Positions 1 to 64,000 of a DNA stretch of 64,000 bases are shown piece by piece. Position 1 is the stretch's first letter. Every line of letters begins with the position of its first letter. Source of the DNA: Tetradesmus obliquus (Eukaryota > Chlorophyta > Chlorophyceae > Sphaeropleales > Scenedesmaceae); the NCBI GenBank assembly GCA_030272155.1, contig CP126196.1:1984001-2048000 (forward strand). Direction: 5' to 3'. Below the pieces are notes generated by a model that saw only the letters and a list, made by a program, of their open reading frames with translations, was not told the origin of the DNA and did no database searches. The translations under genes were made by a program, and so were the position numbers.

Positions 1-6
1 CCGCAG

Positions 7-1044
7 CTGTTGAGCGGGGGCGAGTGAAGGCAGTCAAGGCAAAGGGCCTGCTCAACATCAGCGGCCGCGACAGCCAGCTGCCAATGGTTACTAACGGAAT
101 CCGTGACAGATTGTTGTGTTGTAATATGAGGACCAGCTGTGTGCTTGCCGGTTTACACAGGCACAATATGCAGGGCGCTGCGCGGCTTGCTGGTTAGGCT
201 ACTCTAGCAGTGGCAGGGGAGGTAGCCGGGGGCGGGGGGTTTTCAGCTGTCACGATTCTGCCTCGCGCTGCCATGCGCTGGAGTCCGCTAGGCTGCTCAG
301 CAGCTGCGCGGCACTGGCTGCTTGGGGTGCGTGCTGGTCACATGCTCATGCCTGTGGCTCAATGAAGGGCTGGAGCGTAACACAGCCTAGTGTATGTTAT
401 AAAGGCATCATGCTGACATGTGTGCTGCTGCTGCTGCTGCCGTGCAGGTGCTGGGTGCGGGTGAGCTGAGCAAGGCACTCACCATCGAGGCAGCGCAGTT
501 CAGCAGCAGCGCCAGTGAGAAGATCACCGCTGCTGGCGCCACCGCATCCATGGTAGCGCAGCGCAAGAAGTGGACCCGCAAGGCTCACGAGAAGGTGCGC
601 AGGCCGGATTTGCATGGCATGTAAAAGGGCAAGTTTCAGACAGTGAAATGCATGGTTATGCGCCCTTCAAGCAATGCCGCGGACCAGCAGACCCCCGCTC
701 AAAGCATGTGTGAAGCGGCAGGAACGACCGGCTGTTGATGCTCGACCTTTCCATGGTTTGGCTGCGCATTTCATAGGGTCAGCCTGCGCAGGAGGGCATA
801 AATGCAGCTTGCTGAGCAGCAGTGCTGTTATCGCCAAGCCCCTCTTCCATCGCACCCTGCAGGTGTTGCTTCTCAGTGTAGCTGTGACTGAAACACTTGT
901 GCTAACTCCGGCGTGTTGCTGCTGCTGCTGCAGGCTGTGCGTGAGATGACTGCCAAGGGCCTGGACTACAAGAAGGAGATTGCAAAGCAGAAGGCAGCAC
1001 GCGCAGCAGCCAAGGCGAAGGCAGCAGCGGCAGCTGCCAACTAA
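7..1044 (+). CDS. RPL15: Plastid ribosomal protein L15 (uL15c), 3' part
   Basis: Exons 7-86, 448-594 and 934-1044 join in phase and give the last ~111 residues; the 5' part lies outside the window, and bases 1-6 (CCGCAG) look like the acceptor of the first visible exon. The segments GRDSQLP, VLGAGELSKAL and RKKWTRKAHEK match the C-terminal half of the plant chloroplast form of L15, which binds 23S rRNA near the peptidyl-transferase region of the large subunit. The protein ends in a Lys/Ala-rich tail, as in plant plastid L15. The junction between LPM and VLG gives one residue fewer than I remember for plants, so the first donor (87) is the weakest boundary. The intron at 595-933 ends in a (TGC)n run directly before the acceptor CAG. 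Family assignment is confident; that the product is plastid rather than mitochondrial is inferred from similarity to the plant plastid form. Confidence 0.85.
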
Positions 1045-2013
1045 GCGGCGGCTTGGAGTGTGGGGATTGCGGGGAGCTTTTTGGTGACAAGGTGTTGGTA
1101 GGGTCTGGGGTTTTACTAGAACAAGGGTAACGATATACAGCTGGTACCATTATTAGTGGGCGTCCTTTCCGAGCCTCGGACTTGAAGGGTGCTGTGCTTA
1201 AAAAGACAGCGTCGTACAACAGGTACTCGAGAAGCCCAGAAGATCGTCGAGCACGTACTGCGCCCGCGCTGCAGGGCAGCAGATGAATCCATGTTTAGGT
1301 TACGGCCACAGCTACGGCTTGTCTAGCAGCCTGCAGCTATTGGCTGCAGCCTGAGCTTCAGGCGGCTGAGCTTACGGGGCCGCCCCCTCAGGGCTTCAGG
1401 GCCTGAAGCGGCTTCAGCTGCGCCGGCTTGCCAGCAGGGCTGTTATCAGCGGACTGCTGTGCAGTCAGAACTTAAGCGTGTGCATTCAGGTGCTAGCATG
1501 ACTGCGGCCGCCCTGCCAGCATCGGCAGGCTCGACAGCAGGGCTGGCTGGGCCTGAAGCCCCAGCCTGGCAAACTCAACAACAGCAGTGAAACTGCACCG
1601 TACATATGCCAACGCCTGCACGCATGGCGGCTTGTGTGATCCGTCACCATTTGGCGTGTTTTCAAATGCAGCTGTTGAAGGCAGCTGAGGTTGCAAACGG
1701 CTGGATTTGGGCCGTGTGCGCCGCTAGCAAACCCCGTTGTCAACCTTCGACGAAGTGTGACGGACGAGTCATGTGACACGGCAGGGGCAGGTCCGTTCAA
1801 GCACACAATCCGTCATCGATCGTCCTTAGGTACAATCTGGTGGTAGCCGTACCTGGTTGTGCTTGAGTTCAGCTACGTAATCTCGTCGCGGTGTTCGTTT
1901 GTTCATCGTAAAGCGAGAAGTGGATTCCATACGTATGGTGTCATTACGTCAATTTTACTTTTCGTTTTCGTGTGCTCACACCGCAGTCTGCAGCTTGCAA
2001 CAGTAGGGCAAGC
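1045..2013. other. Intergenic, RPL15 to E3 ligase
   Basis: No coding exon is supported here. It should hold the RPL15 3' UTR and the promoter and 5' UTR of the downstream ankyrin/RING gene. A GGCTTCAG/GCCTGAAG-rich patch at about 1330-1420 contains short inverted repeats of unknown meaning. No clear TATA box was recognised. Confidence 0.5.
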
Positions 2014-5000
2014 ATGGTGCTGGCCTGCCTCTGTGGCCAGGGCGACAGCAGCAGGTTGCTGGATGCTGCAAAACACGGGGACGTGCAAGCTGCCGTGTCT
2101 GCAATACAGCGGAAGCCGAAGGCGGCCCATGCTCAGCAATGGGGTGCGTGCCAGAACACGTAGCAGCAGCAGCAGCAGCAGCAGCGGCAGTAGCAGCAGA
2201 AGCCACATGAACAGCAGCAGCTTGACATCCACGGCACCGCATGCCATGTGGAACATGTGTGACTGCTACTGCACGCAAGGTGCAGAGCTGATGTCGACCC
2301 GACAATCAGCAACAGCTGATAAATTGTACTGCGGAACCATGACAGACAGCATGCAGCTTGCCGCAATCGAGCAGTCTGCGACTCGCAGCTCCTGCTGTTG
2401 TTGGATGTCGATCCTTTACGTTCACCCTTCACGTCCACCCGTTGCTCAGCCCGCCATGTTGCTCGCGCTTGCACTGGTGCTGGACCTGTCAACACAATCC
2501 GCAGCAGCAACATGCCAACCTGCGATGACTGTGCAGCTGAACACTTGCAATGCCACTGTCAGTGCAGTCAACTACGCAGTATCAACTCCCTCTGCCGCAT
2601 CCTTTGGAGGTTGCCGCATCCTCCACAGGAGCAGCGCCGTTCATATCCACCCTTCCACCGCGCCAACCTGCCCAGCTGACCACTTGTTGACCTGATTGTT
2701 GACCTGGCTGCTGTATCTCGCTCCGCCGCATTGCACTTCGCAAATGCCTCTGCTTCACACCTGATGTAACAAGCATTATTATGCTTACAGCCTTCTGCCG
2801 CACGAGTGAGTACTCATTATGTTGCAGTGTCCTTGTAATGTGTGACCTGCAAGTACCTTTTGTGCCGCACTGCTGCTTGCAGGAGGCCAGACTGCATGGC
2901 ACCTGGCAGCCAAGGAGGGCCACACTGCTGTCCTGCAAGCCATGGCAGATGCCATCCGCAGCCTGCCTGCCCTGCAGCTGAAGCAGCTGTCGCGCTTCGG
3001 CAGCAGCGCAGATGAAGTCATCACAAGGCTGGCTCAAGAGGAGGATGCAAAGAGCCTCACTCCGCTGCACCTCGCGTGCATAAAGGGCCGCGCAGCAGCA
3101 GCGGGAGTGCTGATGAGCTTTGGAGTCAACCCCTTTGCAATGGTGCGCAGCTGGGCAGGGCTTGGGTGGGACAGTGTTGGTGGTTGCTGCAGCTGTTGTT
3201 GGTGCACGCTCATGGGCTTTGGAGTGAACCCCTTTGCAATGGTGCGTAGCTGGGCAGGGCTTGGGTGGGATAGTGTTGGTGGTTGCTGCAGCTGTTGTTT
3301 TTGCACGCTCATTGGATTTGGGGTGAACCCTTTTGCCATGGTGCGTGCGGGACTGTTAGGGGGGCTAGCAGGGTTGTACGTTTTCCCTGCAGTGGTGTAT
3401 GGTGACAGTGGCTGGGGCAGCGATGGGGTGGGGTTGTGTGGCTGCTGCAGCTGCTGTTGGTGGCTGTTCTCGGGTGGGGCGGTTGCAGCGACAGCTCAGT
3501 GACAGGAGCACGGCTGGGGTTGGTAAGGTGTCACAGCCGACCGGCCATTGCCTGGGGTAGTTCTGGGTAGTTCTGCATGCATGCATGGCTGTTGAGGAGC
3601 AGCAGGCGTGCTTTGGGCTGAACCCCTTTGCCATAGTGCGTGCAGGGTCAAGTGGCTAGCTTGTAGGGTATCCGTGCAGTGGTGCATGGTGACAGCGGCT
3701 GGGGCAGGGATGGGGTAGTGTAGGGTGGCTGCTGCAGCTGCTGCTGGCGGCTGTTCTCGGGTGGGGCGGTTGCAGTGACAGCTGGTAACAGGGGCGCGGC
3801 TGGGGCAGGCGTTACAGCCGATCATCCATTGCTTGGGGTTGAGTATGCGTGCGTGGCTAGTGCAGGGCTGAGGTGTCCCTGCAGTGGTGCATGGCGACAG
3901 CGGATGCATGCGCCGTCACACATGCCGGGAATTTCTTGTCAAAGCAGTGTGTCAGGTGCTCACATTACGCGTGCTGCTCTTGCTCTTGCTCTTGCTCTTG
4001 CTCTTGCAGGATAGTGTGGGCCGCACGCCGCTGCATCACGCGGCCAGCTGGGGCCACGCCGACTGCATGCTGACCTCATGCTCTTGGTTTCATGAATTGA
4101 TTTAACTGCTTCGCCACCCGATCCTTGAGTTATGCATGCATAATCAGGACTGCAATTGGCTTGCACCTGCAGGATAGTGTGGGCCGCACGCCGCTGCACT
4201 ATGCGGCGAGTTGGGGCCACGCCGACTGCATCAACGCTGTGCTCAGCGCGCACACTGGCACACCCAAGCCCGAGTGGGGCGTGGCGTGGCCCAATGACGA
4301 GGACACACGGCTGGTGGATGTGCAGAACATGGCTGGCTTCACGCCGCTGCATTACGCGGTGTGGGTGGGGCGCAAGGAGGCGATACAGGTGGGCAAATGC
4401 ACACTATTCAGCAGAAACTTCGAATGTTCTGGCACATGATACAACGCCCCCACAGCATAATCTGGCGGCTAGTTCCTGCGCTTGTATGGTCTGCAGCCAG
4501 CTGTAAGCTGACTTGTGGTGGTGTAGCATGCGGCGGTCAGTTGTGATGGCGTGTTGAATCCTCTGCTTCGCCTTGGCAGTGCATGCTTTGTATGCGGCTG
4601 AAGAAACAGCTGTTCTGCCAGCAAACTTGCAGCCACCGCGGACACTTATTTTGTGACCTGCTTTGTACATTGTTGTGCGCTGCAGCAGCTGCTGGGCACT
4701 CTTTACCTCACCTGCTCAATACCCTTTGTGTGTGCTGCCGGCCCTGCAGGCGCTTGCTTCGTACGATGCAAGCATCAATGTCACCAACATCTCACACGAC
4801 TATGACTGGATCAAGGTAGGCGCATGTGGACTCTGTGCAGTTGAATACCACTTGTACGCAGAAGCTTAGCATCTTTTGTTGGGCTGTGCTCATTATTAAA
4901 TCAGAACACAAGGCGGTCTAAACATGATCTTCTGTTGTATTCTAATCAACTCATGCTGATCAAACAGGGGTAGCCCAGCAGGCTGTTTGCAGGCAGCAAA

Positions 5001-5851
5001 AGCAATGCGAAGAGCTTGTACGCATCTTCCCTGCTTGCTGCTTTACTGTGCAGCGTTGCCATCTCCCTACACCCCGTGATACTGATGCTGCCACGCACCG
5101 CGTTGTGCCACTTCTCGCATTGTTGCATATCTGCAGGTGGGCAGCGGCAACACGCCGCTGCACCTGGCTGCCTTTGGCGGCGACTTTGACGTGGTGAGGC
5201 TGCTGCTGGCGGCACACGTGCAGACGCTGTCGGCCGGCGCGGAGGTCATGGCGGCAGCACGCGGGCAGTGGGGCGAGCGGCATGCGGGTGCGTGTTTGTG
5301 CCTGTATGGCGTTTCTGCAGGCATTGCAAGAATTGGTGCTAGGTATGATGTGCACTGGGGCTAGCGGCATGCACGTTCGTGCTGGCGACTTGCGACCCGG
5401 CGTTGCTGGCGTGCGGCTGCGTGCTGTGGTTGTGCTGCACGTTCAAAAGTGACAGATGATGTATGGCATTCCAACTATTACTGGTGCTGCCACTGCTGCG
5501 GATGCTGGTGCTGACCGATCAGCTGCTTCTGCTGCTGCTGCTGCTTCCAGATGATGTGCGCCACATGCGCAACAGGCGTGGGTTGATGGCGTACCACATC
5601 GCAGTGCACAAGGGCTTCCAGCACCTGACAGAGCTGCTGCACCCAGACATACCGTGAGAATCTGCTATTTGGTGTGCATGTGATGTTCAAACAACGTGTG
5701 ATGGGTGTTCTATCATGTCGCAATGTCATTTCTTCTGCCACATACTGTTCTTCCAGCTACTTGTGTTCGGCTGCTTGCAACCTGAAAGGTGGTCCAGCAG
5801 CAGCTGCTTGTTCTTATGTGGCATCTAGTGATGCTGACATCTTGCTGCTGG

Positions 5852-5905
<54 letters not shown>

Positions 5906-7875
5906 AGGTACACCTTCATCTTCAGCAATGACGACATGGAGGTCGGCTCTGTACGCATGTACGGCCCTGCACGGTTGATGGTCATTGCAGCAAAGGCACT
6001 GCAGCAGAAGCTGGTCAACGAGCTGGCAGCAGTAGCAGCAGCAGCAGCAGCGGAAGGAGGGCCAGCCACAACCGCCCCAGCAGCAGCAGCAGGGGACAAG
6101 CCTTCTGCAGCTGCTCGTGGTGCGGCAGCATCGGTGTTGGTGGTTGCTGCTGGCGGCAGCTGCAGCGGCAGCGGCGCAGTGGATCAAGCAGTGGCTGCTG
6201 TCGGGAGGCAGCAGCAACAGCAGCTGTCAGAACGGCAGGTGCAAGAAGCTCGGGATGCAGCAGCAGATGCTGCCATGCCTGCTGCAGGGGCGGCAGAAGA
6301 GGCAGCAGCAGCAGTAAGGGCATCGCCACAGGTGCCTGAAGTTCTGTCGCCGTTTGCTGCCAGATCGCACAAACTCTGGACATCTTCAACACCTTCAGAT
6401 GCTGCCAGCCTTGCTTCCGCCACGCCTGCAACAGCCACACCAGCCGGCAGCAACGCAGCAGCAGCAGCACTCAGCTACCCTTCGCTGCAAGCAGCGGTGA
6501 CTGCAGCAGTAGGCCGGTCTCGGTTTGGCGCTGCTGCTGCGGCTGATGCTGCTGATGACACTGTAACTTTCACAGCAGCAGCAGCAGCAGCAGCAGCAGA
6601 TGATGCTTCGATTGACTCTGCCTTTGCAGTGCAAGGTGCGCCGGCAGGGCCGGAGTGTGAGCAGCAGGAGCCCAGCTTTGTGTCAGCTGCCTTGCTGCAC
6701 AAGCCAGAAGAGGCTCTGAGCCCATCTGCTATCGCTCCAGCAGCGCTGCTGACTGCCCCTGCGCAGCAGCAGCAGCAGCAAGGGGTGGGTGAGGACAGCT
6801 CGTTTGTAGGGTTTGCTCAGCTGCAGACTGCAGCAGGAGCAGCCGCAGCCACACCGACAGCAGCAGCAGCAGCAGCAGCAGACTCCAGTGTGTCGTCAGG
6901 TGTGTCGAGCCCCTTTGGGAAGTCATTGCACATGCAGCAGCAGCAGCAGCAGCTGGTCAGCAGCGGCGCCAGCGATGCAGGCTTGAGTGCAATCAGCAGC
7001 AGCACTGTACCAGGCAGCAACTCCGCTGTAGCCGGCACCCCAGCCAACAGCATCATAGTATCGGAGTACCTGGCCTCGGGATCTGTCAGGGGAGCAGGGT
7101 TCAGCAGCAGCGGCAAAACCACAGCGCCGGCGTCACCAGGGGTTAGCAGCACCAGCTTGCCGGCAGCGGAGCAGCGAGCAGCGTTCTTTGCAAGCTTAGA
7201 CGGCAGACCGGGAGGGGCACGGCTGAGCAGCAGCATCAGCAGGGAGAGACTAGCAGAGGAATCAGTGCTGCATTGGCTGCCTGGCAGTAGCTCGCTGCCA
7301 CTAGCAGCACATACTGCTGCTGCTGCTGGCGGTGCTGCTGGTGCTGGTGGGGGCCAGATGAGTAGTGATGCAGTAGGGAGCGGCCGCGGTGCTGCCGCGG
7401 GGTCAGCAGCAGGCGGCAGCTCGGCTGGTGCTTCGCGGCTGGTGCAGCGCGCCTTGGGCAGCAGCAGCGGCGGCGACAAGCATAGGTGAGCACGCGCTTC
7501 GACTGGGATGGATGGTGGGGGGTGGTTGAGGTTATGCTGCTGCAAAGGATTGATGACATGGTTTGCAGCTGCTAACCAGCTGTTTCATGGGTCAAGAGGC
7601 TACGCTGCTTGTGTGCAGAAGCATGCTGATGCGCCCCTTGTTGCGCATTAAACAGCATATAAACTTGGCCTCAACAAGTGTCTGTCTGGTGCCACATGCA
7701 TCCCAAAGCACTCCCTGCTGTTGCTGCTGCTGCTGCTGCTGCAATGCAGACATCGCCGCGCACACAGCGTGGCTGTGCTAGACAGCGCAGCAGACTGCGA
7801 GCGGCGGCTGCTGGGGCGGCAGGGCTCACGCGCAGGCGGTGCTGCTGAGCACCGGCGTGCTACTGCAGACAGCTA

Positions 7876-7906
<31 letters not shown>

Positions 7907-9720
7907 GGCAGGAGCAGCTGGCTCAAGCCAATGGACAGCCTGAGGCGCGTGTCTAGCCGCAAGTAAGTGGCACAGCTGCAGTTTGTTTGGAATGAATAGC
8001 ACCATGCTGTGGTGTGGTGTGGTTTTGCATGGTGCTCGGCTGATGTCCATGCAGTGCCTGGCGTTGTTAGCTGAACAGTTGCAAGTGCTGAACTTTCCAC
8101 AATTGTCCACGACATGCTGGCTAGTCTGTCTCTACTGCTGCTCACACTGCTGCCCTTGCTGATGCTGTTGCTACTTGTATCTCCTGCAGGATGCTGTTAG
8201 ATGACGTGCTGCCCCCAAGCATCATTATGACAACAGCAGCAGACGGCGACGACAGCAGCAGCCACCAGCAGCCGCACTCGCAGCAGCAGCAGCAGCAGCA
8301 GCCGGCTGGTAGGCATCTGGTCAACTCGGTGTCAAACCTCACCAGCAGCAGCAGGCTGAGCATGGGATCGGCCCCAGGAGTCGCCAGATCATCACTAGAT
8401 CAGTTGCAGCTGGCTGCGCCAGCACCAGATCTGGACCCCACACAGCAGCAGCAGCAGCAGCAGCTGCTGCAGCAGCAGGATGGTGGCAGCGCGCATGGCA
8501 GCGCCGCTGCAGCAACAGCAGCAGCAGCAGTGCAGCAGGACACTGACTGTGTGGCAGACAACCCGCTAGATGTCATGCTGACGATCAGGGCTGGCAGGAT
8601 CGGCGGCAATGCCGAGGCGATGCGGCAGCAGCTGCTGATGATGAAGCTTGCATCCGGCAGGAACAACTTTGACACGCAAGTCAGCGCATTTGCTGCATCC
8701 ATGCAGCTTCTGCCAGATCCCGGGGGCCTGGATGCTGTGAACAGTGGCTCAGCTGTGGGCATGCGGGTGGCGTCAGTGACGCTGGCAGCTCCTGCCCGCA
8801 GGGGGTCAGTAGCTGGCCAAGGCAGAGCTGCAAAGCTGGCAGCGGCGCAGCGGGCAGCCAGTGTGCCACTTGACACGCAGCTTGACGCGGCGGCAGATGC
8901 AGCAACAGCAGCAGTGGGCATGGCGTCCGCCCCTGGAGGTTCAGTAGTACCACCTGCTGCTGCCGCCAATGGCGCTGTCAGCAGAGGCGAAGCAGCAGAC
9001 CCGGCAGACAGCATGCATAGTCAGGCAGGTGATGCAAATTCAGCAGCAGCAGCCGCGAGTTATGGGCAGCCGCAGGCGTTTAGGAAGTCGCTGAGTATGG
9101 CTAGCATACGCAACAACAGCTCCATGCACCGATCACTCATCATGCGGCAGCCGTCGCTGCAGCGGCTGCTGTCAGGCGGCTCACGTAGCCACCTTGGATC
9201 GCGCATGTCTGATGACCAGTCAGCGACATCTGATGTCAGGAGCTTGCCAGGAGCAGCAGCAGCAGCAGCAGCAGGGTTTGACAGCAGTGCTAGAAACGGC
9301 AGCACTAGCGCCAGCGGCGTGCTGCCTGCTGCTGCAGACTGGTCAAATCCTGGTCAAACTGGCGTGCTGCAGCAGCTGCCGGGGTTGACGGCAAATGGTG
9401 ATCTGCCGATCATTCAGCAGCAGCCTGCGTCTCAGCTGCTGGGCAGTAATGCTGCGTATGCATCAGGCTTGCTGGGCAGCACACACGGCGGCGTTGCGTC
9501 AGACATGATAACAGAGGAGGGAGAGGATGAAGGTAGTGATGAAGACGAGCTGACGTGTGAGATCTGCTTTGATGCGGCGGCGGTTGTCAGCTTGCAGGCA
9601 TGCGGGCATGCGCTGTGTGTGGGGTGCTGCAGGGAGATGACCAAGCTGCACCACTTCAAGCCAGCGCTGTGCCCGTTCTGCAGGCAGATCATATGCGGCT
9701 TTACGGCGCGCGTAGATTGA
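2014..9720 (+). CDS. Ankyrin-repeat RING E3 ubiquitin ligase (XB3/XBAT type), enlarged
   Basis: Nine exons (2014-2143, 2883-3142, 4173-4388, 4750-4815, 5137-5287, 5551-5653, 5908-7485, 7750-7962, 8190-9720) are phase-consistent and give 1415 residues. The N-terminus (SSRLLDAAKHGDVQAA) and six ankyrin-like units (GQTAWHLAAKEGH, LTPLHLACIKGR, GRTPLHYAASWGH, GFTPLHYAVWVGR, GNTPLHLAAFGGD, LMAYHIAVHKGF) follow the order of plant XB3/XBAT proteins. A C3HC4 RING lies at about residues 1362-1405 (CEIC, CGHALC, CPFC). Plant relatives add ubiquitin to target proteins and act in immunity and hormone pathways. Here ankyrin block and RING are separated by more than 1000 residues of Ala/Ser/Gln-rich low complexity, whereas plant members total roughly 450-510 residues. 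Introns 2 and 5-8 carry CTG runs or duplicated exon edges. The start is the first ATG that gives the family N-terminus. Confidence 0.9.
3110..3650 (+). repeat. Copies of exon 2 donor edge inside intron 2 (E3 ligase)
   Basis: The end of exon 2 (coding FGVNPFAM, then GTGCG) is repeated downstream in the intron at about 3213-3275, 3315-3350 and 3608-3650, each copy keeping the exon end and a GTGCG donor. The first two units also share the following ~70 intron bases. A related stretch of intron (GGCTGGGGCAG...) recurs at 3405-3540 and 3690-3820. Confidence 0.85.
4008..4072 (+). repeat. Copy of exon 3 acceptor edge (E3 ligase)
   Basis: A ~62-bp block starting with GCAG|GATAGTGTGGG and coding GRTPLHHAASWGHADC repeats the first part of exon 3 (4173-4235), complete with acceptor. 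It then runs into non-coding sequence without a clear donor, so it reads as a truncated duplicate rather than an alternative exon. It is preceded by a (TCTTGC)n tract. Confidence 0.85.
5845..5907 (+). repeat. (CTG)n tract abutting a 3' splice site
   Basis: About 17 CTG/GCT triplets end exactly in CTGCAG, the acceptor of exon 7 of the E3 ligase. The same arrangement occurs before many other acceptors in the window. Confidence 0.9.
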
Positions 9721-10343
9721 GGTGGCTTGGGGTTGAGTGGCGCATGTGTCTGTTGTGTGTGTGTTTGGGAGGGGCGCATCGTGTGTGCATCTTATATTGC
9801 GCGGCGCGCATGGGTCGTGTTGTCCTAGCCAACCAAATCAGCTGTTGACAGATAGATGGCATTTGCATGTAAGTTGTGGTGCACCTGTTGATTGTGCATG
9901 CACTGATCTTTGTGCTATGGCCCGTTTCCACGAGCCGCATTGCTTCTGGCTGTAGTTCTGGACTCGAGCAGACTCGAGCAGAAGTTCTTCTGCGATTGCT
10001 GCCCACGTGTTGCTGCCTTGGAGTTGACCAGCTTACTGTTGAGGTGGAGCGCATTTGTAGATCTGTGTGAAGCACTCGTCTTTTTAATTCACAGCGTTTT
10101 CAAGCATTGATCAGGCACTGCATGGCAAAAAGGGTTGTGGCAGTGTGACCATGCCAAGTCAAAGTGCGACTGAGAATATGACAGTCAGACTTTGACCAAC
10201 TTGCGTGATCTGTTGTGGTGCCTTCTGCCAACTGATCGTCGTGCTTAACATTAATTTCGTTTAAGTTACTACCTTACAAAACCACACTATGTTCTGAGCG
10301 ATGTTGGCATACGAAAAGCGTCCGCACGCAACCATCAATTCGA
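9721..10343. other. Intergenic, E3 ligase to fucosyltransferase
   Basis: No exon recognised. A TGTAA at about 9868 could be the chlorophyte-type polyadenylation signal of the upstream gene. A short direct repeat (GACTCGAGCA, twice) lies at 9961-9980. Confidence 0.45.
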
Positions 10344-13300
10344 GTGAAAAGAGCGCCCTCCCGCCCGTCTCGCATGTTTTCAGCAGCAATGAGACTGAGC
10401 ATCGACATGCACACTGAAAAGCGTTCAACTGCCTGGCAGTGCTGGGCCAAGCTATGCACAATGCTGCTCCTTGGCCTGTGTGGGGTAGTGCTGTATGCTG
10501 TGGTGCTCCCTAGCATGCTCGTCTCGCAAATAGATGTGGCTTCCAATAATCAGAAGCTTTCGTTGGATCTTAGACCCTCCATGTTGGCAAGCAGCAGACG
10601 CAGCAGGCGGGCACTGATGCTGGCTAAACACACACAGCAGGAGACACTGACCCGATCCGGACGAGGTGGGAACAGTTCTGGGGCTCAGATGCTGAACGAG
10701 GTGAGCAAACTGTGCAGCAGCGCAAACTGATCATACTGCTCTGCACAATTCAGCAGCGTGCCATCAGCTGAGTGCCTGGCACCATGCCGCATCAGTGTAT
10801 TTGGTCTGGACTTGAAGGCGGCTGCTGTAGAACAGGGCAGAATGAACGATTGCAGTATTTACTCAAGCTTGCATCGCATCTGCAAAGCTCATTCTGGTTT
10901 GTGCCCTTTTGTCAGGGTTAAAGAGCTTGCAGCGAGTCCGCAATGTACTGGACAACATCCGCTACCAGCGGCTGGCAAAGGTTGGTGCTGCTATCAACAA
11001 AGCTGCTCTGGGTAAAAAGGGCAGGACGATTGCGGGCGATGTCTGCCGCACATCATGTAGACCTGTCTGAGCTGCTAAGTATGCTAGCTGCAGCACTGGC
11101 GCCAGCAACAGCAGCAGCATCACCCACAGCAACAGCAAAAGCAGTACATATGTGGGCTGTACAGACATGTTGTTGGTAGTTGTGTTTGAATGCACCAGTT
11201 CGATCAGGCGGTCAAGTGTCAGGAAGAGTTCATCAGCGCCGCAAACAAGCGCAGATGGTTGCCAAGCTGTTGTTGTTGGGTTCAGATCCGCATGGCATGC
11301 AGCTGGGATCCCACAGGCCTGAACCATTAGCTTGATGAATGTGGCTTTGACTTGACACAGTGCAACCCGTGTTCACATGCAGGAAATCGAGGATCAGGCC
11401 ACAGCTGGCCTAGACCTGGCAATGGCAGATGCACTGGTCAGCCTGGGGCAGTCAACCAGCTTGCAGGAAACGCAGGTTCGCTGCACTGCAGCCCGACAAC
11501 CTCGCCATTGGTGACCGTTGTAACACCGCTGCTGACAACAGTCACTGTTAGGCTGTAAGGCTTGCCAAGGATGGCCTCTGGGGCTTGGCCCTGCAGTAGT
11601 TGCAGATTATGCAGCTCTGTGGCTCATGCCAGGTCACGTTACATACCTCTTGCAGCCGCCTTGAACTGCCAGTCCCTGCCCAGCGGGTTTACACACTGTT
11701 TGCATGTGTGTATCGGCATGTGCTATACTGTCACCTGTGACAATGCTATACGTGGCACTGTGTCATTTGCAGGAACTAACCAATCCTGCTGTTGTTTGCC
11801 GGCTGTCACCAGGCATGGATGAGGCAGGAGGTGACAGGGGCTGTCCTGCAAGCCCTGCATGACCTGCAGCACCCTCCTGACTGCAGCACAGCGCGCAAGC
11901 TGCTGTGCAACCTGAATAAGAATTGCGGGTTCGGCTGCCAGATACACCACGTGGTGCACTGCTTTGCACAGGCTGTGGCGCTGAATCGCACCATGGTGCT
12001 GTACAATGTGAGTGGAACTCAACAGCAGCAGCAGCACCTGCGCTGATGATTAAGCAGACACCAGCTACTCAGTGGACTGAGCATGGCACAGGCATATCAG
12101 CAAGGCCACCATGACATGCTTTGCTGCAGCGGGGGGGGGGGGGGTTCCTTGTTGCGGTGCGCCTGCAGCAGCTTCAGGGTTAGCGTGCTGCTCGGTAATG
12201 ATAGCAGTCAGCAGCCATCTCTATGAAGACTAATATAGCAGCACTGACGGTACTGCCAGCATGCAAACACCATCATAGTTTGAACATCCCATATCAGTGG
12301 CTTGCACATGACACCATACTCCTTGTGCCTGCTGCTTGTGATGGTGCCTTGCTCTGTGCACACAGGTCTATCCTTCTAACTACATCAAGACTCCCACTGG
12401 GTGGGAGGAGGTGTTGCAGCCGGTCACAAGCTGCGGAGAAGCAAACGAAGTTGACGCGCAGTCGCTGCCAAAGCTGAATGTGAAGGAGCCAACGGAGCAC
12501 TCAGATGCCGATGCAATTGTTGTCGACGTCATTGACAATGGCGCATCAAGCTATGACCCACCAGCCATGCCCTGGGATGTGCTGGAGGCAGTGCAGCTGT
12601 TCAATTCAAGACCGCATATTTGGTAAGGCCGCAGATCTGGTGAGGCCGCAGGCAAGGCAAATGCGTGCTGCACACATCACACAAGCAGAACTGCAGCAGC
12701 TTGGTGTGATGCTGGCAGATGCTGGTTCCAGCAGCAACAGCTGCAGCGCTTTATTGCAGCAGCTGCAGTCTGTCTTCAAGCAAGTGCTTCAGCGCCGACT
12801 GCTAGCCTGGTAGTGGTGCAGCGCTGGAGCAGCTGCACAGCATCCAGGTCATCAAGTGGCCACAAATGCCAAGACAGCATAACCCTTGCGTGCTACTGAT
12901 TTCCTGGCGCCAGAATCGACCTTGAAAGCCAATTCCACCGTTATCCCAACAAAACATGCGCTCAGTGCTGTTTTTGAATGCTGTTGCAGGTGGGTCGGCG
13001 TGCTGGCCAGTTACCTGCTGCGCCCCTCAAGCGCTTCGCTGGCTCGCCATGCAGCATTCAGGGCATCTCAGCAGTGGGGCTCACCCGTTGTGGGTGTGCA
13101 CATCCGCAGAACTGACAAGCTGGACTTGGAGGCGAAGCTGCACCAGCCGGAGGAGTATATGACGCATGTGGAGCGGCTGTGTAACCAATGGCTGCCGAGC
13201 GGCTGGCAGGAACGTGCAATGCAGCAGCAGCAGCAGCAGCAGCAGCAAGAAGCTGCTGGCAGCCATGCGCAGCACTCAGAGTGCAGCATCTACCTGGCGT

Positions 13301-14200
13301 CTGATGAACCTGCAGTTGCGGCTGAGGTCAGGCAGGCGTACCGGCACATACACGTCATCACAAACAATAATGGATTGCAAACAAGTGAATGCACTACTGC
13401 GCCACAGTCATTATGGCCGTGCGTTCAGCCTGTGCAGCGTGTCGGGAAATCTTGGCAGTGATATTTCAGATCAGCACAGACTGTTTGTAACCCCGCAAAA
13501 GGTGCCAGGCCGCGCCAATCATTGTGAGCACAGCTTGAGTTTGAATACACTAGTGCAGACTCCTTATGAAGCAAGGACGAGTCTTTATCTGTGTGAGCTG
13601 CTAATACCTGGCTGCACTTGCCTGGCTGCTGCTGCCATGTACTTTGCAGGCAGTACAAAGCAGCGATATAGCTCTGGCGGCTTTGCAGGCATATACGATG
13701 ACATAATGCACCTGGCTGCATGTGACGTCATTATCGGGACATTCAGCAGTCAAGTCAGCAGGATGGCGTACAAAGTGGCAATGGTGAACAACACGCTAGG
13801 AGCAGCAGATCGCGCCTTCGATTATCAATCTGTTGACTCCATGTGGTACTATGGCGGGCAGGTCGGTTACACGAAGTGTGCTGCCTCAGATTATACAGAC
13901 AAGGGAGTTGCCATTGTGAAGGCACGGCAGCAGCTGCATTGCCCAACAGTGCATGAGTTCAACGCGGCTGGCTACATGCAGTGCAAGCTTTCAGGCTCGG
14001 GTTTGGATGTTGTGCTTCCACCTCAGCTTGTGGCTGACTGTGGATCTATTTTGTTGAGCAGCAGCAGCAGCAGCAGCTTTAGGCCCATTCTGCCTGAGGG
14101 CATGAGGCGGCCAGCAGCTGCTGCTCAGGCTGCAGAGGAGCAAGCAGAGGCGCCTCGCGTCGCTGCCACCACACTGGCCCGGGCGTCAGCGGATCACTAG
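10344..14200 (+). CDS. FUT8: Alpha-1,6-fucosyltransferase, GT23 (FUT8/NodZ type)
   Basis: The catalytic half is secure: exons 11813-12007, 12366-12622, 12990-13384 and 13650-14200 join in phase. Motifs follow FUT8 in order: PPDCSTARKLLCN and CGFGCQIHHVVHCF; YIKTPTGWEEV; HIWWVGVLASYLLRP across a split Trp codon; the donor-sugar motif VGVHIRRTDK with EEYM; YLASDEPA; IYDDIMHLA; and GTFSSQVSRMAY with YYGGQ. FUT8 transfers fucose from GDP-fucose to the innermost GlcNAc of N-glycans in the Golgi. The N-terminus (10344-10700) has a type II signal anchor (MLLLGLCGVVLYAVVLP), fitting a Golgi stem. Middle exons are provisional: 10933-11011, 11199-11257 and 11383-11475 keep phase and would give 661 residues, but other choices are possible. 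I see no SH3 domain after the catalytic part; the tail is Ser- and Ala-rich. Confidence 0.85.
12131..12144 (+). repeat. Poly-G run in intron
   Basis: A run of about 13 G lies in the intron between the two FUT8 exons 11813-12007 and 12366-12622. Runs this long are length-variable and prone to sequencing error. Confidence 0.8.
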
Positions 14201-15051
14201 CAGATCGTAGCATGCTAGTTGTTACGCAAAGTTGTGTTGAATGCCGCTATTTAAATTTGTGTCAGTTGAGTGTGTGCTGCTATGGGGAGCTGCTACTGTG
14301 CAGTCCAGACAGAGCTGATGGCTGCCACTTGATGGTCAAGCATTCGCTGCCTCAGATGAATCCACCCGAGTGCGATTGAGTGCAAAAAAGTTGGCAGCAT
14401 ATGTGATCTGCTGATTTGTTGATGACATATTTAACAGCGTTGCTGTTTTGTGTGTGGACAGGACAGCTGGGTTTCAACTTGCATGTACCGCACCTGCACC
14501 CCAAACAGGCTCAGGCTGGCGTACAGCAAGTCCTGACGAAGCACTGATGCTGCTACAGGGCCCTAGGTAAACACAAATGACTTTTCGAACTTGACCTAAA
14601 CAGATTAATATATTTCATAGATGTTGCTGTGATAAATGCGAGTGCTGGGGCTCCGCAAGGCTGCTGCTGGCCAACCACAGGATCACCCTGACAGAACGTG
14701 ACATCACCAAGCAGCAGTCGGTGCGAACGGTCCCGCGCTCATCTAATAGCCGGTTGTTTTCAACGAATTCGTGATGTCGATCTCTATGACGACGCATTCC
14801 ACAGATTCATGCCCGCAGTTGTGAACAACGACGATTCAGCAGAGCATCAAAGCAACTGGCCGCGTCCATTTGCTTATAAGCTGCTTATAAGCTGCCGAGA
14901 ATCCGATAGATAGATTTAAAACCGCTTATTTTGAGACTTGCGTCAAGGAGCCCGGCAGCAGCAGCGGGCAAGCCACAAGCTGTACCGCCCACAACAGCTC
15001 CTCACAACTCTGCTAGTGCAGCGGCTGACACGGCACCACAGCCCTCGTGCC
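14201..15051. other. Intergenic, FUT8 to secreted protein gene
   Basis: AT-richer than its surroundings (14560-14640 and 14870-14935). It contains a short direct repeat (GCTTATAAGCTGC, 14873-14895) that is itself partly palindromic and resembles a TATA-like promoter region for the gene starting at 15052. No exon seen. Confidence 0.4.
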
Positions 15052-16177
15052 ATGTCAGCAATCTGGATCGCTGTGCTGCTGCTTACTCAGCTAGCAGCGC
15101 CGCTTGCAGCGCTAGCCAGCGGCAGCGCCACACATGCAGCACAGCAGCATGAGGAGCCCCAAGACCTGACTGCCACAAACACCCGGCAGCTCACTGCAGT
15201 CAGAAGGGGCAGCTTCGGCGGTGGCAGCTTTTTTGGCGGCAGCTCCCGCACCCGTACATACAGGCCATCAGGTGGAGTGTTTGGCACCCGCCTTCCCGGC
15301 AGTACCCGCCTCCCAGGCGGTTTTACAGGCTACCGCCGCTCAGGGTTCAGGTCAACTCCCTTCATCCTGCCACTAGCACTCGGCTCGGGACTGATAGCAG
15401 GCGCAGCGCTATCATCCCTGAACAACAACCCCAACGCCTACTGCAACGGCGCATCAGTGCAGTGCTACAGAGCAGCATGTGAGGAGGCCCTCCGAGTGAG
15501 GTGCCCCGAGGCAGCAGCAGAAAGCAACAACACGTTGGTGCTTACAGCATGCCCTGACCAGCAGTACAGCGAGTGCTACGCAACGCCCACCTTCAACGAC
15601 ACAGATGCGACATCATTCGAGTGCTTTGGTGTGCGGCGGCCGCGCGGCCGCAACCAGGATCTGGCTGCAGTCTGCCACCAGCCTGGGGATGATGAGAGCT
15701 ATGGTGACAGCTTTTTCAGCAGCGCTGGTGCAGCTGGAGTCAGCAAGGTGAGTGGTGGAGCTGCAGGGCTGAAGCATGTGGTGAAAGCCATTACATCTGG
15801 CTCGTCACTGCTGAGTTCGGCAGCAGAGGTGTTATAACGTAACTAATTAATGCTGTTGCACATGAATGCATTGAAGCAGTGCTGTGCTGGTCTTAGCTAA
15901 GCTGTTTTGCGTCTGCTGGCCGCTGCCGCACTGCTGGCAGCAATGGCATCCAGGTCGTCATTTTACACGTTCGATAGCTTCTGGTCTCGCAGTCGCCTGG
16001 TTCATCAGAGCAGCTGCAGGAGAGATAGCATGCGTATCGGATGCTGCTGGCACATGCGCCAACCGGCTGCTAACGCTTGCGCACTACGCCGCTGTTCTTG
16101 CCATGCCTGTGCTGCTGCAGGTGCTGAGTGTGCTTCTGCCATGTGCAGTAGGTGCACTGCTTCTGTTTGCCGTGTGA
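15052..16177 (+). CDS. Secreted Cys-containing protein with hydrophobic C-tail
   Basis: Family not recognised. Exons 15052-15747 and 16121-16177 give 250 residues. The start begins a typical signal peptide (MSAIWIAVLLLTQLAAPLAA). Then come a Gly/Ser/Arg/Phe-rich part (FGGGSFFGG, GGFTGYRRSGF), a short hydrophobic segment (ILPLALGSGLIAGAALSSL), and a region with eight Cys (AYCNGASVQCYRAACEE, VRCPEA, TACPDQQYSECYA, FECFG, VCHQ) and Asn-x-Ser/Thr sites. Splicing the GTGAGT donor at 15748 to the CTGCAG ending at 16120 replaces a polar tail with VLSVLLPCAVGALLLFAV and stop, which looks like a GPI-attachment or tail-anchor signal. If the intron is retained, the frame runs on to a stop at 15835-15837 with a soluble end. 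Likely cell-surface or secreted; function unknown. Confidence 0.65.
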
Positions 16178-17209
16178 GGGACGGCCCGTGTGCTGCTATG
16201 CACCAGGTTTGGCCCAGATCAGCCACAAGGATGAAGCTGTGAGGCAGTGCTTTGGTGGCACAGGCAGCCGCTGCCATCCGGCCGCCCGGGCCGGGTTGCC
16301 AACGTTTGCTGCAGTATGGATGAACATGCTAAGCGTATGAGCTGGTGGCAAGTACAGATGCGAACCTATGTATGCGGACTGCTTGTTTGTAGTTTGTGCG
16401 TGTGATTTAGTGGCGTTGTTGAGCCATGGTAGCTGCTCACTCCGGCGATGAGTGAGAAACCAATCTGTGTCTTGGCTGCACTGCCGTAGTGCTTTGGATG
16501 TTGACGTGTGCTGTCGTCTGTGTACATGGTCCTTGCTGTACTACAGCTAGATGGCACGTGTTATGGGTGAGCTCGAGGGGGCAACTTGAAGTGTACATTA
16601 TTGAGCTCGAATGCTGCAAACATGACCTATGCTTAACTTAATAGCAGTGCAGACTGGACATGCACTTTGGTGGACTACTGTAGCACCCTGTGTTGTTGAA
16701 TCTTGCATTGGGCGCTCATTGTCGGTGACGCAGTTAGCAGTGGTTGCATGGCAGCATGGTGCGTCCTTTGGGACACATTAGAACTGCAGCAGCATGATGA
16801 TGTTGAGCAGCCAGCAGTGGCGACACATCGTGCAACTGCTGCAGCACGTTAGTTGGTGCTGCGCACAAGGTGCACATGAGATATGCTTTGCTGGGCAGCA
16901 ATGGACGATGTAGTGGTAGCCATATAGCTACCATGCATGGTACCCGCATGAAGAGCATTGTGGAGGTTGCATTGATATTCATCTGCGTGGCGGCTGCTGC
17001 CTGTACAAGCAGGCGCAGGGAATTGGTGTGCAACACCTTGTTGGAGTAATTGGCGATTATGGCATGTCTTTGATTGGTTTCAATGCAGCTGTTGCTCTTG
17101 CCAGCATGGTGTAAGCACAGATACGCATATCTAACCTACAGGACGGTGTTATCAGTTGCATACAGCTAGCTAGGTCCGCATGTCAGGGTTTTGAAACACA
17201 CATACCACA

Positions 17210-17277
<68 letters not shown>

Positions 17278-17410
17278 CATACACCACAGATGTGGATCAG
17301 AAGCGGTGATTACATAATCAGTGCTGGGCAATTGGCTTTCTCTGCAACTGGAGGATTCTCCAGACACCACATAACATGCTGACAGGTAAAAAGTGTACAC
17401 TGCCATATGT
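16178..17410. other. Intergenic
   Basis: No coding exon supported. It contains the (GAT)n microsatellite and its flanks. Codon-like structure and splice-site pairs with family matches were not seen on either strand. Confidence 0.5.
17211..17277. repeat. (ATG)n microsatellite
   Basis: About 22 perfect ATG/GAT triplets. Both flanks carry a CATACCACAGATG-like sequence (before) and CATACACCACAGATGTGG (after), so the array sits inside a short direct repeat. Confidence 0.95.
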
Positions 17411-18105
17411 GCATGAATCCACACAGGTCACCACCAGCTCTCCAAAGAGCCTGACTCACACATGAATGCACTGTGCACGCATCAACATGTGCAGCAGCTC
17501 ACACAAGCACCATTCCAATGCGCCATACGCCACCTCCAGTTTGTGCAGGGGCCTGATTTTCAGTCGCTGGATCCACCATGGACATGGGTATGTGCAGCAA
17601 CGCACACACGCACCACGAGTTGCAAAACTCCAGGTGGGCTGCAGCTCACCACCAGCTCAACCAAGTACCTGTAAATAGGACGATTCTGGGCATGGTAAAA
17701 GCATAACTGCGCACCTTAGCAATGCTGGTCCAGAAGCCCGCCGCCCTCAGGCTCCTGGCGCTCCGATTGGGCTGAACATGCAGGCACAGCAGTCCAGCAG
17801 CACAGGTTTAGCTGTGCTGACGCCATGATAGCTTGGCCATCGGCTATGTTTCATCTGCTGTACCCTCACTGAGGGTTCTGGCAGAACAAAATGTTGCTAC
17901 ACTTGAAAGCCATCCCACACAGTGACAGGCTGTATCAAGGTCACCACAGCCCCACCAGGGGCCTGTGCTGCCGCATTGAGAGCTGGGGCCACTAGCTATG
18001 TGTGGATGTGTACACCCTCAGATCACCACTCTGGATGTACGCCATCCCACACAGGGACAGGTCACTGCTGCTTCACCACCAGCTCCACCAGGCACCTGTG
18101 CTGAC
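17411..18105 (-). repeat. Diverged copies of the stop-codon end of the 18073-19652 gene
   Basis: The last bases of the coding region plus flank (minus strand; CACAGGTGCCTGG, GAGCTGGTGGTGA, then CCTGTGTGGGATGG) are found at 18043-18105 and again, diverged, at about 17911-17975, 17628-17680 and 17415-17455. They lie progressively downstream of the stop in the direction of transcription. This is a terminal-exon version of the edge duplications seen in introns. Confidence 0.7.
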
Positions 18106-19652
18106 ACCATACTGCCGCAGCTCCCTGCGCGCTGCTGCTGCCGCCTGCTTCGTCTCCTGTGTGCGCGGCTGCTGCTGCAGCTGCTCCAGCTGGGCCTGCA
18201 GCTCCACCTGCACCCACACAACCAGCATGCTGTGTTCATTTCACTGCCACGAGTTATGACTCATCGGAAGTGCAATATGCAAACTGCAGCTGAGAGTGAC
18301 TCTCTATCTGTGACTGCAAGAAGGTGATGTCAGATATATAGTCAAAACCATACAACCTTCTGCAGGGTGTCATGCGCTGTGCATAAGGGCAAGCTGGTGC
18401 TTCTTCCGCAACGCCACACTGCGGCCAGTGATGTAACTCCTGGCGCGCTGTGGCACACTTGTGCTGCAGTTCAGGGAAGCCAAACTTGGATGCTAGGAAT
18501 TATGCTACTTTTCAAAAGGCTTGGGCTGTGCGTGACAACTGCAAACACAATGTAGCAGTGCTCCATCTTTTTGCCAAATCTGTGGGGCATGAAGCTGACA
18601 ACGACATATGCTGACAGCCCATGCTTACCTTGCGGTCTTCTATCAGCTCTGCTAAGCTCTTCTGGGGTGGTGGTGCTGCTGCTGCTGCTGGCTCCTCCAG
18701 ATGCTTCAGGGATTTGGCTGCTCCAGTGATGAATGTGCCCACCCAAAACATGGCTAGCAGTCCGCCTGCTGCTACACCCACTGCCAGGGTTGCTGCAGCA
18801 TTGAGACAAGACGGCAGCAGCAATAATGGCAGGGGGTCAGCCAGCTGAAACTTGCACAGCTCAAACCACATCACACAACCACAATGCCACCGTTGCTGCT
18901 ACCGCTGCTGCCGCTTGGACTCTTTTGAGTCACCCAGTGCACGACCGGCGCATTCACACTGCTGCCGCTGCACGATCGGCGCATTCACACTGCTGCCGCT
19001 GCCGGCGCTGCTGCTGTTGCTCTCTGCCAGGCCGCAGCAGCGCCCCACTTACTGCTCCAAATCAGGTTGCTTGTGGTGAACAGCATGGAGGGCAGTGCCT
19101 GCTTGAGCTCCTCATCATTCATCTGGTCAGCTCTCTTGGGCCGCGCTGCACCTGCAGTGTGGTGGTCCGGGCAGCAAGGCAGCAAATCAGGCACAGCAAC
19201 TGCTGTGGCGGGCTGCATGCACATGTGTTTGTATTGCCAAGCATGCTTGAACCGTGTGCCTGCATTGTTTGTGCATGAAAGGGACACGCTGCTGCACTGC
19301 TGGTGCAGCAGTGCTCACTGAGCCATCCTGGAAATGCACATCTGCACACCAAATATCTATGTTCACTTCTATCAGGGTGCAGCAGAAGAGCCCAAACAGA
19401 GCACGGGGAAAGGGATGCATAGTGTATGCTTGCAGTTTGCACTTGTACCCTGAGCAGCTGCTACAAACGTATCACAGGCTGCCACTAGTTGCTGCAGATG
19501 CCACAACAGGACATGCAGTGAGCCTCAAGCCCCATGAATCTACCTGCATTGCTGCTGCACCAGCGCCTACAGGGCAATGTGCCAGCTGACTGGGATGCAG
19601 CCTGGGGTAGCTGCAGCCCGAAGAGTTGCCGACCAGCAGATCTGAGTGCCAT
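18073..19652 (-). CDS. Small single-span protein with mitochondrial-type presequence
   Basis: Family not recognised. Four minus-strand exons (19652-19544, 19151-19053, 18792-18629, 18207-18073) are phase-consistent and give 168 residues. Residues 1-36 are Arg/Ser/Gln-rich without acids (MALRSAGRQLFG, CRRWCSSNA), a good mitochondrial presequence; a plastid transit peptide is possible. A conserved-looking segment follows (DQMNDEELKQALPSML), then one membrane span at about 71-96 (TLAVGVAAGGLLAMFWVGTF), a Pro/Ala hinge and a charged coiled-coil-like tail (LEQLQQQ, AARRELRQYGV). The layout fits an accessory subunit of an inner-membrane complex, but that is inference. The last codons (TGAWWSWW) may be extended or altered if the ACAG|GTGCC near 18094 acts as a donor. 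It is divergently transcribed from the C2 gene. Confidence 0.6.
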
Positions 19653-20158
19653 GATGCTGATGTCTGCTTGACTACTGCTGTACGCTGATGCTGTTTTAGG
19701 TCAGCGTGGTAGTGAATGCTGTAGCAGCTGGTGGTTGGGTAAGCAGAGTGCTCAGGGTTGGACTAGCAGCAGCAACAACACAGCAGACAGTAGCAGGAGC
19801 AGCAGCAGTACACCAGACCAACTAGCGGCAACAGAACTCAAAGGTACAAGCATACAGTCAACATCGCGACTGCTTGCCTGCAGTCATTGGAGTTGTAGCG
19901 TTCTCCAGGGGGCAGTGACATCGGAATGCCTGTCATGTGCCGATATTGACAAAATCGAGCGTTCAAAGGGGCCGCAGCAGCGCTTTGTTTACTTCTGCTA
20001 GTCATCACGTAAGACACATGCAGCCCAACCCTTCAAAGTTTTTTGAGAACCAACTTTACGGTTGTCGCAACAGGCATCTGTCAGGCATGCTGGGCTGCGC
20101 AATTTGCTTGACCAGTGCAAGGACGATCTGCACCATCTGTTGCTAAAAGCTTTACCGA
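19653..20158. promoter_or_regulatory. Shared head-to-head promoter region
   Basis: About 500 bp separate the start codons of the presumed mitochondrial protein (minus) and the C2 protein (plus). No exon is supported inside, so both promoters and both 5' UTRs must lie here. I could not assign TATA or other boxes with confidence. Confidence 0.45.
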
Positions 20159-23100
20159 ATGGCTGGGCGCGGTCTGCTGCAGATCACCCGTAAGCTGAGA
20201 GCAGCAAATCTGTCGTGCACGCTCGTCGCCCAGAGTTGTTCACCTGACTGATGACGCCTTCTTTTTTTGGATGCAGTCAAGTCAGCAACCGACCTATACA
20301 AGCATGATCTGTTTGGTGAGTGCTGAACGGTAGTAGCAGAGATGCCTCTGTTGTCTGCTTCACTGGTGTGTGCTGCCTGCACTGTCATCTGCTGATGATG
20401 TGTCTGTCACGTCTGCTGATCTCTGGACAGGCAAACAGCAACCGTACTGTCAAGTGGACTGCGGCAAGTACAGGGTCAAGGGAAAGACCTGCAAAGGTGT
20501 GTTGACCGTCGCTGACACAGCAACACAACTGCAACAGCAGGCACACAGCCACAGCAGCCTTCACTGTTGCACAGCCCATTTGTAGTTGTGGTTGACATTT
20601 GCAGCCCACAGTACAGCAGGTTGTCTCTGCCGAATGACACTGCCGCATGCTGCAGCAGTTATGGTCCAATGCCAGGTGCTGGCAAAGCCTTGTTGCTTGC
20701 AGGACACTTGCAGAACTGTTCTTCCTGCTCAGCTCTGTTGATTGTTTGCTGCATGCTGCTGCAGATGGTGGGCAAAACCCCACTTGGAATGAAACGCTGT
20801 TCTTTCAAATCAGCAATGAGGCAGAGCTGCTGGTCACGGTAAGAGCAGCACTGCAGCATGCCGGGGGCAGCAGCTGAACGCTTGAGAATGTCAGGAGCAG
20901 CATGTCACCAGCACTGCCACAGGTGTTGGCGACAACTTGAACAGTGTGCGCAGCGCCATACCCCAAATGAGTGCTGCTGCACTCTGTACGTCGGGATGCT
21001 GCGCTGTGACGCCGGCTGCATTTTGTCGTTGTGTAGCACTGCAATCCCGAATGCTGTGCTGCGATGCCGTGTCTGCCGTCCAGACGCGCCCAGCTGCACT
21101 GTGCTTGGGTTGATGAGTGCTTGTGCTGGGTGCTGGTCATTTTCTGTCCTTGTTTCCTGCAGGTTTTTGCGGAGCACCAGCTGAGCAAGGATGCTGTCAT
21201 TGGCAGCGCAGTCATCCCAATTGTGCAGGTGCGAAAAGAAAGCAAGGTGATGTCATCTTGCAGGAAACCGCACTGCGAGTGCCTGATTGCTGAGGCAGCA
21301 ACTGGCGCTGGCTCTGTTGGAGCAGCGTCACAGCTATGAACACGCATTGCGCTTCTAACCTTGCAGTGTGCGCGATGCCTGCTTTTCGTTGTTGTGCGGC
21401 ATACACAATTTGCTTATTTGTGCAGCAGGCGCACCATGCAGGCACTAAAACAAACACACCGCACACTCCAGAGACAGACCCACACCCGCTATACATTGCT
21501 CCACCGCCACCTTGCACCATGTACACTTCCTAATTATACGCTGCACCACACACTAACGCCCTCAACCTGCTTTTGCATTGGCAGGTGCGCCAGACGGCGT
21601 GTGAGGAGGCCCGCGTACCTGTGATGCTCAAGGGCAAGGCTGCAGGGGTGCTGCATGTGGCTCTGGAGTTCAAAGGGCCCACGCTGACAACCTTTGGCCA
21701 AGTCGGGCAGGTGAGGCGCGCATAACTTGTGTGTCACTTTGTTACAAGTCAGTTGTTATGTCATGTGGCTCTGGTGTTCAAAGGGCCCACGCTGACCACC
21801 TTTGGCCAAGTGGGGCAGGTGAGGCACACACAGGATACATGCACATGTGGCTATGTCACATGTGCACACACTGGAGTTCAAAGGGCCCACGCTGACCACC
21901 TTTGGCCAAGTGGGGCAGGTGAGGGGCCAGGCCATGTTATCTATGTTAATTTGATGTGTTAGTGAGGTCTTATATTTCATGTTACATGTTGGGCAGGTGA
22001 GGCGCGCATGAGTTGTTACACATGTCAGTTGTTGATTGTCATATGTAATGCCACAGTGTCGCTGGAGTTCAAAGGGTTCACGCTGACCACGTTGGGTCAG
22101 GTTTGGCAGGTGAGGGGCCAGCGGTTGTTTGCACCGCAGCTGTCGTTGTATTTGACAGCTGAAGTTTAAACAATGCAAGGCAATGCCGCGCCTGCAGGCT
22201 GCGTGTAAGCTGCTGCAACGCGAGCTGCTGCTGCTGCTGCTGCCGCCAGATGCGCTGACGCTGCAGCTGCTGTTGCTGGCCTGTCATGCAGATCGCGCCA
22301 GGAGCAGCTGACCCAGCAGCCACCCGGAGGGCACTGCAGGTGACTTGGCTGGCACATGATATTTTGTGTGAATCTATATATGTTGTGTTTACGGCAGTGG
22401 TGTGGCAGTGGTGCAGCAGCAGAGTAGTGTTGTGTGCACTTGAGCTGACTCCTGTCCCCCCACACACTGCAGGTGACTTGGCTGGCACATGTTATGTGGG
22501 TTAGCATTGGTGCTTACAACAGTGAGGCAGCGATGCGTCCGCTTAAGCTGTGACGCTCAGCACACCGCACACTGCAGCGTTTACGATACGCACTGCGGCT
22601 TGGCACGCTGCATAACACGCCGCGCACCGCCACAATAGGCTGATGCATTTGCTGCTTAGATCTGCTGCTACGCAGCGCTGCAGGTCGCCTGATCGCTCTG
22701 CATCTTCTAATTCAGACTACTGTGGCTGTGCTGCGCTTGTGTTATGTTTGAAATTCAAACCTGATCTTGCAGGGCCGCCGGCCAGGCATGTATGGTGCCA
22801 GTGCCAGCTTCACTCCTGGCGGCAGCAGCGCTGCAGCTGCTGGCCAGTCGCTGCGCTTTGCCAGCATGCCTGTGCGCTTCCTGCAGCAGGGCGGCAGCTT
22901 CACTGCAGCACAGCAGCAGCAGCAGCAACAGCAGGTGAGGCGCGCCTCTCTGTGGCGAGACTGTGCAAAAGGTGCTTCCACTGCAGCACAGCAGCAGCAG
23001 CAGCAGCAACAGCTTGCTTGTAGCTATCAAGCCATGCAGCTTGGCTGGGGCATGTTGTGCAGCACTATTAATAGGATCAAGGCAGCTGGTGCTGTCTGAG

Positions 23101-23986
23101 TGCTTGTGCTGAACCTGGCTCCTGGCGCTTGCATCAAGACCTTTGCCTGCATGCTGTGCCTGCCTTCAATGCGCTGCTGCTGCTGCTGCTGTTGCTGTTG
23201 CAATTTCTGGTCTATGCCTGCGTTGCATGCGTTCCTTTCCCCTACAGCAGCCTGGCGCCGCCCCTTTTGCCGGCTCTGTCTCTGGCAGTGGTGGCATCAG
23301 CCCTTCATCCTCCCTGGCGCAGCCTGCTGTGGATGCTACAGCAGAAGCAAGGGAGCTCCTGCTGCAGCGCCAGCTGTCAACACCTATGATGCCTGCTGAC
23401 GTGGCAGCGCTGCAGCAGATGTACTCTCAGCAGCTGGCGCAGCTGCAGATGCTGCAGGCGCAGCTGCTGGGAAACCTGCCGCCCGAGCTGCAGCAGCACC
23501 AGCAGCAGCAGTACATGCAGCTGCTGGCGCAGGTGGCGCCCCGCACAGCATCAGGCAGCAGCCAGCAGCAGGATGTGCAGCAGCAGCAGCAGCAGCAGCA
23601 GCAGGGCAGCGGCAACGCTGGGGATGCCTCGCGCGGCGGCAGCGGCAGCAGCAGCAGTAAGGCGCTGCAGTTGCCTCGGCAGCCTCGGCACACTGCAGCA
23701 GACTTGTTCCGCCCTGATTCGTCTTCGTACACAGGGGGCTTACCCAGCAGCTCAGGGACCAGCCTGCAGCAGCTGCTGGAGAATGACAGGTTTCTGGAAG
23801 AAGATTCAGATATGGCCAGTGTGCCTTTCAATTTTGACATGGGGCGGCTACAGGCAATCATTGCAAAGGTGTACCCTGAGAGCGGGGGCCTCAGCCGCGC
23901 AAACATTGCAGCGTTGCAGCAGCAGGAGCAGCGCGAAGCAGGTGCAGAGGCAGCAGCACCGGCAGGCCCTGCAGCAGCAAGCTACA

Positions 23987-24035
<49 letters not shown>

Positions 24036-25184
24036 ACATGGTTTGAGTGTCCCTCCCAACTCCACTGGAGCGTTCGGCGCAGCAGCAGCGCTTGCGGCTG
24101 CTGCAGCAGCAGGCATCTCCTTTGATGCGACCACCAGCGCTGCAGCCGCCAGCAATAGCAGCAGCAGCATGTATGGAGGCTTCGGCGGCGCTGCCGGCTC
24201 CGCTGCAGCAGCAGCAGCAGCACTTGGCAGCTCGCGGTGCGGATCAGACAGCTTGAGCCAGACTGCAGCCGTCACCAGCAGCCGTGCTGCTGCCACCCCT
24301 GCATCAGGCACAGCAGGATCAGCAGGTGTGAAGTGTGGTGAGGTTCCTACTCTTGCATCTGTGCAGTCTGCAGGTGCCAGCAGCACCACCAGCAGCAAGC
24401 TGGATAGCACATGCCAGCCTTTAGAAACCAGCCCCAGCGCTACAAGCGCACAAAGTGCGCCACCCTGCTTGCTGCTTGCAAGCTCGCAGTGTGAGCAGCT
24501 CATCAGCAAAACAAGCCAGCCGCTACAATCCACACTGTCCGCACCAGCTACCGGTGCGCTGCAGTCGTTGCTGGAGCAGCAGCAGCAGCTGGAGCAGCAG
24601 CAGCAGCAGCAGCTGCTGCTGCCGCCTGATATGGCAGCAGTACTGAGTGAGGAGCTGAATCGGCTGCGCATGGCTGCCCCGATGCTGTCACAGCTGCTGG
24701 GCCTGGGTTGCCTGACCCAGCAGCAGCAGCAGCAGGACGGGCCGGCAGCAAGCATGCCGGAGGCAGCTGCTGTGACTGACAGCAGTAGCAGCAGCAGCAG
24801 GGTAGCTGAGTTGGAAGCACAGCTGGCAGGCCTGCAGCGCGAGAAGGACTACTTGTCAAATGTGCTGCAGGTGAGGTCGGGGTGTGAACTTCACACTGTG
24901 AAGCAGTGGCTGATGCTTGCATGCTGCTGATGCTGGCACAATCTCAAGAGCGTGCTCACACTGCCTTCGCACACGTATGCATGCGGGCACTTCATCCCTG
25001 TAGAATGCTTCAACAACAGCTGTTGTTGGCTTCAACATCTGCTGTCGCTGCCTGCTGCTGCTGCTGCTGCTGTGCTGCCGTGTGCACCCGCAGGAGCGTG
25101 AGCAGCACTGCCAGCAGCTGTACGGCCAGATCTCAGCACACCAGAATGAACTCAGGGAGCTGAGGATGAGGCTGTCTCACCTGG

Positions 25185-25229
<45 letters not shown>

Positions 25230-25243
25230 GGCGGCCGCGGTGA
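20159..25243 (+). CDS. C2-domain protein with long Gln/Ala/Ser-rich region and coiled coil
   Basis: Nine exons (20159-20189, 20277-20315, 20431-20496, 20765-20838, 21163-21228, 21585-21710, 22773-22934, 23248-24870, 25094-25243) are phase-consistent and give 778 residues. Residues 1-134 form a plant-type single C2 domain (GLLQITLKSATDLYKHDLFG, PYCQVDCGKYRVKGKTCK, GGQNPTWNETLFF, LSKDAVIGSAVIPI), followed by LEFKGPTLTTFG. C2 domains bind membranes, often with calcium. Two usual Asp positions look replaced: GKQQPY instead of GKxDPY in loop 1 and FAEHQLSKD instead of a DxD in loop 3, so calcium binding may be lost. The rest is Gln-rich with a heptad-like part near the end (ELEAQLAGLQREKDYLSNVL, ELRELRMRLSHLEQ), suggesting oligomerisation. 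The short first exon was chosen because its donor phase and sequence complete the first beta strand. Confidence 0.85.
21655..22116 (+). repeat. Tandem copies of exon 6 donor edge (C2 gene)
   Basis: The end of exon 6 (coding LEFKGPTLTTFGQVGQ, donor GTGAGG) at 21660-21716 recurs at about 21768-21825, 21869-21926 and 22058-22115, with a short remnant (GGGCAGGTGAGGCGCGC) at 21989-22006. All keep the GTGAGG donor. Sequence divergence is lowest between the second and third copies. Confidence 0.9.
22893..23014 (+). repeat. Copy of exon 7 donor edge (C2 gene)
   Basis: GGCAGCTTCACTGCAGCACAG followed by a CAG run (22893-22934) is repeated at 22969-23014 as GGTGCTTCCACTGCAGCACAG plus a CAG run, in the next intron. 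The intron also has a second pair of direct repeats (CACTGCAGGTGACTTGGC, at about 22333 and 22466). Confidence 0.8.
23995..24035 (+). repeat. Coding (CAG)n poly-Gln tract
   Basis: About 13 Gln codons in exon 8 of the C2 gene, nearly all CAG. Read on the other strand it is a long Leu/Cys/Ala run without gene character. Confidence 0.95.
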
Positions 25244-27716
25244 TTTGAGCGCTGCACCGCCGATTCACATACGCTGCACTTGCTTTCGACCCCTGAACTG
25301 CAAGAGCTTGATGATGTCACTGGAACGGCGTGAGGCAGCAATGCATGTCATGGCCACAGGATCCGTGCTGTTTCTTTTAAGGCGGTGCGCATCTTTGTTG
25401 GCTGGCTGCCGGTGGCAATTGCTCACCTGAAGATGCCCGGTGCAGCAGCTGCTTGCTGTTGAGGCGGTGCAGCAGGTGTTGCTAGCATCCATTGCTTCAG
25501 CACTGCTTGATCAGGGCAACGCCCTTAGGAAGCGGAGAGGCTGCACTGCCTGGGCAAAGACTGCCGTTTCATTGTGAGGGTGGCTGATGGTCACACAATC
25601 ATTGCTGTGCTGCGCCTAAGGACGCCTCGCGCAGCGCAGTCGCTGCATGCTGTTGAGGCAGGGCAGCATCGTGGCTCTGACCTGGCATGTATGGCTTATG
25701 TTGATGGTGTGCAATCACTGCATATCACAAGTCGATGGCTTTGCTGTCAGTTCAGCCTTGCAGACTAAACAAAACAAACAAAAAAACAGCTTATAATGCT
25801 TACATCAGCGCTGTTGAGAGCATTGGGGAGTGTTGGGGCTGCATTGCATGGGTGAGACTGTCCTGTCATTGCGCTGGGGTTGGTTGCGGCCACACAGTTG
25901 CTGCGCTGTGCTGGGCAGCAGCTCCCACGGCTGTTTACACCATTAAAGTATTCTACTGGGGTCATATGCAATGCACGCCTGCGTCAGATATCTGCAGCCA
26001 AAGCAGCTGCATCAGGAGCACGCCAGCCTCTCTGCTGCTGTCTGTGCTGATTTGGTTGTGCATGCATTCAGGGGCGTGCATCCTCCCTGATGTAGACTGC
26101 TCTGTGTCCTCACCACGATCTTGTAACTGCATCAGCGTCAATGTGGCTGGGTGCCGGCTGCCGCAAAGTCTGCAGCAAGACCCCTGCATCTGTGGTCAAC
26201 GCTGCTGCAGCATGTGCGCTCATGTGTTGGCAGCATGTGCAGAGGTTCTGCGCCTCTGCATTTGTACACGCATTTTGGACACGCATTTGGACTGGCCTTC
26301 AAGGTCGATCATGCACAAAGCTCTGCACTGCATTTTGTGTGGATGGATGCAGTGCTGTCAGCACTGGGCTGTGTACGAATGGAAGTGCAGTGCAAACAGT
26401 CGAGACACCCCTGGGCTGTGTGTGATGGATGCAATGCCAAGAGTAGAGACACCCTGCGCGCATGCTGTGCAGCAAAAGACAAATCAGATTGCACGTATGG
26501 CACCAGAGAGCGTGTTGCTCGTGGTTTCTGAGTTACACATGCGTCTTCTGCTTTGTTGCAGAGGCACCGACGGTGCAAGTGAGCTTGCTGCATTGGACGT
26601 TTTTGTGTTGTTTACACGTGGCTTTCGGTCAGCAGTGTTCAGATGGGCGCCGATGCAACCAGTTGTGCATCATAAACCTCTCGGTGAGCTGTGCATTACA
26701 CACACAATTGCCAGATGCACACTGCAGCTAGCAGGCTACGGGGTGGCAACTGTAGTTGGATGGCACACAGGTACCTGCCTGCTGTTGTGTGGCGAGTGCT
26801 TCCTGGCTGTCACAGCAGTTGCAGCAGCTGCTGCTGCTGCTGCATGCGCACATTCAGGCGAAGATGCCTTCCGCACTTCGATTGCTTTTCCTGGGTACGT
26901 ATGCTTGCCATGTTGCTTGTTTGGCATGCAGTGTGTGTGCTGTTGTACACCGCATTATCATGTGTTCCATGCCCTCCCTAATGCATGTCTGTGCACCACA
27001 CACAATGGCATGGAATTGCTGCCTACAGTGGATACATCGCTTTCAAATGGCTACAGAGCTCACTGGGCTGATTGAGCATTGCAGAGGGATGTGACGCGTC
27101 ATTGTGCAGCATCATCATGCGCTGCTCACCCTCTACTGTCACACTGCTGCTGCTGCTTCACAGAAGAGCTGCTCTGTGCACTGTTGAGAGAGATCTAACG
27201 CTGCTTGCGCTCATCCGTGCACAGTGACTGAGCACACACTGTGGGTACACCTTATGCCGCAGCTGGCACGGGCACATGAACTGCCTGCGTCAGCTGAGGC
27301 ATCTGTTGTGCCTCTCATGCAGCAGCAAGGGTCAGCAGACCGACACAGAGGATCTTGATGAAAGTACTAAAGCCGTGCAAGAGTGGAAAGTGCATTGTTG
27401 TTGCTTAGGCATGTATCTTGCGCATGCTGTCTGTTGCTTTCAGGGTTGTGTTGCTGAGTCCTGTTACTGTTGAGGCAAAGCATCATCAGCCGAGCACTCT
27501 ACTGTGCGCTATGGAGAGATGCCTGGCAGAAAACTATGCGGGGATTGTTTAGGACTAATTCGTTGTGAGTCCAGTTGCCTATCTTAGATGGTGCGAGTCA
27601 CCCCATTCTCTTGTGGATGCATCTTTGTGCTGGCCTGCCACACATGTTGCAAGGTTTGGTTGCACCAATGGCAGCGGCAGTAGCAGCGGGAATCGTTCCT
27701 GTGGAGTTACATTGAC

Positions 27717-27940
27717 GGCAGATGTGTCTGACAATGCAGGGGATGGCAGATGTATCTGACATTGCAGGGGATGGCAGATGTGTCTGACAATGCAGGGGAT
27801 GACAGATGTGTCTGACAATGCAGGGGACGGCAGATGTGTCTGACATTGCAGGGGATGGCAGATGTGTCTGACAATGCAGGGGATGGCAGATGTATCTGAC
27901 ATTGCAGGGGATGGCAGATGTGTCTGACATTGCAGGGGAT
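27717..27940. repeat. 28-bp minisatellite, 8 copies
   Basis: Eight head-to-tail units of 28 bp (consensus begins GGCAGATGTGTCTGACA and ends TGCAGGGGAT) fill 224 bp exactly. Units differ at two or three sites, alternating GTGTCTGACAATG and GTATCTGACATTG types, which suggests higher-order two-unit duplications. Each unit contains TGCAG, the local acceptor-like word. Confidence 0.95.
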
Positions 27941-27990
27941 GACTCTCACGGCAGTGAGTTGTGGCTTAGTTGTTGTACTCAGTTTGTTGT

Positions 27991-27991
27991 A

Positions 27992-28025
<34 letters not shown>

Positions 28026-28026
28026 T
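27991..28026. repeat. Heptamer repeat (CTCAGTG)n
   Basis: Five consecutive CTCAGTG-type units, with degenerate copies (GTACTCAGT) on both sides from about 27976 to 28040. Confidence 0.85.
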
Positions 28027-30231
28027 GTAGTACTCAGTGCTTGTGGGAGTCAGTGGCACTGCTGGTCTGAGAAGCATGCCCAGAGTGCTGTTGTGTTGTG
28101 CCGAGTCTGCTGCTGTGTTGCTGCTTTGTTTGGCTTGCTGCATGCCTGAGCCAAATGGTATCTGAGCCTTTAGGCAGAGTGGGAGATTGAAAGAAGGCTT
28201 GCATACCGGGGCGTTCGTGCCTGGCGTTAGTCTAGGCATTTGTCCGTTGTCTGTTTGCAGGGCTTTTTGCTGCTGGTGGCGCCCCAACTCTGCTTACCTG
28301 TGCCGAAGCACCTTTCTTGGCCGGTTGCTTTGTTGTATTTGTGCTGCTAGAGGATGGGCCACATCAGCCTGCATGTAAGTCCACTAAGTGTGCAGTATCT
28401 GCAGCCTGAGGTCACTAAAAAGCGCAGCCCAGGTGCACGCGCACAGCCGAAGCGGTACAGCAGCTGTTTGCATTGCTACTGCGTGCAGAACTAGCGTACT
28501 AGGTGCGGCGACAGCTGCAGATAGCTAGGCTGGCGCCTGAGTTGGAGTGTTGTGTCGAGACTTGTTGTGTTTGTGATGCGACATGGCAGTGCTTGTAGTC
28601 TGCTGCTCTGGGAAGCTGTTGTGACTGCTCAATCTGCTTGTGTGGCCAACACTGTGTTGCTGCTGTCGGCTATGCAAGGGACGAAACTCAGCTTCATATA
28701 TGCTACAGGTTGCCACGGTCTGTTGTTTGTGGGTGCAGGGAAATGCTGGATATTTGTATCCTAGTCATGGAGTGACGGATGTTGCCGTCTTCTGCAAAAG
28801 CATACACTTTGCCTCGAATCAGTTTTCACTGCAGCATGTGGCCAGCTGCACAGCAGCAGTAGCCTGCTGAGGCTGTCTAACAAGCAGCGTTGCACACACT
28901 GACAGCGGCTGGTGCGTTGCTGTATCGCTGGTGCACCGTCAGGCACACACACGCACACCAAATGCGTGTGGACCTGTGCGCCTGCATGCACACAACCGCT
29001 CTGTAAATATGCATTGCTCTGATGCCATTCCTGCAGGCCCCAGGAGGGCTATGCAGCAGCACATTTGCCATATGCATGCCGGTGAGGTTTAAAGAGCTCA
29101 TGCGCATCATTGGCTCTATGCAGGGGTCACTACCAATGGTGACGCCCTGTGTCCCATCACACGTGTTGACAGCGTGCCTACTCTGCCACTCACACAGTGT
29201 TATGTGCAGCGGAGGTATGCAGCTGTGTTTGTATGCGGGCGGTGAGCAGGGCGATTGAAGTCATTTGGTTGCATGCAGTTTGCGTGCCCTCCCACCAATC
29301 TGTGCGCGGCGCTGCACTTGATGATCAGTGCTGTGCTGCGGTATGGCTTGCTTGTTGTTTTGCTTTGTGCTGCACTTGCTAAAGCACTCTGGTCATAAAC
29401 ACCAGGCTCTGCTGTGGATGCCTGCAGTGCCATGCAGCAGGACATCTGCCAGGTCAACCAGCCATGATGGCTCTTGTGGACACTTCTGGGAGTCCGGCCA
29501 ACGTAGTGCTAGTGCTAGCACTTCATGTGGACCCTCGCAGGAGGTGCTGCTGCTGTTTTTCCAGGACGCCAGCTAGTTATTCTTGGCAAATCTACACGGA
29601 CCAACCCAGCTGGTGGCTTGCAGCGTGCGTGACGTGGTGAGGCAGGGTTTACCTTCTTTCCTGCAACTCTTTATACGGGCATGACGTGTGTAATCATGAC
29701 ACGTCGGATAAGTTCCACTTTGTTGTGATGGCCAGCCACGGGATACTCTGGGAGCAGAGCAGCTCTTGTACTTGTATGCTTTGATCCATAAGTTTTACTT
29801 GTATGTTCGCAGCTGCCAGTAGTGATAGCTGGCTAGCAGTGTGTGTCGGCCCTGGTGGTCCACACTGTGACAGCACTGCTGAGCAGCTGCCTGAACTGCG
29901 TACAGCCAACAGCCTAGGCTTGTTGTTTGCCTGCTGTGTTGCTGCTGCTGGCTTACATAACACATTCATGGCTATTGGTTGACAATAAATCAAGGCAAGT
30001 TGCACGAAAGCGTCAAAGAACCGACACCTGGCAGCGACGTCAACAAAGAGGGCTTTGGACGATGTATGATCAAGGTTCTGGGGTTGTGAAACGCTCAAAA
30101 CAAGCTGCTACCGTCCTACTGGTACATGATATTGATAAAAATCTTGCAAACGTTTGTTGCTGTGGCCTTACTCCCTACCTGCGCGTCGAAAGTCTTGCGG
30201 CCGGTGGCGCATTCACAAGCGGAACATAGCC

Positions 30232-31512
30232 ATGACCGAAAGCAACAGTAGCTCGATAATACCAGGGGAGCTGCAATTTCAGCTGGGTCCTTCAAACAGG
30301 CGGAAGTGTCGACGCACGCTCGTGAAGACACAGCAGACAGCACAGCTTGCCATTGTGGCCTCCAGCAGCAGATCTGCTCAATCACAAACCAGAAACGGTC
30401 AGCGAGTGCCATGCTTCGCTTCTATCAGCTCAGCCATGCCCGCTGGAGACACACAGGCGCCTGGTGAGCTACTGCTCAGCAGTAACAAAGATCCTGCTTG
30501 GATCGAGCAACTGGTTGCTCTAGATGCTCTTATAACTCAAAGCAGCAAGCAGATGATCAAATACGCACCATACCTATGCTTGTCACCTTCGATGTGGGAG
30601 CACCAGGCTGTCCTGCTGTCTTGACTGGTGCTGCAGCTCTCTTCAGCAGCATGCTTCCTTGTCACATCATGTTGCTGCTTTCCTGCAAGCTTGGACTCCT
30701 CTCACCGCCCTGGCAGCACATCAAGCTGTGGCTGATTCCTTACACAATTTTACTTCCGCCAAATGTACTGCAATCGCATGCGCAGTCAAGTTGACCAGCA
30801 GCCCATGTCCTGCAAGCCTGTCTGCTGTGTGTGCTGCACAGCTCAGCAAGCCTGCTGTGAGCCCGACTGCCTTGTATCTAACAATTGCAAATTGCTGTAA
30901 CTGCAGCTCACCCAAGCTTTGTATAATGCTCTATTCACATGATTCCTCCTGCAGGCTCCACGCGGGCCATGCCACTCTTCATGGTGGCGTCAGCAGCAGA
31001 AACAAAGCCAAGCAGCAGCAGCAGCAATGTACCAAACTGGCGGCTGGTAGCAGCAAACCTGGGTGCTGGCGCAACAGCTGGTTGTGCAGTTGAGGCAGGT
31101 GAGGGCCCCCACCTCGCAATGTACTGCATGGACCATGCAGTTTCCTGCAATGCTGCCACACTCTGCTCGTCCGTCTGCATTGCTGCAGCAGCAGCAGTCT
31201 CACCGACGTATCCTTGCACCTTGGTAACAACACACTTGGCAGCATGTGGTCCTGCAGTGCAAGCAACGTGTGAGAAGCCTCCAGCTGCAAGCAGCCTCAC
31301 AACAGCTCTCCAGAGGTGCCTCATGCAATCCAGCTTGTGAGATCAACTAGGCCACGGTGCGCTGCTGCGGAACTGCAACCCCGGGCTTTTGCAGCTCATC
31401 CTGAATGAGCAAGCCAATACTTCATGATGAGCCATTGCCGTACGCTGCTGCAACACCAAGAGCTTCTTCAGCTTACCACAAAACCAAACCAACCTGTGCC
31501 GATTTTAATGTC

Positions 31513-31564
<52 letters not shown>

Positions 31565-31706
31565 CGCGCAGCGCTGTACCCCATTGACACCATCAAGACG
31601 CGGCTGCAGGCCATGATCGGCGGCGGCGGCCTCAAGGCGCTGCTGTCATCGGGCGGAGGCAAAGGGCTGTACGCGGGCGTGTGGGGCAACCTGGCGGGTG
31701 AGGAGG

Positions 31707-31738
<32 letters not shown>

Positions 31739-31763
31739 TGCAGTGAGACAGCAGTAGCGGCGT

Positions 31764-31808
<45 letters not shown>

Positions 31809-33545
31809 GTGACCCTTTGAACATGTCCTTGCCATCAGAGCAAGTACTCAGCAGCAGCAGGGGCAATGAGTGCGCACGTGCACGTCGGTTTGCACGGCTC
31901 TTATCATGCGCCACATGTGTGTTGTCACTGTCTGTTTCTTGACATGTTCAACATACACTTCTTTGGCGTGGGCCCCTCCTCTGCCATCTTCATACCTGTC
32001 GATGAGCCGGTGGAGCACTGGGTGTACCACCTCTCACCATGCACGACATTTTCCCTGCGTCAATTTGTGTGGTTTCTGTCACATATCATTTGCAGGCGTG
32101 GCGCCATCTTCTGCCATCTTCATGGCTGTCTACGAGCCAGTGAAGCATTGGGTGTACAAGAACAGCAGCGAGGAGCAGCACTGGCTAGGCCCCGTGCTGG
32201 CAGGCATGGCTGCTGGCGCTGCTGCATCACTGACGAGGGTGCCCACTGAGGTCGTAAAGCAGCGGCTGCAGACGCGCGAGTTTGCAGGAGCAGCGGCCGC
32301 GGTGAGTGGCGCCAGATGTGTATCTATGTTGTGATGTTGGGTGCGTTGGGCGCAGCAGCTGCACACAGCACGGAGTGTGGGTGCGAGCACGAGCTGCAGA
32401 CGCGCGAGTTTGCAGGAGCAGCGGCCGCGGTGAGTGCGCACAGCTAGTTATGCTGCTTTGGTGCTGGCGCTGCTGCGTCACTGACGAGGGTGCCCACTGA
32501 GGTCGTCAAGCAGCGGCTGCAGACGCGCGAGTTTGCAGGAGCAGCGGCCGCGGTGAGTGGCGCCAGATGTGTATCTATATTGTGCTGTTGGGTGCGTTGG
32601 GTGCAGCAGCTGCACACAGCACGGAGTGGCGGGTGTGAGCACGAGCTGCAGACGCGCCAGTTTGCAGGAGCAGCGGCCGCGGTGAGTGGTGCCAGATACA
32701 CCGCCATTGCTACTGTAGTATGTCTGTAAGTTGACTGCACCTCAACTGTACTTTGACTGCGATTGACTGTGTGTCAACTGTAATTGACTGTGTTTGACTG
32801 TACGTTGACTGCGCTTTGACTGCAGATCCGCTCCATTGTGGCCAAGGAGGGCCTGCGCGGCCTCTGCGCCGGCTACGGCGCCTTCCAGCTGCATGCCAGC
32901 TGCATGACTTGATTGCAGCACACTTCCTTTCAATATCCCGTGTTTTAGCCGCCGCGAAGACCGCTTTGCCGCCGCCAAGAGCGCTCTGTACTTTGACTGG
33001 CTGCCTTTGCTAGCTTTGCTTCATTGTTGGACGAAGCTGTCGCTGCTCCATCTGTTCTGCCGCAGATCCGCTCCATTGTGGCCAAGGAAGGCCTGCGGGG
33101 CCTCTACGCTGGCTACGGCGCCTTCCTGCTGCGCGACCTGCCCTTCGATGCGATCGAGTTTGTGGCCTACGAGCAGCTGCGCAAGGCCGCAGGCAGGCTG
33201 CTGCAGCGGGACCCGAATCCTGTGGAGGTGTCAATCGTGGGCGCGATTGCTGGAGGCTTCACAGGTGAGGCATGCCGTGAGGCCTTTGTGCAGCAGCACT
33301 GCATGCCGCATGATGTTTGCTCTGTTGTTTGGAGGTGTTTTCTCTGTTGTGTGGAGGTGTCTATCGTGGGGGCCATTGCTGGAGGCTTCAGAGGTGAGGC
33401 ATGGCGTGCAGCAGCACTTGATGCAGCATTGTGCTGTGACCAGCCATATGTGGCGCGCATAAGTGAAGCAGATGTATGCTGCAGCCTGACGCAGCATATA
33501 GGTGTGCCGCACTGAAGAAGTACACTGATCAGCCGGTTCCTGATG

Positions 33546-33592
<47 letters not shown>

Positions 33593-34293
33593 CATCGTGA
33601 CCACGCCGCTGGACGTGCTCAAGACGCGGCTGATGACGCAGGGCACCAGCGGCCGCTACAAGAACCTGGTGGACGCCACACTGCAGGTGCGACACCCTTA
33701 CACTGTACACTGATGAAGAACCGGCTGTCTCGATGCAATATGACAGTATTAGGCAATGGTATATGCACAACCGTTCACCTGCAAGCAATGCTGGTGCAAG
33801 CAATGCTGATGCATGTACAGTGAGCCGTGGCTTTGTTGCCTGTGAGGCACAGTTAGTGTGCTCGCTCTGGCAGCTCTGCTAAAGTCCGTTGTCTTCAGCG
33901 CCGCAGCACCGGGGCCCTGCCTTTGTCGTGCTACAGTGCTACTGTGCGGGGCTTCCGCCCCTGTGTCATGCCAAATAACAACACAAGGTGAAGCCCTTCT
34001 TGCTGCACAATACTGACCTGGCTGACTGCCTTCCTGCACACCTGCACTGTGGATGTTTCTGGATGCAGATTGCGCGCACGGAGGGCCTGGGTGCATTCAT
34101 GTCAGGCTGGCAGCCGCGGCTGATGTGGATCAGTTTGGGCGGCTTTGTGTTCTTCCCGGCGCTGGAAGCAGCCAAGAAGCTGTACTCGCATGATGGCCGC
34201 GGCATGCACTCCACGCCCAGTGACACTGCGTTCGTGATTGAGGAGCTTGAGGCGGAGGAGGAGTCGCGCCTGAAGAAGGGCAAGAAGAAGTAG
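30232..34293 (+). CDS. SAMC: S-adenosylmethionine carrier, mitochondrial carrier (SLC25) family
   Basis: Seven exons (30232-30463, 30955-31098, 31572-31697, 32096-32301, 33066-33264, 33592-33686, 34069-34293) are phase-consistent and give 408 residues. The three carrier signatures are present: PIDTIKTR (129-136), PTEVVKQR (217-224) and PLDVLKTR (308-315), with GLYAGVWGNLAG, GLRGLYAGYGAFLLRDLPFD and LVVTTPLDV-like surroundings that match plant SAMC/SAMT, which exchanges SAM for SAH across the plastid envelope (and mitochondrial membrane). Residues 1-100 are Ser/Gln/Arg-rich, fitting a transit peptide; the first exon is my inference, supported by phase and composition. The C-terminus (EELEAEEESRLKKGKKK) is longer and more charged than in plants as I recall them. 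Every intron from the third on carries either a CTG run or duplicated exon edges. Confidence 0.9.
31512..31563 (+). repeat. (CTG)n tract before exon 3 acceptor (SAM carrier)
   Basis: About 16 CTG triplets lie 8 bases before the acceptor AG at 31570-31571. A shorter coding-like (CAG)n follows in the next intron (31709-31740 and 31766-31806). Confidence 0.9.
31958..32035 (+). repeat. Copy of exon 4 acceptor edge (SAM carrier)
   Basis: GGCGTGGGCCCCTCCTCTGCC with CATCTTCAT, GAGCCGGTGGAGCACTGGG and TGTAC repeats the start of exon 4 (32096-32160) with about 15% differences. The acceptor in this copy is degraded (TTCTTT before GGCGTG). Confidence 0.85.
32206..32700 (+). repeat. Four copies of exon 4 donor edge (SAM carrier)
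   Basis: The end of exon 4 (coding RLQTREFAGAAAA, donor GTGAGT) at 32262-32310 is repeated at about 32391-32436, 32460-32580 (a longer copy that also repeats the AASLTRVPTEVVKQ coding part) and 32641-32695. All keep GCGGCCGCGGTGAGT. The first and third share the intron sequence after the donor too, so duplicated units are roughly 130-180 bp. Confidence 0.95.
32822..32896 (+). repeat. Copy of exon 5 acceptor edge (SAM carrier)
   Basis: CTGCAG|ATCCGCTCCATTGTGG through GGCTACGGCGCCTTCC repeats the first ~70 bp of exon 5 (33066-33130), then diverges. It is preceded by a degenerate GACTGT/TTGACTG repeat (32730-32822). Confidence 0.9.
33218..33415 (+). repeat. Copy of exon 5 donor edge (SAM carrier)
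   Basis: The stretch GTGGAGGTGTCAATCGTGGG to GTGAGGCATGCCGTG at 33221-33280 recurs at 33349-33406 with a few substitutions, in the intron, retaining a GGTGAGG donor. Confidence 0.9.
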
Positions 34294-34490
34294 AGAAATT
34301 CGGTTCTGGTTGTGTACAGATGTACATATGTGTGGGTTTGATGGAGGTTTGTGATTGAGGAGCTTGAGGCAGAGGAGGAGTCGCGCCTGAAGAAGAAGGG
34401 CAAGAAGAAGTAGAGCCTGCATGAACCCGGTTCTGGCCGTGTTCAGAAGATGTGTAGGTTTTAGGGAGGTTTGTGGTTGAGGAGTTGGCA
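34200..34490 (+). repeat. Copy of the stop-codon end of the SAM carrier
   Basis: GTGATTGAGGAGCTTGAGG through the Lys-coding run and TAGAG at 34232-34297 is repeated at 34350-34416 (one extra AAG), followed by the same AACCCGGTTCTGG-like flank, and a third partial copy starts at about 34462. The extra coding copy lies beyond the stop and is not translated. Confidence 0.9.
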
Positions 34491-37274
34491 CTGCATTGGC
34501 ACGCTTGTGTTCACAGCACGTAGATATGCTGACGCAGGTGCTGTTGGCTGCAATCCTGCGTTTACTTCCAATGCATCTAGCTCAGAAAGTTTGTTAAGCC
34601 TGCTGGGTGCACATGCGCTATGCATTTGCAGTCGTACTGATGGGATTCAGGCATCCTGTTCTTGCCTATAGGGCCTCTCAGAGGTGTCCTTGGCCAGCGC
34701 AAGCATTGCTCGTCAGCAGCAGCTGCCACACGTTGGGTGCACCGCAACTGGAGGCTCTCGATGTGTTCTCTGCTTCTCGAAGTCCTACTCATAGCTTTTG
34801 AAGCCATTCGAGTCTATCTGGCAGCGTCTCTTGCGAGGAAAACTTCAACTTCAATCTGAGCTACGGTGTCAACCAAGTGGCGTCACTGACAAGGTGTCAC
34901 TACCCAGGCTACCAAGGACTACAAGAGGATGGAAGGCTGTCAGTGCCGTTGCCCCCGAAGGGCATCGTGGCTCTTCGGGACGGCGCTGACCAGGTGTTAT
35001 TATGGTTGCAGGTAATACTAGACGACGTAGGAGCGGAAGCAGGAGCTGCACATGCTAATCTGAGGTTCAGCAGCCACGGTGGCCTTTCGGGGGACCACTT
35101 CTTGCCATGTGAGTGCGCATTATGTTGCATGATGCTGATGCTTGTAATGAATGCAATTCGGCAACTTTCCTTATATAGCGTGTGCAGGTGCAGAAAAAAT
35201 GGCGCCATTTTGTGACGTGGCGCCTTTTGCCTAGTCGGAGTAATACACCCCCTGCTCGCCATGGTACATCAGGCCGTCTCGCAGTACTCTGTATCGCAGG
35301 AGGGGATGGTGGTAGAGAGGTCGTAAAGAACTTTCTGCTCCATCTCTAACTGCCGAACTCCTAGGATGCGCCCGGTGCTCGCTTGCGAGTACTGGGAATG
35401 TACCCTCATCGGCTCGGATGCACCCCAATATAATCCCTGTGAGGATGGATCGGAATGGGCCTAGTGCCCTACGGGGCACAACAGCTGGTGGGTGGAGGGG
35501 CTGTTTTTTTTGCTGGGATACATAGCTGTGCTCCAGTGCTGCTGTTGTTGCTGCAGCAGCTGCTCCTCTCCCTGACGACGTTTGGTTGCTGCAGCGCATG
35601 CCCCACCTGTCTCAGCACCAACAACAGGCATTAGAATTAGTCACACAAGTGTGATGACGCCATAGCAGTAGAGCACTACACAGTGCAACTTTCGACAAGG
35701 GCACACAACAGCTGCAGGGCATCCAGTAACGCAGTAGCTTCACACCTTTGAAAGGAGGTAGGAGCTTGTGTACCTAGCAGTGTGACTTGAGAGTTGTATA
35801 TGGTATGTTACAGAATGATGTAGTTGTTTCTGGCTGTTATTTGCTTGCTCCTGCAGCGTTCAAGCATCAAAACCGTGCCAAGTAACTTCGAAAAGCAGTT
35901 ACACGGTCAGAAGAGGAGGCACACCATCTGTATGCATGCCCAAAGAGTCAACACCACCTGCAGTCATGCACACCAACCCACTGCACACCACATGCTGCTC
36001 AGCAACAAGCAAGATGCTGCACACATCTGCCTGATTACTCAGCGATGTAAAGATGGACAGTCTACGTCAGTCAGCAATGTACGGTGTGCCAACTGGCGGC
36101 TGTGAGCAGTCAATCCTGCGTAACAACTGGGCCAGATTCTGCTGTGCCGCTGCCTGCAGCACCCAATATGTGCACTGCAGCAGCCCCCACTGCAGTTCTG
36201 CAGCTGCCGCAGCAGCAGTGCATGCAAGCCAACTAGCCAGGTAGCACTGCACAGGGCATGCCAATGTAACATGGGTATGTAACGGAACCAGATGAATGCA
36301 CAGCACGGCAGCCAAACCCAGCCGCCTCTCCTGCAGTACTTAAAAGGCCGGAAAACCTATGTCCTTACCACGCAGACAGGAAAGGCCCAAGATGCGACAC
36401 ACTTCATCACTCAGGATAAGAGAGCAGCAGCCCCCGGTGCGCACAATCTACCTACAACATATCGCTACTAATGCCAAAAGCAGTCCGCCACACATGAACT
36501 TCAGCGCTACTCCAGTTGCTGTTGCAACACAAGGGTGCAAATTCACTCCTGTTGAACTACAGCTAGCCATGAAGCAGTGCATGTCGCAGCAATATGCATG
36601 CTGCATGCTGCTGCCATCGACCAGACATGCAACATTGTCAACCAAACTTGCAACCCAACCAGCGGCTGGAGTAGCAGCTGCTACACCAGCTGCCAAACGT
36701 GCAGCAGTGCGCTGCAGGTGACGATGCCAGCATTTTCCAACCAGCCAGCCTAGCAGCAGCGGCATGCAGCGGACGACCACTGCAAGCTGTAGAAGGGCTA
36801 TACAATAGCAGCCACGACACGCCAGCCAGGCGTCGCAGCAGCACAGACGCTGCTGCTGCGCAGGTGCTGCTGCTGCCAGGCACTTCTGCGCCAGCGGCGC
36901 CCCGCAGCAGAGAGAGGCCTCCCCTGGCTGCTGCTCACAGCAGCAAGAAAGCCTTCTGCTGCTGCTGCTGCCACAGTTGCTGCTGCTGCCACAGTTGCTG
37001 CTGCTGCCACAGTTGCTGCCAGCTGAAAACAGCAGCACAAAGCCTTCAACAGCTGCTGCTGCTGCTGCTGCTCACAGGTGCTGCCACAGCTGCTGGCAGT
37101 GCCTCACAAGAAGAAGGCCTCCTCCTCCTGCTCCTGCTGCTGCTGCCTTCTTTGCTGCCAGCTGCTGCTGCTGCTGCTCGTACTTACAGCGCCTCACAGG
37201 AAGAAGGCCTCCTGCTCCTGCTGCTGCTGCCTTCTTTGCTGCCGGCTGCTGCTGCTGCTCGTACTCACAGCGCC
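34294..37274. other. Interval between convergent SAM carrier and TIC110
   Basis: The two genes point at each other. Apart from the duplicated stop-end copies at both sides and a possible retroelement fragment, no exon is supported. A GCTGCTGCTGCCACAGTT repeat (three units) lies at 36957-37012. Short open frames here are rich in single residues and have no family match. Confidence 0.5.
35231..35599 (-). pseudogene. Possible Ty3/gypsy pol fragment
   Basis: A minus-strand open stretch shows PFRSILTGIILGCIRADEG and then LLRYRVLRDGLMYHGEQGVY before a stop. The second part resembles the region just before the integrase zinc-binding domain of Ty3/gypsy polyproteins, where a short strand of the form L-DGLLYxG precedes the HHCC motif. 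No integrase core, reverse transcriptase or LTR was found nearby, so this is at most a decayed fragment. Base composition here differs from the CAG-rich neighbours. Confidence 0.3.
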
Positions 37275-37300
37275 TCACAGGAAGAAGGCCTCCTCCTCCT
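37095..37300 (-). repeat. Copies of the stop-codon end of TIC110
   Basis: The last codons and stop (plus strand GCCTCACAGGAAGAAGGCC, 37273-37291) recur at 37191-37209 and, as GCCTCACAAGAAGAAGGCC, at 37099-37117. Units of about 80-95 bp also contain CTTCTTTGCTGCC and a CTG run. The copies lie downstream of the stop in transcription direction. Confidence 0.9.
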
Positions 37301-39201
37301 GCTCCTGCTTGATCTTGGCTGCGTGGCTGTCGCTGCGGCTGGCAATGTCGGCCTTGTCCTCCTCACTCAGGCCAAACAGCTGCGACAGCTCGTCGCGCTT
37401 GGCCTGATCAGCGACCTGCGGTGTGGCAGTTTCAAGTTGAGGCAGATGCAGCAGCAGGAGGTGAGTGCACGCTGGTGACTGTGTGGGATCTAATGAAACA
37501 AGATGCAGGCCGCAGCAGTCAGCATCCTTGCATACCTGATATATAAATCTGCAACTGTTTGTGCTTTGCACGTACTCAAACAGGCAACCGATCCTCCGCC
37601 GTTCACCCAGTAGCTATCTGCTACCACTGAACGCCAGTCTACATGTAGCTGCAAACATGTCAAAACATAACATGCTGCACTACGCACAAACTCACCGAGT
37701 CGCAGAGGATCACAAACAGGTCTTTCAGCTCCTCCCGCTCAACCCAATGCACCACGCCCCCTCCACACCGTATACCATGCAGTGTACACAATCAACACCC
37801 AATTACACAAAGTAACGTGTCATATAACACACAAACGCACCGGGTCGCAGAAGATGGCGTACAGGTCCTTGAGCTCCTCCCGCTCGCCCCACTGCACAAC
37901 GACCCCTCCCCTCATGTACCAGGTAGCTCACAGAAGAACACCTAAGTAACACACAACCACACCCATAAAATTTCTACAAAAAATCTCCCCGAGTCGTAGA
38001 AGATGGCGTACAGGTCCTTGAGCTCCTCCCGCTCGCCCCACTGCACCACGCCCTCCCCCCCACAATGCGCCACACAGCTTCTGAAATAACACCCAATAAC
38101 ACGCAATGACATGTTATATAACACAAACGCACCGAGTCGCAGAAGATAGCGTACAGGTCCTTGAGCTCCTCCCGCTCGCCCCACTGCACCACACCCACGC
38201 TGCCTCCCTCCTTGGCCTCCTCCGGCACTGCACGGTATGCACTGATCAGGTTGGACAGCGACACCACGCTGTCATTCGGCCGCCGCTGCCTGTGCTGGCT
38301 GACCGCCTGCACCAGCAGCATGCGCCTGCGGTGCGGCAAGAACAGCAGCAGGGGGTTGGCGTCAATGTTGCGCGCAGCACACCAGGCAGGGCGTGCGCCA
38401 GGGCAGCAGACGCAGCAGGGAGGAAGAGGCATGCCTGTGTGGTGCGCATGCCTGACACGATGCCATGCACCCAGCAGCAACAACACAGATTCCAACGCTG
38501 CAGCCTGAGCGTGCTGGGAACACAGAAGCTTCATGTAACATGTGTTTCGGCCTGACAAAATCCTTAACACAACTCAGTGCCTGCAATCACTTGCGCGCGC
38601 CCACCAGCTCCTTGAGCAGCATGTTACCAGCAGATTGATATGCCAAAGCAATGACTGCACTAGTACAAAGAAGCTGTGGTTTGTGGTACACTGTCTGAGA
38701 GTGCCTGCACTCACTTGCGCGCGCCCACCAGCTCCTTGAGCAGCATGCGCACACGCTTCTCGTCAATGTCCAGGACGGCCGGCAGCTCCTTCAGCAGGTA
38801 CTGCGCGTCAAAGTCGGCTGCAGGCAGGCAGGCAGGCGGGCAGGAAGTTCGCAGCGGGAACATAACAGTGGCTCAGCGTCAATTTTGCAAGTAGTCAGGG
38901 GTCCCAAGGCACGTACAATCCTGATAACGTCAAGCTCGCTCGACACCTGAACAAAAAGCAGCACGTGTGACAACATCTTTGAATGTTAACAATAACATTT
39001 AATGAAACGCACCCTTGCCGTCGTTGAGCTTCTTGTCGATCTCCTTGCGCAGCATCAGCCGCCGCTGCGGCTCCTCCAGCATCTTGCTCACTGTCACGCC
39101 GCCCTCCTTGTGCATGGCCATCACCTTGTCCACAGTCCAGCGCTCCTCGCCCTCGAAGGCGGCAGCAGCACCCAGCACCTCGGTGCGCGCCTCGCTGCAC
39201 G

Positions 39202-39232
<31 letters not shown>

Positions 39233-42200
39233 CGGCAGCAGCAGCAGCAGCACAACACAGCCGAGTTGAGGGTGAGAGTTCTGCATAACACGCCGCTTAT
39301 AGAAAGTGGTTTTGAAAGTAAATATGGGAAGCTGCTGTTGAATCGCAAGCATGAGTCAGAGCACAGCACACAGGAACCAACACAAGCCTGTTGCACCTTC
39401 ACAATACCAACAAATGCATCACTGACAAACAGCAAGACACCAACATCAAGCAAGCCTCACCGCAGGATCTTGTCGCCGGTCTCCTTGGACAGGTTGAGCT
39501 GTGTGCGCAGCTCCTCCAGGTACTGCTTGCGCTCAGCACTGAGGCCGGCAGCGCTGCCACGCAGCACGTCGGTGGCCTGCAAAAAGTGACAGCAGCAGCA
39601 GCCTCGTCAGTCTCAAAAACAGCTGCACAACGAACCGCCACACCAGCACTGCCAGGTATGCTCCACCTTGCCAACCCCAAGCTCCTTGACTCTGCTGCGG
39701 GTCAGCACCAGCAGCTGCCATCGCATACCCACCGCGGTGACCATCCCCTGCAACCAGACGACCCTCGTCCCACCACCCAGCAGCCTCATGCACAGCAAAA
39801 ATTCCTAACCTCCGCCCACCTGCGACTTGTAGGCCTGCTCTGCCAGGTCTGTGTGCACCGCGTTGACCTCCAGCGGGGTCATGCCCAGAATATCCCCAAG
39901 CTGCTGCAGCCGGTTCATCTCCGCCTGGCGCGTGACCAGGCTGGACTTCTTGCGGATGACGCCGCCCACAGGCAGCTCCACCACGTCGCCGCTCATGCTG
40001 TACATGAGGTAGTTCTTGTACAGCTCAGCCCTGCGGGAGGAAGCAGTTCAGAAATAGTCAATGAGAGTCGAGAACAGTTGCTTGTGGGGGTTCATGCTGG
40101 CACAACTTTGCCGCTCATGCTGTACATGAGGTAGTTCTTGTACAGCTCAGCCCTGCAAAGGCAGTGGAAACATGTGAGTCAAAAGCATCAGAGACAGATG
40201 GTTGGAAGGTTTGGTGATGACAGCCCGAAGCCGCTCATGCTGTACATGAGGCATTTCTTGTACAGCTCAGCCCTGCAGGAAAAATGGCAAACACTTTGAT
40301 GGGTGACAGTTGGTTGGTGGGCTGAAAGGGTGGCGCTTATATGGATGGATAGTGCTGCTAGAGCAAACAGCCTGGCACTAATTGAACTAGGATGCTGCAG
40401 TAATGCAAGGCCTCACACGCACCAAGTGCTGCATTTGCCCAATGTCTGCATGGGTACACAAGATTGTCCGCCTGAGACACACACACAACAACACAGTATG
40501 GTCAACGCTGGTGCAGAGTGACATGCCACTTGTACTCACTTGACGCCAGCCTCCAGCTCATCTGTCAGTGTGATCTCCTTCTGCCCCTTGCGCTCCTCCT
40601 CACCAAACTCATCTTCGGCACAAAACCATTGACCGCGCAAGTAACACGCTTATAACAAAAATATGTCATGTCATTTGTACTCACTTGACGCCAGCCTCCA
40701 GCTCGTCGGTCAGTGTGATCTCCTTCTGCCCCTTGCGCTCCTCCTCCCCAAACTCGCCACGCTGCGCAGCAATCATCTTCTTCACGCTCTCAACAGCGTC
40801 CTCATCCTTCTTCACCTGCAGCTCCTTCGGCTGCTCTTCTGCTGCTTCTTTGCTGCTGTCTGCTGCTGCGTCTGCTGCTGGTGCCTCGCTGCTGCTGGCT
40901 GCTGCTGCTTCCTTGGCTGCTGCTGCTTTCTCTGCCTCCTCCTGCTCCTTGGCCTGCAGGCAGAGGTCAGGCACAAGCAAAATGCACAGTAATTTCAGGC
41001 ACGAGTTGAACCTCTGCAGTGTGAACCAAACATGTCTGCAACGCATACAGCGCCAGCTATTGACAGCAGACCTGGGCAGGCATCACAAATGCTACTCAGG
41101 CCGCAGTGTACAAAGTCAAGCAAGACACCAGCAGGCATTTGCAGCAGCAGCAGCAGCAGCGCGCCGCACCTTCTTTGCTGCCTCCGCCATGATCTCAGCC
41201 AGCTCCTTCTTGGCTGCCTCAGTGCCCTTGGCCTTCTCCACGATGGGAGTCACCACCAGCGCATTGAACTGCAAAGGATGGCGGAGGCAAGCAGCAGCGC
41301 AGCAGCAGCAGCAGCAGCGGCAGCAGCAGCGCACAAGTGCGGGTGTTGAAACCAGTGTATTGCAGTGGCGCAACATCCGGGACAACACAGGCAACAGCAG
41401 CAGCGCGTAGGTGCACACCTGCTCCATGCACGCAGTATGTTGTCACATGCAAACACAGCAGAGCTGCAAGCATAGCACGTGTGAAGTGAACCTCACGCCA
41501 GGACGCAGCTTGTTGTCACATGCAAACACAGCAGCGCTGCAAGCCATGCCTTGCAATTCCCACCTGCACCAGCTTCTTGAGCACTTGCGCTGCGCTGCGC
41601 CTGTCGCGCTCCTTCTGTGCCTGCTGCACGTACGCCTTGAACCGCTGCTTGGTCACGTCCTTGATCACGTCCATGGCCACACCGCGGTCCAAGCTGAGGT
41701 CCTTGATGCACGCCTCAACGCGCTCAGACTCGTACTCGCCCACAGGCTTGGCGCCCATGAGGTAGATGTCCGCCACCACCTCCTCCAGCACACGGCCAGC
41801 GGTGGCACGCATGACCTGCAGGACGGAGATGCCAGGCCAGCAGAAGCGAAATGTCAGAGCATTGCATCATTGCACCATTGCAACCTCCTCCAGCACACGG
41901 CCAGTGGTGGCACGCATGACCTGGCAGCAGCAGCAGCACCAGCAACAAACAGCCAGCAGCAGCACAGGATGTAAGAACTGGCGGGTAGCAGTTGCCGCTG
42001 GATGCAAGCTTTGTAGAGCATCAGCATGCGGGCTGACAGCACCATCTGCCACTTGACAAGCCTGGTGCTGCTGCTGCTGCTGCGAACCTGTGGCGCCACC
42101 TCAGGTGCAGTGCACACGATGCGCCTGAAGCAAGCCAGCTATTTACGACACCCAAAGAGCCCTCTCCCCTCGTTTCTACAGCTGGTGCTGCTGCTCACCT

Positions 42201-45200
42201 GTGATGCCACCTCCGGGGTGATGCACAGGATGCGCCTGATGCGGGTGAGCTCCTGCTGTTCCTCGCTGCTCAGCTTCTTCTTGGCCACCAGCTGCTGCAG
42301 CTTGGTGCGGTACAGCTGCTTGTGCAGCTCAGCGGCAGCCTGAGGGCTGTAGCCGCTCTTCTCCACCAGCTCGCCCAGCAGCTGCAATTTGCCACAAAAA
42401 GGTGAAATAACATGTTATGTGACAAGTTATGCCATGTTGGGTTGTGTTGATTGCAGTTATGATCAAAGCAAGTACAGCTGCTTGTGCAGCTCAGCGGCAG
42501 CCTGGGGGCTGTAGCCGCTCTTCTCCACCAGCTCGCCCAGCAGCTGCAGTGCAAAGTAAAATTGAGTTCCTGTTTAGAGACAGGTGGGTCCTGGCACCAT
42601 CCTAGGCGGGTATGAGGTTTGTTGAGTTGTGGGTCAAGACCCGTCAGGTGATTCAAATGCTATATCAGGTGGCATCAGCATTAGCAGGGGACTTGCGCAC
42701 CTGATGCTTGAGGGTCATTTCCTCTTGAACCCACCCCATTGCGCATGCCGGTTCAGACCATCACGACAAATACAGACAGGTGAAAAGTTAGAGCCGGCCG
42801 CCCACCTGCGCTGGCGATGCTGCCGCGTCCAGCCGCCTGCTCGCGCAGCAGCAGCTAGCCACTCCACACAGGCCACCATGCCACAAGCCCTGCTATCACC
42901 CAATTTTGTGTAGCACAGATCAGGCTGCACAACACTAACACAGCCTCACGCAGGTCTCCAGCAGCACACGCGAAGCTGCTCCTGCTCTTCACCCCACTTG
43001 CACTATGCGTCAAACAAATGTGTAACAAACGCCGCCCACCTGCACTGGCGATGCTGCCGCGTCCAGCCGCCTGCTGGTGACCTCCTCGCGCAGCAGCCGC
43101 TAAGCACCCCACACAGGCCACCATGCCACAAGCCCTGCTATCACCCAATTTTGTGTAGCACAGATCAGGCTGCACAACACTAACACAGCCTCACGCAGGT
43201 CTCCAGCAGCACACGCGAAGCTGCTCCTGCTCTTCACCCCACTTGCACTATGCGTCAAACAAATGTGTAACAAACGCCGCCCACCTGCACTGGCGATGCT
43301 GCCGCGTCCAGCCGCCTGCTGGTGACCTCCTCGCGCAGCAGCCGCTAAGCACCCCACACAGGCCACCATGCCACAAGCCCTGCTATCACCCAAACTTGAG
43401 TAGCACAGATCAGGCTGTGCAACACTGACACAGCCTCACGCAGGTCTCCAGCAGCACACGCACAGCTGCTCCTGCTCCTCACCCCACTTGCACAACGCGT
43501 CAAACAAATGTGTAACAAACGCCGCCCACCTGTGCTGGCGATGCTGCCGCGTCCAGCCGCCTGCTGGTCACCTCCTCGCGCAGCAGCCGCTTGTAGAGGC
43601 CGCCCGCGATGCCGCTGCGCACCTCGCCCGCCTCCTTGGCCCCCAGGCACAGCACGACAGCTAGCTCCTTCAGGTCGGCCTCGATCTGGGGGTTGAAGCG
43701 GCCCTCACGGCCCACCACCTCCTCAGCATACACCCTGTGAGCAAAAGTGGCAAAGCAATGGAAACAGTGGCACGGTGAGACCTTCCTGATTGGCTACTGC
43801 GCAGCCGAGTGAGGTGCGCCAGGAACAGTGAGAATGAGAGAGCCAAGGGCACCATGCAACCCAATTGATGCAGTACGGGAAGGTTGAAGGTAGGGTCTGC
43901 AACTATCACAATGATCCATGGTTGTCGATGTATACAGCGCTCACTTGAAACCTCATTACCGTCGCAACGGCCCACGTCCCAGGCCCACTGGGCGCGTCAC
44001 ATCACCCCCCCATCCATAACACACAGCTAGGTTTGCGTAACACACAGCTAGGTTTGCGTGCACAATGAAGCAGCGTCCTCACTTGAAGACGTCCTTGACG
44101 TCCCTCTCCGCTGGGCGCGTCAGATCACCCCCCAATCCATGACACACAGCCAGAACTGCGTACACAACAAAGCAGTGCCCTCACTTGAAGACCTCCTTGA
44201 CATCCCTCCAAACCTACAATCTAAATGCATAAAATCAAGCCAAACAAAAGATGTGACATCAATGCTGCCGCTCACTGGAAGACCTCCTTGGCGTCCCTCC
44301 TCCTGCTCTCCACGTCCCGGGCCCGCTGGGCACGTCACAGCACCCCCCAATCCATAACACACAGCTAGGTTTGCGTACACAACAGCCCGGCCTCCTCACT
44401 TGAACACCTCCTTGACATCGCGCCGCCTGGCCTCCACGTCCCACGGCCCGTTGTGGATGCTGGGCATGCCCAGCCCGGGGATGAGGTCGTCGTCGTTGGC
44501 GAACTTGGCCATCTTGCGCGCATAGTCCAGCACGTGGCTCAGCGTCTGCAGGACACACATTTAAACAAACAAAGGTTTGTGGATAGCACATTCGGAGCAG
44601 CAGTTGCTGATAGGCCTCAAGCCGTGATGGCAGGGGGTTGAGTGTGCGGCACAGCGCGATGGTGAGGCATCATGCTTGGAGGGATGCAGTTGCAGGTGCT
44701 GAACAATGCTGGCAGGCATGGCATTCAACAAGGGCACTCACGCAATAATAATTCTGCTTGTAAGGCAACAATACAACATGCAGCAACTGCCATTCACACG
44801 CACAGGAGCGACTGGTGCTTGCAAAAACCCTGCTGCCCTGGCACAAGCACGAAACCACATAGACACCCAGACGCACAGCACAGCAGCGCACCTCCACAAC
44901 TGCTGCTGGGTCGCGTGCCTTGCCCGGGCTGCGTGCGATCTCCACTGCGCGCTCCAGGCTGGCCTCCACCTGCTTGCGGCTGGCCTCGCGCACGATCTCC
45001 TCCGCTGACTCATCAAACAGCTTGATGGCCAGCTGGTAGTCGCGCAGCTCACGCAGGAACTGCCTGTTGGTTTGTCATTGAGTTATTTTGTTGTTGCAGG
45101 AAAGCGGAGCAGGACAGGAGGCACACATGGTTGACGTGGGCACGTGGCTGTGAGTTCAGCAGTAACCAGCCATGCATATATAGTCGCCAGGCAAGCAACC

Positions 45201-48200
45201 GTTTGCCGTGATAAATATTTCAATCTAGTGCATGACGTTGGCTATGACTTTAAATGCAGCCATGCGCAGCCTAATGCGCCAGCCGCACCTCTCAGCAGGG
45301 AACTCGCCGCCGCGTGCCGCCAGGTGTCCCTGGAAGATGGCGCGCGCATTGTCGCGGCGCGCCACAAACAGCTGCGCGTCTGTCAGGTTGAACACGCGGC
45401 GCCACGGCAGCAGGAACGCCGCCTTCTGCTCCCCAAACACGATGTAGCTGAGGTACACCAGCCGCTGGAAGGCCTTGCGCTGCTCAAACTGGGACTGCCT
45501 GCGGGGTTTTGGAAGTTTGAACAGAGTTTTAAGAGGCACGGTGACACGATGCTTTTGGTAGCACTGAGGTGAGGTACACAGCGTGACACAGCATCTACAC
45601 CGCAGTGTTGTGCGTCCCCCATGCATGCAGTGCGTAAGCTGAACCCCTAAACCTCTGAACCTCTGCCCTGCCCAAAAACCTCGGCCCACCTGTCCTTGTA
45701 TTCAAATCCGATGCGTGACAGGCGGCGCCCAACCTCGATGTGCACCGGGGCAGCGTCCTCGTCGCTGAGGCCCAGCACGTCCTTGAACACGCGCACCTTG
45801 TTGGCCTCGTCACCGCTGCAGCAAAAAATAACACATTGTGAACGTCAAAATGACAGAGATGACGGTTATTTATGTTCTTACGGTCAGCAAAGGTGTGTAA
45901 GGCTCTCAAGGCGCCAGTGGCAGATGATACGACAGATGATTGCATTCACAGCAGATGTCGCTGACACGGTGTCAAAACATAACATGTCACATAACATATG
46001 TCACATTGTTACTAACACTCACGTCAGCTGTGCGTCTGCCACTGGGATGATGGTCTCCAGGTACTGCCCGTACACCTTCTGCAGGCCCTCCAGCTGGTCC
46101 TTGTGCATGTTGATGCCGTAGCGGGAGCCAATGGCAGTCACGTCATCCGGCTGCAGCTCTGTTGGATCGTCCAGCTGCAGACAGGTGCAGAAAGGGCAGG
46201 ACAGTGAGCGGTGTTCAATATGCGGGTATGTTGATGCCGTAGCGGGAGCCAAAGGCAGTCACGTCATCCGGCTGCAGCTCAGTGGGGTCGTCCAGCTGCA
46301 TAAGCAACATTGAAACAGGAGCATTATGTCGGCGATAGATGATGGTAGCGGGAGCCGCTGGCAGTCATGTCATCCGGCTGCAGCTCAGTGGGGTCGTCCA
46401 GCTGCAGAAATTGGGCGGCATACTCCGAGGACTTGAGTATAGTGTATGGCTGTCAATTTCAGTGGCTGTCATTGATTAAGACAGAGGGGCAAGGTGTGAG
46501 CGGCAAAGTTCAGTTGCTGCCAGTGCTGCTAAGGCAGCTGATGAAAGGGATCTTCTGGCCTTGCTGCGATAAAGGCTAGCCGGGCTGGCGGATGCTGCTG
46601 CTGGCCTGCCTACTGCCCTGCCTGCCTGCTGCCCTGCCTGCTGTCGTCCACGCCAACACCACACTGCCACAATGTAGCTGTACAGGTCAATAAATGCTGC
46701 TTGTAGATGGAAGCATCCGACGCCAACCCCGGCCGTGACCCTTAGACCCTTGAACTCTCACTGGCTAGAACCCTCAACCCACAGCCATGCCACAAACCCC
46801 ACCTCCACAATGTAGTTGTACAGGTCAATCACTGCTGCTGAAGGATGCAAGCATCACATATCAGAAACAAATTATCATCATAAATCCTGCCTGCTGCTAA
46901 GCCAAAACCCTACCTCCACGATGTAGTTGTACAGGTCGATCACTGCTGCGCCGTCGCGCTTCTGCTTGGCCTGCACGCCAGCGTACACCACGCCAGCAGC
47001 CACTGCTGCACCGATCACAGCTCCCACAATGGGCCGCACATCAGGCGACACTGCAGGAATAAGAGGCAGGCAAATACGCAGGTGCGATGAGCATGGCGTA
47101 ACTTGAGCAGGCTTCATATGCTGTGTGTGTGCATCAGTCAGGCATCATCACGACCCTGCTGTGGCGCGGTCTTTGCCACTGCATGCTCTGGGACGCCGGC
47201 AGGGAAAGCTGCGCAGGTGCATGCTAGCTGCTGCAGCAGCAAGGAAGGGCTGAGGTGTAGCAAGCTGCTGCAGGCACCTGCGAATCCTCCTGTGTGGCAC
47301 ATGCGTGCTGCGGCAGCTGGCACCGCATAAGCGCAGCTACCTAGCCTGCCCTTGTTGCATTGGCTTCAGGTCTGCAGCGCCTGCTGTAAACTTGCAGATG
47401 TGCTGAGCATGCACATGCTGCAACCTTTTCTGCTTATACACCGCAGTGACATAGCTGTGACATTTACGTACCATTGACGCGCGCACAGCTGCAGCCATTA
47501 CTACCGTGAGCAGTAATTAGCATGAACCAGCTGCTGGGGTTGCACATGCCGGATGAAACAGTGCCATGCCTGCTTCTACTGCTATGCATATACACAGCTG
47601 TGAAGACTTGGTGTTTTGCTGCGCTGCTCTGTACGTGCTAAATACAGTGTTATTAGCTGTTTCAACTAAAGTTTGTGCCTCACCAGGCAGGCCCCTGCCA
47701 ACAGTGTTGCCCATCATGCCAGCAGCTGCTGCCAGTGCCAGCACACCAGGGTAGAACAGAGCCAGGGGGATGCTGGCCAGCGTCTTTGTGTTGGGGTCCA
47801 GGGGAAGGGGGTAGGGGAAAGGCTTGGTGCTCTCCTCAGTTGTGGGGATCTGCAGGACAGCAGCATGCATGCGGTTGCACTGTCAGGCCCTGGCCTGCTG
47901 CTGCGCTTGCTGCTGTTGCTGTCCTGCAAGCTGCAATCTCATCCTGCTGCTCTGCTGCTTGCCAGGGCTAAGCAGCTGGCATTACAGCATATGGGAATTG
48001 GCGAGTTTACGTAGCAATTGGCTTCGTACTGCTGCTGCGGCGATTGCTGGTGTTCCCAGCAAGTGTATGAAGTTTGCATGGTGGGCTAGTCTCGCTGCTG
48101 CCATTGGCGCGCACTGACCTCGAAGGTCTCCACCACATCTGCCTCCACTTCCGGTGCCTCAGGTGCTGCAGCCCTGGGCACCACAATGCGTGATGCGCTC

Positions 48201-48301
48201 AGGCGTCGGTGCTGCACTCCTGCTGCATAGCGTGCGAGGCTGCTGCGGGCTCCTGGGCGCGTCCGCATGCCCGGGATGGGTTGCTGCAGGCGTATAGCCA
48301 T
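37275..48301 (-). CDS. TIC110: TIC110, plastid inner-envelope import component
   Basis: Nineteen minus-strand exons join without a phase break: 48301-48119, 47849-47684, 47050-46914, 46174-46023, 45815-45690, 45498-45289, 45063-44892, 44545-44400, 43734-43530, 42381-42199, 41815-41564, 41268-41170, 40953-40685, 40030-39820, 39576-39461, 39194-39013, 38817-38715, 38325-38133, 37415-37275; 1081 residues against about 1000 in plants. The N-terminus is a transit peptide (MAIRLQQPIPGMRTRP), then two membrane segments (SIPLALFYPGVLALAAAAG; IVGAVIGAAVAAGVVYAGV). Family landmarks follow: ELQPDDVTAIGSRYGI, VFKDVLGLSDEDAAPVH, FLLPWRRVFNLTDAQL, LGDILGMTPLEVNAVH, LVQAVSQHRQRRPND, LKDLYAIFCDS, and the C-terminal EEEAFFL. 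TIC110 is the helical stromal scaffold that gathers chaperones at the import channel. A Glu/Ala/Ser-rich insert lies in exon 13. Nearly every intron has duplicated exon edges. Confidence 0.95.
37690..38200 (-). repeat. Four copies of exon 18 donor edge (TIC110)
   Basis: The exon end coding QWGEREELKDLYAIFCDS (38133-38190) is repeated at about 37983-38050, 37846-37905 and 37697-37760, each with the CGAGTCG-type exon end and a donor-like GTGCGT/GGGAG after it. Divergence increases with distance from the true exon. Confidence 0.95.
38584..38628 (-). repeat. Copy of exon 17 donor edge (TIC110)
   Basis: CACTTGCGCGCGCCCACCAG plus CTCCTTGAGCAGCATG at 38591-38623 repeats 38711-38748 exactly over about 34 bp, then diverges. 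Confidence 0.9.
40020..40280 (-). repeat. Three copies of exon 14 acceptor edge (TIC110)
   Basis: GCCGCTCATGCTGTACATGA through CAGCTCAGCCCTGC (exon 14 start, 39988-40034) recurs at 40111-40157 and 40231-40277. Both extra copies keep the CTGCA(A/G) acceptor complement. Confidence 0.95.
40530..40770 (-). repeat. Copy of exon 13 donor edge (TIC110)
   Basis: CACTTGACGCCAGCCTCCAG and the next ~65 bp (40681-40765) are repeated at 40537-40615 with a few changes, including GTACTCAC, the reverse complement of the donor. Confidence 0.95.
41760..41930 (-). repeat. Copy of exon 11 acceptor edge (TIC110)
   Basis: CCTCCTCCAGCACACGGCCAG through CGCATGACCTG (41779-41817) recurs at 41883-41923, now preceded on the minus strand by a CTGCCAG acceptor. 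Confidence 0.9.
42060..42555 (-). repeat. Copies of both edges of exon 10 (TIC110)
   Basis: Donor side: CACCTGTGATGCCACCTCC region (42196-42240) recurs diverged at 42083-42130. Acceptor side: GTACAGCTGCTTGTGCAGC through CCCAGCAGCTGCA (42310-42386) recurs at 42472-42551 nearly unchanged. This is the clearest exon with both edges copied outward. Confidence 0.9.
42790..43600 (-). repeat. 245-bp tandem units carrying exon 9 donor edge (TIC110)
   Basis: The donor complement GCCCAC and the exon 9 end that follows it (ASPAQ coding side) occur at 43524 (true), 43279, 43034 and in a shorter form near 42803. The first three are spaced exactly 245 bp apart, and the sequence between them is nearly identical, so duplication was recent. 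Extra copies end in GCCGCTAAGCACCCCACAC. Confidence 0.95.
43955..44460 (-). repeat. Copies of exon 8 donor edge (TIC110)
   Basis: The exon 8 end (CTCACTTGAACACCTCCTTG with CCACGTCCCACGGCCCG, 44396-44452) recurs at about 44271-44335, 44171-44215, 44080-44130 and, as a remnant, 43964-44010. Flanking CCCCCCAATCCAT and ACACACAGCTAGGTTTGCGT are carried along. Confidence 0.9.
46130..46410 (-). repeat. Three copies of exon 4 acceptor edge (TIC110)
   Basis: The start of exon 4 (GTCATCCGGCTGCAGCTC through GGATCGTCCAGCTGCAG, 46138-46180) recurs at 46230-46301 and 46346-46408. Both extra copies read GGGGTCGTCCAGCTGCA, so they are closer to each other than to the exon. Confidence 0.95.
46655..46950 (-). 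repeat. Copies of exon 3 donor edge (TIC110)
   Basis: CACGATGTAGTTGTACAGG with TCGATCACTGCTGC (46916-46948) recurs at 46803-46843 and 46668-46705, with preceding CTACCTCC or CCACCTCC donor complements. Confidence 0.9.
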
Positions 48302-49706
48302 TTTTGCAATTCTGGTGCAAACCAGAAAGGCAGGTGCCTGGGTCTCGGTGCTCTCGCCGCCTGTTCTGGCTTGCCCCTTGTCCGACCAAAAGTAAAGGCA
48401 CTCAGGTGCCTGTCCAAACCAAAGAGGACCTGGCAATGCAAGCTAGCGACTAGTCCATCTTGCACGCAGATTGATCGGGTCTCACTATGATGTTGTTATT
48501 CTGTATTATCATCGCCAAATAAGGCCGAGTTGGAGAATCTCAGTGGTCCAAAAGCTTTTCAATAGTACACAAGACGCAATGTGCGTAAATTGAGTTGACC
48601 TACAGGTGCCAGATGCAGACCAGCACGTGGCAATCAAACGTCTGCGAGCAGAGGGAACCAATGATCATCAGATTATATGTTTGTTGCAGAATCAAACGCA
48701 ATATGATGGCAGGCCTTGGTCATGACAAACTGGGCAACGTCAATTCCACAGCCCAAAGCACAGGGCCTGACAGGATTCCCTGCAGCACTGCAGCCTGACT
48801 GGAAGCAGCAGTATGAGCAACCCACGTATGCTCGAGATATGAAAGAGTAGCATCCAGTAGAGTGAGACGACGATTGATAGCACTAAGGTGGGCACAAACC
48901 AGATGCATGCAGCAAAGCACCTGTGTCATGCATGCTCTGGTTCCGCCCTAGGACCTGCATACAGCCAGTTTGCACACCCGTGCCGGCAACGCCAGGCTGA
49001 CAACACCACAGAGGCCTCAACTCAACAGCATGCTGGTTCAAGCTTCTGCTTCTGCCTCATGCACAGTTATCAACTATGCTAGCATGCACACCATACACTG
49101 CTATGTCCGTACACATGATGGAAGCAGCAACACTGCACAAACACATGCAGCAGCCACACAGGCGTGACTACTTCCCTCAAATTGACTGCACGCATGTGTC
49201 ACAGCCAAGTTTTATGGCCAGCAATCTGCCGGCACCAACAGCAAGTCTTTGTCTGCCAGCCACCAGCCAACCTGCTGCCCGACCTGCTGTCAACAGCTGG
49301 GGCTGCAACCCAGCCTCAAGCACCAGTGCTTTATCTCATGTTCGTGTATGTTTGCGTAAGCTATAAAGCAACAGTGGGCAAGCAATGTGGTGTTGAGCCA
49401 GCAGCTGTACACAGCAGCTCACTGAGGTGTGGCACACCAAAGCTCTCTGTGCTTGCCCACCCGGGAGCTGCACTGTCGCCTGCCCTCATACTCTCAACCC
49501 ACGAGCTGCCAGCTGAACACTCTCACTCTCAGTGCAACCCATTCTCTGCGATTACTCTCTGTGTGCTCCCTTGCTGGCATTCTTCAAGCTCGGTGCACTG
49601 GCCATGCTGCTGATGTGAATTCATAGTGGCTGCTGTCAGTGGTGATCAAGGGGTGGTGTGTGTTGGTGACTGTGCAGTAGGGCGCCTACGGCTCTGGGCC
49701 GCTGCC
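48302..49706. other. Intergenic, TIC110 to cupin gene
   Basis: Both flanking genes are on the minus strand, so this holds the TIC110 promoter and the cupin 3' UTR. Open stretches exist but none has a recognisable domain or supported splicing. Nothing else was identified. Confidence 0.5.
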
Positions 49707-51240
49707 TCAGTGGAGGTTGTAGTGCTTGTTGATGGCCTCCTTCACATCCCACCTGCACAGCAGCAGCAGCAGCGACAGCAGAGCAGGATGTGGCATCATG
49801 AGAACTGCAACGGAAAGTGCATTGCCACCGTATCAAGGCTGTCGGACTGTTGCAACAGCTACGAACGTGTTGGGCTGCTGCTGGCTCCAGGTGCTGCGTG
49901 CTGCATCCGATTCTGAGCATGTCCCTGATACGTGATTGCGCTGTTCTGCACGCTGCACCACACCCAAGATGGAGGCAAGCAGACCAGCCAAAACCTACGG
50001 TCGATGCGAAGATGGTACATGAGATGTATGCATTGCCAAATCGCCACAATGTGTGCTCACGTGCATGACATGCCAGCTGGGAAGGTGGCCATGTCTCCAG
50101 CCTTGATCTCAACTGCCTCGCCCCCTGCGGCCAGCACAGCAGCACACCATGTCAGTTCACATGGAAACGTATTTGTCAGACACAGCAAACCCATTTCGAT
50201 TGAGAGGCTCAAGATACTTACATGCTTACATGCCATATGCGAACTCTCTGCTTGCAGCAGCAGCACTGTACTGTCTGGCAAGCAGGCGACTGGTGATGCA
50301 CTGTTGGATCTTTCAACACAGCTGGACCAGCGGGGCCCACAACCCCAATGCCACCTGCAGACTGTCTGCTTGTTGAGGCTATCTGCTGTGTGGGCATGCG
50401 CAGCCGTGCGCTGACTGTCTGGTGTTTATAGCTCACTGCTGCGTATGTATGCGCACCCATGCCTCACCATCTGGTGTGACAAGCACTCTGCCCTGCAGCA
50501 CGTAACAGGTCTCATTCTCAGCGTAGCTCCAGGGAAACGTGCTGGCGCCACAGCCCCACGTAGGCCAGCGGGGCACACCCATCTCCTGTACATTCAGTGT
50601 ATCAATGTGTTACATGTTACATGTTACATTTTTAATGTCATGTGACATGTGACAGTGTGTTGTTGTGTTGCAGACACACGTGTTGGGTGAAGGTGAGGGC
50701 TGCACGGCAAGCCAGCTGCTTGGCTGCAGCCACTGCGGTCAAACATGCAGTTGTCAGTGCGCAATCCTGTGCAAGTCCGACAACCCCATCTTTGTGTGTC
50801 GCTGCAGTGCAGATAGCAATGAATTCTCAACTGCTGGATGCTGGATGCTGCATGCGAGGATAATTACTTGATCAAGGCTTGCACAGCTGCCAGCGCCAGC
50901 TCACCTCCAGCTGCTCCTTGCTGACGTTGCTCTTCACAACAACCTTGCTGGTGCCGACAGCTGCCCTAACCTGCAGCCGGGAAGCACGGGGTACTGGCCT
51001 GCGAATCGGCACACGCAGGATGTCAGCGCACTGCAACTGCTGCTGCTACTGCTGTTGCTACTGCTGGTGTTGCGATGGTTGGTGATGCCACATCGGACAT
51101 TTTAAAACGAGCGAAGATACCAAGAAGAATATACTAATAAAAACAGCAGTGCTGTTAGCACTGTACCTGGCACGCGGTGCGCAGGGGCAGACGCGGTGAG
51201 CGCTCAGAGTTGACATGGAATTGTGTCCGGGTACGGTCAA
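49707..51240 (-). CDS. DUF861/cupin_3 single-domain protein
   Basis: Five minus-strand exons (51240-51167, 50965-50905, 50585-50468, 50124-50061, 49752-49707) are phase-consistent and give 120 residues. The body matches the short plant cupin_3 (DUF861) proteins: MGVPRWPTWGCGASTFPWSY, ETCYVLQGRVLVTPDG, EAVEIKAGDMATFPAGMSC and TWDVKEAINKHYNLH. The fold is a small beta-barrel related to ureidoglycine aminohydrolase; the molecular role of the short plant forms is not established. The first exon is Arg/Cys/Pro-rich and could be a transit peptide. Two acceptors are possible for exon 2: the CTGCAG before 50970 needs another first exon, whereas the TTAG before 50965 keeps phase with MSTLSAHRVCPC, so I chose the latter. 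ATG at 51240 or 51216 could be used. Confidence 0.85.
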
Positions 51241-51527
51241 CGAATGTTAAGATGAAATATTCATACAGCTGAAGCGAATTGTTCAGTTCATGGTTGCGTG
51301 ACAGCAGGTTGCATGTTCCTTGGGAAGCCCACCAGCCACACAAACAGTCACTTGTCAGGTGCAACGGTGCACAGTACGCAGGTTAGGTCTACAGCCGATT
51401 TCGGAGCCATTCAATCATCATACAAGTTCAACTGGTTACGACAGTCGATTGAGCATTATGTCACGTGCAGCAACAGCGCACCTCTGACTTAGCCTGGCCC
51501 ACAGCTGCTGCTGTTGTTGAGCTGCAT
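51241..51527. promoter_or_regulatory. Short head-to-head intergenic region, cupin and helicase-TFIIS genes
   Basis: Fewer than 290 bp lie between the two predicted start codons, so the genes probably share a bidirectional promoter. The upstream side of the large gene could contain another short exon, because GTGCAG at 51465-51470 looks like an acceptor in frame with the first exon. Confidence 0.45.
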
Positions 51528-53438
51528 ATGAATCAAGCACCTCAGGATGCCTCAAACGTTCGTGATGAAATTGTTCTTCCCAAGGACACGGCGCAGCTGC
51601 GTCAGGCTATAGCAGACAGCTTTGCTGCTGGGGTTTGCTGCCCTGATGGAGCTCCAGGCAGGGCCAGGCCACATCAGGTTTGTGGCAGGCAGTGGCAGCA
51701 TGGCACAGCCTGGGCAGAACAAACAACACCATACCAGCTTCTAACTTGTATAATGCTTATTTAAACAAGCAAAGACAATCAATTGCACCTGCTTTCAGTT
51801 GTGGCTGCACTTCTTCCCCAGCTGTCATGCATTTGCAGCACTTGCCCAAGACATCACCGGTTGCAAACTTCAACTGCATGCTGCACCTCTTATATGCTGC
51901 TGCTGCTGCTGCTGCTGCTGCTCCTTCTGCTGCTGCTACCAGGTTGACGCAGTGGTGCAGCTGGTGCAAGCTGTGGCAGCTGACAGCGCAGCAGCAGCAG
52001 CAGCTGCGCCAGCCGCATACCTGCTGCAGCACTCTGCAGGCAGCGGCAAAAGCCTCACCATTGCAGCGCTGGCTGCTGCACTGCTGCGGACGGTGAGCCA
52101 AATTTCTTGTTTCTGCTCTGCAAGCTCGCAAGCTCAAATGCTGAGTGCATGGCTAGGTGCAGGTTTGGTGATTGTGTCAGCATGCGCAGCGGCAGCGGCC
52201 CTGAACGCCTCAACATGGCAGCATCAAAACATTGGGCTGCTGCAGAGGTAGCCACGTGGCTGCCATCTATCTTGCAGGCACTGCTGGGTGGAGTCAGTGT
52301 AATATAGATGGCAGCCACGGGCGACCTTGGGTGCCTTCTAGCCTAACCCTAGCCTAACCCTAGCTTAACCATCCTAACCCTTGGGCGTGGCTGCCATCTA
52401 TCTGTGTGTGCATCATCACCAGTTCGAAAGCTGGGAAGCATGTCACAGCCGGTGGCACATCAATGGCTGCTACCTGCGCATCAATTAATCCCACACATCT
52501 CGTTTTGGCCGGTCCCTTGCTGGCACTCCTGTCATACGCAACAACTCACGTGCCTGTTCACCAGCTGTTCACACCATTTTCATGCCTGTGTATATCTGCA
52601 TGTTTTTGGATACACACTTGCAGGAGGATGCTGGGCGCCGCCGCTTCCACACTGTGCTGGTTGTCAATGACAGGCTGCAGCTAGACCAGCAGCTGGGCCG
52701 CACAGTGGCAGCCTTCATGCAAGGTGCGCTGCTGCTGCTGCTGCTACTGCTGCTACTGCTGCTGCTGCTGTTGCTGTTGCCTCAGCAACTTTTGACATGC
52801 GTGTCGCATCTGGAGCAGACACCCACTAGAGGCAGCAGTGTGGGCAGTGCGGCGCTGCACAGCAGGGCAGGTGCATGGAAGTGAATTAGGCTGTGTGAGC
52901 AGCCACAAGCGACTAGTCACCCAAAGTCTATGTTCAGCTACTTGTCTTGCTTGGTGTAGCCTCCCCCTTGTCTTGTACATTCAGGCACATGTGGCGCACA
53001 CTCCCGCAGGATTTCCCAGCCTGTCAAGCTTTTTTTGTTGCCGAACCTAAGCCTCCTCACACCGTCGCACCTTGCAGGAAACGGCTTTCCTGCAAGTTTG
53101 GTTGCACGTGCCGGCAGCAGCAGCCAGCTGCGCACCTACCTGCTCACCCCGCCAGGCACCCCCGGAAGGCCAGCCGTCATCTTGACGACTATTCAAAAGC
53201 TCGGAAGCCTGTGGCGCAGCGCTGCTGCTGCTGGCACTGCTGCTGCAGAAACCTTGGACGCAGCAGATCGCGGCGATCTGACACTTGCGGCCGCTCAGGC
53301 TGACTCAGCAGCAGGCGGGGCTGATCTGTCCACTGTGCTGGGTAGCAGCGGCCGGGTGGCTATCATTGCTGATGAGGCGCACAGGCACCATGACAGTCAC
53401 ACAAGCGAGCAGATCTCTGACATCCTAGCAGCAGTGTT

Positions 53439-53479
<41 letters not shown>

Positions 53480-53485
53480 CTGGTG

Positions 53486-53534
<49 letters not shown>

Positions 53535-53766
53535 GCAACTGGTGATCAGGAAGAAGTCTGGGCTTGCTGCCAGTAGAACCGCAGCAGCAGCAGGCGGCAG
53601 CAGCAGCAACCTGCAGTTGCTGCAGCAGCAGCAGCAGCAGCAGCAGCAGCACTATGTGACGTACTTTGGGTTCACTGCCACGCCAGGCCCGCGTGCCCTG
53701 CAGCTGTTTGGCGTTGCGCGTCAGGTGCAGGTGGATGTGCTGGGCCAGGTTGTGAATGATGATAAG

Positions 53767-53799
<33 letters not shown>

Positions 53800-54771
53800 G
53801 GTGATGGTATTCGTGCTCAGGCCAGCACTCCCACAGTTGCAGCAGCAGCAGCAGTGCGTGGACGCAGCGATGCTACTGCCCAGCAGCAGCAGCAGCAGGC
53901 TGCTGCAGCAGCACTAGAGCCCCACATGGCACCTGCTACCCTATACACCCCTTTCCACTGCTACAGCTTGCAGCAGGCTGTAGCAGACCGCCTCGTGCTG
54001 GATGTGCTACAGCGCTTTGTAGCTGTCACGCCTCGATTTGAAATCGCAGGCCTGCAGCTCAGCCGCCAGCAGCAGCTGCAGCTGCAGCAGCTAGATGCTG
54101 CCAGCAGGGCGGCACAGGGTTCAGGCGGGGCTGCTGGCGCTGGGGTTCAGGGCGGTTTAGCGGGGCGGCTAAAACCTGGCAGTGCGAGGGGCAGGGCAGG
54201 TGATGATGCTGGACTGCAGGGGTTGCTGCATGTGGTAGGGAAGAAGAAGGCCCGCAGAGCTGCTGCTGCTGAAGCTGCTGCCGCCGGCCGCACTGCAGCA
54301 GAATCATTATCAGCAGCAGTTGCTGATAGTAGTAGTAGCAGCAGCAGCAGCTCACTGGCCGAAGGGTTGCTGGTGCAAGCAGCAAGCAACAGCCGGCAGC
54401 TGGTTGCCACAAAAGCAGAGGATGTTGCGGGCCGGTTTTTAGCAGCGTGGGGAGAGGCGGCCAGCTGTGGTTTCACGGGGTTTAGGGCGATGCTGGTGGT
54501 GCGATCACGGCAGCATGTGGTGTGGTACTGCCAGGAGCTAAGGCGGCTGCTGAGTCGGCAGCGGCAGCAGCTGCAGCAGCTGCTGCAGATGTCAGGTGGA
54601 GCTGGGGGCTGTGGCGAGATGTGCTGCTGCATATAAAGCAAATATGATGGCAAGCAAGCATGCTGTGTGCTTCAACATGTTCAGAAGGTCATTCACATTC
54701 AGACCATGGCTGGGCACAACCAGCATAAGGCCACTATGCTCGATGTCACACCGTTGGTGCCCCTCCTCATG

Positions 54772-54807
<36 letters not shown>

Positions 54808-55136
54808 CTTGAATGTGCCTCCTTTGCCACACTGCAGGTGACCCATTGGACCTGGCAGCAGCCGAAGCAGCAGCAGAGGGTGACCTGTCACCACTGGTGT
54901 ATGGAGCCTTCAGCGGCACTGTGGATGTGTCAGCAGCAGAGCAGCAGCAGCTGCGGGACCCCCGTGCTGCTGCTGCTGCTACCGCTGCAAGCGCCGCCAG
55001 GAAGCGCAGCAGCAGCAGTAACTTGGCGGCTGGCAACGGCAATGAAGCAGTTGCTGCTGCTGCTGCTGCTGCTGGCAGCAGCAGGCAAGGCATTGGCCGG
55101 GCTAGCAGTGGCTGGGATGCTGCCTTGGCTGCGTTT

Positions 55137-55185
<49 letters not shown>

Positions 55186-56722
55186 GTGAAGATCAGCAGC
55201 AAGGCCAGGCCAGCATCAGCAGAAAACGGACCAGGGAGGACATAGCTTCTGCCGCTGCTGCTGCAGCAGCAGCTGATGTCGAAGGCAGCAGTCGCAGGAG
55301 CAGCAGCAGGATCAGTAGCAGGAGCACCAGCAGCGGAGCGAGCACCAGCAGCACCAGCAGCGGCAGCAGCAGCGAAGAAGGCAGCGACTATGCAGCTGGT
55401 AGTGACGCAGCAGAGGAAGGCTCTGAGAGTGAGGCAGAGCTGATTAGTGACAGCAGTGATGTCAGTAAGGATGCAGCAGCTGCAGGGGGCGACAGTGATG
55501 GCTTGGGTAGCAGCTGGGCGATTGCGGAAGATGCTGCTGCTGCTGCTGCTGCTGGGGGTGGAGCTGCAGCTGAACAACAGCAGCAGCAGCAAGCCGGTGG
55601 TGGCATGGATGCGGCAGCGCCGAAGCGCAAGCGTCCACGGAGGGACAGCAGCACACTCTCCTGCAGCACCAGCGGCGCAGCAGCTGCGGCAGGTACAGCA
55701 GCAGGCACGGCAGCTGCTGCTAGCACCTCACAGCAGCGCCAGCCAGCAAATTTGCAGTCTACAGATGCAGCAGGCTCAGCAGACAGCGACCCGGAGCAGC
55801 CTGCTGCTGCTGCTGCTGCTGCTGGTAGTGAAGAGGAGGAAGCAGAGGTGTACCAAGTACCTGTGTCGGAGCGTGATTTGAATGCGCCAGGGTTCAGCCA
55901 TGCTGACGCACGGCTGCTGGTGGTCTGCAGGTGCGGGCCTTGCACAACGGCTTCTTGGCTATTAGGAATCACGCTGCATCATGCATAGCACACCTGCTGT
56001 CAGCGGTCACATGAACACAACAGTTGCAGTGCTAGCAGTCACATTGTTTTTATTTGATGCATGGCATGCTGTTCAAACCTCAGAGGGTGTGTGAGAGCTG
56101 ACTCATTCGCACCCGCATGAAAGATGTCAACTGTCACTCTATCAGCGGGTAGCCTGCCAGCAGCAGTGTCATGACGTGCCTGCACTTGGCGACTGATGCA
56201 TGGCCTGCTGCCAGCAGCAGAAGTGAGAGCTACAAACAATGCTGTCTGCTGCGTTCGTTGCCCTGCTGCAGCAAGTTTGAGACTGGCTATGACGATCCGC
56301 GCCTGGGGGCCATGTTTGTGGACAGGTGGGCTGCGGCTGTGTCTGTTAGCCTTGTGTTGGCTCCTGGTAGGGTCTCTCTCTCTCTCCTAAGTTTAGCTGG
56401 TTTTGACGTTGTGGACAGGTGGGTTGAGGCATGCAGCGCTGCTGAAACTGCTGGCGGCTGCTCATTGGTACTGTAATATAGTGTTAGCGCATGCTGCGCC
56501 TGTTTGTTGCAATGATGATGGTTGCCTGCCGTGCCACAGGCCAAGGCAGCCGCAGGGATGTACTCAACACCCAGTATAGTTCCTGTTTGCCACTGTACTA
56601 CGTATGCCGTGTATCAATCGCTGTTGCTGCTGCTGCTGCTGCCCCCGGTGCAGGTCGCTGTCTGGTGCCCGTGCCGTCCAAGTGCTGGGCCGGATCAACA
56701 GGCCCGCGCCCTGCAAGGGCCT

Positions 56723-56760
<38 letters not shown>

Positions 56761-59012
56761 GTGAAGGTGGCCAAGCAGCAGCAGCAGCAGCAGCAGGGTT
56801 CAGGGTGCTAGTGGTGGACTTTGTCAACAGTGTGGGAGCCATACGGGAGGCCTTCTCGCAGTTCTACGGGGCCACAAGCTTCTGCACAGGTAATTTGCTG
56901 GCTAGATAATTGTGCAGTTGTTGTGGTGGCTGCCGCTCTGATGCTACCAGTGTGCTGGCAGAAGTGCCTTGCTGCTATCAGCTTCTGCACGGGTGGCGCA
57001 TCGCTGGGTTGTTTTTGTTGTGCGGTTGTGTAGTGTGGTGGCTGCCTCTCTGCTGCTGGATGCTGCGGCTGCGCCAGCATCAGGCCCTTGTTCAGGCCCT
57101 CACCCGGCTGCTTGAGGCCATGCAACAGCTCAGCAACATTTGTGTGTTGTCAATTTGACATGCTGCAGGCAGCCAGGCCAAGCGGCTGCGCCAGCAGCAG
57201 GCCCTTGATGAGGCCCTCACCCGGCTGCTGGAGGTGCTGCAGCCCGCAGCAGCACGCCGGGCAGCAGCAGCAGCACTTGCGGCACGCCTGCAGCAGCAGC
57301 AGCAGCAGCACGGTGCAGCTGGCCGCACTGCTGCTGCGAATGCACCTGCTGCTGCTGCGGGGGGTTTGGCGGCGCTGAATGTGGGTGAGGTGGCGGTGCT
57401 GGTGGGCCAGTTGGCACCTGAGCTGCAGCGGGCAGTGGAGGATGACCTGGCGGGCTACTGCAGCTGCTGCATGAAGCTACGGTGAGCATTGTGCTGATAC
57501 ATATAGTATACTGTTTAGTCATATTGCGCTGGCCGGGGGTCAGCGGCAGTGGAGGATGACCTGGCGGGGTACTGCAGCTGCTGCTTGAATCTGCGGTGAG
57601 CATGACATCTACTGCTCGTTATCACAGCCACCTCGCATGCGCCTGCATAATTGCCCGGTGTGCAGGTTGTTGATATTTGCGCGTCATTGGCGCCCTGTGC
57701 GGCTGAGCTGTCATCGTGCTGGGAGGTATATCCTGTCTTCTGCTGCCTGCTGCTATGTTCATCGCCGCTTTTGACTTCTATCACCGATTGACTTCTATGG
57801 TGCCTATCCTGCTGCCTCTGACGCCACTGCTGTCTGCAGGCTTGAGAGGCTTGAGTTCCCCTATGTGTTTGCAGCAGCGCTGCAGGCGGAGCTCACTGCA
57901 CGCCGCCAGCAGCGCGACAAGGCAGCCAGCAGCGGACGCTTTGGATGGATGGAGCGCCTGACAGCAGCAACACCAGCAGCAGCAGCAGCAGCAGGTGCTG
58001 GCGCTGGTGATGACTCAGCAGCTGTGGATGCTGACAGTCCAGGTCAGCATCTGTCACTTCCAGCAGCAGCCGCAGCAGACGCATCGGCAGCTGCAGCAGC
58101 TGCACCATCAAGTGCTGCGTCCAGGCTCCAAAAGGGTCTTACAGGAATATCAGTCAATGTAGTAGAGCTTGAGGAGACTTTTGCAGGGCCTGTGCGGCTG
58201 GCTGCTGCTGACTCATACCGCCCCCTGGCAGGCACTGTAAGACTCAGCAGCCACTTAGCTGCTGCCGGCGCTACTGCTGCTGCTGCTGTCGCTGCTGCTG
58301 GGATTGGCAGCGCAGCGCAGCAAGTGAAGTCTGGGCGGCCGCTGCATGAAGTGATAGCAGCAGCAAATGCGCAGCTGGCTGTGAGGTTCAGGCGGCAGGC
58401 TGCATCAGGGTTGAGGGAGCTCTGTGAGAAGCTGCAGGCAGGAGCAGGGGCAGGGGCAGCAGCTGCAGCTGGTGGCAATCAAGGTGCTGCTGCTGCTGCT
58501 GCTGGTAGTGGTGGTGGTGGCACAGCTGCAGCTGCAGCTGGTGGTGCTGGTGCTCGATCTGCAGCTGATGCCGGTGCAGCTGGCCTTGGACGTGCTGGCA
58601 GCGGCGAGGAAGCAGCAGAGACTGCAGCAGCAGCAGACGGCGATGACGATGGTGACGTGTACGCAACGCTGTCGCTGCTGCGGCGGCTGCAGCTGTGGCC
58701 TGTGACAGCAGAGCTACTCAAATCCACAGCAGCAGGCAAGCAGGTGTCCAGCTTAGCTAAGAACCACCCTAGCCAGATGGTGCGCAGCTTGGCTAGCCAG
58801 GTTGTTGCACAGTGGAAAGCCCTACTGGCTATGCAAGCTGCTGCTGCCAAAGCAGCAGCAGAGAAGCAGGCAGGGGAGGGAAAGGCAGCAGGCAAGGGTG
58901 AGAACAGCAGCAAAGGCAGCAAAGGGGCAGAAGGGGTGATAGAGGCGGGGCTGAGGAGTAGGGTGGCAGTCATGATCAAGGATGCCCTGATGGAGCATCG
59001 AGGCAAGGTCTT

Positions 59013-59072
<60 letters not shown>

Positions 59073-59928
59073 AGACGGTGCTGCTGCTGCTGCTGCTGTC
59101 AAGGCCAATGTTCCTGCAGAAGAGGTCCCCAAGCTGCAGGCACTGGCACAGCAGCTGGAGCAGGAGCTGCACAGCCACATCCTCAGCAGCAGCACCAGCA
59201 GCAGCAGCAGACACGCAGCAGCAGCTGCTGCTGCTGCTGCTGGTGGTGGCCGGCCCGGTTCAGGCAGCAGTGGCAGTGCAGTGGCTGACTACAAGAGGCA
59301 GGCGCGCATGCTGTGCACCGGGCTGCGCTACCCTGACGGCATTGCACAGGAGCTGCTGGCAGGATCAAGGGCGCCCAAAGAGGTGATCATGGCACACTTT
59401 TTGTCATTTGTCTGGTAGATGCACTTCACCTTGCATATCGGGTTTGTTTGTTGAACGGACGTGCTGTGCACTGGGCTGCGCTACGCTGACGGTATTCTTA
59501 GGGAGTTGTCAGCGGGTCGCCATTCTACACGAGCAGTCACACTCGAACGCAGTTGTGCTGCCGTCTATGATTCAAATCCTACGCTTCACTATTCACCAAT
59601 ATACATAACTGTTGTGATAACTATACTAATATCGTTTGTGCAGGTGGTTGGCCTGGATGCGCTGTCGCTCGCGCCAGCCGCAGCGCAGCAGGCGCTGCAG
59701 CGCCGCCGCGAGGAGCAGCGCCGCAGCGAAGCAGTGTGGGAGCAACTCATGTCAGACAGTGTAGGGGGCGGCGGCACACATGTGGTGCAGACAAAGTGCC
59801 CGCAGTGTGGCCATGGGAAGGCGCAGGTGCATACGATCCTGAGCGGCGGCACGTATGCGCAGGAGCGGGAGACGATCCAGAAGTATGTGTGCCAGGGGTG
59901 CAACTTCACGTGGCGCAGCGATAACTGA
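51528..59928 (+). CDS. HsdR-like SF2 translocase fused to TFIIS
   Basis: Ten exons (51528-51677, 51799-52092, 52624-52723, 53078-54595, 54838-55930, 56272-56325, 56654-56889, 57169-57481, 57840-59382, 59644-59928) are phase-consistent and give 1861 residues. The first two thirds carry motifs of type I restriction R subunits: Walker A QHSAGSGKS (129-135 core), VLVVNDRLQLDQQL, VILTTIQKL, IIADEAHRHH (DEAH 280-283), YFGFTATPG (~378), LVVCSKFETGYDDPRL, VQVLGRINRP (~1079) and VVDFVNSVGAIREAF. No N-terminal nuclease was found. From about 1525 on come TFIIS domain I (LRRLQLWPVTAELL ... LASQVVAQWKALL), domain II (YKRQARMLCTGLRYPDGIA) and a Cys4 zinc ribbon (KCPQCG ... VCQGCNFTWR). A Pol II-linked translocase is inference. 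Long Gln/Ala/Ser runs separate the parts. TFIIS might also start separately at the ATG near 57948. Confidence 0.8.
51895..51945 (+). repeat. (TGC)n tract read as poly-Cys within exon 2 (helicase gene)
   Basis: The frame between LWLHFFP and VDAVVQLVQAV stays open through a TGC run and would code about 12 Cys. Elsewhere in the window such runs are intronic and abut acceptors (here CTACCAG at 51943-51949), but no in-phase donor was found, so the run may truly be translated or the upstream exon may be mis-set. Confidence 0.6.
52255..52401. repeat. Inverted/direct 16-bp repeat around telomere-like motif, in intron
   Basis: CGTGGCTGCCATCTAT occurs at 52255-52270, in inverted form at 52304-52319 and directly again at 52386-52401. 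The second and third copies could form a hairpin whose loop (52340-52380) is GCCTAACCCTA-type repeats. The whole lies in the intron after the Walker A exon. Confidence 0.85.
53448..53530 (+). repeat. Coding (CAG)n: poly-Ser then poly-Gln (helicase gene)
   Basis: Two long CAG runs in different frames follow the DEAH motif, coding Ser (AGC) and then Gln (CAG). A third (53620-53650) directly precedes YVTYFGFTATP. They sit in loops between helicase motifs. Confidence 0.9.
54775..54808. repeat. (CCTG)n tetranucleotide repeat
   Basis: About eight CCTG/GCCT units in the intron between the 53078-54595 and 54838-55930 exons. Confidence 0.95.
56960..57240 (+). repeat. Exon-edge copies in the intron between exons 7 and 8 (helicase gene)
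   Basis: AGCTTCTGCACGGGTGG (56979-56995) repeats the donor edge of the previous exon (56877-56893). GGCTGCGCCAGCATCAGGCC through ACCCGGCTGCTTGAGG (57067-57117) repeats the acceptor-side part of the next exon (57183-57233). Confidence 0.85.
57430..57605 (+). repeat. Copy of exon 8 donor edge (helicase gene)
   Basis: GCAGTGGAGGATGACCTGGC through CTGCAGCTGCTGC and CGGTGAGCAT (57432-57490) recurs at 57545-57603 with about four changes and a functional-looking GTGAGC donor. Confidence 0.95.
59015..59070 (+). repeat. Coding (CAG)n, about 18 Gln codons, in the TFIIS part
   Basis: An uninterrupted poly-Gln run sits inside what corresponds to TFIIS domain II, between HRGKVL and KDGAAA. Confidence 0.95.
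59308..59520 (+). repeat. Copy of exon 9 donor edge (helicase-TFIIS gene)
   Basis: CATGCTGTGCACCGGGCTGCG with the following TACCCTGACGG (59308-59350) recurs at 59459-59513 as CGTGCTGTGCACTGGGCTGC, diverging at its 3' side. Confidence 0.9.
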
Positions 59929-61099
59929 TGTGTGCAGTGGCAAAGTGATGTGAGGAGTTACGAGTAGTGTGCGCAGGGACAACTTTTATGTGCAGTTACG
60001 AGTAGTGTGCGCAGTGACAACTGATGTTCACAGTGACATGCGCAACAAGGGTACAGGTGTTTGAGAGAGCGACACAGGAGGTGATGCATTGGACTGGACA
60101 GCGGAGACAGCTGCCGCAGTGGAGCCGGTGACGTAGCATTTGTGACGTCTGCAGAGAGACAGCTGGGGTGGTGACAGCTGACATTCTGACAGCGCGATGT
60201 AGTGACACCTGTTGGAGTGTGACTGCTGTAATGGCGCCTGGTTCTGACAGTCTCGCGTGGCGCAGTGGCTGCTGGTGTAGTAACAGTGACATAGTGACAT
60301 CTGGCGGTGGCAGTCGTTAGTGACATTGTCAGCAGGCATTTTGACTGCCAGTGTGTCGCAGTGACACATGGCATCGTGACAGCCAGTGCATGCACCAAGT
60401 GCCACTGCGCAGTGCCAGCTGATGTGTAGCAGTGGCTGCTGGTGTAGTGACACCTGACTGGAGATGACAGTAGTTGAGAGGGGCTGTGTTTTTGGGAATT
60501 CAACCGAGGTTGGCTACCAGCTGCTATGAGGGGTGAGAGAGTGGCGTAGGCTACAACGTTGGATTACGCCTGGCGTAACTAACTTGCTACGTCACGTAGT
60601 TTTTATGGCTGCATCAATGCTGCGGGCTGAGCAAGCGCAAAGCGTGCGTTGCTGCTGCAACAGCAGCACGCCGCGTTTGATGTACATTTACACTCATGTC
60701 GCATGCTGCTGTGTATCACCAGCACATTCAATGTGCAGCATGCGCATACAGTATTGCCAATTTTGGCGTCATAAAGTCTGTGTATGGGTTGAGCATCACC
60801 TGGCTGCCAGCAGCACCATCTAGGTAAACCTAGTCACCGCTTTCCACAAACGGCCGGCAGTGACGAGGCAACTTTCCTTGTGACAAGGCCGACACTGCAC
60901 GTGCATGTGCGCGAGACAAGCACCATGCACTGCAGATGGTCTGCCGCAGACTGCAGTTGGCAACTGCAGCTGAGCTGCTGGAAGTATTCAGCCTGTTGCA
61001 CTCATAAACCATGTCCACCATGTCAACCCGTAAGTTACCATGGCATCAATGTGCCTCAAAGGTTGTATTTTAAACTGGTCAACCGCCTGCAATCCTACG
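59929..61099. other. 3' flank with degenerate GTGACA-rich repeats
   Basis: From about 59935 to 60480 the words AGTGACA, GTGACAACTGATG and GAGTTACGAGTAGTGTGCGCAG recur irregularly, for example the last at 59956-59978 and 59998-60019. It looks like an old decayed minisatellite. The remainder (60500-61099) holds no supported exon and includes the 3' end of the minus-strand membrane-protein gene. Confidence 0.6.
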
Positions 61100-62735
61100 C
61101 TACTGGTACCTGTACCCCAGCGCTGCCACGTACACCACCAACATCACACCAGCCACTGCCAACCCCCACAGCACCAGCTGCAGCCGCTCCTGCCGTCTTG
61201 ATTTGAATTGATATAACAGCTGCCCAAAGAACACCAGGCAGCTCACGTCGCCTGCCACCAACATGACATCTCGCGCATTCACGGTGTGAACTCCCGGTAT
61301 GAACAGCCCCCACAGCACTCGCTCTTTCAGTGCTAACGATATGTGCACGCAGTTTACGGCGAGACCTAGCAGAGGGCCTAGCGGCTGTAGGTCTTTGAAG
61401 TTGCTTCTGTCTAGAAGCTGGTAGATCAAGTAGGCTGGCAGCAGCTCTGTGAGCTGGAAGAAGAGCTGGGAGGGCAGCATGGTGTAGAACCTGTCGTTTA
61501 TGTAGTTCCAGGTGGCCCACGCGCCCTGCAGGGATAAAATGGCAGCAGTAAGAGTAGCAGCGGCAGCAACGGCAGACGTCAACAGGTGCGCATGGTCCTG
61601 GGTTGCTGGTAGTGCACGACCACACCTGCGCTGCCTTAGCTGCGTGGCATGCTATGAAGTATAATCAGAATTCAAGCGTCAGCAAAGCTGGACCCCATGC
61701 CAACAACTCACGTAGAACAGTGGGTAGAACGACAGCAGTGCTGGCACCAGCGCTTGATAGCTCAGCCGGCCAGCCCTGAACAGCAGCAGTATGCGCTGCA
61801 TGGCCACCCCCAGCGCGTTGACCCACACAAAGCTCCAGCCGCACAGCAGCACTGTGGCTGCCTCGAGATTGAAGTACACCGACTTGTAGCCTGCAGGAAT
61901 GCGGCGTGCACTTGTTGCCTGTTACAGCATCTGGTGTGACTTGAATAGCAAACAGCTGCGCGACTTTGGCATCCAAGCGGCAACTGCTGCTGCTGCTGCT
62001 GCTGCAAGTGCAACGAGGCTGACGTAGGTAGCAGCACAAGAAGGACACTGCTGAAGTGACAGTGTCGTCCGTCACAGATAAGCGTACTGCATGTGTTGCA
62101 TATGCTGCACAAAGGATGGCATCCCTTCCTGCTAGCAGTATGCCACAGCTCACAGCACACACCACTATGCTGCTCCTTTAATGCCATGGCTGCTTCAGCT
62201 GCTGACTCTGAATTAACATGCATCCTGCAATGGTACGCTCTCGCGGGACAGTCCTGCAAGCATCTCAATGAACAGGCCTATTGTCCTGCAAGCATTACAA
62301 TGAAGGGGCCTAATGCCCTGCAAGATTGACAGTGAAGAGTCCTAATATCCTGCAAGCATTGCAATGAAGAGGCCTACCTCCTGCTCCATGTCGCCCCTTG
62401 AAGCGCCCATCCCAACAGTCACACGTGCACGTGTCCCTGTCTACTGCTTTGCCCTCGCCTGCCTCTACTGATGTAACATATATGCCCAAGCACAGCACTG
62501 CCACGGGTACCAGGGGTGCCAGCAGCACGCCTAGTCCCCACAGCATGTGCCATGCTAGCTGCTGCGCTCCTGCTGCACCAGCAGCACTGCCCAAGGGGCT
62601 AGCCCTAGCTGTTGTGTCTGCTGCTGATGGCTTGCCCTGGCTGTCTTCGTCTGCTTCTTCTATGTGGGAGTGCACTGGCAGCAGATCCTGCTGGCTGCCG
62701 GACCCTCGCAGGAAGGCCGGGAGCGTTTTCCGCAT
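61100..62735 (-). CDS. Multi-span membrane protein, family not recognised
   Basis: Three minus-strand exons (62735-62378, 61890-61712, 61525-61100) are phase-consistent and give 320 residues. Residues 1-60 are acidic and polar (HSHIEEADEDSQGK), then a first span (MLWGLGVLLAPLVPVAVLCL), a short loop with three Cys and CWDGRFKG, and further hydrophobic segments (TVLLCGWSFVWVNALGVAMQ; ALVPALLSFYPLFYGAWATW; LFFQLTELLPAYLIYQLL; DVSCLVFFGQLLYQF; LVLWGLAVAGVMLVVYVAAL), about six to seven spans in all. The motif GYKSVYFNLEAATV and NYINDRFYTMLPSQ look like conserved landmarks. No signal peptide or catalytic motif is evident, so the membrane is unknown. Transcription is toward the convergent helicase-TFIIS gene. 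Confidence 0.7.
62250..62377 (-). repeat. ~36-bp repeats starting at the donor of intron 1 (membrane protein)
   Basis: Reading the minus strand, the intron opens with GTAGGCCTCTTCATTGCAATG then CTTGCAGGA, and this unit returns three more times, slightly diverged, down to 62250. Each unit starts with a donor-like GTAGGCC or TTAGGCC and ends with CTTGCAGG, an acceptor-like word. Confidence 0.85.
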
Positions 62736-63964
62736 GAACAAAGCTGTTGACAGCCAGACCTGCTGCTGCTTATGCCCAGCGGGCTGTGCCGGCTGAACAG
62801 TTCACTGCTTTCCGATGAAATTAAGTCTTGAACCGTAAAGATGTTGCTATCACTCCTGGATCGGTGTACACTGGTGTCCGGTGGGTGGTGCAAGCAGACG
62901 TGTCCGTATGCTGGGCCGATTCAAATCCTGATCGAGCGAAACGACAGCTCAGCTCAAAAACAGAAAACCCAGACGCTGGTGACAATCTTATCGGCATAGT
63001 CCTCTTGCCTGAACGCAGCGCTGTGCTTAACCCCGCTGCCATCAAGGTGACACCATTGAATCAAAGAACCCCAACAGGTTTACATTTTGAACAGTGCGTT
63101 TTGGCACCTGCAGCCCACATGACCAGCATTTGATTGAAATTTGACAATGAAACCAACGCCACACTGCTATGCAGGGTGCTGGGCGCAGGCTGGAAGTGAC
63201 AGTGCCACGCAACCTGGCAGCACCAACACTGGTACTCCTATGTTCTGCAGCCATATGCTAACATAATGATGGATGTTTTGAAACTAGACAAAGCAATGCG
63301 ATGACATGGCCGTATGGAAGCCATACAGGTTGTGGCATGGTGTGCTGTGGCTGCCCAACAGCATACAGTATCTGCTTCAGCGTGGTGATTTGAGAAGTGC
63401 TCATGTTAAGCTGCTGTGCGAAATTCCTAATCTTGATGGTGCTGATACAAACGTTGGGCCAAAAAAAGGGTTCGAGGCCCTGATAGGATTATTGTCATCG
63501 CACCAAGCTCATTGCACTGTCAGCTGATACACTTGGCGGGAAGAGTGAGCGGTGACAACAGTGGTTGTGCAGCCACATTTACGCCAGATTATTTGAATCA
63601 GATTAATTTGATAACGTAAGGCATGCCATTGTATGTGCGGACGAACGCTGAGGCCCTAACGACTGGATCACGCAAGCACCAAGCCGGCATTGAGCGCAGC
63701 TGTGTCCTGCAAACGTCATGTTGCCGTTTGAAACGTTGATAAGCATTTCAGTGTTGACATTTGTCGCCACCCGTACGCTAGCAGAGCCAATCAACTTCCA
63801 GTGAGTGCACCTGCTTTGCAGGCTTGGACAGCAAAGCATTTGCACACAGGCATTGTAGGCATGACTTTTCACACCTGCCGCTGTTCGTGTCACCAGATAC
63901 AACAACTATCATGGAGACGAACATCCAGTGACGGTCACAGGTAGACAAAACAGGATTCTGCAGT

Positions 63965-64000
<36 letters not shown>
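62736..64000. other. Distal interval, no supported gene
   Basis: Holds the promoter of the membrane-protein gene. A plus-strand open stretch at 63306-63527 (RLWHGVLWLPNSIQYLLQRG) has no recognisable family. The window ends in a (CAG)n run. Confidence 0.45.
63965..64000. repeat. (CAG)n run at window end
   Basis: At least 12 CAG triplets continue to the end of the window; its frame and whether it is exonic cannot be judged. Confidence 0.9.

Follow-up and report, generated by a model that had tools for sequence, protein, structure and literature searches.

Local direct duplication at exon edges and spaced arrays of edge copies in Tetradesmus obliquus

Copied exon edges in the window

The window, a stretch of 64,000 nucleotides from contig CP126196.1 of Tetradesmus obliquus, has copied exon edges in loci that Pfam matches place in an ankyrin-repeat gene, a gene at 21.6-22.1 kb, a mitochondrial-carrier gene, Tic110 (minus strand) and a helicase/TFIIS-like region. 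Exons were called with a self-made HMM that uses fixed splice-site models and no transcripts; it fuses genes, calls too many introns and takes some gene ends for donors. With the search confined to the intron side of predicted exons of at least 90 bp, 27 predicted edges have one or more copies, in 23 separate regions, in good agreement with a sequence-only reading that had counted about 25; as that reading also proposed, the copies contain the junction itself. Two of the 27 (37963 and 38052) delimit a predicted exon which is in fact one of the copies, and regions 37109-37368 and 53443-54409 and edge 31916 are weak or of low complexity. After masking, the window contains 50 direct HSPs, all no more than 3 kb apart, and no inverted ones.

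All regions up to 34484 lie on the plus strand. The donor edge of the ankyrin-repeat gene at 3165 (region 3075-3640) has copies at 3208-3264, 3317-3345 and 3610-3640, and the acceptor edge of an ankyrin-repeat exon at 4173 (4010-4262) has one in the upstream intron at 4010-4068, with a spacer (4069-4172) that matches only itself in the genome. Copies of the donor edge at 21710 (21620-22109) lie at 21762-21818, 21871-21918 and 22056-22109, and a 67-base query finds these four places only. In the mitochondrial-carrier gene the acceptor edge at 32096 (31966-32157) is copied at 31966-32027, and the donor edge at 32301 (32211-32681) at 32393-32429 (100% identity), 32463-32552 (98%) and 32645-32681 (97%), with spacings of 128, 123 and 129 bp. 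Further along, the acceptor edge at 33066 (32826-33155) has a copy at 32826-32892 and the donor edge at 33264 (33174-33408) one at 33350-33393. The 3' terminus of the carrier's coding sequence, including a stop codon read from the sequence (34199-34484; mislabelled by the gene finder as a donor at 34289), is repeated in the 3' flank at 34347-34484.

On the minus strand, a weak predicted donor edge at 37279 (37109-37368), in repetitive coding-like sequence, has copies at 37198-37259 and 37110-37170 (81-82%). Seven donor edges of Tic110, one of them a predicted edge with a diverged copy, are repeated: 38133 (37679-38222) at 37990-38053, 37841-37905 and 37696-37759, spaced 143, 149 and 145 bp; 38715 (38590-38804) at 38591-38623, identical over 33/33 exon bases, with a spacer (38624-38699) that matches only itself in the genome; 40685 (40539-40774) at 40540-40610, with three differences, all synonymous; 42199, the predicted edge (42087-42288), at 42088-42131 (79.5%); 43530 (42797-43619) at 43290-43346, 43045-43101 and 42806-42841 (97-98%), a 245-bp array whose outermost flank is unrelated; 44400 (43972-44489) as a diverged copy at 44278-44328, with related stretches near 44108-44209 and 43985-44106; and 46914 (46666-47003) at 46803-46838 and 46667-46700. 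Its acceptor edges behave similarly: 40030 (39940-40272) has copies at 40101-40152 and 40230-40272, spaced 122 and 120 bp and each with its own pyrimidine tract; 41815 (41725-41920) has one at 41883-41920; 42381 (42291-42543) has one at 42472-42543, with 71/72 exon bases identical, a different pyrimidine tract and a spacer (42387-42471) that again matches only itself; and 46174 (46084-46409) has copies at 46228-46295 and 46340-46401. The predicted Tic110 domain without the copies gives a single Pfam match (profile positions 47-574 of 574, 585 bits), whereas with the copies retained the match is split into four stretches (516 bits).

The helicase-like region, on the plus strand, has an acceptor edge at 57169 (57065-57258) copied at 57065-57117. 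Also on the plus strand are donor edges at 57481 (57391-57603), copied at 57541-57595, and at 59382 (59292-59496), a predicted edge in an uncertain gene model with a 35-bp copy at 59462-59496.

Abundance, edge preference and array layout

The habit extends beyond the window. In 304 kb, made up of the window and 24 stretches of 10 kb from the 104.7-Mb genome, with low-complexity bases masked before counting, there are 274 direct and five inverted repeats, and none in one dinucleotide shuffle of each sequence; pairs 40-700 bp apart occur in 16 of the 24 sampled stretches and are absent from eight. Offsets peak at 100-160 bp, and the repeats have the direct orientation and close placement (tandem, or within about 200 bp) of patch-mediated or break-repair duplications. 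With two or more direct local copies head to tail they are tandem duplications in the general sense; in 36 of 146 first-order pairs the alignment takes in at least 0.9 of the unit. A near-nascent case, in stretch L022, has a 137-bp unit across an acceptor with 196 bp aligned at 100%. Template switching, suggested by the sequence-only reading, is rejected as the main route, since in its ordinary form it should also yield inverted copies; these are five of 279 repeats, and reverse-complement matches number one against 171 direct. Exon-edge regions number 85, spanning 33 kb of the 304 kb; 62 of them come from the 230 kb of the 23 sampled stretches that entered the test (stretch L020, which carries large arrays, was omitted), and by extrapolation this would mean some 25,000-30,000 such regions in the genome.

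The preference for edges was compared with other positions, again without L020 and, in most tests, without predicted exons shorter than 90 bp. Of 562 tests of a 60-bp exon edge, 83 find a copy outside the exon and no farther than 600 bp away; the corresponding counts are 15/402, 3/239 and 0/159 for successively deeper exon windows and 70/1455 for intron windows. The equal frequency at mid-exon or intronic positions that would have told against an edge preference was thus not observed. The resulting edge/intron ratio of 3.1 exceeds the 0.51-0.69 obtained in simulations where tandem duplications fall uniformly and selection acts on the true exon, and the preference is therefore more than a product of attention or survivorship. 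A null built from aligned segments alone expects 24.9 one-edge pairs where 53 are found, but we judge it too generous because the true unit exceeds the aligned part. The whole-unit null expects a one-edge share of 0.362 among one-edge and intron-only pairs, and the observed classes are 56 edge, 29 exon-intron, 41 intron-only and eight exon-only pairs.

Duplication extends beyond edges, as 44 of 138 first-order pairs are wholly intronic. Stop-codon ends are copied too, in the window (34230-34484) and at one coding 3' end in stretch L009 (stops read from the sequence), and together with the intron-only duplications these show that a splice border is not strictly required. Whole exons are rarely copied, as had been proposed: segments with at least two exon/intron borders occur in only three of 28 full-unit pairs, which does not fit tandem exon duplication or mutually exclusive exons, although L010 232-823 and L017 5602-5972 could represent genuine duplicated exons. 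Among 222 edge-spanning rows, L020 and arrays with copies predicted as exons included, the partner lies on the intron side in 140 and otherwise in 82. A simple outward tandem picture is incomplete, as the flanks are often unrelated.

The commonest layout is an edge followed by one or more spacer-edge units and then unrelated intron, with up to seven copies in one family. In many families spacer length is kept while spacer sequence is near-random and edges are about 88-90% identical. The increase of divergence with distance that the sequence-only reading described is slight at most: counted outward from the exon, successive copies average 88.9, 88.1, 86.0, 87.6, 84.2, 87.4 and 78.4% identity (n = 51, 51, 21, 10, 5, 3 and 1), and in 26 of 51 families the nearest copy resembles the exon edge better than the farthest does. 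In 24 of 37 families, some of which share an array, successive spacings agree to within 10 bp; permutations give 6.7.

In 34 of 55 single-copy families the flank of the copied edge is no more alike than unrelated introns are. Beside outermost copies it is so in 22 of 30 (three homologous, five between), and 56 internal comparisons divide into 24 unrelated, 25 homologous and seven between. Taken together, 22 internal spacer pairs whose junction-proximal parts look unrelated retain a distant likeness (mean z 2.35, p = 3e-5). Where flanks are unrelated, the homology of the copies ends, on one side, near the existing splice consensus. Identity is 0.86-0.97 over intron bases 1-6 and 0.71-0.82 over the next nine.

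Substitutions in the copies and alternative explanations

The simplest alternative is random tandem duplication with survivorship, in which exon-internal copies are purged, edge-spanning and intronic copies decay neutrally, and edges stand out because the exon is conserved; we consider it unlikely. The scarcity of exon-exon pairs (eight, with 15.6 expected) follows directly from it, differences from the exon in copies with homologous flanks are consistent with neutral decay (112/239 = 0.469 synonymous vs 0.43, p = 0.13), and in 29 pairs aligned on both sides exon and intron divergence are 0.083 and 0.135, near the ratio of about 0.6 estimated for neutral copies. However, the same pairs have 6.2 gaps per kb in exon and 26.1 in intron, under the expected half, and flanks should stay alignable where exon parts differ by 3% or less, whereas in nine of 18 such copies they do not rise above the 95th percentile of the null. 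The predicted edge/intron ratio of 0.5-0.7 is far from that observed, and the edge-spacer-edge-unrelated layout is left unexplained.

About as doubtful is unequal exchange between diverged haplotypes, by which copies would come from different alleles, with synonymous exon differences, introns unlike from the outset and authentic splice sites. In its favour, the synonymous share in copies with unrelated flanks is 276/486 = 0.568 (p = 7e-10 against the at most about 0.43 expected, by our reasoning, under gene conversion; rows are partly non-independent), higher than in those with homologous flanks (Fisher p = 0.014; this two-class comparison omits 14 copies with intermediate flank scores, which contribute 35/74 synonymous differences), and authentic-looking pyrimidine tracts adjoin both copies. 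Strict pairs gave 210/369 and a more sensitive search 602/1254, the flank split then locating the bias. Synonymous divergence in copies with unrelated flanks averages 0.228, though, and the introns of alleles so close would be expected to align; several copies are moreover identical over 31-54 exon bases despite unrelated flanks.

Somewhat less likely again is that the copies are functional, acting as putative alternative or decoy splice sites that regulate the host intron, with selection keeping edge, splice site and pyrimidine tract. Splice dinucleotides are intact in 63 of 71 copies, and acceptor copies whose flanks are unrelated equal true acceptors in the strength of their pyrimidine tracts (T 0.357 vs 0.226 at random intron CAG, p = 5e-7). 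The synonymous bias is also present between copies (495/996 differences overall; 36/75, p = 1e-4 against 0.274, among those sampled copies that were called noncoding), and window copies contain no stops in 763 codons, although stops within exons are ruled out by the gene finder's own design. Donor copies beside unrelated flanks, on the other hand, keep GT in 0.81 of 52 and score 4.21 of 6 against the consensus compared with 4.79 for true donors, and copies are also found after stop codons. Stops in copies called noncoding are close to neutral (10 vs 11.6 expected), and offsets have no preference for multiples of three (32/41/37 by phase for partial units, 13/10/13 for full units), both of which speak against coding constraint as the sole cause. 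Copies partly called exon have fewer stops than expected (16 vs 23.5), and for these such constraint may still apply.

An assembly artefact, with haplotypes collapsed or misjoined, is very improbable: the synonymous-biased differences do resemble alleles, but the 304 kb contain no N, the contigs are 3.1-11.1 Mb long, copy divergence runs from 0 to more than 20%, there are up to seven copies, spacing is regular, and repeats recur in two-thirds of the sampled stretches. Least probable of all are mobile introns (introners) or another element family with long target-site duplications, which the edge-spacer-edge layout resembles, since the exon parts repeated next to unrelated flanks range in length from 26 to 140 bp and one copied edge and four spacers, queried against the 104.7 Mb with very common words skipped, matched nothing beyond their own loci.

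Proposed origin and known systems

The explanation that we place first, though we hold it tentatively and at a little under an even chance, is that short local duplications across edges were expanded by unequal exchange and that some process kept the edge copies similar. Short stretches, spaced mostly 100-160 bp, are duplicated locally in direct orientation, and error-prone break repair or replication repair is the probable route. Duplications across one edge would be tolerated, as the exon-adjacent copy retains a good splice site while the other drops into the intron. Once two edge copies exist, we infer, unequal exchange could multiply the spacer-plus-edge unit into the arrays observed. Selection would hold the true exon, and edge copies would be repeatedly re-matched to it, by short gene conversion or by exchange in which other haplotypes may take part, or alternatively be maintained through splicing function, while spacers drift freely. 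Edge copies would thus persist and stand out, and introns would lengthen by decoy-bearing arrays. The seeds may be other than plain tandem duplications, spacer and outer intron being weakly alike (mean z 0.62, n = 52, p = 0.015).

Some evidence runs against this account. By our own reasoning gene conversion should give a synonymous share of at most about 0.43, below that of copies with unrelated flanks, and gene conversion alone therefore fails; the synonymous richness between copies, the reduced number of stops in copies partly called exon and their absence from the window codons are likewise unfavourable, and strong acceptor tracts could equally reflect selection on use. A further possibility, less probable than the combined account, is exon-anchored concerted evolution, in which the conserved edge would act as a master rewriting its own intronic copies, so that introns grow, decoys renew themselves and spacers turn over fully. 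Of the original proposal that introns expand by copying their own borders, the local direct duplication favouring edges stands, and clear decay with distance and template switching of the ordinary kind lack support.

The underlying kind of event, tandem genomic duplication, is already known. In the intron-gain model (Rogers 1989; Hellsten 2011; Gao and Lynch 2009), as outlined in the parts of PMC3443670 and PMC4974935 drawn on here, a duplicated exonic AGGT creates a new intron; local direct duplication within genes, involvement of splice-site sequence and a possibly unchanged protein are shared, but in the present genome introns and 3' flanks that already exist acquire copies of their own exon edges and a new intron is unnecessary. 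Our observations do not fit such gain: the predicted Tic110 copies are intronic, with one uninterrupted Pfam match when they are dropped (judged from sequence, with Pfam applied to this one gene), and the homology of copies with unrelated flanks stops on one side at an existing consensus. The potato RdRp case, as excerpted from PMC4974935, is closer, a tandem duplication across an intron-exon boundary having copied the intron 3' end and exon 5' side with inherited splice signals to give a new intron and extra exonic mRNA sequence; it is a single case, whereas here there are many edges per 100 kb, multi-copy arrays and, in Tic110, copies outside the protein.

Short tandem or near-tandem duplications from break repair are reported in rice (Vaughn and Bennetzen; PMC7407515) and for CST-Pol alpha (PMC8355091), where the inserted pieces, 10-1000 bp long, are tandem or partly tandem or come from DNA within 200 bp of the break; exon-edge preference and the array layout are not among the features described in the sections of these papers used here. 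Polyubiquitin dual-specific splice sites (PMC10809524, in part) similarly involve tandem copies with splice sites in series, but those repeats are coding monomers with sites in use, whereas ours are intronic copies with predicted sites. Introners, with reports mainly from rapidly evolving lineages, green algae among them (PMC9860276, in part), likewise add introns or intron DNA genome-wide, but as element copies in many genes; the one edge and four spacers searched here, each confined to a single locus, do not form a family of many similar dispersed introns. A search of the open-access literature did not find edge copies of this density and architecture.

Noncoding DNA seems to accumulate at exon borders through local duplication, and on a large scale, which may be one route of intron growth. 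This bears on how introns can become longer without the help of transposons and on how genes cope with decoy splice sites in dense arrays. Edge copies rewritten from the exon would represent an unrecognised form of concerted evolution, and edge copies that are used would offer a natural test bed for splice-site choice. Annotation is affected in either case, as the HMM gene finder labelled part of 142 of the 210 copies as exon.

Local repeats and their placement at exon edges

The Tetradesmus obliquus assembly comprises 104.66 Mb in 17 contigs of 3.1-11.1 Mb; the species is tabulated elsewhere at 108 Mb and 57% GC, with a mean intron of 462 bp, the longest among the five algae compared there (PMC5966456). 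Alongside the window we sampled 24 10-kb stretches, 17 at 1 Mb (one per contig), three at 3 Mb and four at 4 Mb, and the combined 304 kb have a GC content of 0.569 and contain no N. Self-comparison of the window with low complexity masked gave 50 direct repeat pairs, every one no more than 3 kb apart, and no inverted or distant pairs. Window and stretches together hold 274 direct and five inverted repeats, and one dinucleotide shuffle per sequence gave none of either kind. Offsets of 100-160 bp are the most common, with numbers rising again at about 240-260 bp, and repeats at offsets of 40-700 bp are present in 16 of the 24 stretches and absent in eight. One stretch, L021 (C17:1000001-1010000), holds four of the five inverted repeats, as well as repeats 4282 and 8564 bp apart. 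Another, L020 (C16:1000001-1010000), carries large tandem arrays, possibly coding, that span several kilobases with repeat offsets near 274 and 351 bp, and was excluded from the edge tests.

The sequence-only reading had proposed that exon edges are preferentially copied into adjacent non-coding DNA. We compared 60-bp queries with 600-bp targets outside the exon, taking a local score of at least 46 as a copy, on gene models from a simple self-built two-strand HMM gene finder, which is rough in that it fuses genes, labels much intergenic DNA as intron and takes some stop-codon ends as donors. Edge windows had copies in 83 of 562 cases and, going inward, windows deeper in the exon in 15/402, 3/239 and 0/159; the intron tests gave 70/1455 and the intergenic tests 0/93. 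Reversed control targets gave no matches, and reverse-complement targets one in total. Repeat coverage is highest in the exonic sequence adjoining the junction (donor, 0.19; acceptor, 0.15); it is about 0.10 within exons and, downstream of donors, 0.02-0.06 at intron depths of roughly 150-300 bp. Of the 28 pairs in which the alignment covers 0.85 or more of the unit, 18 cross a single edge, seven are intronic and three include more borders, where one-edge units would be expected to make up 36% of the one-edge and intronic kinds. A simulation of uniform duplications, in which exon-internal ones were purged, the true exon was constrained and the remainder drifted, gave edge/intron ratios of 0.51 to 0.69, against 3.1 observed.

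Anatomy of the edge copies

Among the 354 exons predicted with a length of 90 bp or more, 119 edges (64 donor, 55 acceptor) are accompanied by intron-side copies, with one copy at 68 edges and two to seven at 51. Copies match the true edge at about 0.90 identity across the exon part, at 0.86-0.97 over intron bases 1-6 and at 0.71-0.82 over bases 7-15; identity rises again to 0.87-0.89 at 81-140 bases, where only long arrays extend. Among copies whose flanks are unrelated, the least diverged (39 of the 62 examined) retain homology over 26-140 bp of exon but 1-18 bp of intron, and copies with unrelated flanks showed no residual identity beyond about 15 bases past the splice consensus. Two predicted exons of 141 and 81 bp, each a multiple of three, lie at L010 232-823 and L017 5602-5972 in two further sampled stretches, and these may be true exon duplications instead of edge copies.

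The usual layout is edge-(spacer-edge)n-other intron. When the intron beside one copy was compared with that beside the next, flanks were at the level of unrelated introns in 34/55 single-copy families, 24/56 internal and 22/30 outermost comparisons, and clearly homologous in 16/55, 25/56 and 3/30, respectively. For 24 of 37 families, some of which share an array, successive spacings differ by no more than 10 bp; permutations gave 6.7. A fresh case in stretch L022 consists of a true acceptor with two copies; the two spacers, each about 86 bp long, are identical, and the outer flank differs from them. Where internal spacers appear unrelated next to the junction, distant similarity between them persists (mean z 2.35, n=22), whereas almost none is seen between spacers and outer intron (mean z 0.62, n=52); spacers in such arrays thus look like old relatives that have diverged far while the edges remained alike.

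In the minus-strand gene for Tic110, a chloroplast envelope protein that marks a plastid-bearing eukaryote and one of the window genes matched by Pfam, removal of the copied pieces gives one continuous domain match (47-574 of 574, 585 bits), and keeping them splits it into four stretches (516 bits), so the copies there lie outside the protein. As for a possible use of the copies, stops in those called noncoding fit the neutral expectation (10 against 11.6), and copies partly called exon have fewer than expected (16 against 23.5), a count biased by the gene finder; there are none in 763 codons of the window copies. Splice dinucleotides are intact in 63/71 copies. In acceptor copies whose flanks are unrelated, the pyrimidine tracts resemble true ones (T 0.357, Y 0.609; random intron CAG, T 0.226, Y 0.486); copied donor sites are weaker than genuine ones.

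Substitution patterns and possible origins

The expected synonymous share of differences is about 0.43. The 47 copies with homologous flanks (112/239 synonymous) behave as neutral tandem duplicates; the 83 with unrelated flanks have 276/486 (p=7e-10, although several copies per junction make the rows not fully independent), and the 14 with intermediate flanks 35/74. Nonsynonymous divergence is the same in copies with unrelated flanks as in those with homologous flanks (0.061 and 0.063). Both kinds occur among copies less than 3% diverged (eight with homologous and nine with unrelated flanks), and therefore neither is simply an aged form of the other. Differences between copies are also rich in synonymous changes (495/996), a pattern not expected if unused copies simply drifted.

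Local direct duplication, with selection as a filter, would yield the first edge copies, exchange between copies would multiply them, and some further process would hold the edges alike. For this last process we favour gene conversion from the exon, but it predicts a lower synonymous share than that observed. Exchange between haplotypes would account for the synonymous share but leaves wholly different introns unexplained. Because each candidate misses one of these observations, we offer duplication, exchange and upkeep in combination only tentatively, at somewhat less than an even chance. Judged by titles and abstract openings, the open-access literature yielded no description of edge copies at this density or in this layout. 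Related work includes PMC4974935, PMC10809524, PMC8355091, PMC3443670, PMC2891723, PMC7407515, PMC9860276, PMC8226300 and PMC5966456, and a 2021 Chlamydomonas comparison describes the introns of that group as conspicuously long, with an advantage that is not known.

Other features of the window

Positions 13163-14200 match the catalytic domain of alpha-1,6-fucosyltransferase (FUT8). The predicted gene at 52624-59928, possibly two genes fused by the gene finder, combines a Med26/TFIIS helical bundle with a SWI2/SNF2-type ATPase match slightly below the Pfam cut-off; its C-terminus is rich in cysteine and, read by eye, zinc-ribbon-like. A 28-bp minisatellite at 27714-27941 (eight copies, 93% matches) has no recognisable tie to an exon edge, and tracts of Ala, Gln and Ser, encoded by in-frame runs of CAG/GCA, are frequent across the window.
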